Assembly (NCBI GenBank): GCA_002900995.3
Contig: PJEW03000013.1
Location: 72,519 to 136,518, forward strand
Direction of reading: 5' to 3'
DNA length: 64,000 nt
Source of the DNA: Ganoderma boninense
Lineage: Eukaryota; Basidiomycota; Agaricomycetes; Polyporales; Polyporaceae
Below the pieces are notes generated by a model. The model was not told the origin of the DNA. It made no database searches and saw only the letters and a program-made list of their open reading frames with translations. Below are positions 1 to 64,000 of this stretch, in pieces (positions within the stretch are counted from its first letter, which is position 1; each line of letters opens with the position of its first letter). The translations under genes and the position numbers were made by a program.

Positions 1-3000
1 ATTCGCCCACAGCCGTCAGAAAGAGAATTGATGCTTGTAGGGTGCTATCAAGGATAAAGCACACGGGCCAAGGCATGGTTGGTATGAATATCCTCCCAGG
101 ACGCGGTGCTGGTTTGGTAAATGCATATGCATTGAGTGAACAACCCTGGTATGGTCAGCATGGTTTCACATACTGTATGAGATGCAGCGTTTCGAAGAGT
201 AAGACAGCAGTTGCTCACAGATATAGGGCGAATCGTTCCTCGATGGATGGTCCATGTGTGCTCGCTGATGCATGGCCTTGACAATCTATGCACTGTGAAT
301 GGATTACCAGGCATGGCCTGGTTGGAGTGCACGGCACGCAAGTCAGAAGAGTGGAAGCAGAAGAAACGTGCTGCAAAACGACACACAATCAGGTCATCGT
401 CATTGATACGAAGGGAAGACGCATGCCGCGATGATGCGATTTGCCATGCCATTCTCGATGAGCATGAACGCTGCGACGTTGACCGCACAAGAAGCTTGTA
501 CCCGAGCTAGGCATGATGTTTCCTGGCATTGACGTCTGATATGCTGCGGCAATTACAGATTGCATCACTTGTGAAGTTTGCACATTGAACACGCACCTCG
601 AGACCAGCGATCATAGCGAGAATGGACTATTGTGCGATCCACTTGGACGAGACGAGGCCTTGAAAGCCGAGCCAGCGTTTGAGGATATGGTTGAGATCGA
701 GGTCATTCTCGCACCCTGAGGTGCCGTCATAGTAGGACAAGATATAGATTTGCAGTAAGTATACGCGCGTCGTCGGTCGTGCGGAATCACGCACTGTGGC
801 TGCGCACAACACTAGCGAGGCCAGTGTAGACAGCACGCAGTAATGGATGAGCATAATCTCGCGCTCCATCCGTCCTGTCGCTTCCATTGGACGGCTCCTG
901 GAAACAGACGTGTTCCCCTTCGCTATACTCCATCCGGATGTCAGCCATACATTCAAAACCACGAACGCAAGGACAACGTACTCGTTGAAGTGGTGCTTCG
1001 CACATGCTTTTGCGTCGGCTTCCTGCCATCCAACCACCGCCTGGTACACTACTTCCCGGGATAAAGTCGGAACCATACGCCGCGTGTGCCAATAGAGGTC
1101 CGATGGGCGCACATACGCTCTGCTCGAGTGTCGAGCCCCTCGCTCAAGCCGAATGTATAGATTGTGGTGGCGAGCGAGCCTATGGTGTCTCAGAGAGGAC
1201 TTGCGTCGTGGCGTCTGGCGCGCGCACTGCGCGAGCCTGTCTGGGACGAACATAGCTTTCGCTGTCCTGTCTACCTAGACAGGGCGGAAGATGGTGGGTT
1301 GAGGCGTGAATTCGGGGGCGAGGTGATCGAGATGTTGAGGGGAGTATGTCGGGAGTAGGAGATGCAGAAGGAACCGAAAATGAACAGAAGGGTCGGGAGA
1401 AGGTGGGCGTGATATCGATGAGGGCTACAGGACAGAGTCTGTCGGCAAGGAGGTCAGAACAAACTGGTCCCTCCAATTGTTCAAAGTATGATATGCGAAA
1501 GACATAGAGGTAACTCGATACGGGGTAGTGGAAGTTGAAGACCAACAAGAACATACTGGTCTTTGTACGACTGGTCACGATGACAGTCTCCGCAGTGGCA
1601 GTGGTAACGGGCGCGACGTTGGAAATGATACTACGTTGGAGATGGATTGAACCGATACGGCCCTGTGGACTCGGATGTTTCTTGACAATGAGGAAGAGGG
1701 TGGAGAAGCAGTTAAGGAGAAAAGAAATGTGGTCCGGCTCTGACTCGGACTCGAAGTATGTCGGAGAAGCCGGCAATTACAAGTGCGTCTGGTCCGGGTT
1801 TGACTGGCTTCGGGCACGTGACCGCGACGGCCCTGCCAGTCACGGTGCGACCGCCTGTCGAACTTCAAGAAGTTCAACTTCAAGTTGGAGTTAGCGGGTG
1901 GCGGAGGCAAGAACCACTGCGGCTACATGATCTCTAGCTTTCCATCAAAGGCACGCAATAATACTATTCGTGGGACTGGCTTGCCAACTCACTTGCGATG
2001 TTTCTTCGTCCGACAGCGATGAGCCATCACTGCTTCACAGGAAGCTCCATAGGAGTCATCGCTGGGCAGCGCCTCCGCCGGGGCATAGCTGTGTGCATCG
2101 AAGTCTTTACGACCGACTGAGTCGCTCAAGCCGCATTCAATACCCAGATTAGCCTCCGCAGAGCGCGCTGCCCCTTGCTTGTAGGGTTATCATGATGGAA
2201 GAATCTCGCATGGAGTGGACTACTCATGCTGACCAACCGGTGGAGCTCTGATCTCATATCTCAGGGACACCTGGCGCGAGGTCCGATGTCGACGGTGCTC
2301 CTGGTACGCCAGCTTACCCTATGGACGTCGTGTCAAGTGAACCGTCGGTTCGTCCGAGTCGTTGAGTCCGGACCTGAACCGCACCTAATATGAGTTGCCT
2401 GTAGACCACAGCACCGATAACCAGCACAGCTTGGCCTTGAGCCTTGGTAGGACATGGCTTCCTTTGGCGTTGTAAGGAAGCGGTGGACGAGGTGTTTGTT
2501 TCTGCGACATAGCCTGGCATAGACCCCCAACTCGGGACGCCAACCGCTGGGAGGTGACACAAGCAACCTCTGGAGACATGAAGCAGGCTTGTTATTGTAT
2601 TATCTACTCTGTAATATGTAATATCATGGGATGCGCCCCTACTACCTCAGACTAGGCAGCTCCAATTCAGACGGACAAGTTTCAGATCTAAGCTACCGGT
2701 CCGTGAAGGGAGTGGTGATCATCGAATCCGGATAGCCGTGACAGGGAGGATCGTCAGAAACAGCGACAGAAAGTACAAGAAATGATGGCACATGAAGGAA
2801 TGTAAGACGGGGAGGATCAGCACAATGCTAGACCCGCGAGATTTTGAAACACGTCTGGATCTTAGTGCTGTCAAAAAAAGAGTGAGCGGAAGATCAAAAA
2901 TAAAGCAAGCATGGAATGAACTCACCAAAGCGTTACTTCGAACATATCTTCGATCGACATACGGACCGAGCCTGGCTTGCAGTTGACCTGGTAACGTATC

Positions 3001-3014
3001 AACTTAGTCATGGA
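1..3014. other. gene-poor region, no supportable gene
   Basis: I see no reading frame here that is backed by family motifs or by a coherent exon series. Open frames of up to about 200 codons exist on the minus strand at 627-1253 and 1180-1776, but their composition is mixed and no known domain is recognisable. They could be decayed exons of a membrane protein; this is a guess. Confidence 0.4.
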
Positions 3015-3621
3015 TTAGCTAGGAATCCTGAAAATACTCACATCGAGAGAAATACCAGGGGCAGGGGGATGAGCAGTGTCGACGACGAAACTGGGACTCG
3101 GATGTGCTCCGGAGTGATGTATCGAGTCGGAAGCCAGGCCGTTATGGTAATAGTTATGCTCGGTGTTGATGGGGATTGGCTGGATAGGAAGGAGACTGCC
3201 CGCGGAGGAAGCGCGTGCTGTAGCTCGAGCCTTCGTGCTCTCAACTAACTTGAGAGGGATAGGATCCCAGTGCGAGGATGCAGCGCGAAGGTTGTGGCTT
3301 GATGCCCGGCGACGACGAGGGAGCGCTTCCGAATCGTCGTCAAGGTGGAGATTGTCACTTGATGCATGGCGATGAGGGACCGCCTCAGCATCATCATCGA
3401 GGTGGAGGTTGTCGTTCGACGGGACTTTCCGCTGAATCGAGTGGTAGGTCGTCTGGTACCCGCTGGTGAGGGTCGGTGACATCTCCGCAGTATCGGATGA
3501 GAGCATTGTCGCCGTCGTAGAGCAGTGGCAATCCTCGTCTTAAGAAGATCTCGAATTCAACTTCAAGTGATCGAACATGGGGAGCACTCACTTTCGGGGC
3601 AGCGAGCACAGGCTCCTGCAT
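3015..3621 (-). CDS. hypothetical protein, low-complexity, probably a fragment or exon series
   Basis: A minus-strand reading frame of 163 codons ends at 3015. It contains an imperfect internal duplication of a segment reading DNLHLDDD followed by E-A-(V/L)-P and basic residues, then a Ser/His/Pro-rich tail. A second short frame beginning with Met at 3621 lies directly upstream and could be an earlier exon. The acidic plus basic repeat suggests a disordered cytoplasmic tail. No domain was recognised, so function is unknown. It may be the 3' part of a decayed gene; a chance open frame cannot be excluded. Confidence 0.3.
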
Positions 3622-6103
3622 GGAGAAGTGCCGCTTTTTGAGCTAGAGAGTTCATTTCGACCGATGTCGCAGGGGGGAAGAGGAAGAGGGAGATCCTGTC
3701 GTCTTGTCACCTCGGATCTGGAGACTCCGAGGCCACGGGGTAATATAAAAGTCTAATGAGCGTCTTGAGGAATTCTGAGCATGCATCGTATCGGCGGATA
3801 AAGCCGGAAAACGAACCATGAACCCTCACCACCTTCTTCGCGATACGAGATCGGCATGGAAAGTGCACTGTACCGCGACCTTTTAAGTTTACTTGTCTGG
3901 ATGTTGCACATTTTGAAGGGAAGACCCCCCAAACCAGAATGGGGTGGTAGCTGCCCCTGTCAGGATGGAAGCGAATCTGTCGACAGCGCTTAAGACGCGA
4001 CCCGGAGGTGTTGAAAAGCGCTTGTATAGGGATGTGGCTCCGTCCCAAGACTAACGTAGAAACTCTAGCACAGGTTAAAGACGATGTACTGCAACAAAAA
4101 ATGCAGGGCCCTAATATTAAGGTAAAGGTCACATTTTCGGTCGGGGACTAGATGAAAACAGTCGCAGTGGGGACAGAAGCTTTAATTGGTCCGAGGAACG
4201 CCGCTAAGAGTAGCATTCGATAAGTTGGGGAGATAGGCCTCGGACTTGGAAGAGGTGCGTCATGGTACTGACGAATGCTTGCGGGGAGGCGAAAAGTACC
4301 GCTGAGTGAGGGACACGCCGCTCGGACCCGGCGGGAGCTACAATCGAGAGGCGAAAGAGGTACCGGGAACCCAAACACCTAAGCGCACGATTGGGACAGT
4401 TGGGCACTTGTACTCACCTCTTCCTCGTGCTCGATACGGAGCGGCTCGCTGCGTGCGGAGCCCGCGTCGTGCTTAATAGTCGCGCGGTCCCTCGGCCAGG
4501 TGGCCCCCTGACATGAAGGCTGACCACGCAGTTAGGAAGCGAGACAGAAGGGAGCAGCCTCGGGCTCTCAGCCTGATAGAGTAGGATAGACCCGTATTCG
4601 GCCGGGGCGAGCCCCGCGGCGGGCATGCCGCATACGCATACTCGGGCGGATTTTGATCGTATATAAACTCCGCTTAGTGGCTGCGCCATGGAAATCCCGA
4701 CTCCGATGATTCTCAGGCGGCCGCTGCTAGTAGGCTGCCGCCGCTGGGTCCTCCAACCCCCGCTAAGAGGTTCCAACATAGCAATGACGGAGGTAAGAAG
4801 GAAATTGAACCACAATGTTTCAACTACCATTCTTCCTCCTAGTTGCCTAAGGTCGGTACTACCTGCACAACGGTCACGGTGTGGAACTCACTCAACTCGA
4901 TTTTCCGATGCCTCGGTAGTAGTACTTTCCTGCTAGCTGTGGCCGAACATCCTCGTCCGGGCGACTGAGGAGATGTAGGATACGGGAGCAGAAGGACAAA
5001 CATGTCAGGTCTGCCTGTCAATTTTGTGGTTGTCATGTAGCTGCGACGAGAGACTTAACCGAGGGGTCAGGGGCCGTTTCTGCGTCGGAGATCCGGAATG
5101 ACCTATCGTTCAAGCACCTGCATAAGTGCGCGAGACAATCAGTGAGCGGCCTTTTCAGAGCCTTTCACTCGTAACCTAATGGGAGGGGTCGCGATTACTC
5201 TAGTATTAGGGCACAGGGAGTCGAGGGTAAGCACTTGAGTCGACCTAGCGCTGCGTCCGGTCACTTCATGTACTCCTAATTGGCCCACCGCCACGCCTGT
5301 CCACTGCGCGTGAGCGTAAGTGCACTTCTTGAATCGCAGGGGGCATAGAAACTAGAGTGCTTGACCTACAGATCCGATAGCGCAGATGTTAAATGCCGGC
5401 GAGCCCTGAAATGCGACAGTGGCTCCGCGGCACCATGGCCTCAGGCCCCCTGGGCCTGTCGGCAGCCATTCGCTCTGGTTGTTGGTTTGCCAACTCGCGG
5501 TCAGACCCTAGTAAGCCATTAATCCCAGCGACAAGTCAGCTCCGGACTCCACATCATCCCGCAAGTGATCAGGGTAACATGGTAATTCCAGCAAGTGTGC
5601 TCACCGGTATCTGGGTCCACCTCCTGTTCAACTTCGACTTCTGTCATCAAGACATCCACTGATGGTAGCGATTCTGCGTCGGCGAGACCGTGTGCATGGA
5701 TGTGACCGACACCCATCACCCAGTGATACCTCATAAGCGAGTCGCGATCAGAAAAGCTATTGTGGACACCGTGGATATATAGTCGTCAGTTACCCGGGAA
5801 TGCGATTCAGGACAAACGACATACCATCCAACGTAATAAGCATTGTAATCGTCCTGATCTCTAGCGCAGTGTGAGAGACCTATACCATCTTGATATTTTT
5901 GTCCCCGAGCGAACGACGGTATGATGTGACAAGCCCTCAACACATTGGAAGGATCAACAAAGCCGAATGCAGACTCCGATGCTAAGGGAGGGAATGCGAG
6001 CATTCGGAGCTCCGAGTTCTTTCAGGAGGTCGTCCCAGCCCGCTGGTCTTCATACCACCTGACCCAGAGGAAATCGATACGCCGCAGGGACTTCAGTCAG
6101 GTC
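3622..6103. other. intergenic, nothing recognised
   Basis: No coding region, RNA gene or repeat could be supported in this stretch. Short open frames (for example 4414-4830 minus) show no family signature and have no plausible splice partners. Confidence 0.4.
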
Positions 6104-6391
6104 GGATAATCTTTCGCCTTTAGTTACTGATGTTCATAGTTCATCTTCTCCAGTAAGGGAGAAGCGCCCGTAGCGGCGCCCGCCAGCTAAACTCCAGCGC
6201 CGACGGGTTGACCCCGACGGCGGGATTAACTTTTCGGGACGTTCAACATGGAGCGCCAAAAGCTAAGAATTTCCCGCGCACGGGTTCGAACCCGCGGCGC
6301 ACGTTGCATGACGCGCTCTAGCCAGCTGGACTACGAGGCCTTTGTATTACCACAAAGTAATAGCAATATATCCCCTCTTCCTCTGCCTACA
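6104..6391 (-). repeat. tRNA-headed repeat, copy A (truncated)
   Basis: Copy A of a repeat present three times (see 6640-6956 and 8206-8505). On the minus strand it contains a tRNA-like segment with an A-box-like TAGTCCAGCTGG and a B-box-like GGTTCGAACCC about 35 nt apart, the layout of an internal RNA polymerase III promoter. A complete tRNA cloverleaf does not form: no downstream strand pairs with the acceptor start GGCCTCG, and the D and T stems are imperfect. Copy A lacks the outermost bases that copy B shares with copy C. Likely a tRNA-derived SINE or a fold-back element. Confidence 0.6.
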
Positions 6392-6639
6392 CTTAATACA
6401 CTACTGGCGACAGGCGATAACAAATTATCCCTATCCATCCCTAGAGTACTCATGGTGACTATATCATGCTGCTTATTTGTCAGTCTTGGTGGATATCTTG
6501 TCAATAGAGTTGATCTTAAGCTGAGCTCTAATCTCAGCGGCAGAGTTTATCTGGCGGCCGGTATCAATTCCAAACCGGGGCAGGTTCTGCCGCTTCCAGT
6601 GCATCACACACTTCAGGCGCTCGGAGGCATAGAAATTTC

Positions 6640-6956
6640 GTCGAAGTGTAGGCAGAGGAAGAGGGGATATATTGCTATTACTTTGTGGTAATACAAAGGC
6701 CTCGTAGTCCAGCTGGCTAGAGCGCGTCATGCAACGTGCGCCGCGGGTTCGAACCCGTGCGCGGGAAATTCTTAGCTTTTGGCGCTCCATGTTGAACGTC
6801 CCGAAAAGTTAATCCCGCCGTCGGGGTCAACCCGTCGGCGCTGGAGTTTAGCTGGCGGGCGCCGCTACGGGCGCTTCTCCCTTGCTGGAGAAGATGAACT
6901 ATGAACATCAGTAACTAAAGGCGAGAGATTATCTGCCTTGGTTGAAACTGGTGTAC
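6640..6956 (+). repeat. tRNA-headed repeat, copy B (longest)
   Basis: Copy B lies in the opposite orientation to A and C. It shares one end (near GTGTAGGCAGAGG) with A and the other end (TTGAAACTGGTGTA) with C, so it is the most complete copy. Together A and B form an inverted repeat with a spacer of about 250 bp; B and C flank the transposase remnant. The tRNA-like head (A box, B box) begins near 6700. Whether this is a SINE or a long terminal inverted repeat cannot be decided from one locus. Confidence 0.6.
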
Positions 6957-8133
6957 GCCGTGGCTGGTAGTCCAACATACCCGGACCAATATACTTCACA
7001 TTGACATGATAAGCTCCAAGAATGCGGGCGTAAAGGAATCTGCTCTTGGAGCTAGACTCGCTGTCGCTCGTCGACGATAATAGCATGACATTGCGATGAG
7101 GCGTGCCGCAGTTGACGATATCGCGACCACGATGAACGTCATAGGATGTGTAGTTGAACCAGAACTATGTTCATCAAATCAGCGGCAGACAATGTGAAGG
7201 AGCCCGATGCCGTTGTACCTGCTTATGGTGATAGAGACGATCGTTATGGATATGCACAAATTCTTCCCATTTTCCCGTACTGTCATCAGGGGTTGCTGTC
7301 AGGTCAGAGTTATCGGGGTTCGAGAGTCGGTCCTTCTTCAGCAGGTCCATAATGCGGGGTAGAAGATGCGAACGGAGCTTGGGGAGAAAGGCCTAGCAAT
7401 GGAACCTGATCAGCCACCGACCGAAGGGGAAGCAGTGGTACATACGTGCACTGCAGGATCTCCGTGATTCCGGAAGAGAAAATCTGGGATATCGACAGGA
7501 GAATTTTCGTTCTCGCCGATGTTGTATTGCATCTTTGGGCTGAACATGGGGTCGAGTTTCTTCTCCTTCTTCACCTGCATGCGCCGTTTCAAGCTGATCA
7601 GATGTGAAGGGTAAAGAGCGTTCCGTATCACTCGAATTGTTCTCTGTCTCTGTTCCACTTTCGTCAGAGCACGCGCCACGTCCTTACCACTTGTTCGGTG
7701 GTATCGTAACCTGGACAGCTTGTGCTCGCTCTCGCCCTTGGAGTGACACTCGTCAATGCTGCTTGAAATGTGTTCCCGAGAAACGTACCAGTCTAGTGGA
7801 ATAGGAGTCAGTTGAACCCCTCATTCGGATCGTTGAGACGTAGTCTCCAAGCGCGTGCAACTTGAAAGTGTCCAGATTCAATGTCTTCAAGCGTCTGTTA
7901 TCCCCGGAAATAGGTGCTGCCTTTGATGACGACAACTGGGTAAGCTTAGACTTCTCTTCTCTTCGTTGTCGCTGTTCAGTCTCCCGTTTAAATTCCCGGG
8001 TGACATACGCGGCGCAAGTTGTAATTTTGAAGTCACGTAAACGTTGTCCAAGGAGTGTGGTCAGATTATCCAAGATTTCCGTAGTGGCGTCAGTGTGCAT
8101 ATGTAGCCCCCCGAAGCCGTGCCAATATGCCAT
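6957..8133 (-). pseudogene. decayed transposase, C-terminal part (Plavaka/Tnp2-like)
   Basis: Minus-strand fragments read in order as the end of a basidiomycete CACTA-type transposase. Around 7780-7880 there is a stretch resembling the family's KLHALGDYV and GTTDSYST segments (here KLHALGDYV and GSTDSYST). Around 7470-7590 a piece reads DPMFSPKMQYNIGENENSP, and about 6965-7085 a terminal piece contains FLYARILGAYHVNVKYIGPG. The pieces are in different frames and the last ends abruptly at repeat copy B. Family membership is from memory of motifs, not from a search. It is clearly broken: several frame changes, no N-terminal or DDE part. It is bracketed by repeat copies B and C. Confidence 0.55.
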
Positions 8134-8205
8134 CGTGAAGAGCAGCCTTGTAAGCCTGGTATTGTGAGGCTCAGGTAACAGACCTTCAAGTAGAGGGATG
8201 GCGCA

Positions 8206-8505
8206 CTACACCAGTTTCAACCAAGGCAGATAATCTCTCGCCTTTAGTTACTGATGTTCATAGTTCATCTTCTCCAGCAAGGGAGAAGCGCCCGTAGGGC
8301 GCCCGCCAGCTAAACTCCAGCGCCGACGGGTTGACCCCGACGGCGGGATTAACTTTTCGGGGCGTTCAACATGGAGCGCCAAAAGGTAAGGATTTCCCGA
8401 GCACGGGTTCGAACCCGCGGCGCGCGTTGCATGACGCGCTCTAGCCAGCTGGACTACTAGGCCTTTGTATTACCTCAACGTAATAGCAATATATCCCCTC
8501 TTCAC
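8206..8505 (-). repeat. tRNA-headed repeat, copy C
   Basis: Third copy, same orientation as copy A, sharing about 300 bp with copy B in inverted orientation. It carries the same A/B-box head but with several substitutions (for example GGTAAGGATT in place of GCTAAGAATT), so it is not a recent duplicate of A. It borders the transposase remnant on the side opposite to copy B. Confidence 0.6.
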
Positions 8506-10622
8506 TGACCTTCAGGATTGCTTTTCCTGCCTATGCTTCGCGAACTGCCCCTCGTGCTCAGATAGGGCATGTTCGCCTGCCGGCTCGGAACTTCGGAAGC
8601 AATTAGGCTGGAATGGCTCTTGGCAGAAGGTTTACCTGCAATCTCCGTGTTCAAATTTATCGTATCTTAGCCCGGCCGACTTTGGCGGCAAATATCTTGA
8701 CCCTTTTCCATGATATTGACAAAGAACTGTTGTGTCGAGACAGTAGATTCACAATTAGTATATGTTATATTGGAGCAATAGACTCCACGCACGCATGTAT
8801 GCACACAGTGCGAACTACCTGTGATACCGTGATAAGGGCTGGACTTCAGAGAAGAGGTAGTAAAAGGAAAGCCCCATACAGAGAAGTCGCACTCCGCGCA
8901 AGGGACGTGAAAATGTGATTGACATCGCTGAATGCCCAGCCGTAGCTATCAGAAATATAAACAAGGAACCCCAGAATGCTGTACTTGTGGACAGCGATCC
9001 AGCATGGGCGGGAGTGCACAGACAGTACCGGATGCGCGGTGAGACCCGACTGAGCCCCTCCGAGTCTCCGCCTAGCTCTTCTTCTGCCATTCGCCCTTCA
9101 TATGTGCCCGGAGGGACACTGCCGTTGAACAATTCCAGTGAGTCCCGAACCAGTGAGGGCAGCTCGCAGGCGTTTTGATGTTCCTGGCGGCGTCCGGTCG
9201 CCGAAGGGCTTTGACGTGGAGGGCGAGAATCGGGGAAACAAGAGACCCGCCATATCCACGAGTCCTGATGATCCGGGAGAGCTCCCAGAGAGGGATGCGA
9301 ACGAGTGGTGAGCCAATTAAGATGCACCGAAGAGCAAAAGCGCAGGAGCCTTACCACGAGCGCGGCGACGGGGAGTAAAGTCGAGAAACCTGTGCGCGAT
9401 GAAATCTCAACTTTGAACCAGCTCTAGCAGTGCTCTAGCACCACGTTTACCTAGCATGGGATTGGGTAGCTTACATAAGTTCGTGACTAGGCTCGAGTCG
9501 CGACGGAATTGGAGGTCTGACTCGAATTGCTGCTCTCCCGCCGGTCGCGGATGGCCCGTTACGTGGTTGCGACGGCCGCGCTTATGGCAGTACGTAGCGG
9601 AAACGGCCGCCGTCTTCCCTACCAGCGGGAACCGTGCTGAACCGTGCCACCGGGAGTCCGGAGTCTGAACTGCATTTGACGGGCGGCGGCCATAGTCGGT
9701 GGCCACTCGGGATTAATATTGCGGCGGTCCATTGGTGCACCAAATATGCGTCAATTCGCGGAGCGCCCGCCTTGAGCGGGGTCGGACAAGGTCGGACTTG
9801 AACTTCCACTTAAGTCACGATCAATATTGCGGCTGCGGCTACTAAGTCGGCCAACGAGTCGCTCCAAGTCCGACACTGTCACACGATTTCCTCATCCTGG
9901 CTGTCTTGATGTCAATGAAAATCACACAGGTAATTCTCTTACTGATGTTTTTACATTGCGACGTTGGTCGACGTGCACTGATGCCTCGTGCTAAGTCTGG
10001 CCTCTAACTCGCAGGCGGACTACCGTGACTGATGTACGTGCGTAGCAAGGTTTCAGCTCGATTTTCATTCAAAGTAAGTTTCATTCCCTCTCTTCAAGCT
10101 CATGGTGGGCATGTGACGTCGTGGGCTGCATCTTTCCCCAGGTCACTGAAGCTAACGTCCCAGCGTTGGCCAGGAGGGAGTGCTTTTGACATTCCTGACC
10201 CCCCCCCCGCCGATCGGATTCAAGACTTTCCCTGGTCAAAGTAGCGCAACTCAGGGTTTTCCCACTGCATTGGATGTGAGGCGGGCAATGGACTTTCTTG
10301 CTCGCCGGGGACCTACTATCGGTAAGTCCCCCAAATGCTCTTCCCCAGGCTACAAATGGAGGCTACCTACCGCTAGTACTACGTGTCTGGGCTTCCTGTA
10401 TGTGATGAACTGCAAGCTGGCGCGTGTCTGGAAACGCATGCGTTGTTTTTCGATCACCAACGCGGACATCCCGTATGGACATCCCACTTGCCTCCGTCAC
10501 ACCCTTTCTGACTTCTTCTCGGCGTGCCCTTCGGCAGCGCCCGCCTTCCACTTGCCTTGCGATAAGCCTATAAGGTGGTATCGGTGAGTTGACACGTAAA
10601 CTTCTCCCCTCGTTCCCCCACC
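8506..10622. other. intergenic, no supportable gene
   Basis: Several open frames of 70-180 codons overlap on both strands, but none shows a domain or a consistent exon series. The sequence around 9480-9850 is rich in GACTCG and GTCGGAC-like words that recur near 13,000-13,350, which may mark old repeats. Nothing firmer can be said. Confidence 0.35.
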
Positions 10623-12298
10623 ATGGCTGACTACCAACCTCGCGTAGTTCCCCCAGTGTCCCCGAGTTTTAGCGACTACGACCTAACACCTGACGGCGTT
10701 AGTATGATGGCCGCGCATCTGCGCGCCCTCCCACTCCTCTAAAACATCCCCGAAGCTCGCATCCGGGCTGCAGCAATTACGCTAATCACATTTGGATGTT
10801 CTTCTGAGTCGCATGGGCAGCATCATGCGTCGCCTGGAGAACTCTATTCTCCTTACTACGGCGCCAATACATCCTCCGTGTCCTCCAGCTGGACCGGGTG
10901 AGATAGATTACGGGAGGAGTACATGAGAACGATCATGGATCTGGTGCGACACTTTTTGATATGCTCGTGAAGCCCGAAACTGAAGCCTGTCACATTTCAG
11001 CTCACCTGCCATGATCAGGCCTTTGGTGGTGTAAGCTTTCTCACATCGACACGAAAAACTGGTCCTTCCGAGGCATCCCCTACAATCCGCGAGGTGAAGA
11101 TCGACACTTTCCTCCCAAGAGCCCATCTTTGGGAGCAGCCGCGGACGGGTATCGTCTTCGCTCGCATGGTATTTCGCCGAAGAGATTGGCCTCCCTGCGA
11201 TTCGACGCCTTCACCAGGTCAATACATCCGTGAACAAGAAGGCCCCGGCTGTCGCGGCCAATGCAGCTCCTCGCGTCGATACCGAGCGGCTGATCCCCTC
11301 ATCGGAGACGACCTGGCACACATTCTATGGGCGAGATTCTTTCGTTCTCGATCGCCTCATCGATGAATACCTAGAAATGGTTGGTGCCATGCCAGAGACC
11401 CCCTCCACAATCCCTCGACCAGTGTCTCACCTATCCCGTCCTCCCACTCACTCGTCCTCAATCTCAAGTGTTGTCAAGGGGAAGTCGTCAGATCTCACAT
11501 CGTGGACCGTGCTGGATATCAAACACTGCGCGGAACAATTACGAACCCGTAGCGTACACGATGAAGCCGGTCGCCGCACTATCATGGAGCAGGTTTCAAA
11601 ACGAATACCAGATGTGCTGAGTGTAGTCGTTGACCTCGATCGCCGTCTCAACGACCTCGAGATCATCAAGCAAACTCCGCTGTCTGAGATCGAGTCTCTT
11701 CGACAAACAATATGGGATTTGGAAGACCGTTCGTCTGTTCTATTATATGATGCTTCCAAAAATTACTGATGAGTTTTGTCCAGAACGTGATATGGCTCTC
11801 ACCCGAACCAAAGGCACCGTGGCCGCACAATTTACGTCCCGCCCCTCCCGGACGTATGGCGAAGGGGATCTGTCACGCTCGGAGCCCTCCGGGTCTTCAA
11901 TAGCCAGTAGATCACTGGTCACCTCGGTTTCTTCAACCGCTAATTCCTACCTGCCCTCCACATATAACATCCGGCGCGATGAGCCCAGTGTCCGGTCGAC
12001 GACAGCGGTCCCCGTTGTCCCTACCCCTTCCACCTCCAATCGCAATCCTATTGCACCTTCTTTCAGCCGGACTCTCACTAGGGGAAAGATTTTCGGTCCG
12101 AATACCGAGAGCGTCATCGAGCGCCATGGTCTTCCGCGCCGAACCCATACTCTCCTTAGGACGGTGGAGAAATCCCATCAAGAGAGTTCTTGGACCCTCG
12201 CCGTGGCTTCCGAGCTCGCGAACAGTTCAGATGAGTTAGTTCGTGAATTGGTCGAGGCAATGAAGGCTGATCGCACCCTGTCAACTACTGGTTTGTGA
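10623..12298 (+). pseudogene. broken hypothetical gene, at least three frame breaks
   Basis: An ATG in good context (ACCATGG) at 10623 opens a frame beginning MADYQPRVVPPVSPSFSDYD that stops after about 40 codons. Coherent protein sequence resumes in other frames through 11,100. A longer open segment runs from about 11,230 to 11,769 with no known domain. It stops just after a run of five A at about 11,758; reading on in the next frame gives a further Ser/Thr-rich stretch to a stop at 12,298 (ending STTGL). The continuous amino-acid character across the breaks suggests one former gene of about 500 codons. I do not recognise the family. An assembly error could explain the break in the A-run, but not all of the breaks. 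Confidence 0.45.
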
Positions 12299-13420
12299 AA
12301 GGAACCTTGATTTTGCTACAGTTCCCTCGCTACTGCTTGCTGATCTGTGATATATCTCCTTTTGTCTGACTGTCAGGTGTTGTCCTTAGTCATCCTTGCT
12401 ACCGATGTTGTAATTACGCATACATACGTTGCCATGTCTGTCTCCTTGAATTACCCTTCGAAATCCCCGCCTCACCCCTGCGCACCGCGCGTCGTCGCCG
12501 TACCCGAATTGCTGACATCCAGGGGCTAGCTAGCATCGATGCTCGACCCCGCAGGTAAGCATGAGGCCGCGGTTCCTGACCACATGGAACGCAGGAAAGC
12601 CGAGACACTGTATTCCCTGCACGCAGTGAACAGACGGCGCGACCCGCGAAATACTGTGATGCTCGCCGCAAACTGCACCCACCACGACACCGATTCATCG
12701 CTCATCAACTTTTCGGCATGCGGCATAGCTGTGTCATCCTTGTAAGCCATCCCGCCTCCAGGTCGAGGACAACTGTCTACCCAAGTCCCGGAGCTCTGGC
12801 AATTATCTCAGCCTTCGCGGAGGTGGGAGTGGCGGCCCACACCAGGGAAAACGTGCGTATGTTGTGCAGGAGGTCAGGAGTGCGAGCTGCGCTGTTGAAG
12901 GTCGCAGGTGGGGGTGATCGTCAAGAAAGTCTGTGGCCGTCGTCGTCTTCCGATGATGTCGCGCGTCCCTGGCCGTTGCGCCCAACCTTGCCCACTAGCC
13001 GGTGAACGAGCTGCAACGTGAACTTTACGAGGCGGATGGAAGATGAGCTTGGGCGATTCGGGGCTGGCACGCTAGACGGATTGTCGGGGCCGCGCTGTCT
13101 CTTTCATTGGAGGAGGAAGGAGAAGGACTTCAAGACGAACCTACTAATAGGCCTCGAAGTTAGGTTCAACTTGTCCGAGATGCCCGCTTGCGAGTCGGAT
13201 AGCTGGCGCTCGTTGACGTTTGGACTCGGAGTTATTTTGGTTGAAGCGCCGCCCAGCGGACTCTCACGATCAATCACCGACTTGAACCTCCGAGTCTAGG
13301 GTGCTCCCGGGCCTTGTAGCTTGAAGTCTGAAGTCCGACCGATAACTTGAAGGGTTGACTGCAACCATTAAGCTTCAAATTCGGTCAATATCCTTCTATC
13401 GACTAACTCGAGCTCGCCTT
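12299..13420. other. intergenic, nothing recognised
   Basis: No supported coding region. Short open frames on both strands (12,414-12,750; 13,018-13,299) lack domains. The last part precedes the JmjC gene and may hold its promoter; no TATA-like or other clear element was identified. Confidence 0.35.
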
Positions 13421-16338
13421 ATGTCTTCTCACCCAGGCCAGGGTTGGCTGGTCCAAGAACATCCATGCCGCAGCCGACAGAAAACTCCTTTCGCCACGTT
13501 GACACAGTGTCTCTTCTGTTACAACGCGATGGCCAGCGGAACACGACGGCCGGCTGCTGCGAAGGCGACTTGTCGGTTTAAAGGTATGTTCTAACCTGTC
13601 TCTGCGGGAATTTAGTCAGTCAATGGATGTCTACGTTCAGGTTTTCGTACCGTACAGGTCGCTCCGGATAAGTCAATCATTGCTGTGGGATTCAGTGGTG
13701 ATTCCAACACCGCTCCAAACCAGGCCTGGGATGAGAACACAGATATCCTAGAGCCGGGCGGACGCAAGAAGCTGAAAACCCTCTGTGGTACGTGGAACGT
13801 TTGGTCCCGTCGTCGCCAAGGTGGTAATTCACAGGTGATCCGCTATCGACATAGCTGCACCTGACCAGCTGCTGGAGAGCACGACGACGTCGCTACATTT
13901 TCCTCATGTGTATGACCGACCGCTAGGCGCCGATGTGATTGCTTTCATCAAAGTGAGTGAGCCCTTCCTCGACGATCTGACCTTCGTGCCCTTACTCGTC
14001 TCCAGAGCACATGCGCCACGGTTCTACTCCCGATGATGCGTCAAGAACTTGTTCATATGGAACGAGAAGGTGTTGTCTTTTTGAAACCTGAAATCACGTA
14101 TCGGTCGTTGTGCGGTAAGAGCGAGTTGGCCCGCTATATATCGCGACTAACGCTCCCTCAGACGTGTGCGCTTCGGAGCTGTTCTGTGGGGCCTGGTTTT
14201 GTCCTGACCATGTGCCACCCATGAGCCGAAGCGTTGACATCCTACAATGGCCTTCATCCTAATGTATGTGCTCCCTTCCGTAGCGTCTATGTTTTTGACT
14301 GACCCTTGTGGATCGTCCAGCTGGTTCGATTCGCCCATTGCGCAACTGGCGACAGTGCTCATTCGGTAAAGACAATGCGTCCATGCGTCAGGTTAGCCCG
14401 AGGAGAAGCTCGATCTCATATAGACAGAATGGTTCTGGAAGTCAAGGAACGGGCCGCACCTTTTTTCCGGTATGCCCTCTAGAATGGGATGCAATCTCAT
14501 CCTCAATCTCATCGTCTCTCTTAGCGATCAGCCCCTACCCCCGCCCTATAGTCAACGGATACCAGATGACGCTACCGCGGAGCAGATGTATGCACCGCAG
14601 CCCCTGCCAGCGTATCCTGCCGGGAATTTAACGCGGAACCATTTCCTGCGCCTATGGGCGACCGGCATCCCCGTGGTCATTACGGGAGCACAACAGAACT
14701 TCCGAGGTCATTGGGACCCAGGATATTTTATTGAACACCATGGAAAGCTTTGGGTTACCCCCATTGATTGTGAAACCGATCGGGAGAGGCCGCGCATGGC
14801 AGCCAGGGATTTTTTCACCTTGCTGTTGAGAGGGTCCAATGAGCAAGCCATACTCAAGCTGAAGGTTGGATGGTCCCGGCTCCTAGCGTTTCGTACAACT
14901 ATTGATCGTGTTTCCATTCAGGACTGGCCACCAAAGACAGATTTCAAGACGACGTTCGGCACCCTCAACTCCGGGTTCTTCTTGAGTGTACCGAAGGAGT
15001 GCGCTGATCTGGTTTGTAAAGGTGGAATTTTCAATCTCGCTGCTCATTTTCCCGAAGGGGCTGTCGCGCCTGATCTTGGTATATTGTCATGGCTGCCACC
15101 TCTTTCTTCGAAGGTCAATTAACTTTCATTCGCACGTTAGGACCGAAGTTATACATCGCGATGGGAACTAAGGAGGACACCAATGGCACGACAAAGTTGC
15201 ATCTCGACGTGACCTGCGCAATCAACCTGATGATGTGGTCGGAAGACACGACGTCCAGACGGCCCGGCGCTGAATGGCAAATCTTTCCCGCGGACTCAGT
15301 TGACATCTTGCGGTCTTTCCTTCGGGAGGAATTTTCGCTGTCACTCCACGAGGATCCTATCCACCAACAGCGTCATTATATTTCTCATGCCATGCTTACG
15401 CGTTTACGAGTTAAACATGGGGTGTCTCCGTGGACAATCTACCAATACTATGGTGATGTCGTTTCATTCCAGCAGGATGTCCTCACCAGGTAAGCCTCCA
15501 GTGTCTTCACGACGACGTGAAGAGGCTGACAATTATTCTCAGGTTCGAAACTTGGCCCATGCTATCAAGGCGGCATGCGACTTCGTCTCCCCGCAAAACT
15601 TAGCTAGGACTGTCGGTCTTGCGTCGAGTTTGCGTGTCCATCGAATCGCATCTGGGTCTGGAGAAGATAATCTGCAGCTTCAGACTTTGATTTGGTTTGG
15701 TTGGGTCGCGATGTGCTCGTACGAGGATGGCCGAGCAACGGGCGAGTTTACAGTCTGATCTTGTTTGCGCGTTTCGTGCTGACGTCATTGCGAACATATC
15801 TTCTTGGCATGCCTACCCCAGAATCTCCGAGCCAGGAAGGATCCTTCTCACAGCATATCGTAAGCTCTATCTGCCCCGAGTCGTCATCTGACGCAGTGAA
15901 TTCCGTGACGACTGTGCATCATCGTTTGTTTCTGTATCCTGATTAGTCTATGCCTAGGTTACCAGCTCTTCAGGCGCGAGCAGCGGACCTACGAACGAGA
16001 AGCGAAAGCTAGAGAGCCGGCCCAACCAGGTGAAACGCGCAAAGAAGAAAGCCAGGACCCCCGCAAACCCGGAATTTCACATAACATGTCCGTTGCCAGA
16101 CCATTGTTTGATGGGAACTAGACATCGCTCTTCCTTGGGAACGTTGGACCACTTGTAAGCGGTGTCATTTCGCAGCCCGTGCGTCATCTGAACCCATAAT
16201 TTGCATTACCGTTATAGGAGGGATGCGCATCCAGAGGCTTATGGAAAGATTGACGGACAATCTTTGAAGGAGCTTCGCCATATGGATGACAATCAGTTTG
16301 TCAGGACATTGCGAGATCTGCTTGGCCTCCACGGATGA
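13421..16338 (+). CDS. JmjC-domain oxygenase, KDM3-like, with apparent frameshift
   Basis: Multi-exon gene for a putative 2-oxoglutarate/Fe(II) histone demethylase-like protein. The N-terminal exon from ATG 13421 has a Cys-rich piece (CLFCYN) and ends at a GTATGT donor near 13,585. A later exon pair restores CDVCASELFCGAWFCPDH (about 14,112-14,213), a zinc-binding cluster. The JmjC domain starts near 14,600 (HFLRLWATGIPVVITG) and continues with FNLAAHFP. The Fe ligands of the HxD motif are His at 15200 and Asp at 15206 (HLDVT). The distal ligand region FIPAGCPHQ is readable at about 15,463-15,489 but one nucleotide out of frame with the preceding exon; the next exon (from 15543) continues VRNLAHAIK in the matching frame. 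Either the gene is a recent pseudogene or the base is a sequencing error. The C-terminus is tentatively placed at the stop ending 16338 (LLGLHG). Several internal introns are not resolved. Confidence 0.7.
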
Positions 16339-16654
16339 GGAGGACGGGGAAATTTCACATCCTCAAGTCTCTGGTTATCCTCGTCGTAAGATAGTCGTTC
16401 TTTTGCTTTAGGTTGGGTATCCCGGAGGGCCAGCCTTCAGTGGCACATGGTCAAGCGATGTATCGTCACTGTAGTTGTGTATTTTCCTTCCCAGTATTCG
16501 ATCTTCCAAGCTCAGACCCGTGACTGCCGCGGCCTAATGTAGTCCAAACAGTGCTCATGCGAGTCTAGTATGGGCCTTACTACAGGAGGATCCCGAATGT
16601 GAGACGAGCCTCAAGGCTCGTCTCACGTTGGGCTGCCGCATACCTCTTTTTTCG

Positions 16655-17165
16655 GCTCAGGCCCTTCCGAGCTTCCGAGTCGGAGCAACCTTACAGCGGT
16701 TTGCAAAACGATAGACGTCCTCCGAAAAAACTCGTTCAGGTCGGCTAGCTTGCCGACGCGGATGCCACCTCCAGAAGCTCGGCATAACCCGTGCCGAGGA
16801 AGGCCGAGGAGCATGGCAGCGAGAGCGCGACGCGTCGCGCCATCCGCGCGAGTGGACCTTCCACCTTTGCAGGTGGATTGGTGTGGTGCGCGAGTGTCAA
16901 AAATGCGATAGTTTGCCATAGCGCAACTATTTCTACTCTACGCGCAGTGATAGCAGTGTCGCGCGAGCCGCCAGTCTTGCGTCGCTCCTCCTCGGCGTCG
17001 AGCCTCGCGCGCGAGGGAGACCCCGCTCCATGAGGCGCCATGACCTGAAGAAGACAGCTTCTGGGCGTCTCGGGGTCTTCCCAGCGTCGGCTACGTAGCC
17101 GACCTCAACGAGTTTTTTTCGAACGCGACTATCGTTCTGCAAACAGCTGTAAACCTTCGGAACCG
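16655..17165. mobile_element. MITE-like element with long terminal inverted repeats
   Basis: The sequence near 16,700-16,755 (containing TTTGCAAAACGATAGACG and AACTCGTTCAGGTCGGC) reappears inverted near 17,095-17,155 (GCCGACCTCAACGAG ... CTATCGTTCTGCAAA). The arms are about 60-100 nt and diverged by roughly 15 percent. No coding capacity is evident between them. The outer ends and any target duplication are not clear. Probably a non-autonomous DNA transposon or an old fold-back repeat. Confidence 0.5.
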
Positions 17166-17684
17166 ATTTAAGTCCTAACCGCCGATGGGCTCTTACCAGG
17201 TTCAAGGGACTTGACACGCCGAAGCCTTGCGGTTGTGGATCCGCTGTAAAGCGAGAGCTAGCTGTGGACTGCCATGGCCACGGTCCAACGCCATCGCGGA
17301 GGTGGATCGCCGAGTTCGAGTCTGCACTGTATCAGGTTCCAGAGCAGTCTGACTGCGATCCCGCTCCGTGGCAGGATCTTGCATTAGTACATTCATTCCC
17401 TCATGCGGATTCCACCCCGGGGTACCCGCCATGGCATGACACGTCCCTAGAGTATTCCTCCTTCCCTCTTCCTATGATATTCCCACTCCCTCGGGCTATG
17501 CCGGTTCCCTGCTTCCCGCTTCCAACGACGGGGCCGGCTCCTGCTCAATTCGCCTACTCTCTCTCGCCGCCGCACCACCTCTAAGAGCGTCGGCCCCTCC
17601 TACGTGAGCTCCCGTACGCTACGCTTGCTTCCCCTTTGCTTGCATGCCGCCTTCGCCCCGCTTTGACCTGCCCCCCCTTTTCCA
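17166..17684. other. intergenic, upstream region of the MFS gene
   Basis: A Pro-rich open frame (17,264-17,584) is present on the plus strand but has no family signature; its C/T-rich composition is also what a fungal promoter or 5' leader shows. From 17,580 to 17,684 the sequence is pyrimidine-rich, a usual feature upstream of fungal start codons. Confidence 0.35.
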
Positions 17685-19920
17685 ATGTCCCTCCCTCTGA
17701 CCACAGCGAGTTCTCTCAACGTCAGCGTAGCTATCTCCGACAGCACCCGCGACGATCTCCTCGAAAATCCGATCCTCGACATCCCTACAGTGATCGCGGT
17801 TCCGCCTGACGGGGGTCGTACCGCCTGGTTGACCATTGCTGGAGCGTAAGTTTTCTCCAATCTCTCCCGTTCAATTCCTTGAATAGAATATCTCGGCTTA
17901 CTGTCCCTCCAGATGGATGATCCAATTCTGCACCTTTGGGTGAGCACTTTCTCACAGACCTCGGCACGTACACGGGAAGTCAAGTTTTATCCAGTTATCT
18001 CAATGCCTTTGGGGTCTACCAAGGTATCATGAGCGTATTACAGACTTTATGTAGCACTATCTAACCCTATAGCCTAGACTTTTATACACGCGACTTTCTA
18101 TCCCGCGAGTCCCCATCCCACATTAGGTTCGATCTCCTTCGCACTCGTCCTAGCTTGCATCTTATCCTTTCCCCCTCTTTCAATGTCTCGCTTTAGTTGG
18201 ATCGGAAGCTTTCAACTGTTTCTCATGTATGCACCCGGCGCGGTCGTCGGTCATGCCTTCGATTCCGGTTACTTGTAAGCCTTCAAATTCCCTATGCGCG
18301 TGGCATACATTATTGACGTCAACTTCCTTATCTCTGTTGGCAGTCATTACATTCAGATAGGGGGATCCATGTTGCATGTCTTCTCGATTTTTATGCTCTC
18401 GCTGACCAGGCGAGATCAATACTACCAAGTAAGTAATTCCGATAGATGCTATCTTTCACCCATGCCCCGCATTCTTATTCTGATCGCCGTGGACCACAGA
18501 TTTTCCTTGCGCAAGGGGTTGGCGTTGGCGTTGGCGCCGGGATGCTCTTCCTTCCCTCCCTGAGCATAGTTGCCCACCACTTTCGTAATCGCCGCGCCCT
18601 TGCCACCGGGATCGTGGTGTCGGGCGCGTCGTGTGGTGGTGTGATATTTCCGATCATGCTCAATCACCTCTTCTCTGGCATGGGATTTGCTAATGGCGTT
18701 CGTGTCAGCGGTGCCGTCGTAGCTGTGCTGCTGGCCGCAGCAAATGTCATCATGCGAACTCATCTGCCCCCAAATCGCCGCAGTTTCTTCTCGGTCTTCA
18801 ATCGGGACTATATGCGGCGAGTTCTGGGGGACCACGCGTACACGTCGTCTGTGATGGGGTTAGTGCCTCAACGACTCCGTCAGGTGCCTAGCTGATCCAT
18901 CCTCGTCTTGCAGAGCGTTCTGTACCAATCTAGGATTGTTTGTTCCTTGTGAGTAGGATATAAATACACTGAGGGCTCGCGCAATGACCAGCACAAACAG
19001 TCTTTTATCTGCAGCTTTTTGCAGAGACCCATAGCGTCAACGAGACCATCACGACGTACATCGTATGCTTCCATGTTTTTTCTCTTCCTTACTTCCTCTT
19101 ACACTCGAACATCTATCCAGCTTGCAATCCTCAACGCTGGCAGTACCATTGGTCGCACCCTTCCCGTCGCCCTGGCCTCCAAGCTGGGAATCTACAACAT
19201 TCTGATCCTGAGTATTCTGGCCTCCGCCGTCCTAATTTCCACCTTTTTCGGGGCAACATCGACGGCCGGGGTGGTCACCGTAGCCGTGCTGTTTGGGTTC
19301 TCCTCAGGAGCATGTACGTAACGCACTGCAATTTGTGATACTTCATCTCGCTAACACGCCATGCCCATCGGCCTCTCGCTGCGTTGCCCTGGCTTCCCGT
19401 GGCCATCAGATGTCTCCTTGATCCCTCCTTTGCTCGGAACGCTCTGCAAGGACCACGGCGAGCTCGGGTGTGTTCTTCCCCTATCTCTTTGATTCCTTCG
19501 TGGCTGATTGTTGACCTACGTGACCCCATTTGTGCGCTGTCCGTTCGCCCTTACTGACATGCGGAACACGACGGCTGAAAGACTCCGCATGGGCTTGGCG
19601 TTCTCAGTCGTCGGGGTCTCTATGCTCATAGGGACGCCAATCTTCGGCGCGCTACTCAATATGAACGGGTCCGGTGTGCTTGTATGGTGGCGAGCACTGG
19701 TCTTTGCTGGGGTGCGTCCCGCCCCCTTCTCCCGTTCATGCGTTTGTTGAACTACTGCCGCACATTGGCCAATACACTCCTCGCACTTCAACTCCCCTGT
19801 CGTGTGTTGCCTCCTTGGACAATCCTCTCACTCGCATTTCCCGGCAAACTTCCTTCGTCGGACACAGGCTTGCCTCATGGACGGGTTTTTATGTATGGGG
19901 GTCTCACGAGTCTTCTATAG
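17685..19920 (+). CDS. MFS carrier of the monocarboxylate transporter type
   Basis: Membrane carrier of the major facilitator superfamily, MCT-like branch; substrate not predictable. The start ATG at 17685 leads to the MCT signature PPDGGRTAWLTIAGA before a donor at 17846. Small exons follow: WMIQFCTFG (17913-17939), QVLSSYLNAFGVYQ, DFYTRDFLS, and SWIGSFQLFLMYAPGAVVGH with FDSGYF. A longer exon (from about 18,500) carries Gly-rich helix QGVGVGVGAG and FRNRRALATGIVVSGASCGG, typical of helices 4-5. Later exons read YLQLFAETHSVNETITTYI, LAILNAGSTIGRTLPVALAS, VSLIPPLLGTL and RMGLAFSVVGVSMLIGTPIF. The exon series is phase-consistent through helix 11. The last exon and stop are uncertain; the end is given approximately. 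About 12 membrane helices are expected. No frameshift seen in the parts checked. Confidence 0.75.
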
Positions 19921-20736
19921 TCGACGTTTGGTATCAGAGAACGCCAAATCGACGTCCAATTCTGGGCCAAAGGTTGTCACGCAGGGACCGGACATAGTGA
20001 TGAGTGCGATGTAAATATGTACCTCTTAAGGATGCGGTGGAAGGACATTCGTGTTTCTATCAGCTCGCGTGGCTGCGACTTGAACCCTGTGATTCTTGAT
20101 GGATCCGTGACCCAGCGCACAACACTGCAACGTACACCGAAATGTCTCTGAGTCCGACGCAACACACTCGTCTACAAGCCTGTCCATTTCAGTTGCAGAC
20201 TACGAAGCCCGGCGGGAATATATCGCAGTCGGAGCTTTGTTGCTGCCAGTGGGGCGGCCGGGCCAAGTGAGTCGCGAGATGCTATGAGTAAGAAAGGTGA
20301 TGACAGGGACGGAAAAAGCTGTGGCGGCACTGCAGTAAAGGCCAAAATCCCGTCCTGCCAGAGTGTGGCCCGGGGGAGCGGGCCGCGGACTTACCGGTGG
20401 CGGTGCTGTGCATTAACACAGGTGATCTAAGGAGTATCTAAGGGGACTACAACGACTTTGAAAGGTACTGGCGCTAGTTGCGCCAGCGTGGCGGCCGCTG
20501 TCACCCGACCGAGATCAACCCGAGTTCCTCCCGGCTGGACCTCTCCCCTAAGCTGAAGTTTCTTTCCTCTGCCTTCCCGCTCCCCCGTCCTATGACACCG
20601 TTTACTGGACAGAAATACCCTCGCGCAAGATATTCTCGCGCGCTTAGCCAGCTTTGCAAGACTTTGCTACCATTTGTGCGCATTTGCATTGCTTTGCACC
20701 TCCTTGCGCGCCTTTCACGTTCCTTGCACTCGTATT
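19921..20736. other. intergenic up to the first assembly gap
   Basis: A plus-strand stretch near 19,940-20,060 can be read as a coherent peptide (WAKGCHAGTGHSDECDVN) and may be an exon of an unrecognised gene or the end of the carrier gene. Otherwise nothing was recognised. Just before the gap (20,648-20,735) there is a run of CTTTGC/CCTTGC words at roughly 10-nt spacing. Confidence 0.3.
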
Positions 20737-20836
20737 NNNNNNNNNNNNNNNNNNNNNNNNNNNNNNNNNNNNNNNNNNNNNNNNNNNNNNNNNNNNNNNN
20801 NNNNNNNNNNNNNNNNNNNNNNNNNNNNNNNNNNNN
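20737..20836. other. assembly gap (100 N)
   Basis: Exactly 100 N, the usual placeholder for a scaffold join of unknown size. Neighbouring sequence on both sides may not be truly adjacent. Confidence 0.98.
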
Positions 20837-20876
20837 GCGGTTTGCTCTCTCGAAAATCAAGAAACCTCGAAAAACA

Positions 20877-21320
20877 ATGTCCTCCGTCCGCTACAACCTC
20901 CGCAACAGGCCTTCTGGCCCCCGCACTGGAGTCCACTCTGGATTGGCGCCCCAACCCGGTACGTTGCCCGCTCAGTCGCCCCAAGGGACTGATGTTTCTT
21001 CCGACAGCGAGCTTTCCGACGCTCCCAGCGTCCGCTCGAGCGCAAGTGTTAGGCCAGGCGTGTCCTTTAGCCAGGCCGCCGGCGCAGACGTTGGGGCATA
21101 CACTGGTCCGTTTAGCGGCCAGGCGGCAGACCCACGTACCGGAGCAGACACCGTCTCGTCTAACGAGCGGGAGGCAGATCCGTGTAGCGTAGCCCCGCAG
21201 CCTAGCGCTGCGGGCAGTAGCCCCTTGTCCGCTTCGGACAAGGAAAATAATATTATTTTCTCTTCTACCAGAATCCCGAGACCCCGCAGGACACAACGGC
21301 TGCCCGAAAGGAGCCAGTAG
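20877..21320 (+). CDS. hypothetical Ser/Ala/Gly-rich protein next to telomeric repeats
   Basis: ATG at 20877 follows an A-rich context (AAAACAATG) and opens a 147-codon frame that starts MSSVRYNLRNRPSGPR and ends 28 nt before the first TTAGGG block. The protein is disordered, Ser/Ala/Pro/Gly-rich with a basic tail (RIPRPRRTQRLPER). The N-terminal YNLRNR start followed by a low-complexity region resembles the first exon or Gag-like start of some fungal retroelements, but no domain is present. The frame stays open upstream into the assembly gap, so a longer protein is possible. Confidence 0.45.
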   Translation: MSSVRYNLRNRPSGPRTGVHSGLAPQPGTLPAQSPQGTDVSSDSELSDAPSVRSSASVRPGVSFSQAAGADVGAYTGPFSGQAADPRTGADTVSSNEREADPCSVAPQPSAAGSSPLSASDKENNIIFSSTRIPRPRRTQRLPERSQ

Positions 21321-21347
21321 ACAAGTATGTCGGTCAATGGACCGAGG

Positions 21348-21371
21348 TTAGGGTTAGGGTTAGGGTTAGGG
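21348..21371 (+). repeat. interstitial telomeric repeat, (TTAGGG)4
   Basis: Four perfect TTAGGG repeats on the plus strand. This orientation is that of a right-hand chromosome end, with the chromosome body to the left. It is followed at once by the first 258-bp subtelomeric unit. Confidence 0.95.
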
Positions 21372-21418
21372 AGGAGCGCGAACGCGAGCGAAGCGAGCGT
21401 GAGCGCGACTAAGGCGAA

Positions 21419-21488
21419 GCAGCCGACAGGCGGTAGGGATCTTCCTACCGCAGCCTGTTTCGCCTTTAAAGAGGCTCATCAGGGCTGC
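21419..21488 (-). ncRNA. hammerhead ribozyme, type I, copy 1
   Basis: Read on the minus strand, all invariant core parts are present in order. Stem I strand GCAGCC; core CTGATGA; stem II GCCT/AGGC closed by a six-base loop; GAAA; stem III of 4+7 base pairs with a three-base bulge and loop AAGATC; cleavage triplet GTC; second stem I strand GGCTGC, the exact complement of the first. Cleavage would fall after GTC. The ends are open at stem I, so it is type I. Such ribozymes are known in Penelope-like retroelements, where they process the transcript. Activity is inferred from the complete core only. Confidence 0.9.
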
Positions 21489-21676
21489 CATTAGTAATTC
21501 CGTGTCTATCCCGTATCCGACACGTGAGGAGGTGACTAAACCTCCGATCGGACATGGTCATCAACAATGATGGAATCCCGACGCCGTCGTCCGTTGCCGG
21601 ACGGACGGAGCAACTGCCGAGGGTTAGGGAGGAGCGCGAACGCGAGCGAAGCGAGCGTGAGCGCGACTAAGGCGAA

Positions 21677-21746
21677 GCAGCCGACAGGCGGTAGGGATCT
21701 TCCTACCGCAGCCTGTTTCGCCTTTATAGAGGCTCATCAGGGCTGC
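21677..21746 (-). ncRNA. hammerhead ribozyme, type I, copy 2
   Basis: Same fold as the copy at 21419-21488, in the second tandem unit. Stems I and III and all core bases are identical; the only difference noticed is in the stem II loop (TATA where copy 1 has TTTA). The change lies where it cannot disturb the catalytic core, which suggests selection or very recent duplication. Confidence 0.9.
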
Positions 21747-21880
21747 CATTAGTAATTCCGTGTCTATCCCGTATCCGACACGTGAGGAGGTGACTAAACC
21801 TCCGATCGGACATGGTCATCAACAATGACGGAATCCCGACGCCGTCGTCCGTTGCCGGACGGACGGAGTAACTGCCGAGT

Positions 21881-22154
21881 TGCCGAAGGCAACGAGATCA
21901 GCAGTTCTGACTACTTCGGCCCGAGTCCACATCACCTGACCATCTGGCGCCTTCGCTCGGCGGTAGCCGAGCGCCCGTATCGCCAGTGGGTCATGTGATG
22001 AGTCACGTTCGCGACGCGCGTGTTCACGTGCCTCTTCTTGGGCACATGACGTAGCATGTGACTACCAGACCCCACGTGATACAACACTCACCTGATGAGG
22101 CACGTGCTGATTAAGCGCCGTACCTCCTCAACGTACTTAGCGTTGGGGCGGGTA
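21881..22154. other. subtelomeric spacer rich in CACGTG motifs
   Basis: No gene. CACGTG or close variants occur at about 22,030, 22,072 and 22,101, with several GTCATGTGA-like palindromic words. These are E-box-like sites in general, but no function is claimed. Confidence 0.4.
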
Positions 22155-22196
22155 GGTTAGAGTTAGGGTTAGGGTTCGGGTTAGGGTTCGGGTTAG
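22155..22196 (+). repeat. degenerate telomeric repeat block
   Basis: Seven TTAGGG-like units (TTAGAG, TTAGGG, TTCGGG variants) on the plus strand, same orientation as the block at 21348. A smaller one lies at 22256-22273 (TTAGGG and TTTGGG). Both lie downstream of the reverse transcriptase in its own reading direction, so its RNA would end in CCCTAA-type repeats. Confidence 0.85.
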
Positions 22197-22255
22197 CTGA
22201 ATAGTAGTCAGCAAGATTCACTATAGGACGATTAAGTCCAGTGATGTACACGTAC

Positions 22256-22273
22256 GGTTAGGGTTTGGGTTAG
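22256..22273 (+). repeat. short degenerate telomeric stub
   Basis: Reads GGTTAGGGTTTGGGTTAG. It may mark the true 3' boundary of the Penelope-like element, with 22155-22196 belonging to an earlier addition event. Confidence 0.7.
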
Positions 22274-22676
22274 ACCGCGCCGACGACGGTGAGCGTCGCC
22301 GTACAGTGTAGTCCATCGTTGATGGTGATAGGTTCTAAAGAACAAGTTAAGTAGATTTCGTTTGGTAGAAGTTCTGGGGTGGGGGGTAGAAGCCACACCA
22401 GCGCACGTCATGCGCCTCGAATCACCGTGACCCCCACAAGCCATGATGTATACTGTAGCGTTCTTAACCAAGAAGCAGGACCGCTTATGCGTCCCGCTCC
22501 GGGATGCCTCGGCGCTCGTCGCCGTCATTCCAAGGCGCGCTGACGACGACTCAGACCTATTAACGGTAACTTGCGCAGTAAGCCGCGTTCGGTAGCCAAG
22601 GCGGTGGAGCAGAACAGCACTCGCAATCCCACAACGTTGAGACATTCGCGATGTGCATGACCTGTTCAGAGGACGA

Positions 22677-22733
22677 GTAGTGATGATCTCCGGAATGGTG
22701 CCCCTTTCGGGGTGGTATTCCGGGTCACACTAC
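22677..22733 (-). other. long hairpin with GAAA tetraloop in the element's 3' region
   Basis: On the minus strand, GTAGTG pairs with CACTAC, CCGGAAT with ATTCCGG, and CCCC with GGGG around a GAAA tetraloop, with small internal loops between. A second hairpin (CCCCGGT ... ACCGGGG) lies at 22752-22770. Both lie between the reverse transcriptase stop and the telomeric stub, a place where a retroelement RNA may carry the signal recognised by its own enzyme. That role is inference. Confidence 0.6.
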
Positions 22734-22900
22734 CCGCCCAAACAGGTACGGCCCCGGTGCCTAACCGGGGTATGTCGGGGCTGTAAAGTAGCCCATCAAG
22801 GGAGTCGTTGTTCCGGCCTACGTTTCGGCCAACCAGCGACTAGATTCCCTTGGCCAGTATCCAAGTACCGGCGCCAGATCGACGATTCACCGAGCGATCT

Positions 22901-24574
22901 TTAACCAAACGTTCCTCTACCGAGACCGGGCGAGCGTCTTCCAGATGGATTATAATTGACATAAATCACGTCATCATCCGAGTCACCCCTCGGGTCGGTC
23001 CCAAGAGGCGGATGATGAGAGCTGGAAGCGGTAGTTGGCTGTTCCGGCACCGGCGGAGCCGGTGCGTCTAGGTCTCGTTCTTCGAGAACAGCCTCGTCCA
23101 ACTTGGAGAATACTTCCTTTTTCCAAAGGCTTGTAAAATCAAACATGTTTCGTGTGCGTTTCCGCGACACGATCAGTCTTTTATCGGTAAGTCCTATGAG
23201 ACGCACGTCGGGAATATACTCTTCCCCCGAAGGCCACACCTTCACCAGCGTTTTAAACTGATGGAGGGTGTCCCCCAGGCTGCCGATGTTCGACAGCGCC
23301 GGGCGCGGCCACTTCTGAAGCGTGCTGGGCTTCATATCGTGGCCAGCATCAGCAACTGCATGCCAATCCTTCCAGTAACCGAGGATAATATCTCCTAATT
23401 CTTTAGCATTAAACCAATTCCAGGCCGTATTGAACTCGGATTTGAGGACCAAGACGTTTCCATCTTCCTCAGCGTTTTTCTCACTCAAACGCTTTTCCCA
23501 TCGTTCGGTAAGGTATCTCCTCACCCAGTTCGAAATAAGGTCTTGTGGGTAGCCCCGCTTGACGTACAGACATACCAAGTCATGCACGGACTCCAAGTAG
23601 ACGGAATAAGTGCTACTGAGCGTCGCTAACCGTGACATCTCACCGGTAAAAGTACCGCGTTTAACATCCAGGGGATGGTGTGATATCCAAGGAATTCGTT
23701 CTAAATGGTTCTTTCCTTTGCGATACGGTCGCCATTCTAACTTCGTTCCGCGCTCGTTGAAGTAGAAGGTTGCGTCTAAAAAGTTACACCGCAATGGAGA
23801 AGAGTCCCATAAGATTTGACAGCCATCGAATCTAATTTTTGAATCTATATAGCGTTCGGCTTCGTCACTACTCTTAGCACGAACTATACTGAAGCAATCA
23901 TCAATGTAACGACCGTAGAACGCAACTCGTTCATCGGTCATTATACCAGCCTTCGCTTCGAAATGGCAGCCGTAAAGGTTTGCCAGATCTGGAGAGTCCG
24001 CGACGCCCATAGCTAGGCCTCGCTTTTGAAGGTATAAATTACCCTGGTATTTAGTTATCAAATCTGTATTACCAACTTCTAGACAACGTCGGAAGACCTC
24101 GGCCCTTCTGCGCAGGTCGGGACCTTTGCAGCCGGGGCCGTGCTCCTCTTCCGTCGTATTAAACACTAAAGGATCGAACGTGAAGTCTAGCCATGCCTGG
24201 TATACGATATCCAGGCACTTTTTCAGTGGAACGTTCGGGTAAAATGCGACGACGTCGCCGGTGACTAAGTACCACCGTTCGCCGACGTTAAGTCTAGGAA
24301 GTTGTAGCTTACTTAATTTTGACACCAAGTCTTTGGATCCGTGAATGACGGTTGGCGCCGCTTGAATAAGAGGTTTAAGTTGCTTTGACACGAATTTAGC
24401 AGCGGGCCCAAATACGACGGAGTGGCACGGGATTATCGGCCGAAATCCTGCGGGATTCTTATGAATTTTAGGAATTAATAGGGTGTAAAGTAGGGGGGGA
24501 TTAGGGTTAGAGTGAGGTTCAGGTGAGATTTTCGGAGATTGTTGCGACATAGCGGGCGTACCGCTATGTCGCAA
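22901..24574 (-). CDS. Penelope-like reverse transcriptase, Coprina type, 5'-truncated
   Basis: Reverse transcriptase of a Penelope-like element, 557 codons. Residues 35-48 read PKIHKNPAGFRPII, the family's first conserved block. Motif A is TGDVVAFYPNVP (catalytic Asp about 107), motif B QKRGLAMGVADSP (about 183-195), motif C YIDD (223-226), followed by the HHP segment near residue 300. No GIY-YIG endonuclease is visible after the polymerase, as in the telomere-associated Coprina group of basidiomycetes. The N-terminal domain normally preceding PKIHK is missing: the frame's first codons (MRHSG..AMSQ) are simply the hairpin repeat at 24544, which marks the truncation point. No internal stop is present. 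Downstream lie structured RNA and CCCTAA-type repeats. Confidence 0.85.
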   Translation of the reverse strand: MRHSGTPAMSQQSPKISPEPHSNPNPPLLYTLLIPKIHKNPAGFRPIIPCHSVVFGPAAKFVSKQLKPLIQAAPTVIHGSKDLVSKLSKLQLPRLNVGERWYLVTGDVVAFYPNVPLKKCLDIVYQAWLDFTFDPLVFNTTEEEHGPGCKGPDLRRRAEVFRRCLEVGNTDLITKYQGNLYLQKRGLAMGVADSPDLANLYGCHFEAKAGIMTDERVAFYGRYIDDCFSIVRAKSSDEAERYIDSKIRFDGCQILWDSSPLRCNFLDATFYFNERGTKLEWRPYRKGKNHLERIPWISHHPLDVKRGTFTGEMSRLATLSSTYSVYLESVHDLVCLYVKRGYPQDLISNWVRRYLTERWEKRLSEKNAEEDGNVLVLKSEFNTAWNWFNAKELGDIILGYWKDWHAVADAGHDMKPSTLQKWPRPALSNIGSLGDTLHQFKTLVKVWPSGEEYIPDVRLIGLTDKRLIVSRKRTRNMFDFTSLWKKEVFSKLDEAVLEERDLDAPAPPVPEQPTTASSSHHPPLGTDPRGDSDDDVIYVNYNPSGRRSPGLGRGTFG

Positions 24575-24643
24575 AAAGAGAGCAGGTTCGGGGATTATCG
24601 GGAATAGGAAAGTTGCGACATAGCGGAGTGACTGCTATGTCGC
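24543..24643. repeat. hairpin family 1, two copies (24544-24572, 24615-24643)
   Basis: Consensus GCGACATNGCGG, five variable bases, CCGCNATGTCGC. The first copy is perfect, loop GCGTA, and lies exactly at the 5' junction of the truncated reverse transcriptase. The second has one stem mismatch. These are the leftmost members of the family in the window. Confidence 0.9.
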
Positions 24644-25386
24644 AGATATGGGAGCAAGACTGCGTACCTGGAAAATTCGAATAAAGGTGTGATAGCAAAC
24701 ATGGCATTAGGCGTAGATGGTGACTGTGTATAAAGGAAACTTAGTGAAGATGATAAGATAAAAGTGATGTGAATGCAAGTGGGATATGGAGTGAAGACAG
24801 GCATAAAGGCGGGTCGAACTGGGTGATGTCGACAGCTTTTTAAATGAACTCATGAATTGTGTGTGAAAGCATTATTGAGACGGACATATGTAGCAAAGGG
24901 TCGAGATATCGAGAGAAGAAATGGAGCTATGTAAGACTTACTATGAATGAATTGAAATCTGAATGAGGGGATTAGGTAGGAGGAAGGAGTAGTGGCTAAA
25001 GAAGGATGGAATGAACGAAGCGGGTGGAGGGTACAAAGAAGGAAGGCAGGTGAAGAGGCGAAGTGTCGGAGTGATGTGAGGAGAGGTGAGAAGGAGAGAG
25101 AAAGGGAGCGCAGCAAACGTGAGAAAGAGAGAAGAAGAGAAGCGAGAGAATGATAGCCGGATGCAGGCATGGTGCCGATGAATAGAGTTGTTGAGAAGGA
25201 GGGGCAGAAGCGAGCGGGCTGATGTAAGTGGGAGAAAAGAGTGCGGTCGAGAAGGGGGATCTGAGTGTGCCAGCGAAGCGGGTAGGAAGTATATAGGAAT
25301 GAGGTGGGCGAGGGACATGAAGAGCAACGGCACACCTAGCTGACGCACTTTGTCTCCCCCCTGCTGCTACCTCCCATCTACCTGCC
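24644..25386. other. intergenic, strongly purine-rich on the plus strand
   Basis: From about 24,900 to 25,330 the plus strand is rich in A and G (many GAGA, GAAGG words). The same bias precedes the second paralogue (26,880-27,090). No gene is supported; open frames on the minus strand are Ser/Leu/Pro-rich products of the pyrimidine strand. Confidence 0.5.
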
Positions 25387-26059
25387 ATGAACCGTCTTGA
25401 CGAGCACATTGTGGACACGCTGGTTGAGACTGTGGCGTACACGATCGATCCGAACGGCCTAGCGGCGAACATGGAGATCGACAACGTGTTTAGGATGGGA
25501 AGAGGGGAGGGTGTTGAGGAAGAGGGGGTTATGGGAGGCGGGGAGGGGCCAGAGGATGAAGAGGGGTGGTGGATGTTTCGACGCTGGCGGACACGTTCCT
25601 GATGCATGTGCGTGCGCTGGACCACACCGCGCGAGTGGACTCGTCGTTCGAGGAGATGTACCGGTTTCTGGACGGGCGGCTGGACGACGACGATCTGCGA
25701 CTGTTTGCGCGGCAGTACTCCGAGACCACGCGGATTGCGCGTGTGCGAGGGGACCGTGAGGAGTTTTTTGCGATGCTGCACATGTACCTGCGGAAGTCGC
25801 GGCGGGTGGAGGAGGCGGAAGAGATGCACGTGCAGGATCCATCAAGGGCGACGCAGGCGGAGTGGTGGGCACGACGAGAGGAGAGGGAGGAAGCACGGAA
25901 GCGGTTGAGTACGTGGATCGAGTTGTTTGTGAACTCGTTAGAGGAATGTGAGTGAAGAGGTGGTGTGGGTGTTTATTGTTTGTAGGTGAGCTGACTATAT
26001 TTGTAGTGCGACATGTTGTTGATCACGGTGTATACTGGGATGGGCACATGCAGCCATGA
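25387..26059 (+). CDS. small paralogue family, member 1 (frameshifted)
   Basis: First of three related genes (see 27110 and 42914). Exon 1 from ATG 25387 (MNRLDEHIVDTLVETVAYTI) changes frame in a G-rich run near 25,563, after which the family domain follows (ARVDSSFEEMYRFLD, about 25,638-25,682). Donor GTGAGT at 25948, acceptor ending at 26006, short exon 2 to the stop at 26057-26059. Intron position and phase match members 2 and 3. The domain is mainly helical and charged, ending in a long helix rich in Arg and Glu. No known domain recognised. The frame change is one missing base in a G tract: either a pseudogene or an assembly error. Sequence identity to the other two is low (roughly a quarter), so the family is old. 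Confidence 0.6.
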
Positions 26060-26233
26060 GAGAGGTGGAGAGGGAGCAATGGGGTGCGGGGGACTGGGGC
26101 GAGAGTCATTGGACATGGAGGCCAGGTTGTTGAACGATGTAATTGTGTATTATGTTGAACGACAGTCCAAAAATCCTGGTAAATGTTCAGTTTCGACTGG
26201 GGGTACAACACAGGAGCAAGGGATAGAAAGCGT

Positions 26234-26419
26234 GCGATATAGCGGATGGACCGCCATGTCGCACGTAGTTGAGAAGAGGATTGACAGTGAGTCATTGGTT
26301 GATGTGAGTGCGACATAGCGGGCTGACCGCTATGTCGCGACGACAGGCACCCAAGGCCAGTCTCTGTTGTAATCGTTGGTTGATGTTAGTGCGACATAGC
26401 GGGCTGACCGCTATGTCGC
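26234..26419. repeat. hairpin family 1, three copies (26234-26262, 26310-26338, 26391-26419)
   Basis: The first copy is diverged (GCGATATAGCGG ... CCGCCATGTCGC). The second and third are perfect, share loop GCTGA and lie in an 81-nt direct duplication including flanks (TTGGTTGATGT before, CGCG after), showing local duplication of a hairpin together with its flank. Confidence 0.9.
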
Positions 26420-27109
26420 GCGGATGGGCACACACGGTCCAGTGGCTGTTGTACACACAACTACGATATAACATTAAAGATAAAGATGATGCATACAGTG
26501 TTCGGTCTTCAAAGGTGAAGCCTGACAGAGTCGGGTGGAAAAGCACGCACCTACTGTTGGTGGGATCACCAATCCAAGTAGATAGAAACAGGAATGAGGA
26601 GACATGCCTACAAAGGAAAAAACGAGAAGCACACACAAGAGCGGAGGGTGTTGGAAGAGAAGATTGCAAGATAAGCACCTGGAAGTCAAGCGGTAAGAAG
26701 GCACCACTGATAGCTGAGGGCTGGGAATACCGAGAGTGGTTATGGATGTGAGTTGTCCATAACAGGAATAGTGTGGTTGAGAATGATGGGAGTACGTGCG
26801 CGCATAATCATATCGAGCCCTGACAGCCGAACATTGAAGAGAGAGAGAGAGTACATGCAAAGCAATGTAAGACTACAATAGAATGTGAGAGAGCGGGTTG
26901 GTGAACAGGAGAATAGGATGTGGGATGAGGGAGGGAACGGGGATGAGGGAGGGAACGGGGAGGATGGTGGTTTGCGGATTGACAGACGGCGAATTAGAAG
27001 AAGAAGTGGAGAAGGGAGACGAAGCGAATAAAGAAAATTGCGACTGGAGCGAGAGGATGGAGAAAAGGGTGGGCAGAGCGAAAAGAGCAAGCACCTTCGC
27101 CCACCCACC
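26420..27109. other. intergenic, upstream of paralogue 2
   Basis: No gene supported. A 21-nt direct repeat (GGGATGAGGGAGGGAACGGG) occurs twice at about 26,922-26,962 in a purine-rich tract that runs up to the start of the next gene. Confidence 0.4.
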
Positions 27110-27883
27110 ATGGCTGCCATTACCTTCACTGCTGAGGAACTCCTTGCTTACACTGCTCTGTGCGACTTTGTGGACGACGTTACGCATGGCGGACATAGGG
27201 CGCCGACGAGCGGAGGAGTGTGGACGGAGCGCACGCCTGCGATCGAGGTGCTCTTCAGCACGGAGGGGACGGGGAGGGAGGATGGAGAGGGGGACGAGGG
27301 GGACGAGGGGGACGAAGTGATGGGAGTTGTGGAGGGTAGTCGGGAGGGGCAACGGCAGGCGATGGGAGGGTTCGAGATTGTGACGGAGTTCCGGAGGTTG
27401 CTGCGCGACCTGCCCGTGGGCACCATTGTTGATCCGCAGTTTGAAAACCTGCGGAACTACCTGGAAGCGCACGAGCTGTTGACGACGACGCAAGTGGTTG
27501 CGTGGACGCAAGAGTACCACGTCGAGACGCGCGGACAGGACTTGATCGTGTCGTCGAACCGGGCGATCGCGGCGATGCACAGAGTGGGGCGGTCGGCGAA
27601 GAAGATCCAAGAGCTGACGCAGCGGCACGCGGAGACGGGCAGCCGGAGTGTCGTTGCGGAACTGGACGACGAAGAAGAGGAGTTGGGGGACCGGCTCCTG
27701 AAGTACCAGAAGGAGCTGAAGGACCACATTGCGATTGCGGAGGAACGTGAGTATTGTTTCCCTTTAGAAGAAGTTGAACTGAATGTTTAAACCGCAGTGT
27801 TGGACCTGGTGAAAGCAGACGACCTGTGTTCCCAAAACATACTGCAGGGCACGACGGCGTCGCACGATTGGATCATGATGTGA
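27110..27883 (+). CDS. small paralogue family, member 2 (intact, 240 aa)
   Basis: ATG at 27110 in strong context (CCACCATGG). Exon 1 27110-27746, exon 2 27798-27883, phase-1 intron of 51 nt, 240 residues. The N-terminal helix (TFTAEELLAYTALCDFVDDV) is followed by a disordered Gly/Glu/Asp-rich linker (about residues 60-80) and a helical domain. Compared with member 3 (42914) the domain shares PGTIVD-like, EYHVETRGQ/EYQALTRGQ, VRSSN/VSSNRA and HAETG/HARTG positions. A conserved LLDL follows the intron. Unknown family, unknown function; size and helical domain suggest a small soluble adaptor or DNA-linked protein, but nothing in the sequence proves this. Hairpin copies lie on both sides. Confidence 0.8.
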
Positions 27884-28072
27884 ATGCAAGGGTGACATGG
27901 ACGGCGAGCTCAATAGACGTCACACCGTGGTGTAGCAGCGACCTGTGTTTTTTTGGTCGATAGCATTTTACGTGACCATCGTTCGCATGTACATACTGCG
28001 TTGCCCAACTTTCATGTGTACGTCAAATCTGTATCAAACGAGTATACAGATGGGGGAACAAGCATCACCATT

Positions 28073-28221
28073 GCGACATGGCGGGCCGGCCGCGATGTCG
28101 CAACGTCGTACGCTGCTCGTGATGCTGATTAGCCTGCGACATTGCGGGAATTCCGCTATGTCGCATTTATCTTCGGTGTTTGTAACAAGGATGCGACATA
28201 GCGGCGAGACCGCAATGTCGC
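28073..28221. repeat. hairpin family 1, three copies (28073-28101, 28136-28164, 28193-28221)
   Basis: Loops GCCGG, GAATT and CGAGA. All three differ from the perfect stem only at stem position 8 (G:G, T:T and A:A oppositions). The group lies between paralogue 2 and the large ParB-like gene. A lone diverged half-site (CCGCTACGTCGC) lies at 28422-28433, 84 nt before the next start codon. Confidence 0.9.
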
Positions 28222-28516
28222 GAAGCATGAACGCCCGAGTAACGACTTCGATTCCTGAGCGAGAAGTTCAAGAAGGTCGAGTGTGTCGGTAACTGTAAGC
28301 GCGTACACTGTTCACAGCTGCTATGCCATGGTCACGTGTATTGACCGGTGTCATTGTTGGGTGGCGGTGCAATCGGGATCGGGCACCACATGGATTACGT
28401 GAGGCTGGGCAAAGGGCATCGCCGCTACGTCGCGAACGTCTTCCACTACCCACGTCTTCCTCCCACCATCCAAACGCTAACTCTAACACCCAACACTTGC
28501 TCTCTGCTTTACACAC

Positions 28517-31500
28517 ATGCCTGCGACTGTCTCGAACCGCAAGCCCGAGGATGAGGGGTCCCCACGACCTCTGGAAGACGAGGAGGAGCATGCGCAAAAC
28601 ACGCAAAACGACGGGGCCGAGGAACGCTCCAAGGTGCGATCGCGATCCACTCTGGGACCGTGGTACTAACACTCTATTTTCGCCTGCACAGAAAACGAAA
28701 AAAATCTCTCAAAAGCGGCGCGCGGACTCGGGCGAAGAAGACGACGATGAGGAATCGTCGTCCGAATCTGAATCAGAGAAGTCGTCGGAGGCGGCGGCCA
28801 GGAGCGGAGAGGACGAAGACGATGATGCGGAGGGGTCGCCCGCACCGTCGCAGGGGGGGGCCCACTCCACCCAGGTGCGTACTTGTGGGTTTGTGCGCGG
28901 GGTGGGCAACTTTGATAGAGCATGCGCGCTGGCAGGGAGAGGAGTCCGACCTCGACGGCGAGGACGCGGCCTTGGAAAAGGCAGTCAGACGCGGAGCGGT
29001 AGGAGGGTCGCGCTCTGGGGAAGCAGAGGCGGACTTACTCATGTTTTTCTCCAAGGCTGCGCGCGAGAACAGGCGCGCTGTGGACGCGTTGGAGGACGAG
29101 ATTTTGGGCGCGCGCCAGACGCAAGCCACAGTACGTCGTATTCTGTGGGCTTGCGCGCATGGATCAGCTAACGAGGCTCAGCAGGAGTCCGACGGGGATG
29201 AATACGTCCCAGAGGACGCGCCGAAAGGGAAAGCGGGCAAGCGGCGTGCGGTATGTAGATCTGCACCGCTCAGATTGACTTTGGGAACTGACATTCGGTA
29301 GGCGGGGAAGAAGGCGAAGGTCGAGATCAAGGAAGAAGATCTCGACGCGACGATGGTCATATTGCCGACCAGGGCTCAAGACCGTCTCGACCGCGCGTTC
29401 CTCGGCTACGTGCGCATCAATGTCGTAACGCCGGAGCTGGGAGTGACCTCCAACTGGAAGGTCATTAACAAGCGGGAAATCGATCCGCAACACGAGAAGA
29501 TGCTCGTGCAAAGTTTCCGGGAGCGCAAGGAGGACTGGGAGCATCCGATGCACCTCACGTTGGACGGGAGCAAGATCGACCCGTCGTGCCTGTCGCGCTC
29601 GCCGTACCCGGTCAAGGACTTGAAGCCGCTGGTGTGGATCTGTCCGCCGACCGAGCGCGTGATGGATTGTTTGAGCGGCAATCACAGGCGCGGCGCGGCG
29701 ACGAAATACAGCGCGGAGTTGGCGAAGGAGCTTACGGAGACGCAGGCGAAGCTGCGTGCGCACCAGGCCCAACAAGCGTCTGGAGGGCAGAAGCAAATCA
29801 CCGCGGCCGGGGGCTTAACCGACGAGGTGGCGGAGGGGTTGCGCGAGAAGATCGCCGCCCTCGAGGAAGCGGCCGCGGACGCGCAGCTTTGGGTCGAGAA
29901 GGTGTACGACAGCCGTAAGTCCCGCGCCCCGCGTATCAAAACGAAGCTAACGACCGCTTAACCTGCAGGAATCATCGACGACGACATCGCGGGCAAGGCG
30001 CTGCTCGCGACGAATGAAGTCCGACCTGCGAAGGCCGCGGACTCGCAAGAGAAGGTGCAGATGCTGTCGTGGCGCATCGAGGAAACGATGCAGAAGTGGC
30101 GGCGCCAGCACCCTGGACTTCCTGTGCCGGTGGCGGGAACGGAATTGTACCGCAAGGAGATCATGCGCGGTGCGCTCAGTGCCCCGGAGCTCAAGGACGG
30201 GATCGGGAGTTTCCTGTTCACGGTCGAGGAGAATCTCGCCCTGATTCAAGATCTGTGGCAGTTCTCGTATTTCCAGGTTACTGGGCGCGTGCCGTTGTCG
30301 CGGCTGGAGGACGCGCTGGGGAAGGCAGGAAAGAAGGAGATGAGTAAGAAGTCGGGCTCCGCCATGGTGAGCGCGCCATTGAGACATCCGCTGACATTGC
30401 TGACCAGCTGGGCGATAGCTTTGGCGATGGCTTGTCCACACCTTGATGCGGGATCTGAGGATGGTCGCGACCACCGTCCCGTTCCCGGACCTGGAGGACC
30501 GGCTCGACACGAACGCGAGCCACATGCGGAACTACCTACTGGTCCTCAACGAGATCGACAAGCCGCTGGAAGTGACAGAGGCGATGTGGACCGACGCGGC
30601 GTTCGACTCCACGACGGATCGTCAAGACCGCACGGCGCTGAAGACCGTGCTGAGTGTGGGCCGCGCGAACGTGGAGAAGCGATACAACCACGACGAGAGC
30701 ACCTGGGTTACGCCGGAGAAAACTTGCAACGCGGTCTGGGACACGACACTGCTCTCCATCGTCAACCAAATCTACGACAAGTGTTTCCGCTTGAGCGACG
30801 CGTACCTCCACTTTGGCGACTGGGAGCACCCCAAGTGGAAGGAGGCGATGGACATGTATCGCTCCGACTGCTACCACCGGCTGCCCGCAGAATGGTCGTT
30901 GCGGCTCTCGCACATCAAGCCAGAGGAGGGAAACGCCCCTGCCCGGAGGGCCCTGCGGGACGCGAAGAGGAAGTACCAGTGGTTCAAGCAGCTCCAGTCA
31001 TCCGGCGGCCGCGTCCTCAACGTTCCTTTCCTGTGCGACGCGTTCATGGAGGACTTTAGCCATGCGCTGGCTGAAGCAGAAGCGGGGTTCAAACTGGTAC
31101 GTACGTTGACATGTCCTTGCTGCATGCGACATGGCGGTCCACCCGCTATGTCGCATCCAGAGCGTCTGTGCTTGCTGCATGCGACATGGCGGCCCAACCG
31201 CTATGTCGCATCCAGAGAGCGTCTGTCTTGTCGCATTGCGACATGGCGGTGCGACCGCTATGGCGCAACATTGCAGATCCCAGTTGCATCAGGTGCGACA
31301 TAGCGGATTTTCCGCTATGTCGCAACCGATTATCATAAGCGTCTTCGGGACAGAAGTTCTTAGGCGTCTCTAGGCGGCGACATAGCGGACTCTCCGCTAT
31401 GTCGCAAACTATCTGATACTATTACTGACATCACTCAACATATCAGATCACTCGCACCTTGGACCCCTTGGCCCAGATCGGCATCTTACGCTCTTCCGCG

Positions 31501-34500
31501 GGAGATACCGACAAGGACAACAAGGTCTATCCCGACTACCTGTCCTACGTTGCGCAATTCTTCTCGAACAAAGAGCGCTTCAAGAACACCAGTCCTGAGA
31601 TGGCGCGATCTATTGTAAGTCTTTCCTTGTATCCGTATACATATCGCACTTCCATAGCTTTTCATTATACAGCTCTGCCCCTGGCTCCTCTCCAATCTCA
31701 AATTGATCAAGAAATGCGGGATCGCCTATCAGCATTCGATGGTCAAGACCCCTCACGAGTCTTTCTTCGCCGTCTCCGTCCAGTCCCTCTCCCTCGAGTT
31801 CACCCGCCTTCATTCCAAGACCAAGGGCAAGGTCAAGACGTTCCTCCCTGCAAGCAAGTTCCCCAAGGCGTTCACTGGCACCCTCGACGGCGTCGATATC
31901 ACGGAGGACGACAGGAACGACATTATCAAGATTTACGAGATATTGGTCGAGAGTGCCCCCCGCGCCGACTCTTCCAACACTCCCCTCCTCAAATCCGCCG
32001 TTCGCGCCGCTATGCACGTAGCCTCGCAGGACATCCTCGGTCGGGGCCTCGATTGCCTCTCGCTCCAGGACGTCAAACGCTTTCCCTGTCTCGCCATCTT
32101 GTACCGCCATCTCCTTTCCTGGACCGATCCCGAAGGCGGCGTCAAGAAAGGTAAGTCCAACGGGTTCCTTGCATACGCCTACCTCCTCTTCCTCGGCTGG
32201 CGCGTCTACGGTGACACCATCGGTCGCATGTTCGAGCTCCGGCCCTACATGGAGCTGCGCAACAACCTCTTCCGGTTCCTCGGGCAACATTGCCAGCAGA
32301 CCTTAGACGACTTCTTGGGCGACCCCACCATTCGTCCGGCCGTCACCCAGTACGCCAACTGGGACCATAAGGTCACCGACCTCTTCGTCGACCTTCACGG
32401 CAAGCCGATCGTGTTCGACTCCGCGAAGGACAAAGCGGACGGCGGCGCACCCCGCATCCTGTTTGAGAACCCCACCGTCACCCCCTTCGACTCCACCGCC
32501 ATGATCAAGCACACGGCCAGCGCCAAGAAGATCATCGACAGCATGCTCAAATGCCCTCTCGCACACATCGACGACGAGGACCCTCGGTGCACGCCCGAAA
32601 TGGCTTTCCTTGCCCGCCAGGTCGCTTGCGTGAGTCATCTCCTTCTTCGTGTCCACTGCTTCACTGATCATTCCCGTAGACCTACATGCGCAACGCGTTG
32701 GAGGCCGAGTTCCTCCGCGCGTTCCCAGGGACTAACCGTCCGTACGTCCATCCCTCCGACAAGGACCTCGAGCCTTTCCTTCCGCGTATCCCGGTCGCGG
32801 GCCCCAGTCGCAAGCAGTCCTACGACACCTTGAAGCAATTCAAGGCGGACAATCCCTCGCAGTACCTTCAGTTCTGCAATGGACTCGTCGTCGAGGGCTA
32901 CGAGAAAGCCCCTCGAGGAGACGACGACGCCGGCCCTAGTCAAGGCGACAGCAGCCAGTCCTCGAGTGCTGTCGTTCGCAGGAGCACCCATCCATCCGGC
33001 ACCGTCTACCCTCAGGACGTCGACTGGGCAGCGACTTGGGCCACAGTCAACGCGAAGAAGCTCGATGCCACCAAACTCCCTGACCCCGTCGCCGCGGCAG
33101 AGAGCTACCGTCCTCCCGGTCTTCCGTCTTTGCGCATGCCAGCCCATCCCCCTTCCCCCCTCAGCAACAAACACCGCCGCAAACAGCACCAGGCCGCGGC
33201 TCAACGGGAGAGGTCGCGCGGAGACGCTACTCAGGAGAAGACTCCTTCGCAAAGCTCGCAGCCCCCCGCGCGTCCTCTCGCGCCAATGCAGTCGCACGTG
33301 CCAAAGGGCATGACTGTCGCCCCCCGCCCTGCGAACGCGTCGAAGGCCGCGGCACCTGTTGATAACAGCGCCATGGACATCGACAGCGATATGCCTCAGG
33401 CGCCGCTCCCTCCCATCGACGTTCCTCCGGCGCCGGTGCAACAGGCCGCCGTTCGACAAGTGCCGCCTGTAGAGGGGCAGGGGACGCCTTCCACCGCGCC
33501 TCCTGCAGGCGTCGATCCCCAATTCGTCCCAGACGCCTCCGCAGTGCGTGGTCCCCCTCCCAACATCCCCATGACCCCCCTGTCCCCAGGCAACGTTCTG
33601 GTCCCCTCCTCGTCGCAGGCCGAACCTCAAGACGATAACGCGATGGACACCGGCCCTGACCCCTCGGATGGCGCGCCCCCTTCATCCCTGCCTGACGTCG
33701 TCCCCTCCACCTACCCCATGGAGCCCACACAGCTTCCCCCCCGGTCTCCTCCCGTGCTCGTCGAGACCGTCTCCTGGGAACTCGCCGCGCCGACCGCAGA
33801 CGAGCTGGAGAAGTTCGACGTCCTCGTCATGTCAATGGATGTCACCAAGCTCAACAGCCTCGGTCAACGCGTCTACGACGAAATCGCGGCCGACGCGACG
33901 CTCTCGTACGCGTTGGACGAGCCGACATCCCAGTTGAGCAAGCGTCTTCAAACCTTCTGGGCCCTCATGCGCGATTACAACGACGGCATCATTCCGGACG
34001 AGGTCTTCGCGTATATTCGCGAGGATCATGCGGACATCTGGCAGGAAGTTAGCTGGGAGGCCTCGCTGGAGGCTTTGGTCGACATGAGCCACGCAGAGGT
34101 GTTCCAGAACACGGCCATCGATCGGTTCACACACCGTGCAATGGTGTCTCGTCGCCCTATCTATGAAAAGGGTAGAGAACCCGGTGCGTTTCATTCTCTT
34201 TCTATTATCATTCAGCCTGTCTAACACAACTGTAGTGAAAGAAGCGCAAGCCGGAGAAAAACGGCGGGAACGCTCTGGCTCGTTCATCGAGGACGCGCGA
34301 GCCTCTGGCGCGGTTAGTCCTCCCAAGAACAAGCAGCGGCGCGACGACCCGCTTGGCGAACCACCGGTCGTCAACGAGGACGCCCCTCCGCAGTCGCGCC
34401 GCGCGTCGTCTCGCTCAAGGTCCAGCCCCGCCCCCCCGGCCGACGACGTGCCAAGCAGTCCTGCCCGTCCTCGCACGCGCGCGGGATCTCTCGGAGGCTC

Positions 34501-34678
34501 GAAGGCCAAAGCCCCTAAGAGCAAGAAGAAATCGCCCCGGAAGCCGGTGGACAAGGACCCGCTTGAAACTGTTCCCGAAGACGCGGAGAGCGACCACTCA
34601 GGCGGCGGGCCTGTCGCTGGGTCCTCAAAGGGATCCGGCAAGCAACGGGTCCCGGGCACACAGTACAGGCGTCGGTAG
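28517..34678 (+). CDS. very large protein (about 1774 aa) with a possible ParB-like motif
   Basis: Eleven exons with matching phases: 28517-28633, 28692-28874, 28936-29130, 29182-29250, 29302-29914, 29969-30366, 30419-31096, 31447-31614, 31673-32629, 32680-34183, 34236-34678. Introns are 50-61 nt except the seventh (350 nt), which carries five hairpins. The start MPATVSNRKPEDEG is followed by about 150 acidic, disordered residues. Exon 5 has an ordered domain: LDGSKID near residue 270 and LSGNHRRGAATKY near 313-325, which resembles the ParB/sulfiredoxin-fold box (G-x-H-R-x-x-A), followed by a coiled coil (AKELTETQAKLRAHQ). Exons 6-9 encode a long ordered region of unknown type; exons 10-11 are Pro/Ser-rich with basic segments (KAKAPKSKKKSPRK), likely nuclear. 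The ParB relation rests on a short motif and is tentative. No frameshift; coding quality is high. Confidence 0.75.
31126..31405. repeat. hairpin family 1, five copies inside an intron
   Basis: Copies at 31126-31154, 31181-31209, 31238-31266, 31295-31323 and 31377-31405, loops TCCAC, CCCAA, TGCGA, ATTTT and ACTCT. All lie in intron 7 (31097-31446) of the large gene. The first two share flanks (TGCTGCAT before, CATCCAGAG after). The first three have G at stem position 8, giving a G:T wobble. The third also has a change in the second arm (CTATGGCGC). Confidence 0.95.
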
Positions 34679-35147
34679 GACAGTCATGTAAAAATATCGC
34701 GCCATCTTTTTGAACGCTGCGGACGGACAAATCGGACTATCGTTCCTGTAGACCGGTCGCGCGGATGCGAACGAGGCTGTCAGTGCGTCTTCGAACTTTA
34801 GCTACCTCATTCAATGTAATTTCTGTGTAAGACTTGTAATCAGTTCAGCTGCTTCATATTGTACTTTCGTATTCCTCATTCAAATGAGTGCATCCAGCGG
34901 CGGACATGTCTCCCCATTGTGAAGCTGTGCATCAACCTAATATATGATGCTCAATTTGGCAAATTGTTCAGCCACTGCGACCTGGTCTTTTCAGACAAGC
35001 AAGCTGACTTGCGGACAATGCGTAACTCCGAAAATATTTGTCCGTGCCTCGATCGGCCTTTGGCTATCCGTGACAACAGCCTACGAGGGTTGGCGACCAC
35101 TGGAAATCAGAGCGCTGTCCGCACCCCCGTTTTCTTTCTCCAACGAC
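34679..35147. other. intergenic between the two large genes
   Basis: About 470 nt with no hairpin and no supported gene; presumably the terminator of the upstream gene and the promoter of the next. The two genes run in the same direction. Confidence 0.5.
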
Positions 35148-38100
35148 ATGAGCAGCGATAGCGAAGAATCCGACACTGAACTGAGGTGCGTCCCTCATTG
35201 TATGCGGGGGAAGGTGGAGTCGTAACACAGCGCAGAGTTGTTCGGACTGTAGAGGCCCACCCCGGCTTGAGTGGAGAAATCCCCGAGAATGGTTTCGGGG
35301 CGCGGCTCTTCCAACAGGACACTGTGAACGATGGGGAGGAGGTTGACTTCGACATCACCGCGTTGCCCCCGACATGGAATGACGGGGACGGTCTCGACCA
35401 GACTACGCTCACGAACACGGTCCTCGCCCAGTTCGCCTGCGACGACAACATCGACCAAAAGTATAACAACATCCAAGAGGAGACCAGGTCGCTTGCAGAA
35501 CTACGGGCCCTATACGAGCATGGTTCCGAGCCTATGGTCCGCGAACAGGCCATTCGCCTCCTCAAGAAGAAGATCAAGCTCACCATCCCCAACCGCATGA
35601 CGTACAAGAACACACACAAGGACATTGTGTACAGCAACACGGGGGTACGTCGTTATTACGCATGCAACCTGCCCGTCCTGTCCCCAACACCTACATCGTC
35701 CCCCAGATGCATCTTGATCTCCGCCAGATGTTAGGCAATCGTATCGGCCTCGACGCTCTCCTACCTAACATGGCGGACCCCCTCGCTCGCTTTGACCCGC
35801 TCTGGACTTTCCGACTCGCCACTGACCGACGCTACATGCAGTTCAACGGCACTGTCGACTTCCTCAACTGGGACCCCAACGGTCGCTTCGTTTATATCGG
35901 ATCTGTCCGACAAGTCGAGCACGCCTATCTCGTCATGGTGCCGAACACGGCCATAGGTGCTCCTGTTAATCCCAACGGCGTCCCCACCTATAAGAACATC
36001 CGCCCTATGGATGTCCGCAGCGTCCGAGCTGTCTTTATGATGCTAGCCTACATGCTAGCCAAGGTAAACTACGGTGCTATCCACGCGAACGACCCGTATC
36101 CCAGTCTCGATCCCAACAAGCCTGTGAGCGAATGGGCTTGTAACATCCTGTGAGCATCTCTATTCATCCAGCATACGCGACATTGCGAATCATCCGCTAT
36201 GTCGCTTGGAGACAACTGCACCATCCCTTTTGATGGACAGCCGAATGGCAAATTCGGATGACGTCTGCGACATAGCGGCTGTCCCGCTATGTCGCACTCT
36301 GTCTCCCGACGTAGCGGTCATCCCGCTATGTCGCACTCTGTCTCCCGACATAGCGGCCATCCCGCTATGTCGCCTACATATCTGAAGTGAGACTAACCAG
36401 CGCGACATAGCGGTCGTCCCGCTATGTCGCCTACATATCTGAAGTGAAACTAACCAGCGCGACATAGCGGTCGTCCCGCTATGTCGCACTCTGTCTCCCG
36501 ACATAGCGGCCGTCCCGCTATGTCGCACTCTGTCTCCCGACATAGCGGCCGTCCCGCTATGTCGCGTGGTTACGATCATGACATGTAATATAAGACATGG
36601 GCTTATACCGACATGTCATGATGAACGGTTTGCTAAATTCCATCCTCTGTCGGTTAGAGAACTCGAAGGAGTCAACCGTAATATGTCATTCCATCTATTA
36701 GAGATATTCTCATTTCATCCATTGTGTATCAGTGACATACGACTAACATTGTTTTTGAAGCTACACGAAATATTACGACATCAATCTTCAAACCACTTTT
36801 CGCCTTCATAAAGAGATAGCCCGTTCGTATGCTCAATGGCTCGCGGAAGCTCCTCAGGAGTATCGCGATACAATCTGTGGCTCTTCGGTTCCATGCGCGT
36901 TCTCGTCCAAACACGGGCAGAATAGACTCGTCAACGGAGAAGGCACCCACGATCAGCAACGCCAGTTCTGGGCTCGCACAGTAGATCATCGTCATCTCGC
37001 CGTTTACAAAGTCGCTCTCGCCCTTCACATTCAGTGCGCAGCGCAATATCCTCTTCTTGATCCAAATACTGACGTGCTTCCTGTAGATGCTCCGAAGTTG
37101 GTTCTTGGGATCCTGTCTCTCAACAGGAAATCCTCGATGAATATGGAGAGGAGTTGTACGACAGCCCCGACAGAGCGAACCGCGCTCGCATCGACCTCGA
37201 TAACTTTCCAGATCTCGTGGACGAAGACGGCAAGGATATCGATATATACACCCCCGACGGCAATCCCGTTCCCCGCTTGGTCGCTATTGAACCAGACGAC
37301 GGTCCCCGCTTCTGCGCCCTCTTGCCTTACCTTCCCAAGTGTCGCTCCCTCTTCGTAGGTCAACACGCAGGCCAAATGTTCGAGGACAACGATGAAGAAG
37401 ACGACATGGAGGTCGAAGACGTCCTCAACGATCACGGCAGCATCAACGACGCTGACGAGGCCGGGGCTCCATCTCGCCATTACAGACCTTCCCCTCGCGA
37501 TATCGCGTTCCAGGTCTATCCGACCGCTTTTACCCACACGCTCGGTAACTGGCAGGCTAAGGGCCTCATCACTGCCCTCGCATCTCGCATCTCCACGGTG
37601 TCACGCTCCGTCGCGCGTTTCCCCAATGGCGCCCCCGCCATCGAAGGCTCCATCTCTCAGTGCTATAATAACTTTTCTCATCATACCCGTCGCAGCGCTG
37701 GGCAACATATCGTCCAACGCGGTATCCTTACTGGTGTAACAGCTGGCGCTTGGGCCTCAAACGCTCACGCACAGACAACCGCCTCTAAGCTCTTCAAACA
37801 CGTCACCCACGATCTCCCTCACAAGGCACTCGAGGAACAGGTCAATAATGTCATCGAGACTAGCTTGCGATTTGAAAACGTGTTCACCGTTCACATGCAT
37901 CGTCTCGCTCCCCAGTATCTCGAAGGAGATGCTTTCTTCTCCTCAGTCATCGAGCCTCTCATCGACGCCTGCGGTCATGCCGACGTGTTCGAGGCGCTGC
38001 GTGATTCCACCACAATCCTCAGACCCGGTGTACGCCTGTTCCATCTCTTTCACTAACGTTTTCGCTGACTCTGTTGGTGCAGGTTTACCCATCCATGCTC

Positions 38101-40320
38101 CTCTGGACAGCCTTTCCAATCACTGTCATGATGGAGGAAATCTGGAAGACACACATCCGCCCAGTGTTGGACAAGCGCCAACGCCATCGTACAACCGGGG
38201 CTGTCGCGGTCAACCCGCGCTCCCGTCGCGTTCCTCCAATCGACCATCTCGCCAACGTCCCTCCTCCCCAATGGCTCGAGTTGCTGGCCATGCTCGAACG
38301 CTCCCTCTGCTTCGCCCACACCGGCAGCGCCCCTTCCCTCGCTTACGCCCTCATGAAACGCACTTTCACTAGTCGCGCTTTGCTCGATGGTTATCTTCCA
38401 TTCTTTTGGGATGGTCTGGAGATCCCAGAGTCTGCCCCTCTCCTCCCTCGCCTGTATATGCACAAGTGGCCTATTGACAAGTTCAAACAACCACTTCTCG
38501 CTTCGAAGCGTTCCCAGCTTCTGACGTATGGCCCCGCTCATCTCGCTGTATGTTGTTTTTCTATTTGCTTTCCTTACATCCCACGCCTTACTGGTAATTC
38601 CAAGGGGTACTCTGCTACATTCAAGATTCATCTCCGGCTTGCACGCGCTCGCGTACAGAGCGGCGCTCAGTCTGCTCAAGACCAGATCGACGTTGCACTG
38701 ACCATTCTGACAGAGGTGATCGTTGACGCGTTCATCGTCGATGCCACTGACATCGTCCGCAAGACCCTCAAATCTTTGAAGGACCATGCTGACCTCCATC
38801 CTGAGCAGTACAACATGGAGTGGGTCAAAGTACGATGGGAAAGTTTCTGTCGCTGGGAGGCGACCAAAGAACGACTTGACTTCGGTCGGGATTACGACAC
38901 TTACGTTCTGCTCTCCCGCGCGCTCGCTGCCTCAGAGGATGACCCCATCCATCGCCTTCCCCAGAGCACCATCCCTTCTATCTCCATCGGTGACCTTGCT
39001 CGTGCCATATACGATATCTGTCGCCGCGCAGAACTCCGCCAACAAATTCGCGCCCCAGTCTGGCGTGACGGTACTCTCCCTGCCGTCGCTCGCATGGCCA
39101 TCGCTCACGCCCACAACCGCATGGGTCGCGCAGTCACAGAAGAGGAAAAGGGCAACCAAATCGTCAAGTTCCTCACGTCTGCGCTCCTCAACCGCAATGT
39201 CCACTTCTTTCCCAACTCACCTGCTGACGGCAACCCATTCCCCTCCGTTGACAGCTGGACATACCTCGGTAAACGGCCTTCACCCGCTGACATCGCAAGC
39301 AACAACCTCGAAAGCATCGGTGAACGGCGTCGAAGACTTTGCGCTGAAGAAGGTCGTCTCGCGAGCCAGGGCGATGTCAACGCGGACTGGACGGTTCTCG
39401 ACTGCGACATCGAATCCTTCGCCAACTACATAGATCGCACATGTCTCCCAACGGAGTGGGAGTACAGGAACGAGTCGTCCATCGCTCACAATGAGGAGAT
39501 CTTGCCTGTGTATGAATGGGCCGAGAAACGCCTTCAGATCCCCACCAGAGACTCCTACACACGGCTTGCCCTTGCCCTTGGCTTCCTCTTCACAAAGCTT
39601 GCGCCATGGCACGTCTATTGTCCCGATTTAGACAAGACGAAGCAGTATCCTGTCATGGAGAATGTCTGCAAGAAGCTCAAAGGACTTACCGCCACCACCC
39701 GTCATCAGTCCGTCGCCATTGCCCACCAGCTTCCCTGGATCTACAAGGAACGCAAAGGCGCTTCTCAGCTCGATCTGTACTTCACGCAGGCGACTGTGAC
39801 CATACTGTTGTGGGCTGATCCATCTTCACCTCTGCGTGTTGAGCTCGCTCGCAAAGGCAAGAAAAATTCTCTTATCTCCGCCTATAACCACAAGCACAGT
39901 ACGTCCCACTATCCAGGTCGTTGTCTCTGCCTCTTCCACTGACTGCGCATTGCAGCTACGAAAGGCCTAGGAGTCGCGAACATGGTTAGACTGGGCGTGT
40001 TGGATGCCCAAGGCGTCGGTCTCCTCAAGGCTCCCAAACCCAATGTTAGCTACTTCGCTCGTCGCGATCGCGACATTCAAGAGCTTAGTGAAAGCGTTAC
40101 GTCTGCTTTCCGCCGCGGCCCAGATGCGATTTACAACCTCGTCCTCAACATTTTCCACAGCGAAGTCACCAATTTTCTCCTGAAGAAAGGCGAATTTCCC
40201 TCCCGACCACCTCCCGTTGAACAGCCCGAGTCTTCTGTGGCGACCCGTCGTCGGGCGAGAGAAGTGATTGAGTTGTCAGACGATGAAGAGGAAGGGCGTA
40301 GAGTAAAGCGTCGTCATTAG
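35148..40320 (+). CDS. large conserved-looking protein of unknown function (about 1431 aa)
   Basis: Seven exons in matching phase: 35148-35185, 35236-35644, 35707-36149, 36761-37082, 37127-38029, 38083-39898, 39956-40320. The first intron junctions are typical; the third intron is 611 nt and holds eight hairpins. A 57-nt in-frame segment at about 38,549-38,605 starts GTATGT and ends AAG, and may be another intron, which would give about 1412 residues. The N-terminus is acidic (MSSDSEESDTE). The body is ordered, with long helical stretches, and no membrane segments. The C-terminus (EVIELSDDEEEGRRVKRRH) is an acidic patch followed by a basic tail that could act as a nuclear signal. I do not recognise any domain. 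It lies 470 nt downstream of the ParB-like gene; the shared hairpins and orientation suggest they belong together. Confidence 0.75.
36177..36565. repeat. hairpin family 1 array, eight copies inside an intron
   Basis: Copies at 36177-36205, 36267-36295, 36306-36334, 36345-36373, 36402-36430, 36459-36487, 36498-36526 and 36537-36565. Two spacer types occur: a 10-nt one (ACTCTGTCTC) giving a 39-nt period, and a 28-nt one (CTACATATCTGAAG followed by 14 more) giving a 57-nt period. Four copies start CCGAC instead of GCGAC because the 10-nt spacer ends in C. Loops are AATCA, CTGTC, TCATC, CCATC, TCGTC, TCGTC, CCGTC and CCGTC. All lie in intron 3 (36150-36760) of the 1431-aa gene. Confidence 0.95.
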
Positions 40321-40442
40321 CTCAGGTTCTTACGCATCGTTCAATATTGTATCTCCGGTCTAATCTCATATTCCACCACTCATCGTCCAATTTGCTTGCA
40401 CTTGAAAGAGGGGCCTAATGGCACGCTTGGCTGTCTGTCACT

Positions 40443-40631
40443 GCGACTTTGCGGATCTACCGCTATGTCGCATTGTAACGGTCCCTTTCTTGCGACATAG
40501 CGGATATTTCGCTATGTCGCGACTGCGAAGAGCATGACATATTGTGGCAAAAGATAACCAAATCACGGAGCAAGCATACATATATCGTTCACATCTTTGA
40601 CCGCGACATTGCGGATATCCCGCTATGTCGC
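40443..40631. repeat. hairpin family 1, three copies (40443-40471, 40492-40520, 40603-40631)
   Basis: Loops ATCTA, ATATT and ATATC. In the second copy the right arm is TCGCTATGTCGC, losing one pair. In the third the inverted repeat extends five bases further on each side (TGACC ... GGTCA). They follow the stop codon of the 1431-aa gene by 120 nt. Confidence 0.9.
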
Positions 40632-42116
40632 GGTCAGAGGGACGGTCCGTCACTTCAGTCTGACACCATAGAGTCAATCCATACAGATTTTTGTTCATAT
40701 CATATCAGGTCGCTCTGTCTACTGAATGTCATATGACAATCATACGCATCATATGTTGGAGTCATTTCTGTATCTCAAACATTTCAATCTCGATATTTAC
40801 TGACAAAAGCATCCACAATATTTCAGCCGACTGTGGACTGTGTTGTTCCCGACATTTTGGTTATTGTATCTTTTAAAGTTGAATGTCAATGGGATGTCAA
40901 TATAATACCAAAGGTCTGCTTACAACTTCGTCACGTTGGGCGTATTGATCACAGTGGGATTGAAATCCAATCGGTCATTGTGTCTTCCTATTTTTGCGGG
41001 AAATGATAGATTTTCCGTCGCTTCGTCTCGCATGAATGACCCCTCTTCGCACTTTGTCGTGCTGACAACGACACGTCGCTCCTTTGACGAACGGCGGGGG
41101 GTTGGGATCTGTAACGATCCACGCTGCCAAAATCATCATGAAATGTTTGACTCTCGTATGCCACGATTTCTTACCTGATTCAACGTAACTTGCGTTGGAA
41201 TGCTCGTCGGCCCTCTGTCACTGCATTCGTTCCATGAGTTTTCAATCACCGCCGCTTGCCCAAATAAACCCATGGTAACTTCTTCCACCCCCGTCAACAG
41301 AAATAGAAATTCTTCGGCGGACGGCAAGGCTGTTGTTCTGAGTGCTTGCCCGACATCGTCACGTTCGCACTCTCTGTGCTCCTGGCCCTCGCATCCACTG
41401 AGACTCCGCGATGGACTCCTCGAGGAAGATCGCGTTGGCTGACCACCATTGTCGCGTGACTCCATGGGTGTGGCGCAGGTGATGAGCGAGGGGAGGGGGT
41501 GTAGCACACTCTCACTTTCTTGCTGCCTCTATATCCATATTCCGCTCGCTTCTGGTGCGCCTCGCGTGTGTGCGGCATAACGTTGCATTGCTTACGTCTT
41601 CGCGTTCTCGAATCACACATCTTCTTTGATGCCCTCGCTTGCTGATTTAGGCGTTCTTATCACATCCGTGCTGTTACGCACCGTCCTCCAATGTTCCGTA
41701 CCTTCCGTCTCTATGGGTCTTTCCCCTTCGTTATGTCCACATGGGCACTATTCCCTTGCAATCGTTTTGCTGTCTACCTCTGCATCATTTGTAGTGTCTG
41801 CCTGGCGTTCATGTGATATCTTCTAACACATGATATCTTATGTCGTCTCATAATCACCCGTTCATTGACATCTTACCCGTTCTGACTCTGTTGTTCTCAT
41901 TCTTGCCATTTGAGGCAGAATGATCTTGATGTCAACACCTTACATATATACTAACGCACATAGGCATGTGTTGAGCACAATGTATACATCATCAATCGAT
42001 TATAAAGTTGGCACTATAGTGGGACCTGAGTCATTTTTCAAACACTTTCTCATGTCGCGGATCGAATGTATAAGGTTACAGATTCACGCATTTACAGCTG
42101 GTGGAAAGCAATATCT

Positions 42117-42145
42117 GCGACATAGCGGCTGCTCCGCTATGTCGC
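42117..42145. repeat. hairpin family 1, single copy
   Basis: Perfect 12-bp stem with loop CTGCT in an otherwise AT-rich intergenic stretch, which makes the GC-rich insertion easy to see. No clear target-site duplication flanks it. Confidence 0.9.
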
Positions 42146-42913
42146 ACTTGCAACGAATGCGCCATAATTTTCCCCTTGTAATATCCGGACAATGCCATTG
42201 GGATATACTTGCGATCGGTGCATTATATCCGATGATACAATAACATTCTGTCGTAGAAACTGCAGTTGGTATCGAAACGAACATACGAATATGTCTTAGA
42301 CGTGATGCTTCTTAACAACACAAGTCCCATTGGCTCCGTGCAACACAGTTTACCGTTATCTCATACGATGTTATTTGAGCCATCATTGTGCAGGAGTGCG
42401 CACAACAGATGTTAATGGACAGGAACATATCCCAAATTTATGTATGGTAGATAAACATAACATGGGTCCGTAATTGGGGGTCCGCTGACTTAAGAGTGCA
42501 TGAAAGAAGCGCGTGGCTAAACATTCGAGCCGATGAGAACGCAGTGGGAAGGGAAGGAAACGAAGTATCCAAAAAAGTAAGCGTGTGGACGGAAATGATG
42601 CCACAGGGACGGTCCGCTGTCGTATGTACCGCGTGGATGCAGAACTATAGAGCCCACGCACCACACAGGAAAGTTGAAGAGTAGTGAACCTCCAATGTGT
42701 ATGTACTGTGAGACACAGCGTGGAAATGTTCAGCGGAAAAACAGTTCACGAGTCGAATATGGAGCGCAGTGCCATGAGTTGGTGAACAGGCGGTGAATTA
42801 GAAGAGGAAGCAAGACCACGTGTAGAGAGCCGAGTAGAACAATTGCAGAACGCCTAGTTGGCAGTCAAAAGGGCAGTACGGGGGTGTGGACAATCCGCTC
42901 TCGCACACCCACC

Positions 42914-43681
42914 ATGCCCTTCATCATGCCCTCCAACTACGACCAGCGCGCTTACGATGCTCTCTCCGAACTCATTCGCACTGTAACGCAAGGTGGCCAA
43001 TTCACACCCACTCCCCTTTCGAAGGACGCGGAACGCCAATTCCTCCTCGGTATCATCTTCCAGAGGCAAGACGCGCAACTGGAGGCCGCAAAAAGGGAGC
43101 AGTCCGAGGGCGAGGCCTTGGCAGGCACGCAAGCGGGCGTGGGTGTGGGCAACGTCGGAGTCAGCGGAGGCGCGGAGGATGAGGAGCAGGATGGCGTGGC
43201 GATCATCTCTGAGTTCCGAAATCGCCTCTACAACCTCGCCCCAGGTACGATCGTCGACGTACTCTTTTATCAACTGCGCGAGTACCTGGAGCGGGAGGTG
43301 TTATTGTCCGCCAAGCAGATTGAGGTCTGGAGGGAAGAATACCAGGCCCTGACGCGTGGGCAGCAGCTCGTTCGGTCCTCGAACGACGTGGTCGAGGCGA
43401 TGTACACCGTGCTGGGGACATCGATGGACATCCAAGACCTCACGAAGCTGCACGCCAGGACCGGCAGAGCCGACGTCGCCGACCAGCTGGCCAACGCGGA
43501 GCTGCAGATGGCGGAGTGGCTCCGGACGTACAAGGTGGTGCTCAGGCAACACATCAAGATCGCGCACGACTGTAAGTTGTTGTTTCGTATGTTGAGGACA
43601 TTACTGACTTGTAGTACAGTGCTAGACGTTCTGTGTGAGAGCGACGCTGAGCTCACGAACGAGCTTTTCGGAGTGGTCTGA
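42914..43681 (+). CDS. small paralogue family, member 3 (intact, 239 aa)
   Basis: ATG at 42914 in the same context as member 2 (CACCCACCATG). Exon 1 42914-43571, exon 2 43620-43681, phase-1 intron of 48 nt, 239 residues. N-terminal helix AYDALSELIRTVTQGG, a Gly/Glu linker (about residues 70-90), then the family domain (PGTIVDVLFYQLREYLE, EYQALTRGQ, VRSSNDVVEAM, LHARTGRADVADQL). After the intron LLDVL matches member 2. Intron position and phase are identical in all three members, so they descend from one spliced gene and are not retrocopies. Function unknown. It lies 15 kb from member 2, at the other border of the hairpin zone. Confidence 0.8.
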   Translation: MPFIMPSNYDQRAYDALSELIRTVTQGGQFTPTPLSKDAERQFLLGIIFQRQDAQLEAAKREQSEGEALAGTQAGVGVGNVGVSGGAEDEEQDGVAIISEFRNRLYNLAPGTIVDVLFYQLREYLEREVLLSAKQIEVWREEYQALTRGQQLVRSSNDVVEAMYTVLGTSMDIQDLTKLHARTGRADVADQLANAELQMAEWLRTYKVVLRQHIKIAHDCKLLFRMLRTLLTCSTVLDVLCESDAELTNELFGVV

Positions 43682-43900
43682 CCCCCTGGATATTTCTCGA
43701 CGTCCACCCTCCGTGTCTCATGTATAACGTCTTCCTGACTCCTCATCGTCTTGTCGCCTGTTGCAGTCCCATCTTTGTAAATGCACGTTGATCTTAAATG
43801 CATTTCTTGGACCATATGTTCCCGTGTGATGTCACCCATTTCGCAGATCGTTGTATCGATCTGCTTTAGATTCCTTACATATAACCGGGAAGAGTTTGTT

Positions 43901-43994
43901 GCGACATTGCGGGCCAACCGCTATGTCGCGTTTGCAGACTTGTTTTCATTTGGTCCGATTCGTTCGCGACATAGCGGACATTCCGCTATGTCGC
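43901..43994. repeat. hairpin family 1, two copies (43901-43929, 43966-43994)
   Basis: Loops GCCAA and ACATT; the first has T at stem position 8. These are the rightmost copies of the family in the window; none was found from 44.0 to 64.0 kb. Confidence 0.9.
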
Positions 43995-44094
43995 ATGTTT
44001 CATACATTTCAACTCATGGCATTTGACCCAGTCTTCACGGCGATGAATAGGGGAACATCAATGCGCATAACGGGTTATTAGACCTCGTCCAGTG

Positions 44095-44215
44095 GCTCAT
44101 CCCTAGGGATGAGATAACCCCAACGGTAGGGGCACAAACCCCTGCCGTAGGGTTACATGCCCCTACTCTAGGGGTTGCCTCACCCCATTTTAGGGTTAAG
44201 GGGCACCTACAAGAA
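44095..44215. repeat. cluster of CCCTA/TAGGG short palindromes
   Basis: Five short inverted repeats in 120 nt: CCCTAGGG, CCCCAACGGTAGGGG, ACCCCTGCCGTAGGGT, CCCCTACTCTAGGGG and ACCCCATTTTAGGGTT. They resemble telomeric words in both orientations but are not in register. They lie exactly between the two palindrome zones. Confidence 0.65.
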
Positions 44216-44370
44216 GTAGGTGTAGAAGTCTCGTAAATGAGTGTAGTAATAGTAATAAGCACCAGTAGATTACTTGGGCAACACTTTGTAAGGGTAAAGA
44301 CTAGAAAGGGTTATATCACGAAGATGGAGCTTACGTAGAACAACTGCACAAGAGGTAAGTGATTGAGCGC

Positions 44371-44923
44371 ATCTGGTGCAGGGGCCCGACCTGGTCGGGC
44401 TCGCGCGAGTGAGTAGGCATGGACAGTGCCGCCCGACCTGGTCGGGCTCGCGCGAGTGAGGACTGCCAGTGGCTGTGAGAAATGAATAATGGGGCGCTGA
44501 CGGCATCCGGTGCAGGGGCCCGACCTGGTCGGGCTCGCGCGAGTGAGTAGGCATGGACAGTGCCGCCCGACCTGGTCGGGCTCGCGCCTGAGTGAGCGAT
44601 GCATGTGGCTGTGAGAAATGAATAATGAGGCGCCGACGGCATCCGGTGCAGGGGCAGACCTGGTCGGGCTCGCGCGAGTGAGTAGGCATGGACAGTGCCT
44701 GAGAACATACATGTTGAGTGGGGTGCTGAGCAACCTGACGGAGCGATGCATGTGCTTCAAGTATGGATTATGAGGAGGACTCCGACCAGCACATGCATCG
44801 CTCCGTCAGGTTGCTCAGCACCCCACTCAACATTGTATTCTCAGGCACTGTCCATGCCTACTCACTCGCGCGAGCCCGACCAGGTCGGGCCCCTGCACCG
44901 GATGCCGTCGGCGCCCCATTAGT
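44371..44923. repeat. 134-bp tandem repeats plus a long inverted repeat, palindrome family 2
   Basis: Three tandem units (period 134-136) each contain CATCCGGTGCAGGGG, the palindrome GCCCGACCTGGTCGGGC and CTCGCGCGAGTGAGTAGGC. Palindromes at 44384-44400, 44431-44447, 44518-44534, 44565-44581, a damaged one at 44654-44669, and 44874-44890. The last unit (about 44,640-44,757) and the stretch 44,790-44,923 are inverted copies separated by about 30 nt, so a hairpin of about 120 bp can form. Confidence 0.85.
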
Positions 44924-44924
44924 C

Positions 44925-46094
44925 ATCAGGAATCCGTCCGATCCACTTAGCGGCCCTGAAATCACTTAACAAGCCTTATTAAGTGATCCCCAGTGGATTC
45001 CAGTTGATCTGGAAGGCCCTTGATAATTAGGTTCACTTTCTGAGCCAGTGATCGCTCAAGTGCATTCCAGTTGGAACAAGTGGTATCAATTCGCTGACAC
45101 TACGCCTATGCTACCAGGACACATGCATCGGGTGGGCTCAAGCACATACTTACCTAGCACCCTCCTCCGTCCCGCCAATCCTCAAACTCCACCGAAACAC
45201 CCCATCTGCCCCAATCGGTGCCGCCCGCAGCCATCGAGGTCCCGAGTGCCCGCAGTCCGAACTTTTGAGGTGCGCCTCGGAGTCGTAATTCCTGCTGCGC
45301 TGTTAGACCAACCCTTGCAACGAGGTGAGCACAGAGTATACCTTCGTCTCGCGAGGATTGTGCCCTGTGCAGTCCGTTACTATCAACCTCAACTTGTCAG
45401 TTTGTATCAGTGTCTACAGAACGAAAATCTACTCACGGTATGTCTGTTAGTATTCTCGACCACAACATGGTGCGCTCAAGCATATTAACGAGCTCGACAG
45501 ATGATCGGTGAGTACTTACTGATGGCCTGTGCAGCTGATAAAGTTGGACAACGCAGGGCACCATGCTTTTGGTCTCCGAGCGAGCGACGCACCTGGACCC
45601 TCAAGGAAGTACCCACCTTATCATCAAAGCCATTGCCGTAAGCCCACGACCTTGGTGTCAGGCGGAGCGCGAGGAAAATTAGTAGGGAAGAAGCAAAACA
45701 AGCGCAAGTATACGAGAGCTGGGGCGAGGAAGGAGGTGTCTGTGCGGTGGGGAGTGCGAGAGGGGCCGAGGCAGACGGGGATGATGGTGGGGACGTCGAA
45801 GGAGGGATCGGGTGTGGCGCCGGCGACCTCGTCGAACGAGGGATGGAAAGTGCCGGGGATCTTTAGGGCAGGGTGTGCGGGCCATGGAAGGAGCAAATCG
45901 GAGGTCAGCCATCAATTGTTGTCATGTACCTGACATCGCGCGATGCACTTTTGATGCCAATCAAGGTGACAGCTGAATGACGGGGACAGTGGATTTCAGG
46001 CCATTCCAGAGATTAAGCTGATTCCAGTGGTTTTCAGTGCCATCAAGGCGTTCAGTAGATTTAAGTCCAGTTAAGTATCGGACGGATTCCTGAT
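44925..46094. mobile_element. 1.17-kb segment bounded by 20-bp inverted repeats
   Basis: TCATCAGGAATCCGTCCGAT at 44925 recurs inverted as ATCGGACGGATTCCTGATGA ending at 46094. There is no obvious target duplication. No transposase is encoded; open frames inside (45,048-45,488; 45,529-45,933) show no domain. The right end abuts the first Met of the gag-pol frame, so it may have inserted into the retroelement and removed its 5' part. A non-autonomous DNA element is the simplest reading. Confidence 0.5.
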
Positions 46095-49000
46095 GAACCG
46101 CACCACGGGGCCGGCTCCATACCAGCCTCAGCAGCCCGACCCGCGAGGTCCGCCACCTAACCAGGCGTCAGGATCGAGGCAGGGGTCCTATAAGAATAAC
46201 AATTATCAGCCTCGAGGACAGACGACCGGTCAGCACCGGGGGCAGAACAAGGATTCGCGGGACCGGCAGAACCAGTATGGCAGCAAGGCGTCTGGACAGA
46301 ACGGCGACAAGAAGACACCGCCGCGTAGACACCAGACCACGCATACGCCGGAGCGGCTAGCCGAACTTGCGGATGGAACACTGTGCTTCACGTGCGAGCA
46401 GCCGGGCCATATCAGCCGCAACTGCCCACAGCGGAAGAAGGCAAAAGCTCTGAACGTTAAACTTGGAGCTGGGTCCGTCCGCTTCGCGCACTTGGAGGAG
46501 TTGGCCGAGAAGGCGCGCAGCACCACGTCTGAGATCCACTTGGGTGCGGTCACATTCACACCCGACCCGGTGGGCTCGGACTTGGACTGGGAACGCGTAT
46601 CCGCAGAGAACGACAGCCAGGCAGATGCAAGCATGGACGGAAGTGTGCTGACCAAGGAGGGTGAGCTGGTTAGGGCCCAGTTTTTGGCGCATTTCGACGC
46701 CGAAGAAGCTGAAGAGGCGGGACTCCAAGCCGAGGACCGCTTCTCGTTCTGGTGCACAGAGACGACGGTCGAGGTCACCGATCGGCTCCCAGCCGCAGCG
46801 TACTCCCGGTCGTTCCTAGACTCGTACGAGATAACTCATGAACAGCTATGCAGGCCTCAGTGGACGGTGTCGGAAGCAATGCAGGATGCGTGGAGTCAGT
46901 GGATCCAAGATCCCCCGCCGCCGGATTGGATCCAGGGCTTCCCGGACTGCCGGACGATGCACAACACACACCCAGCCTTGTACTGGCTGAGAGCTCACAT
47001 CGCGCAATGCCTACAAGCCAAATACCCTTCACTGAAGGCGGACAGAAGCATCTTGCGAGTGGATCCGTGTGCGGGTGGTTACGTGCTGACATCAGATGCG
47101 ACCGACGACGCTCTGATACTACCACACCATGTCGTCCACGCACCTGGATTTGATGTGGCTACACACGCAGCGACCATGCTCGAAGGTCAGACGGCCGAGG
47201 AGCTACAGTTCTTTGTTGAACTTGGTGAGTCTCGTCGCCGCCGTCGCATGTCCCTAATGCTGAACGCTGTCCGTGCGACCGGTCGTCGCAAGCCTAAGCA
47301 GACGCAGGGACCACCGGAGGGTACAATCCCAGCAGTGGAGCGAATGGCGATGAAGCCGAAGGACTTTAATAGAGTGATACCTAAGCTGCTGATTGTGTTA
47401 GTACAAGTTAATGGACACCGCGCTCGCGCTTTGCCCGATACTGGCTCAATGGCAGACTTCATGTCGACGACTCTTGTCGACCAGCTCGGCCTGAAGACAG
47501 AGGTGCTAGCGAAGCCGTTAGCACTGCAGCTAGCTGTCCACGGCTCCCGGTCAAAGATAAATCACTCAGTCACGGTGGATTTTGCTTACCAGGAGATCAA
47601 GTGCATGCGTCGATTCGACGTCGCGAACTTGGACAACTACGACTTGATCCTTGGGACGCCGTTCCTATTTCAGCATCAAGTCGCCGTCGGCTTGAATCCC
47701 CCGCGAGTATCAATAGGCTCACCTGTCCCTGTGGATATCCGTGGCGAGGATGTTGCAGTCGTCGCATCTGCGGCGGCAGACGTACTCGACGATGAGCTCG
47801 AGAAGCTCCGGGAACAGTTGAGGGCCGAGGCGGCAGATCTGTGCCAGGATGGAGCGACTGCCGAGCTCCCACCACTACGGGAGATCAACCATCCAATCCC
47901 GCTGATTGATGAGACGAAGGTGTACTCATGGCGACCGTCTAAGTGCCCGGAGGCACTCAAACCTGTGTGGGCTGAAAAGAAACGAGCTTACCTTGCGTCT
48001 GGACGATGGCAGATGGCAGCTGGAGTGAATGCGTCGCCGATGCTGATCCTGAAGAAGCCGTCAAAGTCTGAGGATGACATACGCATCAGGACAGTCGTAG
48101 ACAAGCGAGAACAGAATGCAAACACTCACAAGCTTGCTGCACCGCTCCCGGACATCGAGGGAATTCTGCGAAACGTCGTAAAGCATAAGTACAGGAGCCT
48201 TATCGACGGAAAGGATGCTTACGAGCAGATCCGTGTGGTGCCCGAGCACGTTCCACGTACGCTATTCACGACGCCGGATGGCACAATGGTCAGCCTAGTG
48301 CTACAGCAGGGTGATATCAACGGTCCGACCACGTACCAGACGGTCATGAATCACATCTTCGCGCCCTACATCGGTGTGTTCATGGATGTGTACCTAGATG
48401 ACATTGTTATCTACTCGGACACGATCGCAGACCATATGAAGCACATACGGATTGTCTTCGACATCCTCCGGAAGCACAAGTTCTACCTCGGAGCCGACAA
48501 GATGAACTTCTTCGCGCAGAAGCTATGGCTGCTGGGACACTTGATCGACGAGGATGGCATTGCGATGGACCCTCACAAGGTTGACTCGGTCCAGAACTGG
48601 AAGGTCCCGACGAACAAGAGCCTGCTGAGTAGTTTCCTCGGCGCCGTCGGATTTCTGGCACCAGACTGTGAGGGCATCCGGATCCCAATGGGAGTTCTCG
48701 CCCAGCTCACGAGCTCAGCACGTCAGTGGAACTGGACAGACACGCATCAGCGTGCGTTCGAGCAGGTCAAAGCCACAGTACACAAGTGGCGCAACAGCCG
48801 GCGGACGGCGCTCGACTACTCGGAGGGCGCACAAGCTATCAATCTCGTCACGGACGCATCACTTACGGGTGCTAGTGGATACATCTGCCAGGGCGACGAC
48901 GTCTTGAAGGCAAAGGTGATCGTGTTCTGGTCAGGGAAATTCAATTCAGCACAACAGAACTATCCCGTTCATGAACAGGAGCTACTCGCCATCATTGAGT

Positions 49001-49493
49001 CACTGAAGCGATTCCGCCACTTGCTGTACGGCACGAAATTCCGCATATGCACGGACCATGAGTCGCTCGAATACTTGAAGAAGCAGAAGAACCTGTCTCC
49101 ACGACAGCACCGCTGGATGGACGTGCTGAACGAGTTTAGATATGACATCCACTACATACCCGGAGAAATGAACGTACTGGCAGATGCACTCTCGCGTTTG
49201 AACAGCGACGAGCCTGATGGCATTGTGAGGGCGACGTCCGAATATGTAGGACGGGATGGATCAGATGACGGCGACGAGGACACGGGCCGGGGGCTAGAGA
49301 TCCTACGCCCTGTGTATACCGGCGCAGCAGCAATCGTCGACTTCCAACCCCGTCGTTCTGCTCGTTTGGCTGAGAACCCAGTCCCGGAGGGCGCATACCG
49401 TGCCATGCACGAAGGACGGTTGGCGGAAATGTCCCCTCACGACAAGCCACAACCAACTGCAGGTCCGTCCAGATCACGAAGGCCGCGAGCCAC
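46093..49493 (+). pseudogene. Ty3/gypsy gag-pol fragment (zinc knuckle, protease, RT, RNase H)
   Basis: One long frame to the assembly gap. A Gln/Gly/Arg-rich nucleocapsid is followed by a CCHC knuckle (CFTCEQPGHISRNC, residues 98-111), an aspartic protease (LPDTGSMADF, about residue 447), reverse transcriptase with YLDDIVIYSD (about 766), and RNase H (LVTDASLTGASGY, about 917) ending in ADALSRL. The order is that of Metaviridae-type fungal retrotransposons. No capsid part precedes the knuckle: the frame begins where the inverted-repeat element ends. No integrase is seen; after an Arg/Pro-rich tail the sequence runs into 100 N, and the 8 codons after the gap show nothing. No LTR pair was found. 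The RT-RNase H core has no stop or frameshift, so insertion is fairly recent, but the copy is incomplete as assembled. Confidence 0.8.
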
Positions 49494-49593
49494 NNNNNNN
49501 NNNNNNNNNNNNNNNNNNNNNNNNNNNNNNNNNNNNNNNNNNNNNNNNNNNNNNNNNNNNNNNNNNNNNNNNNNNNNNNNNNNNNNNNNNNNN
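49494..49593. other. assembly gap (100 N)
   Basis: Exactly 100 N inside the retroelement. It may hide the integrase and the right LTR; repeats often break assemblies at such points. Confidence 0.98.
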
Positions 49594-49836
49594 CAGTTTC
49601 AATATTATGTAGTTTATTGAGTAGTGTAAGCAACAATTGTGGCGAGCTACAGTAGATGTCCAAGAATCAATCAGTACGGAATTTATTAAGGAGTAGGCAT
49701 GAGTGGTGGTGGTGCAGGAGTCTACTAAGGAAGTATACGCAAAGTCCAGCAGTATCTACGATGCATGAGGTGCGGGTATTATAACATGTTCGACAATGTC
49801 AGGTGAGGAGAGAATTATGTGCGCCACACGGAGCAA

Positions 49837-52800
49837 TTAGGTCATACCGTCAACGTCGAGATAGTCCATGGCATCGAGAGCCTCCGATGAGCCACCCGAT
49901 GTACCGCTGTGCAGCACTGATTAGTAAAGCAAAATCACGAGCGGTGAAAAACAGCAGACGCACGTCACTCGAACGTAGAGGCCGTGCATCAGCTTGTGGT
50001 AAGCACCGGAGTTCTTACACTTGATCTCCGAAAGGTTTTGCATATTCTTCCTGTACGCTTGGAGGAACGTGTTGGCTTCAAACCTTTGAGTTTCATACCG
50101 GTTGTACTTGAAGTCATCAATTGCAGCGTATATCTGTATGGACAGAATGCGGGAAGGTCAGAACAACAATGTGAGTTTCGGACTAGGATGACGTACCGCA
50201 GTAGATATAAGCGCCAGCATGGCAGCGGGTACTTCCTTCTCATCGGGCTGGTCAGGGAGGGAGGACGTGAATAGATGCGAGACGCGGTATCCGTAACTTG
50301 TGCGCTTGCTGAAGAATGCAGCCTGGAGCATGTCTTCGAAAATCGGAAGGCTGAATGGCTTGTTACGGACGACAGATCGCGCCTGGGTAACATCACGTCA
50401 AGAGTCTACCGCTGTCATAACGCAATAGCAATGTACCTCGTAGTCGTGAGGGAAGGTGTATGCGATGCCTTGAAGCAACCATGTCACCTTCGCTGAGTCG
50501 CCGACCGTCAGCCCGTAGGTTCCGCGGACTATCCCTTCGCATAGCTTTTTGACTTTGCCACGAAGCAGCGAAACGCGCTGTCCGGGCTGTACAATATAAG
50601 TCAGTACTGCAGGTTGAAGGAGGACTTGTCACGCACAATAGATGAAAACTTCCGCCAATACTTCTTTTCCTTGTCGTTCCGGAGCCTCTTCACCATGTCC
50701 TTGTACCTGAGCGCCGTTGCGTGCTTGACCAAGATGTTTCGAAGGTACTCGCGCCCATCAGCATCACCTTCAGGGAATGCATTGACCATGCTGATGTGCG
50801 TCTCGACTTCCTTGATCGCACGCACCGCGACGCGGTACACACGCGGGTGCTGGTCACCCAAGTTAGGTCGCGGGCCGTGAGCGCAAACGATGTCAATGCG
50901 CTCGTCCTTGTCATCACAATCCGACGCTAAGTCGCTGTCGTCCTGCACAGGCAGTCAGTGCTACCTTCTGGCGCAAACAGAGTGAGACGTACATCATCGA
51001 TATCCCGCCGCTTGCGAGAACGAGATGACTTGCACTCCTCGCGCGCAGGTTCAGCAACCCAGGAAATGGTCTGTGGGCGGGAAACAGTGAGCCAGGGACA
51101 AATGTAGTGGGTGCACATACCTCATCCTGACGCTTGCGTTTTGACCGGGACTTCGGAGGACTGTCATCGACGTTGAGGTCGCCTACATGCAGAGCATCTG
51201 AGTCATGCACATGGTAGGAGGCAAGAGTGTGCGTCCGTATCCTTGGATGTGTACATACCTTTGGAGTTGCTGCTGGTGCCTTTCGCTCCACTCTTTCCTG
51301 AGTTCCTGTTGCTTCCCACTCCACCTTCGGTCCTCTTCTTCTGGTCGCTCTTGTGGTCACTCTTCTTCTCGCCGCGACGCTCTCGGATGGCCTCGCGCTC
51401 CTGAGTATTGTCATCTTCGTGAGCCTTCTCGTGCTTGCGGGCCTTCTCGCGGTCGCGGACCTTCTCCTGCGCGCGAGCTTTCTCCTGCGCACGCGCCTTC
51501 TCCCGCTCACGCGCCTTCTCCCGCTCGCGAGCCTTCTCTCGCTCACGCGCCTTCTCTCGTTCGCGAGCCTTCTCCCGCTCGCGCGCCTTCTCCCGCTCGC
51601 GCGCCTTCTCCCGCTCGCGCGCCTTCTCCCGCACGCGTTTCTTCTCGAGCTCGTGCGCATGTGTGTTCAGGTCGTCCTCGCCATCGTCCTGGATGTGGCC
51701 CTCATGAGCCCGAGTCCTCTTCAGTGGCGGCACCTAAGTCAGAAAATAAGTGTGATCCAAGTTATAGTATGGGCTCAGACGAACGGGGGATGAACTCGGA
51801 GCATCTTCTCCTGACGAATCTCCTATACCCCTTTGGCGTTTGAGAGACGCCGTGGGTGGGCTTGATAAGATCGTCGTTGAGGTATGACGCGGGGCAGGAG
51901 TGCCGCAGGTGAAGGAGCCGGCAGGACGTGGGCGCGAGGTTGACCGGACAGGCGACTGGATGGGAGATTGGGCAGGCGATGGCACAGGCGTACGAGCATC
52001 CGAACGGCGTATGGATAACCGGCTGGAGCTGTGATCAGGAGAGCCAGCGGGGGTGAGTATAGGCGAGGGAAGCGGAGAGAAAATGGGCGAATAGGCGGCT
52101 GTGTAAGAGGGAGAGCGGATGATAGGCGGCCGACTCGGAGCTGGTGAAGGAGAGTCGGCTGGAGAGTTGGTGGGAGAAAGATAGGTGGGGAGAGTGTCGA
52201 GGTCGGGGTCAGTATGCTCGTCGGGCTCTCCGTCTACCCATGTAGCAGCCTGGGAAGACGAGTGGTACGTTGGGCGCGAGAGCGGATGCAGATGGTTTAG
52301 CGCTACGTACCTCGTCTGCGAACTTCGCCTCGACAGCGCTCGGATTCTTGTCCTCTAGCTCCTCTAACCCACTCGACCCGCTGCCAGACTCACCTGAGGA
52401 ATGTACGTTTTCATCGTCGTCCTCATCGTCGTCCTCATCTGCGTAGTTCTCACTGTCATTGTCCGAAGCATTCGTCCTACCCTGGGACCGAGAACGAGTC
52501 TTCTCTGAATTTGCCGACTTCTTAACGACTGCGATCTTGATCTTGGATGCTTTGCGGGATAGCGGTACGTCGTCCTCCTCAGAAGAGCTGAGGGGAATGT
52601 CGGGGAGAGTGTACTTGACCTTCGTTGGCTGAGACTTAGGTTTTGCGGCTGCGGTAGAAGCTTCAGCTTGCAATCATGGGCATGGCTCTGCCGGATGGCA
52701 AACCCAATGACAATGTAAGTCTCTGACATACCCTTTGGCTTCGCAGTTGTGTCCTTCTGCTTAGTTTGTTTCAACCCAGCGTCGCGTTTTGGTTGACGAG

Positions 52801-53080
52801 ACTTCGGAATAAACTCTTCCCAGGCTATTGTGCATTAATCATCACCGACACTGTCACTGAGAAGACTGAATTACCTTTGGACGCCTTGCTTGCAGATACA
52901 CGGGTGGCTGCAAACGTATGGTTCAGTCCTCTGCCCGAAGTCTAAAGCTGAAGGAGCGACTGACAGGTGCGAACTTGAGGAGCAGGTTTGTTCTCGCTGT
53001 CTTCCAAGGCTTGGGACTCAGCGACGTTCTGAGACTTCACAGGGCTGCCTGATGTTGATGTGGAATCAACGCGGCGACGA
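49837..53080 (-). CDS. DUF6532-like protein, multi-exon
   Basis: Minus-strand exon series with ordered C-terminal domain. From 5' to 3': Ser/Lys-rich exons (about 53,080-52,690), an acidic exon (52,673-52,209; PLSSSEEDD and runs of Asp/Glu), an exon of tandem KAREREKA repeats (51,733-51,203), further basic exons, then the conserved domain: DIVCAHGPRPNLGDQHPRVY (about 50,880), PGQRVSLLRGKVKKLCEGIV (about 50,580), KPFSLPIFEDMLQAAFF (about 50,330), VPAAMLALIS, IYAAIDDFKYNRYETQRF (about 50,130-50,080). This C-terminal pattern matches the basidiomycete DUF6532 family as I know it; its function is unknown. The start codon is not resolved, and the last exon (ALDAMDYLDVDGMT, stop 49837-49839) is tentative. 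Confidence 0.6.
51430..51650 (-). repeat. coding minisatellite (KAREREKA repeats)
   Basis: About ten near-identical 18-nt units, CGCGCCTTCTCCCGCTCG on the plus strand, encode Lys-Ala-Arg-Glu-Arg-Glu on the minus strand. The resulting helix has alternating charges every residue pair. Copy number is expected to vary between strains. Confidence 0.85.
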
Positions 53081-53416
53081 CGTGACGTCTCGTGTCGTTG
53101 GATATACGAGGCTGGTAGGGAAAGAGGGTTGGATAAAGAGTCAGAGAAAGGAGCGATGCAATTAAGAACTGAGTGTACAGTAGATGAAGAGAACGGTAGG
53201 GATGGGTATGTGGATTGCGGAGAAGTGGTGAGTGGTGTGCTGGCAGGTCGTAGGTTGGAATTAGGGCTGACGCGGCCGACAGTGTCTCATACCTAGGCTG
53301 GGATCGGGGTTGAAGCACGCGACTGGTCCGATATTGACTCTCCGCGCACCCCCGCACGTTGTATCAACAGTTTGCACTGCTTATCAATCCGCACACCCTG
53401 CTAGTTTATCCTCTTC

Positions 53417-56400
53417 ATGACTTCTAAATCCAAGAAGAAAGGCCGGAAGGCATCACGACAGAAGAATGAGCAGTGCGCGGGCTGCCAGCACTGGTTCACA
53501 ATCACCGGCTACTTCCACCATCTTCGTCAAACTCACAAAGCTCCCTGCATCGCAGTTCGCGACGCAGACAAACGTTACCGCGCTTCCCACTCTGATGTCG
53601 ACTCAGCCAGTTCCACACCATCCCGGGCCACATCCCCCAGTACCACTTCTCCCTCTCATTCCGCTCCCCCCCGTCGCACTCCACACTCACCTTCCTCGAA
53701 CGGAAGCGATAATGGGAAGGACAGTGCTCCTGAACCTCAGGCGTTCCAGGGTGATCTCTTCGGCGACTACGAACCGACAGACTTCGACGACTACGATGAC
53801 TACAACGTCAGCGGAGATTTGGACCGGGACGGCGACGAGGATGGTGGATTAGATGCCTTGGGAAGCGATGAAGACCCTGAAGGCGACGAGGATGGCGATA
53901 CCGAGGAGGCTGAGGAGGAGGAAGAGGAGGACGCGATGAATTACCAGGAAGAGGGCTCCTGGGAGCCACCGGCCCTAGACGACATCCACATCGATCACGA
54001 CCCTGAAGAGGATGTCGCCGAGTCGACAGACGAGCCCGTGTCGACCTCGGACCTGCGGACTGCACAGCAACGTACTCAGGAGCAGCTACGTGCCCAAACC
54101 TTTGTCGTTCGCTTCCCTAACCCCCACGCCGCCTCTCCATCTTCTTCGAAGGGGTCCTCAGCTTACGCAGACCACCAAGCCGAGCTCGATCCTGAGGGCG
54201 AAAACCTGTATCACCCATTCAACACACGTCTCGATTGGGAGATTGCGCGTTGGGCGAAGATGCGCGGCCCGGGTTCAACAGCGGTGACTGAGCTTCTCGC
54301 TATCAAGGGGGTAAGCTCTCAGTTACTCATTGCATTGGAATATCAAGCTCAAAAAGATGTTTAGCTTGTAGATGTGCTTGGGCTCTCCTTCAAGAACTCG
54401 CGAAAGCTCGATATGATCATCGATCGTGATCTCTCCTCCGCTCGACCTCGTTTTATCCGCCGGGAGATCAAGGTCGCGGGCGAAATATTCGAGGTCTTCT
54501 ATCGCGATGTCATTCAGTGTATCCGTGCTCTGTACGGCGATCCTGAGTTTGTGGGCATTCTCGTCTTCTCCCCCGAGCGTCACTATGCTGACCGCGACCA
54601 CACGAACCGTGTGTATTTCGACATGCACACAGGACGCTGGTGGTGGGAAACTCAGGTGTGTCCCTCTCACTACCGGTGCGACGTAGTTTCACTGACAGTG
54701 GTGTCTCATCATGTTTATTTTAGAAGGAGCTCGAGAAGCGCAAGCCAGGCGCGACGATCATACCTGTGATCATTTCTTCCGACAAAACTCAGCTTACTGT
54801 CTTTGGTAGCAAGACGGCATACCCAGTCTATCTGACCATAGGAAATCTTCCGAAGGACATCCGCCGCAAACCATCTCGTCGAGGGCAAGTGCTACTCGCG
54901 TACCTCCCGTCCGCTCGTCTCGAGCATATCACCAACAAAGCGGCCCGTCGCCGCGTTACTGCCAACCTCTTCCACTCGTGTCTCTCTACCATCCTCAAGC
55001 CCCTCGTAAAGGCTGGAATCCACGGCATCAAAGTTGTCAGCGGCGACGGTGTTGCTCGGAGAGGACATCCAATCTTCGCAATGTACATCGGCGACTACCC
55101 TGAACAGTTGCTCGTCACCTGCTGCAAGAATGGCACCTGCCCCAAGTGCGATATCGCCCCCACGGACATCGGGAACGAAACAAATCCTGATCGTCCGTTG
55201 CGTAACCTGGAGGATGTCCTCGCGGCACTCCAAGAGGTTGACAACACCGCCACTGCATTCTCGCGTGCATGTCGGGGCGTCGGAATCAAGCCAGTACGCC
55301 ATCCTTTCTGGGAAAAGCTGCCGTACGTGAACGTCTTCCTCTCGATTACCCCGGACATTCTGCATCAGCTCCATCAAGGTGTCATCAAGCATGTCCTTGG
55401 TTGGCTCAAGACAGCATACGGCGCTGAGGAGCTTGATGCCCGTTGTCGACGACTCCCTCCGAACCATCAGATCCGACTCTTTTTGAAGGGTGTAACTACC
55501 CTTCAGAAGGTCACTGGCAAGGAGCACGCACAGATCTGTCGTTTCCTCCTTGGGCTGATCATTGGCCTGCCACTGCGTGGAGGTTTCTCCCCTGTGCGAC
55601 TTGTTCGTGCCGTCCGCGCGATCCTGGACTTCCTCTATCTCGCTCAGTATCCCGCCCACACGTCCGAAACACTCATCCAACTGCGCGCTGCCCTTCAACG
55701 TTTCCACGCCAACAAGATGATCTTCGTAGCCTAATCTCGACATCCGCCAACATTTCCACTTCCCGAAGCTCCACTCCCTCGACCACTACCTCAACTCCAT
55801 CAAGCTCTTCGGAACCACAGACAACTACGATACTCAGTACACCGAGCGGCTACATATCGACTTTGCGAAGGAGGCCTATCGTGCCACAAACCGTAAAGAT
55901 GAGTATCCACAGATGACTCTCTGGTTGGAGCGACGCGAGAAGATTCTGCGGCATGAAGCTTACGTAGCATGGCGACTACAGAAGATTTCTGAGCTCCGGA
56001 AAAGCTCATCAACACCCCAAAGTTCGCCTACGACACCCAGCATCCCTCTCCCTCATCCCGTCGTCCCCGCACATGCTTCGTCCGACACCCCCACTCTTAC
56101 TCGGATCAAAATTGCGAAGTGGCCGACCATCAAAGCACTTCGCTTCACCGTCGCAGAGACCGAGTATGGTGCAAAGTCCCTTCGAGACGCCCTTGCACGC
56201 TTCGTCATCAAGTACCGTGACCCCTCACTCACCGCCGTACAAGTGCACCATGCAGCTCGTAACGTACACTTCCGATTCAACCATTTCCCTGCCTACCATC
56301 GAATCAAGTTCATCCTAGAGGATGCCCAGCGCCTCGGGATTATGGAGGGCATTCGCGACGCAGCTCATGCACGACCGGCACGGAAAGACCGCCAAGGGAG

Positions 56401-56880
56401 GCAAGTTCCAGCCCGGTTTGACACGGTGCTTGTCGACGAGGGCACTGGCGGTCCAACAGGGATAGAAGGTGCGCAGATTGTGCGAAATATAGATGTGATG
56501 TGAAACTTACAAGAATGATGGCTTTAGGATATCGTGTAGGCCGGCTCCGACTAGTTTTCTCACTTCCGCGTCGCGCGTGTGGAGAGCTTATGCCTGATGT
56601 TGTCGCGCCGGGTCCTTTGGCATATGTTGAATGGTATACTCCATTCAAGGAGCCAGACCGTGTACATGGTATGTATAAAGTTTCCCGGACTCGCAATGGT
56701 CGGGGTGAGGTTATCAGCGATGTAGTAGAGATAAGAAATATTCGTCGCAGTTGTCATTTGATCCCGGCATGTGGTAGCACCGTGCCTCGTAGCCGTACAA
56801 GTAGTAATGTCCTGGATTCCTGTGATGATTACTGGCTTAACGTGTTCAGCGATCAGCATATGTATATGAGTCTCTTTTAA
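53417..56880 (+). pseudogene. Plavaka-type (CACTA superfamily) transposase with one frameshift
   Basis: Exons 53417-54310, 54365-54655, 54724-56468 and 56528-56880. The N-terminus has a C2H2-like finger (CAGCQHWFTITGYFHHLRQTH), followed by a long acidic region. The core contains IIPVIISSDKTQLTVFG, YPVYLTIGNLPKDIRRKPSR, VVSGDGVARRGHPI and CPKCD, then DILHQLHQGVIKHVLGW, all Plavaka hallmarks. A single extra base near 55,733 (in GCCTAATCTC) breaks the frame; the next frame continues LDIRQHFHFPKLHSLDHYL without loss. The C-terminal exon reads PLAYVEWYTPF, HGMYKVSR and SCHLIPA, also typical. All other parts are open, so decay is very recent or the base is an error. No terminal inverted repeats were located. 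About 1,080 codons, a usual length. Confidence 0.85.
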
Positions 56881-57114
56881 ACTAATCTTCCGTTGTGTCA
56901 GTGGTCTATTAGTACAGTCTAGCACCTGGTGATTGCATTATCTTGAATTACTCTGCTGCTCATCCTCGAAGTGCTGATTACAGGTAAAATCCACTTATTA
57001 CTTGCGAACTAGTGTGAAGTAGTATCAGTAGTGTTAATTCTGCGGGGGGGTTTTTCCTGATGTGGCCCGATCCCCCCTGCTCACCCTCGAGGAGGCGGCA
57101 GCCTCCTCGCACGC

Positions 57115-57429
57115 ATGGATCGTCAAGGCCAGCAGAACAATGGTCAGCGTGGAGGCCGTAGCGGAGGGACTCACTCTCGAGGACGGCGTGGAGGCCAGGA
57201 CCGTCATGACCGCGAGGGAGGCTCCAATGCCGACAACGCTGAGGCAGCGCTTGAAGCCCAGGCCCATGACGGGGCCGACGACGCGATGAATGTCGACATG
57301 TCGCAGTCGAACCCGGGCAACGAGGACATCGCCGATGAAGATCGCCGCAGCCAGCGGTCAGTTTCCCCATGCGTCTCGGGCATTGGTGACCCCGAGAACC
57401 GTAGAATGAGCGACGACGAGGGCATGTAG
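57115..57429 (+). CDS. small RGG-rich hypothetical protein
   Basis: ATG at 57115 begins MDRQGQQNNGQRGGRSGG, followed by Arg/Gly-rich then Ala/Asp/Glu-rich sequence and the end RRMSDDEGM. RGG-type composition suggests RNA binding or a Gag remnant. There is no domain and no splice evidence. It lies just after the Plavaka gene. Could be a fragment or chance frame. Confidence 0.3.
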   Translation: MDRQGQQNNGQRGGRSGGTHSRGRRGGQDRHDREGGSNADNAEAALEAQAHDGADDAMNVDMSQSNPGNEDIADEDRRSQRSVSPCVSGIGDPENRRMSDDEGM

Positions 57430-57676
57430 AGGTCGGAGGCCTGGCGGTAGTAGGACTTCTTGCAGAAGCCCTGGAGGGCGACTGTAAGGGGGCCAGCGCT
57501 TCCTCCTCCTCCTCCCCTTCCTTTCCTGGTAGTCGGCCCTGGCCGCGCCGACTTCCTATTCTGGTATCGTTGCGGACGCCCGTCCGCTTCCTGTCTTTCC
57601 CTTGTGTTCCTCTTCCCCCTTCCACACCCGTACCATTCCGATCCCTATCTGCTTACATATCTAGTCTATCTCTGGC

Positions 57677-59556
57677 TTACAGTTGACACCGGTGTTCCGT
57701 CTCCCGTGTATATACCTCTGTACCTCTGGGCCCGGACGCCCCAGCTCCCGAGATATCGAGACCCATCCTACTCATCTCGCGTCTCGGACGCTCTCCCGTG
57801 TGCACTCTCCCCGCTCTCCTCGACCGCTCATCGACACATCGACCTACGCGACCGAGCACTAGCGCCGAGTGCCTCACAGTGAAGCCGTTGGAGTTTATCG
57901 TAAGCGCAGATATGGAAGGAGAAGAGGAAACGACGAGGGCAGGAAAAGAAGAAAGGAAACAGATGAAACAGCAAAATAAGGAGAAGAAAGTACGCGTGCG
58001 AGAACGGTGCAACAATGAAGAAGGAGGTGGCACATGAGGGGACGTCGCGGGGGCGCTACGAGGCGTGACCTCTTGAACCACAGGCTCATTGCTAAACCAA
58101 GAGAAAGATGACCCATTAGGAGTGGAAGGAGAAACGAAAACATTAAGGAAGCATACCTGCTCCTGCATTGCGTCCTCAACTGACGCAGTGGAGGACCGGC
58201 GTTGGAGGTGAGGCTGGGATGGGCCAGCGGTAGGAGGTGGAGGGGGTTGGGCTTGAGCAACCAGTCGACTGGAGAGTGTAGCCGACAGCGTGCTATGGAT
58301 GGATGCGATTTCGGATTGGAGGTGGCGTTTCTGGGACGAGTATTGTTGGATATCCTCGTCGCACTGGCGAATGCTCTCACGATGGTAGTCAATGACGTGA
58401 GGAGGGAGATCGCGTTGAAGGAGGGCAGTGGTCGCGTTGATACGTTCTCGGCGAGCGTCGGCGAGACTGAGGCTGACGTCGAGGAGTTCGGTGCCCAGAG
58501 TCTGGGACATAGCGAGCGCAGTCGAGTTGGCGTTGACAGTAGACATTTGATCGTTCAGGTGCATGATGGCCGCGGTGTTCTGCTCAGATACGCGGAACAG
58601 TGTCGACATCATCTCGACGCCCTGCTGACGGGTGTACTCGAACTCCTGGCGGAGTTGCGTAAACTCCGAAGAAGAAGAGGTCGCGGTGTTGAGTGGTTGG
58701 CGCGTGACAGAGAGACCTACTCCGTTGAGGCCATAGAGAAGACCTGGTTGCGGCACTGGTTTGATATGCTCAGTGACCGGGTTAGCCGCGAGGTACGCTC
58801 TTCGAGGTCGCGGTAGCTGCCTGCAACGTGAACTGCATGGTCCCAAGAAGGGAGGACTGCCGTATAGAGATCGCCGTCGAGTTCCATGGCGCTGTAGACA
58901 ACCAGGTCGGAGGGGTCGTCCTGAAAGAGGTGGCGGATCCACCCGTCCAGAGCTACCTTGGCCGAAACCCAATCACGGCAACTCAGGAGTGCGACCTGGT
59001 AGCCGTACGACGGGTTTACGTAGCGCGGCCGGCGGGCCTCATATCTGACGTGGTCGACCATGAAAGGGGCCGCGAGGATAGCGTCGACATGGGCGGGTTC
59101 AAAGAAGTCGAAAGTAACGCGCCAGGGTCCGAGTGGCTTGGAAACGTAGCTCTGGTAAAAGGCGTACCCCTTTCCGTTAAGCCAGTCTCCCAACTTCTTC
59201 TTCATACCCTCCGCGTGGCTCTTGCTGTCCGCCGTGAAGAACGCGCGGCGGGTACGGTCAGGGCCAGATTGAGTCCTCCATTGGGCTCGTAAGGATTGAT
59301 TGGTGTCGAGTAGAGTTCTCCTAAGGCCTTGGAGAAGGTCCGCCCTTGGCTGCGGCACCCGATCCTGGCTGAGGGAGAGGTAGACGTAGTCCATGCAGTG
59401 TTGTGTGTCCGCCGTACGAACTACCACGGCGTCGAAGACCGCGTCTCGAGCTGCATCGCGGCCGGGGCTGTGTTTGAGATCGTGGAGGATGCGTTGCATG
59501 TGGTCGGCAGCGGAATGAGGGGTTTCGTGTTCCAAGCCGTAAACCGTGAGTTCCAT
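57677..59556 (-). CDS. hypothetical protein with coiled coil, likely two exons or frameshifted
   Basis: The first part (ATG 59556, MELTVYGLEHETPHSAADHM) runs about 255 codons to near 58,790, with an ordered region (GPWRVTFDFFEPAHVDAIL, YGYQVALLSCRDWVSAKVAL). Near 58,790 the frame changes; the next frame goes on AANPVTEHIKPVPQPG, then a long coiled coil (about 58,660-58,260; QLRQEFEYTRQQGVEMM, IIRQCDEDIQQYSSQK-like heptads) and a Pro/Ser-rich tail. A small intron or a single-base shift would join them. The pattern ordered N-part plus coiled coil recalls Gag-like or first-frame proteins of some fungal retroelements, but no zinc knuckle or polymerase follows. Family not recognised. Confidence 0.45.
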
Positions 59557-59796
59557 CCCTTCGCAGACGACCGGAGCCTGGTCCTCGCTAGGCGGAGGCG
59601 AGGAGGAGCGCTCGATATCGAAGAGAATCGGACGGGCGGGGGCAGATGGGAGGGGGGGGCGGCATGACGAAATAGGGGTTAACAGTTGGTGGGATTTTCA
59701 GCCAGTGAGGTTTTCGGGTCGATGGTAAAGATGGCGCAAAAGAGTAACCAAGACTTAAAGCATGACTGAGAACCAGAAGGAGAGAAGGGGGTAGGA

Positions 59797-59984
59797 ACGG
59801 TGGTGGTGGTGGTGGTGGTGGTGGGCCCCTGCACCGGACGCCGTCAGCGCCCCATTATTCATTTCTCACAGCCACTGGCAGTCCTCACTCGCGCGAGCCC
59901 GACCAGGTCGGGCCCCCTCACAGCCAGTCCTCTAGCGCTCAATCATGCACGTCTCGCACGCAGGAGCCCGACCTGGTCGGGCTC
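59797..59984. repeat. (GGT)n microsatellite followed by palindrome family 2 repeat
   Basis: Eight GGT units are followed by a sequence homologous, in inverted orientation, to the 134-bp units at 44.4-44.7 kb (GCACCGGACGCCGTCAGCGCC, CTCACTCGCGCGAG). Palindromes at 59897-59913 and 59964-59984 (GAGCCCGACC/TGGTCGGGCTC arms). Confidence 0.8.
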
Positions 59985-60636
59985 CCTGCTACACTCTGCG
60001 GCGAAAATTCAGTAGTGGCTGTGCCGAGGCACGTCGAGCGATGCAACAACGACCTCGTCGCACTCTCTTGCCTCCATTTGCCTTCTCTGCTTCACGGAAA
60101 CTAATACCAATCCTCGGCCGAACTCAATGTAGATGAATTATAACAAAATTATCCTCGAAGGGCCAACTCAGTGGGTGCAAAGGGCCCAAGCCCCAATCGA
60201 CTGGTCCTGCGGATACATAGCCGGTCTGGATGAGACTGGGGCCATATAGGTAAGTAAATCCTTTTCAGAGGATTGGTCTTGGTTTAGTTGTATCATATGC
60301 ATTTGTTTTCTCGAGGATTCATGCATTGGTTGTTGAGGGAGGCATGTTCGCATCCGAGATGTCCGCGCTGGGCGCCTGTCAGTACCCTCAGCAACGGTGA
60401 CATAACATGCAGAGAGTCAAGTCCATTCAAGAAACAGTGGATAATGCGAGTGTACAGTATGCGTCCGTGCTATGAAGTCCAAGATGAGAAAGACATGCGC
60501 GTATGGCACCGTCCTAGATCCCCAATGCACTGGCACGAGAGGGAAGCGTCAGGCGAAAGCGCCTCAGTGCATCGATGTTGCTGGCATGCTCTGGATGGCA
60601 GTGTGAGCCTGTGTATCCCGCCACTGATGCAGAGGT
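59985..60636. other. intergenic, nothing recognised
   Basis: About 650 nt downstream of the helicase gene (which runs leftward); no gene or repeat was supported here. Confidence 0.4.
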
Positions 60637-63600
60637 CTACACACCGTCGTTCTGACGCGCACGCTTGCTCGCAGGCTCGTCAGGGTGAGAGGCCTGAGGA
60701 GAGCGCTGAATGCGGCTGTGGGGAGGAGCGGAGTCCAGGGGGTCGACGTCGTCCATGGGGTCGTTGGGCTCGTGGTCATCATCCGAGGGGTTCGGAGTCA
60801 ATGGCGCGGTGTCGATCCCAATCGCGTCTTCCATCCTGCTCGCCATCCTGTCAACAGGGCCTGGAGGAGGAGCGTCCTCGCTCTCGGAAGCGGGGGGGTC
60901 AACATCCATCTGCTCAGCTGCTGTGCGAGCGGCACGGGCATCCTCTTTGAGGCGACGAGCGACAGCACCGATGTGCGAGAACGAGCTAGTACCTGCCTGT
61001 GGCTCATCCTCCTCGTCCGAGTTCTCGATAATGGCAGAGGACTTGACCTTCTTGCTGCGAGCGGCCGGCTGACCATCGACGCGAGTAGTGCGCTTTGTCG
61101 CGAGGTAATCGAGAGCGGCTTGGATCTCGGCCTTTTCATCGGAGGTCTTCGCCTTCATCAACCTGCTCCTGAGGGACTTCGTCTTGCTGCCGCGCTGATG
61201 GGAGGATAATGCGTCCATTTCGGCGACAGAGGGGATCCCGGGGTAGGTTGGCTCAGGGAGAGGGGGAGGGGAGGAGCCTCGAGGGGACGAATCTTGAGCA
61301 TGCGCGTCTGTGGACAGGTGAAAGATGTTAGTCGCAGGGCTGGAGAAAGGGCTTGTGAGGCTTACCGTCCAATTGTGCCGGAGGCGGGGGAGCGGCAGTC
61401 GCTTTGCCCTTCTTCCGTTTGTCCGCAGAGCCTGATCTGGAAGCCTTTGCCTTGCCTTTGCCTTTGCGCTGAGCGGGTTCCTCTTCGGGCTCGTCGTCGG
61501 ACGGCTGTGACTCCGGCTCGGAGTCCGCTTGCGCGCCCTTCTTGGCCTTCTTGCCGCGCTTCTTGCGAGACTTACCAGTGTCTGGCGCTGGTGCTGCGTC
61601 GGGCTCTGGAGCCGCTGCGTCGGACTGCGCCGCCTCCTTGGTTTTCGTCTTCTTGGTAGTCGCGGGTTGCGGGTCCGGATTGGCGTGGCTCGTGGAGGCC
61701 TCGGGCTGCGCGACCTTCTTGCGCGGCTTAGGGGCCTTGGTTGGCTGAGGCGCAACCTCGGGCTCAGACTTCGGCTGGGGCGGAGGCGCAATGGCCTTCT
61801 TGCACGGCTTAGGGGCCTCGATCGGTGCAGGGGCGGGCTCAGGCGGGGGCGCTGTCTCTTCCTCCTCCTCGCTGGACGTATCATCGGCCTCTACGCCCAT
61901 GGACTTCGGAAGGAAGTAGTTTGCAGTGCCCTCTACAAAAATAAGTTTGTCATGATAGTTTGAGAATCAAAATGCGCAAGCGACTTACTGAGGTCCAGTG
62001 ACTCGGCGTCTGCAAACTTGAGCATCAAGGATTGCTTCGAGTAGGAGAGGACAGTGAGAGCCATCTCCGTCGAATCCTTGAGCAGGGGGTGGTAGACGAT
62101 GACCTCCTTCTCCTGGGGATGACGCCAGATGCGGCCGAGGAGCTGGGTCAAGTCTTGATGAGACCAGAGGGAATCCTATAAAAGTGTTAATAATATAAAG
62201 CATCCTCGTGAGTGGATGGACTTACCAAGACGACAAGAACGCAAGCCTCCGCCAAATTCAATCCGGCCATACCCACTCCTGAGAGCAGGCAAACGCGCGG
62301 GCCATCGCGACCCGAATTTTTGAAGGCGTCGATGTCGGTTTGACGGGCGTTGCCAGTCTTGTTCCCGTTGACCTCGACGTACTTTATTCCGTAGAGGTCA
62401 AGGAGCTGAAGAACGGTGAATCAGCGGAAGGTAAAAAGCATTGCAAAGACAGTCTTACTGCGGTAATGAGGGGATTGTTGGAGGGGAACGCGACGTAGAT
62501 GATGATGCGATCGGGAGCACCTGGGGCACGGAAGACCTTGATGAAGTCGGGGTTGGCTTCGAGCTCGTTGACGTCATCAAGCTCTGGCAGCTCGTCGACG
62601 ACAACGGTTGTGCGCAACATGGGCTGATTGTCTTGCGCCAAATGCCATTGAAGGATCTTCACGAGAGCAGTAAGCTTCGTGGAAGGCTTTGCGTTCCACG
62701 CGTCAAGGCTCTTGGGTACCCAGAAGGGGTCTTCCATGAGGTAGTAATGGGTGTGCGTGCGGCGGAATTTCCCGTAGAAAGCCTTGAGAAGAAGTGAGCC
62801 AAAGTTCGAGAGGAAGAAAATTAGGAGCGAAGGGGCCCGTGAACAAAGGCTGTCGCGAGCACTGCTGTGGGCGCGAGAGCTAGGACACGGTCCATAACTC
62901 GAGATACCTCGGAGAGCCCGACCTGGTCGGGCCCCAGGAGAAGGCTCTCGATACGCACATACATTCCGCATGAGCGCGACTCTGCCGGCTCTCTCTCGGG
63001 GCCCGACCAGGTCGGGCCCTGAGAGACAGCCCAGGTCTTGCTCACTCACACAGCGCAAGCGCTGACTCCTACTGGCGAGGCCGTCTGCTGGGGACCGACC
63101 TGGTCGGGCCCCCAGCAGACGGCCCGGCTCTCGACCCCGTGCGAGCGTATATCGAGAGCTCTCTCTTGGGGCCCGACCAGGTCGGACCCCATTATCCTAT
63201 GTGAACGCGAAAAAAGACTTACATTGTCAGCCCTGTTGAGGTACTTGCCCTTGGTCGCGTTCTGGTCGTGCAGGATCTCGTCCGCCATCACCATCAAAGC
63301 GGCCTTCTCCTCGGGCGATGGTTGCAGAGCCAGGACCTGCTCGTGCAGCGGTGGCAGACCGGAGATCGGATCGCCCTTCCAGTCCACGGACTTAATGGTG
63401 CGACGGATGATGTACCCGTTGTAGCCCGCGCGGAAGTCGTCGACGAATCCGTGCATGGTCTCCATCTGAGTTTGCTTCATGGGAAGGGCAACTTCCCGCT
63501 TGATGAGCCGCTGAACGAAGTCGGGCTCTTGCCTGGCCTGCTTGAATTCCATGGCCGCTTTTCTTGCGGCCTTTGCCATTTCTTTTTTGATGGTCTTGCC

Positions 63601-63980
63601 CAACTGGCCGTCTCGGCACAGCGGGAGGTCGAGAGCGAGACCGATGTAGAACAGGTCCTGTGGAACGCAAGTCAGTTAGAGACGTTGCGCCGGGGCTACA
63701 TCGTTCAAAGTCCACGTACCAGAGGACCGTTCTGTATCGGCGTCGCCGTCATGGCGATGCGCGCATGCGATTTCTCGAACAGAGACCACACGCACATGTA
63801 CACGTTGTTGGGGTTGCGGAGCTTCGCGGCCTCGTCCATGATCGTCATGGCGAACTGTCCTTGCTCGAATATCGTCGTGCCGCGCGTCTGAAGCTTGGCA
63901 CGGCCGTTGTCGACTATTGGACGAACGGGCGGTTGTTCGTGCGGACGCAAATAATAATGCATGCCGTCCGACTCCACCGC
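60637..63980 (-). CDS. SNF2-like helicase, 5'-partial (gene continues past the window end)
   Basis: Minus-strand exons: 63720-63980, 63223-63657, 62459-62781, 62226-62405, 61989-62175, 61366-61932 and 60637-61307, phases consistent. ATP-dependent DNA/chromatin translocase type. Motif II reads DEAAKLRN (the usual H is A), motif III ATPIQN, then a family-specific insert (FYGKFRRTHTHYYL, PSTKLTALVKILQWHL), motif IV IIIYVAFPSNN, motif V GVGMAGLNLAEA and motif VI QLLGRIWRHPQEKEV. After the helicase, about 400 residues of Pro/Ala/Lys/Glu-rich disordered tail (PKPRKKVAQPE, KSRKKRGKKAKK) end in KRARQNDGV. The large, diverse SNF2-like family of basidiomycetes fits best. The 5' end with motifs I and Ia is outside. 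The second intron in the window is 441 nt and carries four family-2 palindromes; the others are 50-60 nt. Confidence 0.85.
62916..63190. repeat. palindrome family 2, four copies inside a helicase intron
   Basis: Palindromes at 62916-62932, 62999-63019, 63091-63111 and 63168-63190, all with core GACCWGGTC flanked by GGGCCC-like arms. The third is the centre of a longer hairpin (CCGTCTGCTGGGG ... CCCCAGCAGACGG). All lie in the intron 62782-63222. Confidence 0.9.
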
Positions 63981-64000
63981 CTGCGGGAATCAGAACTGTA

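Follow-up and report, generated by a model that had tools for sequence, protein, structure and literature searches.

The window, the whole 64,000-nt stretch of DNA that was analysed, contained an element spanning 19.5 kb or more, to which the 29-bp dyads described below belong and whose start was a sharp terminus at 24474. This constant, centromere-proximal terminus (24474 to 24512, plus strand; ATTAATAGGGTGTAAAGTAGGGGGGGATTAGGGTTAGAG) formed a sharp boundary in the copies compared, whose left flanks were unrelated, and contained TTAGGGTTAG about 28 nt inside. ATTWATAGGGTG was used as the sequence label of the terminus.

The genes of the element all lay on the plus strand. Gene 1 (28517 to 34678, 11 exons) encoded 1,774 aa with no internal stops and carried a GNHR motif at residue 314, which we take to resemble that of ParB. 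Its intron 7 (31097 to 31446) measured 350 bp, and the remaining introns 50 to 61 bp. Gene 2 (35148 to 40320, 8 exons) encoded 1,412 aa, also with no internal stops, and its intron 3 (36150 to 36760) measured 611 bp, the others 44 to 62 bp. Small gene a (25387 to 25950) had a frame broken near 25590 and could be read as two separate pieces, which were 88 to 99% identical in the left copy on C10. Small gene b (27110 to 27884, 2 exons) was a paralogue of small gene c (42914 to 43681, 2 exons) with 36% identity.

Homologue searches scored the 7,986 to 7,991 candidates with the most shared words, and the resulting lists are therefore lower bounds. Among the candidates scored, the nearest named relatives of both large proteins were from Ganoderma, with 42 to 43% identity for the gene 1 homologues, and a search with the gene 2 alignment yielded one new protein, from Ganoderma leucocontextum. 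Two gene 2 homologues carried a precomputed Pfam assignment, PF26608, and one of them was named DUF8190 domain-containing by a source; a local Pfam scan of the same two homologues did not return PF26608. None of genes 1, 2, b and c (gene 2 being searched as exon pieces and through its homologues) gave a DNA-binding domain in Pfam, which also missed the reverse transcriptase of the neighbouring element. Profile searches against solved structures gave nothing credible for a candidate binder, and the AlphaFold models of the two large genes were unusable (mean pLDDT 30 for one and 36 for the other). A motif scan of these two genes found no YxDD or PKxHK reverse-transcriptase string and no recombinase string; the H-hydrophobic-H (HUH) pattern was absent from gene 1 and matched once in gene 2 (HMH).

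On the left lay a 5'-truncated element (21348 to 24475, minus strand), attached via TTAGGG repeats at 21348 to 21371, which gave no Pfam hit and was assigned by its motifs to the Penelope-like family. Its reverse transcriptase reading frame (22904 to 24520) ran with its final bases into the dyad element. We considered this enzyme as the dyad element's own and rejected it, because the neighbour was a separate member of the chain, with its own fixed end at about 21354, TTAGGG junctions and a truncation at most 2 bases from the dyad terminus. No Rfam ribozyme was found at the gathering threshold in the window and nine loci, the Penelope-like neighbour included.

Dyads within the element
A pattern scan of the window returned 17 exact copies of GCGACATNGCGG-N5-CCGCNATGTCGC and 27 copies at up to 2 arm mismatches, none being added at 3 to 6 mismatches, against 0.00 matches when its sequence was dinucleotide-shuffled 100 times. 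The earlier note had described 27 copies in 19.5 kb; the count held against a chance expectation of zero, and the first copy was moved one base later, the series running from 24544 to 43994. A subterminal pair (24544 to 24643; starts 24544 and 24615) stood at +71 and +142, counted from the terminus. Three dyads (26234 to 26419; starts 26234, 26310 and 26391) lay upstream of small gene b, and another three (28073 to 28221; starts 28073, 28136 and 28193) about 300 to 450 bp upstream of gene 1. Five lay within intron 7 of gene 1 (31126 to 31405; starts 31126, 31181, 31238, 31295 and 31377), and eight within intron 3 of gene 2 (36177 to 36565; starts 36177, 36267, 36306, 36345, 36402, 36459, 36498 and 36537). 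Three more followed 3' of gene 2 (40443 to 40631; starts 40443, 40492 and 40603), one lay upstream of small gene c (42117 to 42145), and the last two occupied 43901 to 43994 (starts 43901 and 43966).

The claim that the dyads are never exonic was borne out, with 0 of 27 overlapping coding exons in our hand-built models although exons made up 59% of the interval. As the 27 dyads fell into eight clusters, this avoidance rests on approximately eight independent placements. Some dyads in intron 3 of gene 2 were local tandem duplications in which site and flank were copied together. The loops had been called nearly all different, which was correct between positions (24 distinct among 27) but not as hypervariability, since loops at the same position were near constant, with 1 of 70 loop bases differing over seven copies.

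Distribution at chromosome ends
The whole-genome pattern search proposed in the earlier note found the dyad of the window's lineage (F1) at no fewer than 24 exact places and at least 48 places at up to 3 mismatches, with none in a reversed-pattern control; together with the window shuffles, this led us to reject a chance origin. Of these 48 places, 27 belonged to the window and 18 to nine other terminus copies (two each), and three were elsewhere. Sites at C8:3840422 and C11:3535 lay about 1.35 kb inside two additional terminus copies, and the match at C1:1640648 stood alone, away from ends and apart from any terminus copy. Both subterminal sites were present at homologous places in 8 of 8 close F1 copies and in 2 of 2 diverged copies (F1b), in which pieces related to small gene c lay about 0.9 to 1.2 kb from the terminus.

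Searched by its first 25 bases with up to 3 mismatches allowed, the terminus itself occurred at 35 genomic places, and the control gave 0. The 34 termini on large contigs were all at most 260 kb from an end of their contig, 31 of them in the polarity that fits end attachment; of the three exceptions, two continued into telomere repeats next to a gap in the assembly. Chains of elements on C4 and C7 had TTAGGG arrays at their outer end. The element is thus multicopy and stands in chains at chromosome ends, one of its ends being constant and the distal one truncated. The 27 hairpins are fixed parts of this larger element and not a dispersed mobile hairpin family.

Sister lineages with other dyad letters
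A second lineage (F2, C6:1-13600) was colinear with the window element, its gene 2 being 61% identical, and its 20 dyads, of the form GCGAAGTSRCGG-N5-CCGYSACTTCGC, occupied the introns and 3' places that hold dyads in F1. In a third lineage, gene 2 was 28% identical and the dyad was GCGCGGACA-N11-TGTCCGCGC. Its dyads (C6:15045-15388, 19318-20146, 24904-25182 and 29064-29342) surrounded gene 1 (C6:18542-19240) and gene 2 (C6:26513-28336), a placement like that in the window. Both sister lineages kept the gene order and the site positions (the two long introns and 3' of gene 2), and their dyads were still 29 bp long with GCG...CGC at the outside, while every site carried inner letters other than those of GCGACATNGCGG. 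Further dyads, behind other copies of the same terminus and at similar distances from it, were GCGGGTTTGC, GCGGATTGGC and, at +72/+143, GCGCACACGC.

Nearly all dyads were 29 bp long with GCG...CGC ends. With F1 and F2 left out, GCG...CGC inverted repeats in 29 of 49 loci numbered 34 at 29 bp (two sites counted twice in overlapping loci; the tandem arrays of a single locus contributed 15) versus 0 to 3 at any other length between 23 and 36 bp, and the rest of the window contained none at 29 bp. The broad dyad pattern was matched at 135 or more places genome-wide and at 21 in the control. Four distant gene 2 loci (C14, C8 right, C9 and C5) showed no GCG...CGC dyad and only four weak single inverted repeats in the 3.5 to 4.8 kb read, which covered the equivalent introns at most partly. 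Taken over the families, elements bore several copies of one palindrome, and the palindrome diverged between families.

Proposed docking sites for a dimeric protein
Between F1 and F1b, the arms differed at 4 of 96 positions (4%), the loops at 11 of 20 (55%) and the flanks at 122 of 281 (43%), which upheld the earlier proposal of selection on the arms. We consider it somewhat probable, at about 0.56, that the 29-bp dyads of each lineage are docking sites for a dimeric DNA-binding protein, likely encoded by the element itself, a prediction made from sequence. One subunit of a homodimer would read each half-site; the shared GCG...CGC ends may be a contact common to the lineages, and lineage specificity would lie in the inner bases. 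The bound protein could nucleate a nucleoprotein complex along the element, which would regulate its genes from promoters and introns and mark the element's own end. Changed specificities could allow several lineages to share one genome without interference, similar to plasmid incompatibility groups. The product of gene 1 or gene 2 is the leading candidate for the putative binder. Counting against this reading are the domain and structure searches above, which yielded no binder, the four distant gene 2 loci with no dyad in the part read, the 21 control places of the broad pattern, and the solitary matches, 30-bp form and alternative F5 period given below.

An unlikely alternative is that the dyads are sites of a recombinase, telomere resolvase or replication initiator, cut and joined for excision, end resolution or replication. 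The arm-spacer-arm geometry resembles such sites, and the dyads lie close to the attachment end. One element terminus abutted a dyad exactly (L043:1529/1530), and in L001 a truncated element switched to telomere repeats inside an F5 dyad. However, tyrosine-recombinase sites need matching spacers, and here spacers differed within one element, as the loop counts above indicate. In addition, the six sequenced F1 truncation junctions missed dyads (a seventh F1 copy ended in a gap), and the large genes offered no recombinase string, with the HUH pattern matching once in gene 2.

The arms might instead pair in transcripts, giving RNA hairpins with a role in RNA processing, packaging or reverse transcription, which we judged improbable. 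Arms of 12 bp around a 5-nt loop would fold, many dyads are intronic, and arm complementarity was kept through the changes from family to family. Within F1, however, 0 of 12 pairs had changed on both sides, and pairing held in 95.1% of cells against 95.6% in shuffles, 500 of 500 shuffles being as high. F1 positions 8/22 were unpaired in 8 of 24 distinct sites, position 8 being complementary in 13 of 24 (13.5 shuffled). Positions 8 and 9 of F2 also varied without excess complementarity (10 of 19 versus 9.9 shuffled, and 4 of 19 versus 9.6, fewer than shuffled). As free arm positions showed no covariation, DNA half-sites are favoured over RNA pairing, and the arms agree better with a DNA dyad recognised by a protein than with the hairpin proposed earlier.

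A host protein, such as a silencing or transcription factor, might bind the dyads and be exploited by the elements, and the GCG...CGC ends and length of about 29 bp common to the lineages agree with this. We gave this reading a low probability, as a single factor does not explain a joint switch of inner letters in one element while others keep theirs. Least probable by far was a short mobile hairpin of the MITE, REP or DHE kind that had repeatedly inserted into the region, for which the many near-identical copies with different loops might speak, but against which stood the absence of target-site duplications that would have made it a MITE (0 of 27 at k=4, 5 and 6, with k=2 to 3 at the shuffled level and direct flanking repeats at k=8 in 2 of 27 in one register, P=0.09), the same two positions occupied in 10 of 10 copies compared, the one place of at least 48 apart from any terminus copy, and local increases that were in part tandem duplications including flank.

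Comparison with known systems
REP/BIME and mitochondrial double-hairpin elements are GC-rich inverted repeats with many copies outside coding sequence, and the dyads are alike in both respects. The comparison with them, drawn earlier, fails because the dyads are fixed element parts, the two subterminal ones at homologous sites in every copy compared, are not dispersed singly, and display no sign of selection for pairing. DNA transposons such as Ac/Ds and Spm have subterminal transposase-binding repeats near the element end, lineage-specific in sequence; the dyads share repeated near-end sites and lineage-specific letters, but also stand in introns and at gene ends across 19.5 kb. KorB/ParB systems have several sites per plasmid and a role in partition.

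In the KorB-OB and ParB-parS system of plasmid RK2, a replicon-encoded protein acts at palindromic sites in long-range silencing, according to the portions of PMC11790492 available. The dyad element is similar in its repeated palindromic sites and, as a motif impression, in the GNHR of gene 1. It differs in its eukaryotic host and in sites of 29 bp whose centre is free; in gene 1, Pfam returned no ParB (CTPase) domain, and PDB profiles gave no credible match. Terminons, the endonuclease-deficient Penelope-like elements such as Athena and Coprina, are telomeric, with a fixed end, distal truncation, chains and large accessory genes, and reach up to 40 kb (PMC6431247, available portions). Such elements encode a reverse transcriptase of Penelope/Athena type and have a hammerhead ribozyme beside reverse-complement telomere repeats at the 3' end of the RNA. 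The dyad element resembles them in end attachment, one fixed end, distal truncation, chains and several large genes, and a Penelope-like neighbour with TTAGGG junctions occurs in its chains. Unlike in terminons, its genes run away from the fixed end. Its two large genes gave no reverse-transcriptase motif strings, though the distal part may hold more genes, and the loci searched gave no Rfam ribozyme, nor did the Penelope-like neighbour; dispersed dyads are not mentioned for terminons in the available portions of PMC6431247.

In agreement with the earlier remark that no such nuclear fungal family has been described, the literature searched, which included few subscription journals, held no description of the dyad system under fungal subtelomeres, Ganoderma telomeres, terminons/Coprina, telomeric mobile elements in Agaricomycetes or basidiomycete subtelomeric inverted repeats, and nothing on DUF8190 or on 29-bp palindromes in fungal subtelomeres. 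A broader and more tentative proposal, which we consider possible but would not yet back, is a new class of chromosome-end elements with no recognisable reverse transcriptase, in which every lineage would combine a 29-bp address dyad of its own with a reader protein that fits it and is encoded by the element, the eukaryotic equivalent of incompatibility groups in plasmids. If so, site and reader would co-diverge, so that many lineages could coexist at the same telomeres.

One genome held three dyad versions in colinear elements, each uniform within its element, with three or more additional versions seen at one or two sites in each copy. This would be a natural experiment on the joint change of a DNA-binding specificity and its tens of sites, open to a direct test in which sites and candidate proteins are exchanged between lineages. 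The results also add chromosome-end elements with no visible reverse transcriptase to the biology of fungal telomeres and account for a puzzling hairpin family. F1 and F2 patterns had no matches in the viral contigs searched. Some variants departed from the common form: one lineage had a 30-bp dyad (L052, L054), the F5 tandem arrays also permitted a reading as a 14-bp palindrome repeated at 25-bp intervals, and a solitary F5 match lay away from ends at C10:1553333. At terminus type C, a family resembling the dyads (GCGCATAAGCAC) occurred at two places, with 0 in the control.

Dyad Family and Its Host Element

The dyads, inverted-repeat sites of 29 bp composed of arm, loop and arm, form a real and strongly non-random system whose anatomy is well supported. 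The 27 copies claimed in the earlier note were recovered with GCGACATNGCGG-N5-CCGCNATGTCGC (17 exact, 27 at up to two arm mismatches, 24544 to 43994), and none appeared in 100 dinucleotide shuffles. Its claim that exons are avoided held as well: none of the 27 overlapped a coding exon, though exons made up 59% of the interval. The genome-wide search it proposed, over the whole 55.6-Mb assembly, returned at least 24 exact places and at least 48 at up to three mismatches for this family (F1), with 0 in a reversed-pattern control, and the literature surveyed gave no description of such a system, in agreement with the note. Of the 48 places listed, 27 fell in the window, another 18 belonged to nine further copies of its terminus, and two lay about 1.35 kb inside two more terminus copies. 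The last was a lone near-exact F1-like dyad in a chromosome arm at C1:1640648 (L034:1501-1529), with no second one within 1.5 kb.

The dyads are carried by an element of at least 19.5 kb with a sharp left boundary at 24474, as determined by comparing loci around outside copies. Hand-built models without internal stops gave gene 1 (28517-34678; 11 exons, 1,774 aa) and gene 2 (35148-40320; 8 exons, 1,412 aa); of three small genes, b and c were paralogous and a had a broken frame. Five dyads occupied gene 1 intron 7 (350 bp; its other introns 50-61 bp) and eight gene 2 intron 3 (611 bp; others 44-62 bp), with the remainder at +71 and +142 from the terminus, upstream of genes, and 3' of gene 2 and gene c. 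Homologues of genes 1 and 2 in Ganoderma adspersum are likely adjacent too, as they bear consecutive tags (V8D89_006641, _006640) on equal-sized contigs; further homologues came from G. leucocontextum, Boletus edulis (gene 2) and one additional source (gene 1). PF26608 was precomputed on two gene-2 homologues, one named DUF8190 domain-containing by its source, and was not returned by a local Pfam scan of these homologues. The element proteins yielded no informative known domain, solved structure or usable structure model.

DNA Sites, RNA Hairpins or Mobile Repeats

The dyads appear not to hop, since the target-site duplications by which the earlier note would have recognized a MITE were not seen at them and both subterminal dyads were occupied in 10 of 10 copies compared. 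Hairpins acting as RNA fit the sequence comparisons less well than DNA sites do. Across 24 distinct F1 sites, no arm pair was changed on both sides and arm pairing was not above shuffles; excess complementarity of half-sites at free arm positions was not found, and at position 9 of the sister family F2 the half-sites were complementary less often than shuffled. When F1 was compared with F1b, a diverged relative that matches the window lineage at 80-84% over the first 85-101 bp, differences fell on 4 of 96 arm, 11 of 20 loop and 122 of 281 flank bases. Each arm is conserved as a half-site, as expected of a homodimer with an untouched centre.

Sister Lineages with Other Arm Letters

C6:1-13600 was colinear with window 30186-40296 (identity 61% in gene 2, 33-57% by exon in gene 1) and held 20 F2 dyads, GCGAAGTSRCGG-N5-CCGYSACTTCGC, with letters unlike F1; they occupied the same two introns, the stretch 3' of gene 2 and sequence beyond it. 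The terminus of this copy lies past the contig end. In five other F2 copies examined, the terminus was of the window's type and the dyads lay near +72 and +145. At C5:4438638-4438667 (L043:1501-1530), an F2 dyad directly abutted a new element terminus, which began at the very next base. A third lineage (C6:15-29 kb; gene 2 28% identical) had clusters of GCGCGGACA-N11-TGTCCGCGC (F5) in equivalent places, a pattern with at least 113 matches when one mismatch is allowed, against 3 in the control; among the F5 matches listed, C10:1553333 was far from any end. The F5-lineage terminus, where readable, was GACAGAGGGGGTAAAAG, different from yet similar to the first terminus, ATTWATAGGGTGTAAAGTAGGGGGG.

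Other copies had still other dyads behind the first terminus: GCGGGTTTGC or GCGGATTGGC (9 places versus 0 in the control), GCGCACACGC at +72 and +143 in one locus, L053 (2 places versus 1), and a 30-bp form, GCGAAGATGCAG. GCG...CGC inverted repeats outside F1 and F2, counted in 29 of 49 loci, were 29 bp long in 34 cases, of which two were double-counted through overlapping loci and 15 came from the two tandem arrays of L019; lengths of 25 (n=3) and of 28, 32 and 36 (n=1 each) also occurred, with 0 at the remaining lengths between 23 and 36. As evidence against the pattern, four further gene-2 loci (C14, C8 right, C9, C5) had no GCG...CGC dyad in the 3.5-4.8 kb readable. On C5, a terminus (37315-37339) and, close by, a GCGG-type dyad (37055) do occur some 4 kb away from the gene 1 of this locus.

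Association with Chromosome Ends

With up to three mismatches allowed, the terminus ATTWATAGGGTGTAAAGTAGGGGGG, which carries TTAGGGTTAG about 28 nt inside, occurred at 35 genomic places, 24 of them exact, against 0 in the control. In the copies compared, left flanks were unrelated and right ends variable; six retained 385 to 1,319 bp, and one more entered a gap after 279 bp. All 34 places on contigs of known length (C27 was left out) lay no further than 260 kb from a contig end (maximum 256,243 bp, median 40 kb), with the terminus centromere-side in 31 (P=4e-7; independence is incomplete, as several places share one end). Of the three polarity exceptions, those on C4 and C7 run into TTAGGG arrays and then an assembly gap (C4:4528402-4531430, locus L001; L029:2647-2778 on C7), so that each resembles a true chromosome end within a scaffold, and scaffolds were probably joined there across chromosome ends. 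The remaining exception, the window copy, is not accounted for in this way. On the minus strand of L001, a truncated element switched to telomere repeats within an F5 dyad.

Copies were chained with two other terminus types and a Penelope-like element. In the window, the latter (21348-24475, minus strand) lies proximal to the dyad element, is cut at its start, and has a reverse transcriptase ORF recognized by motifs only; Pfam gave no match on this reverse transcriptase. The Penelope-like element is attached to (TTAGGG)4 and has a tandem repeat of about 266 bp at its fixed end. Fuller copies occur at C6:57058 and C2:2554, within a 1,214-aa open frame.

Proposed Working of the Dyads

A dimeric protein is predicted to dock on the dyads and read their half-sites; as specificity changes with the element, this protein would most simply be element-encoded. 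The shared GCG/CGC ends may provide a common contact and the inner letters a lineage address, so that differing addresses would keep co-resident lineages apart. Sites clustered near the attachment end, ahead of genes and within introns could seed a complex through which the element regulates its genes and marks its own end. KorB of plasmid RK2 (PMC11790492) is the closest working analogy. The closest telomere-attaching elements are terminons (PMC6431247). Neither their type of reverse transcriptase, looked for in genes 1 and 2, nor their ribozyme turned up here, but both tests are weak because the same tools miss these features in the Penelope-like neighbour too. That neighbour might attach the dyad element in trans.

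Other Elements in the Window

Directly distal to the last dyads, 44370-44920 holds tandem and inverted repeats containing CCCGACCTGGTCGGG; a 24-bp match is also present in L034 (C1). By eye, a long Ty3/Gypsy-like polyprotein frame showing zinc knuckle, protease, reverse transcriptase and RNase H-like stretches runs on the plus strand from 46075 to 49620, where it stops at an N gap, and open frames resembling a KDZ-type transposase lie at 53405-56500 (plus strand).
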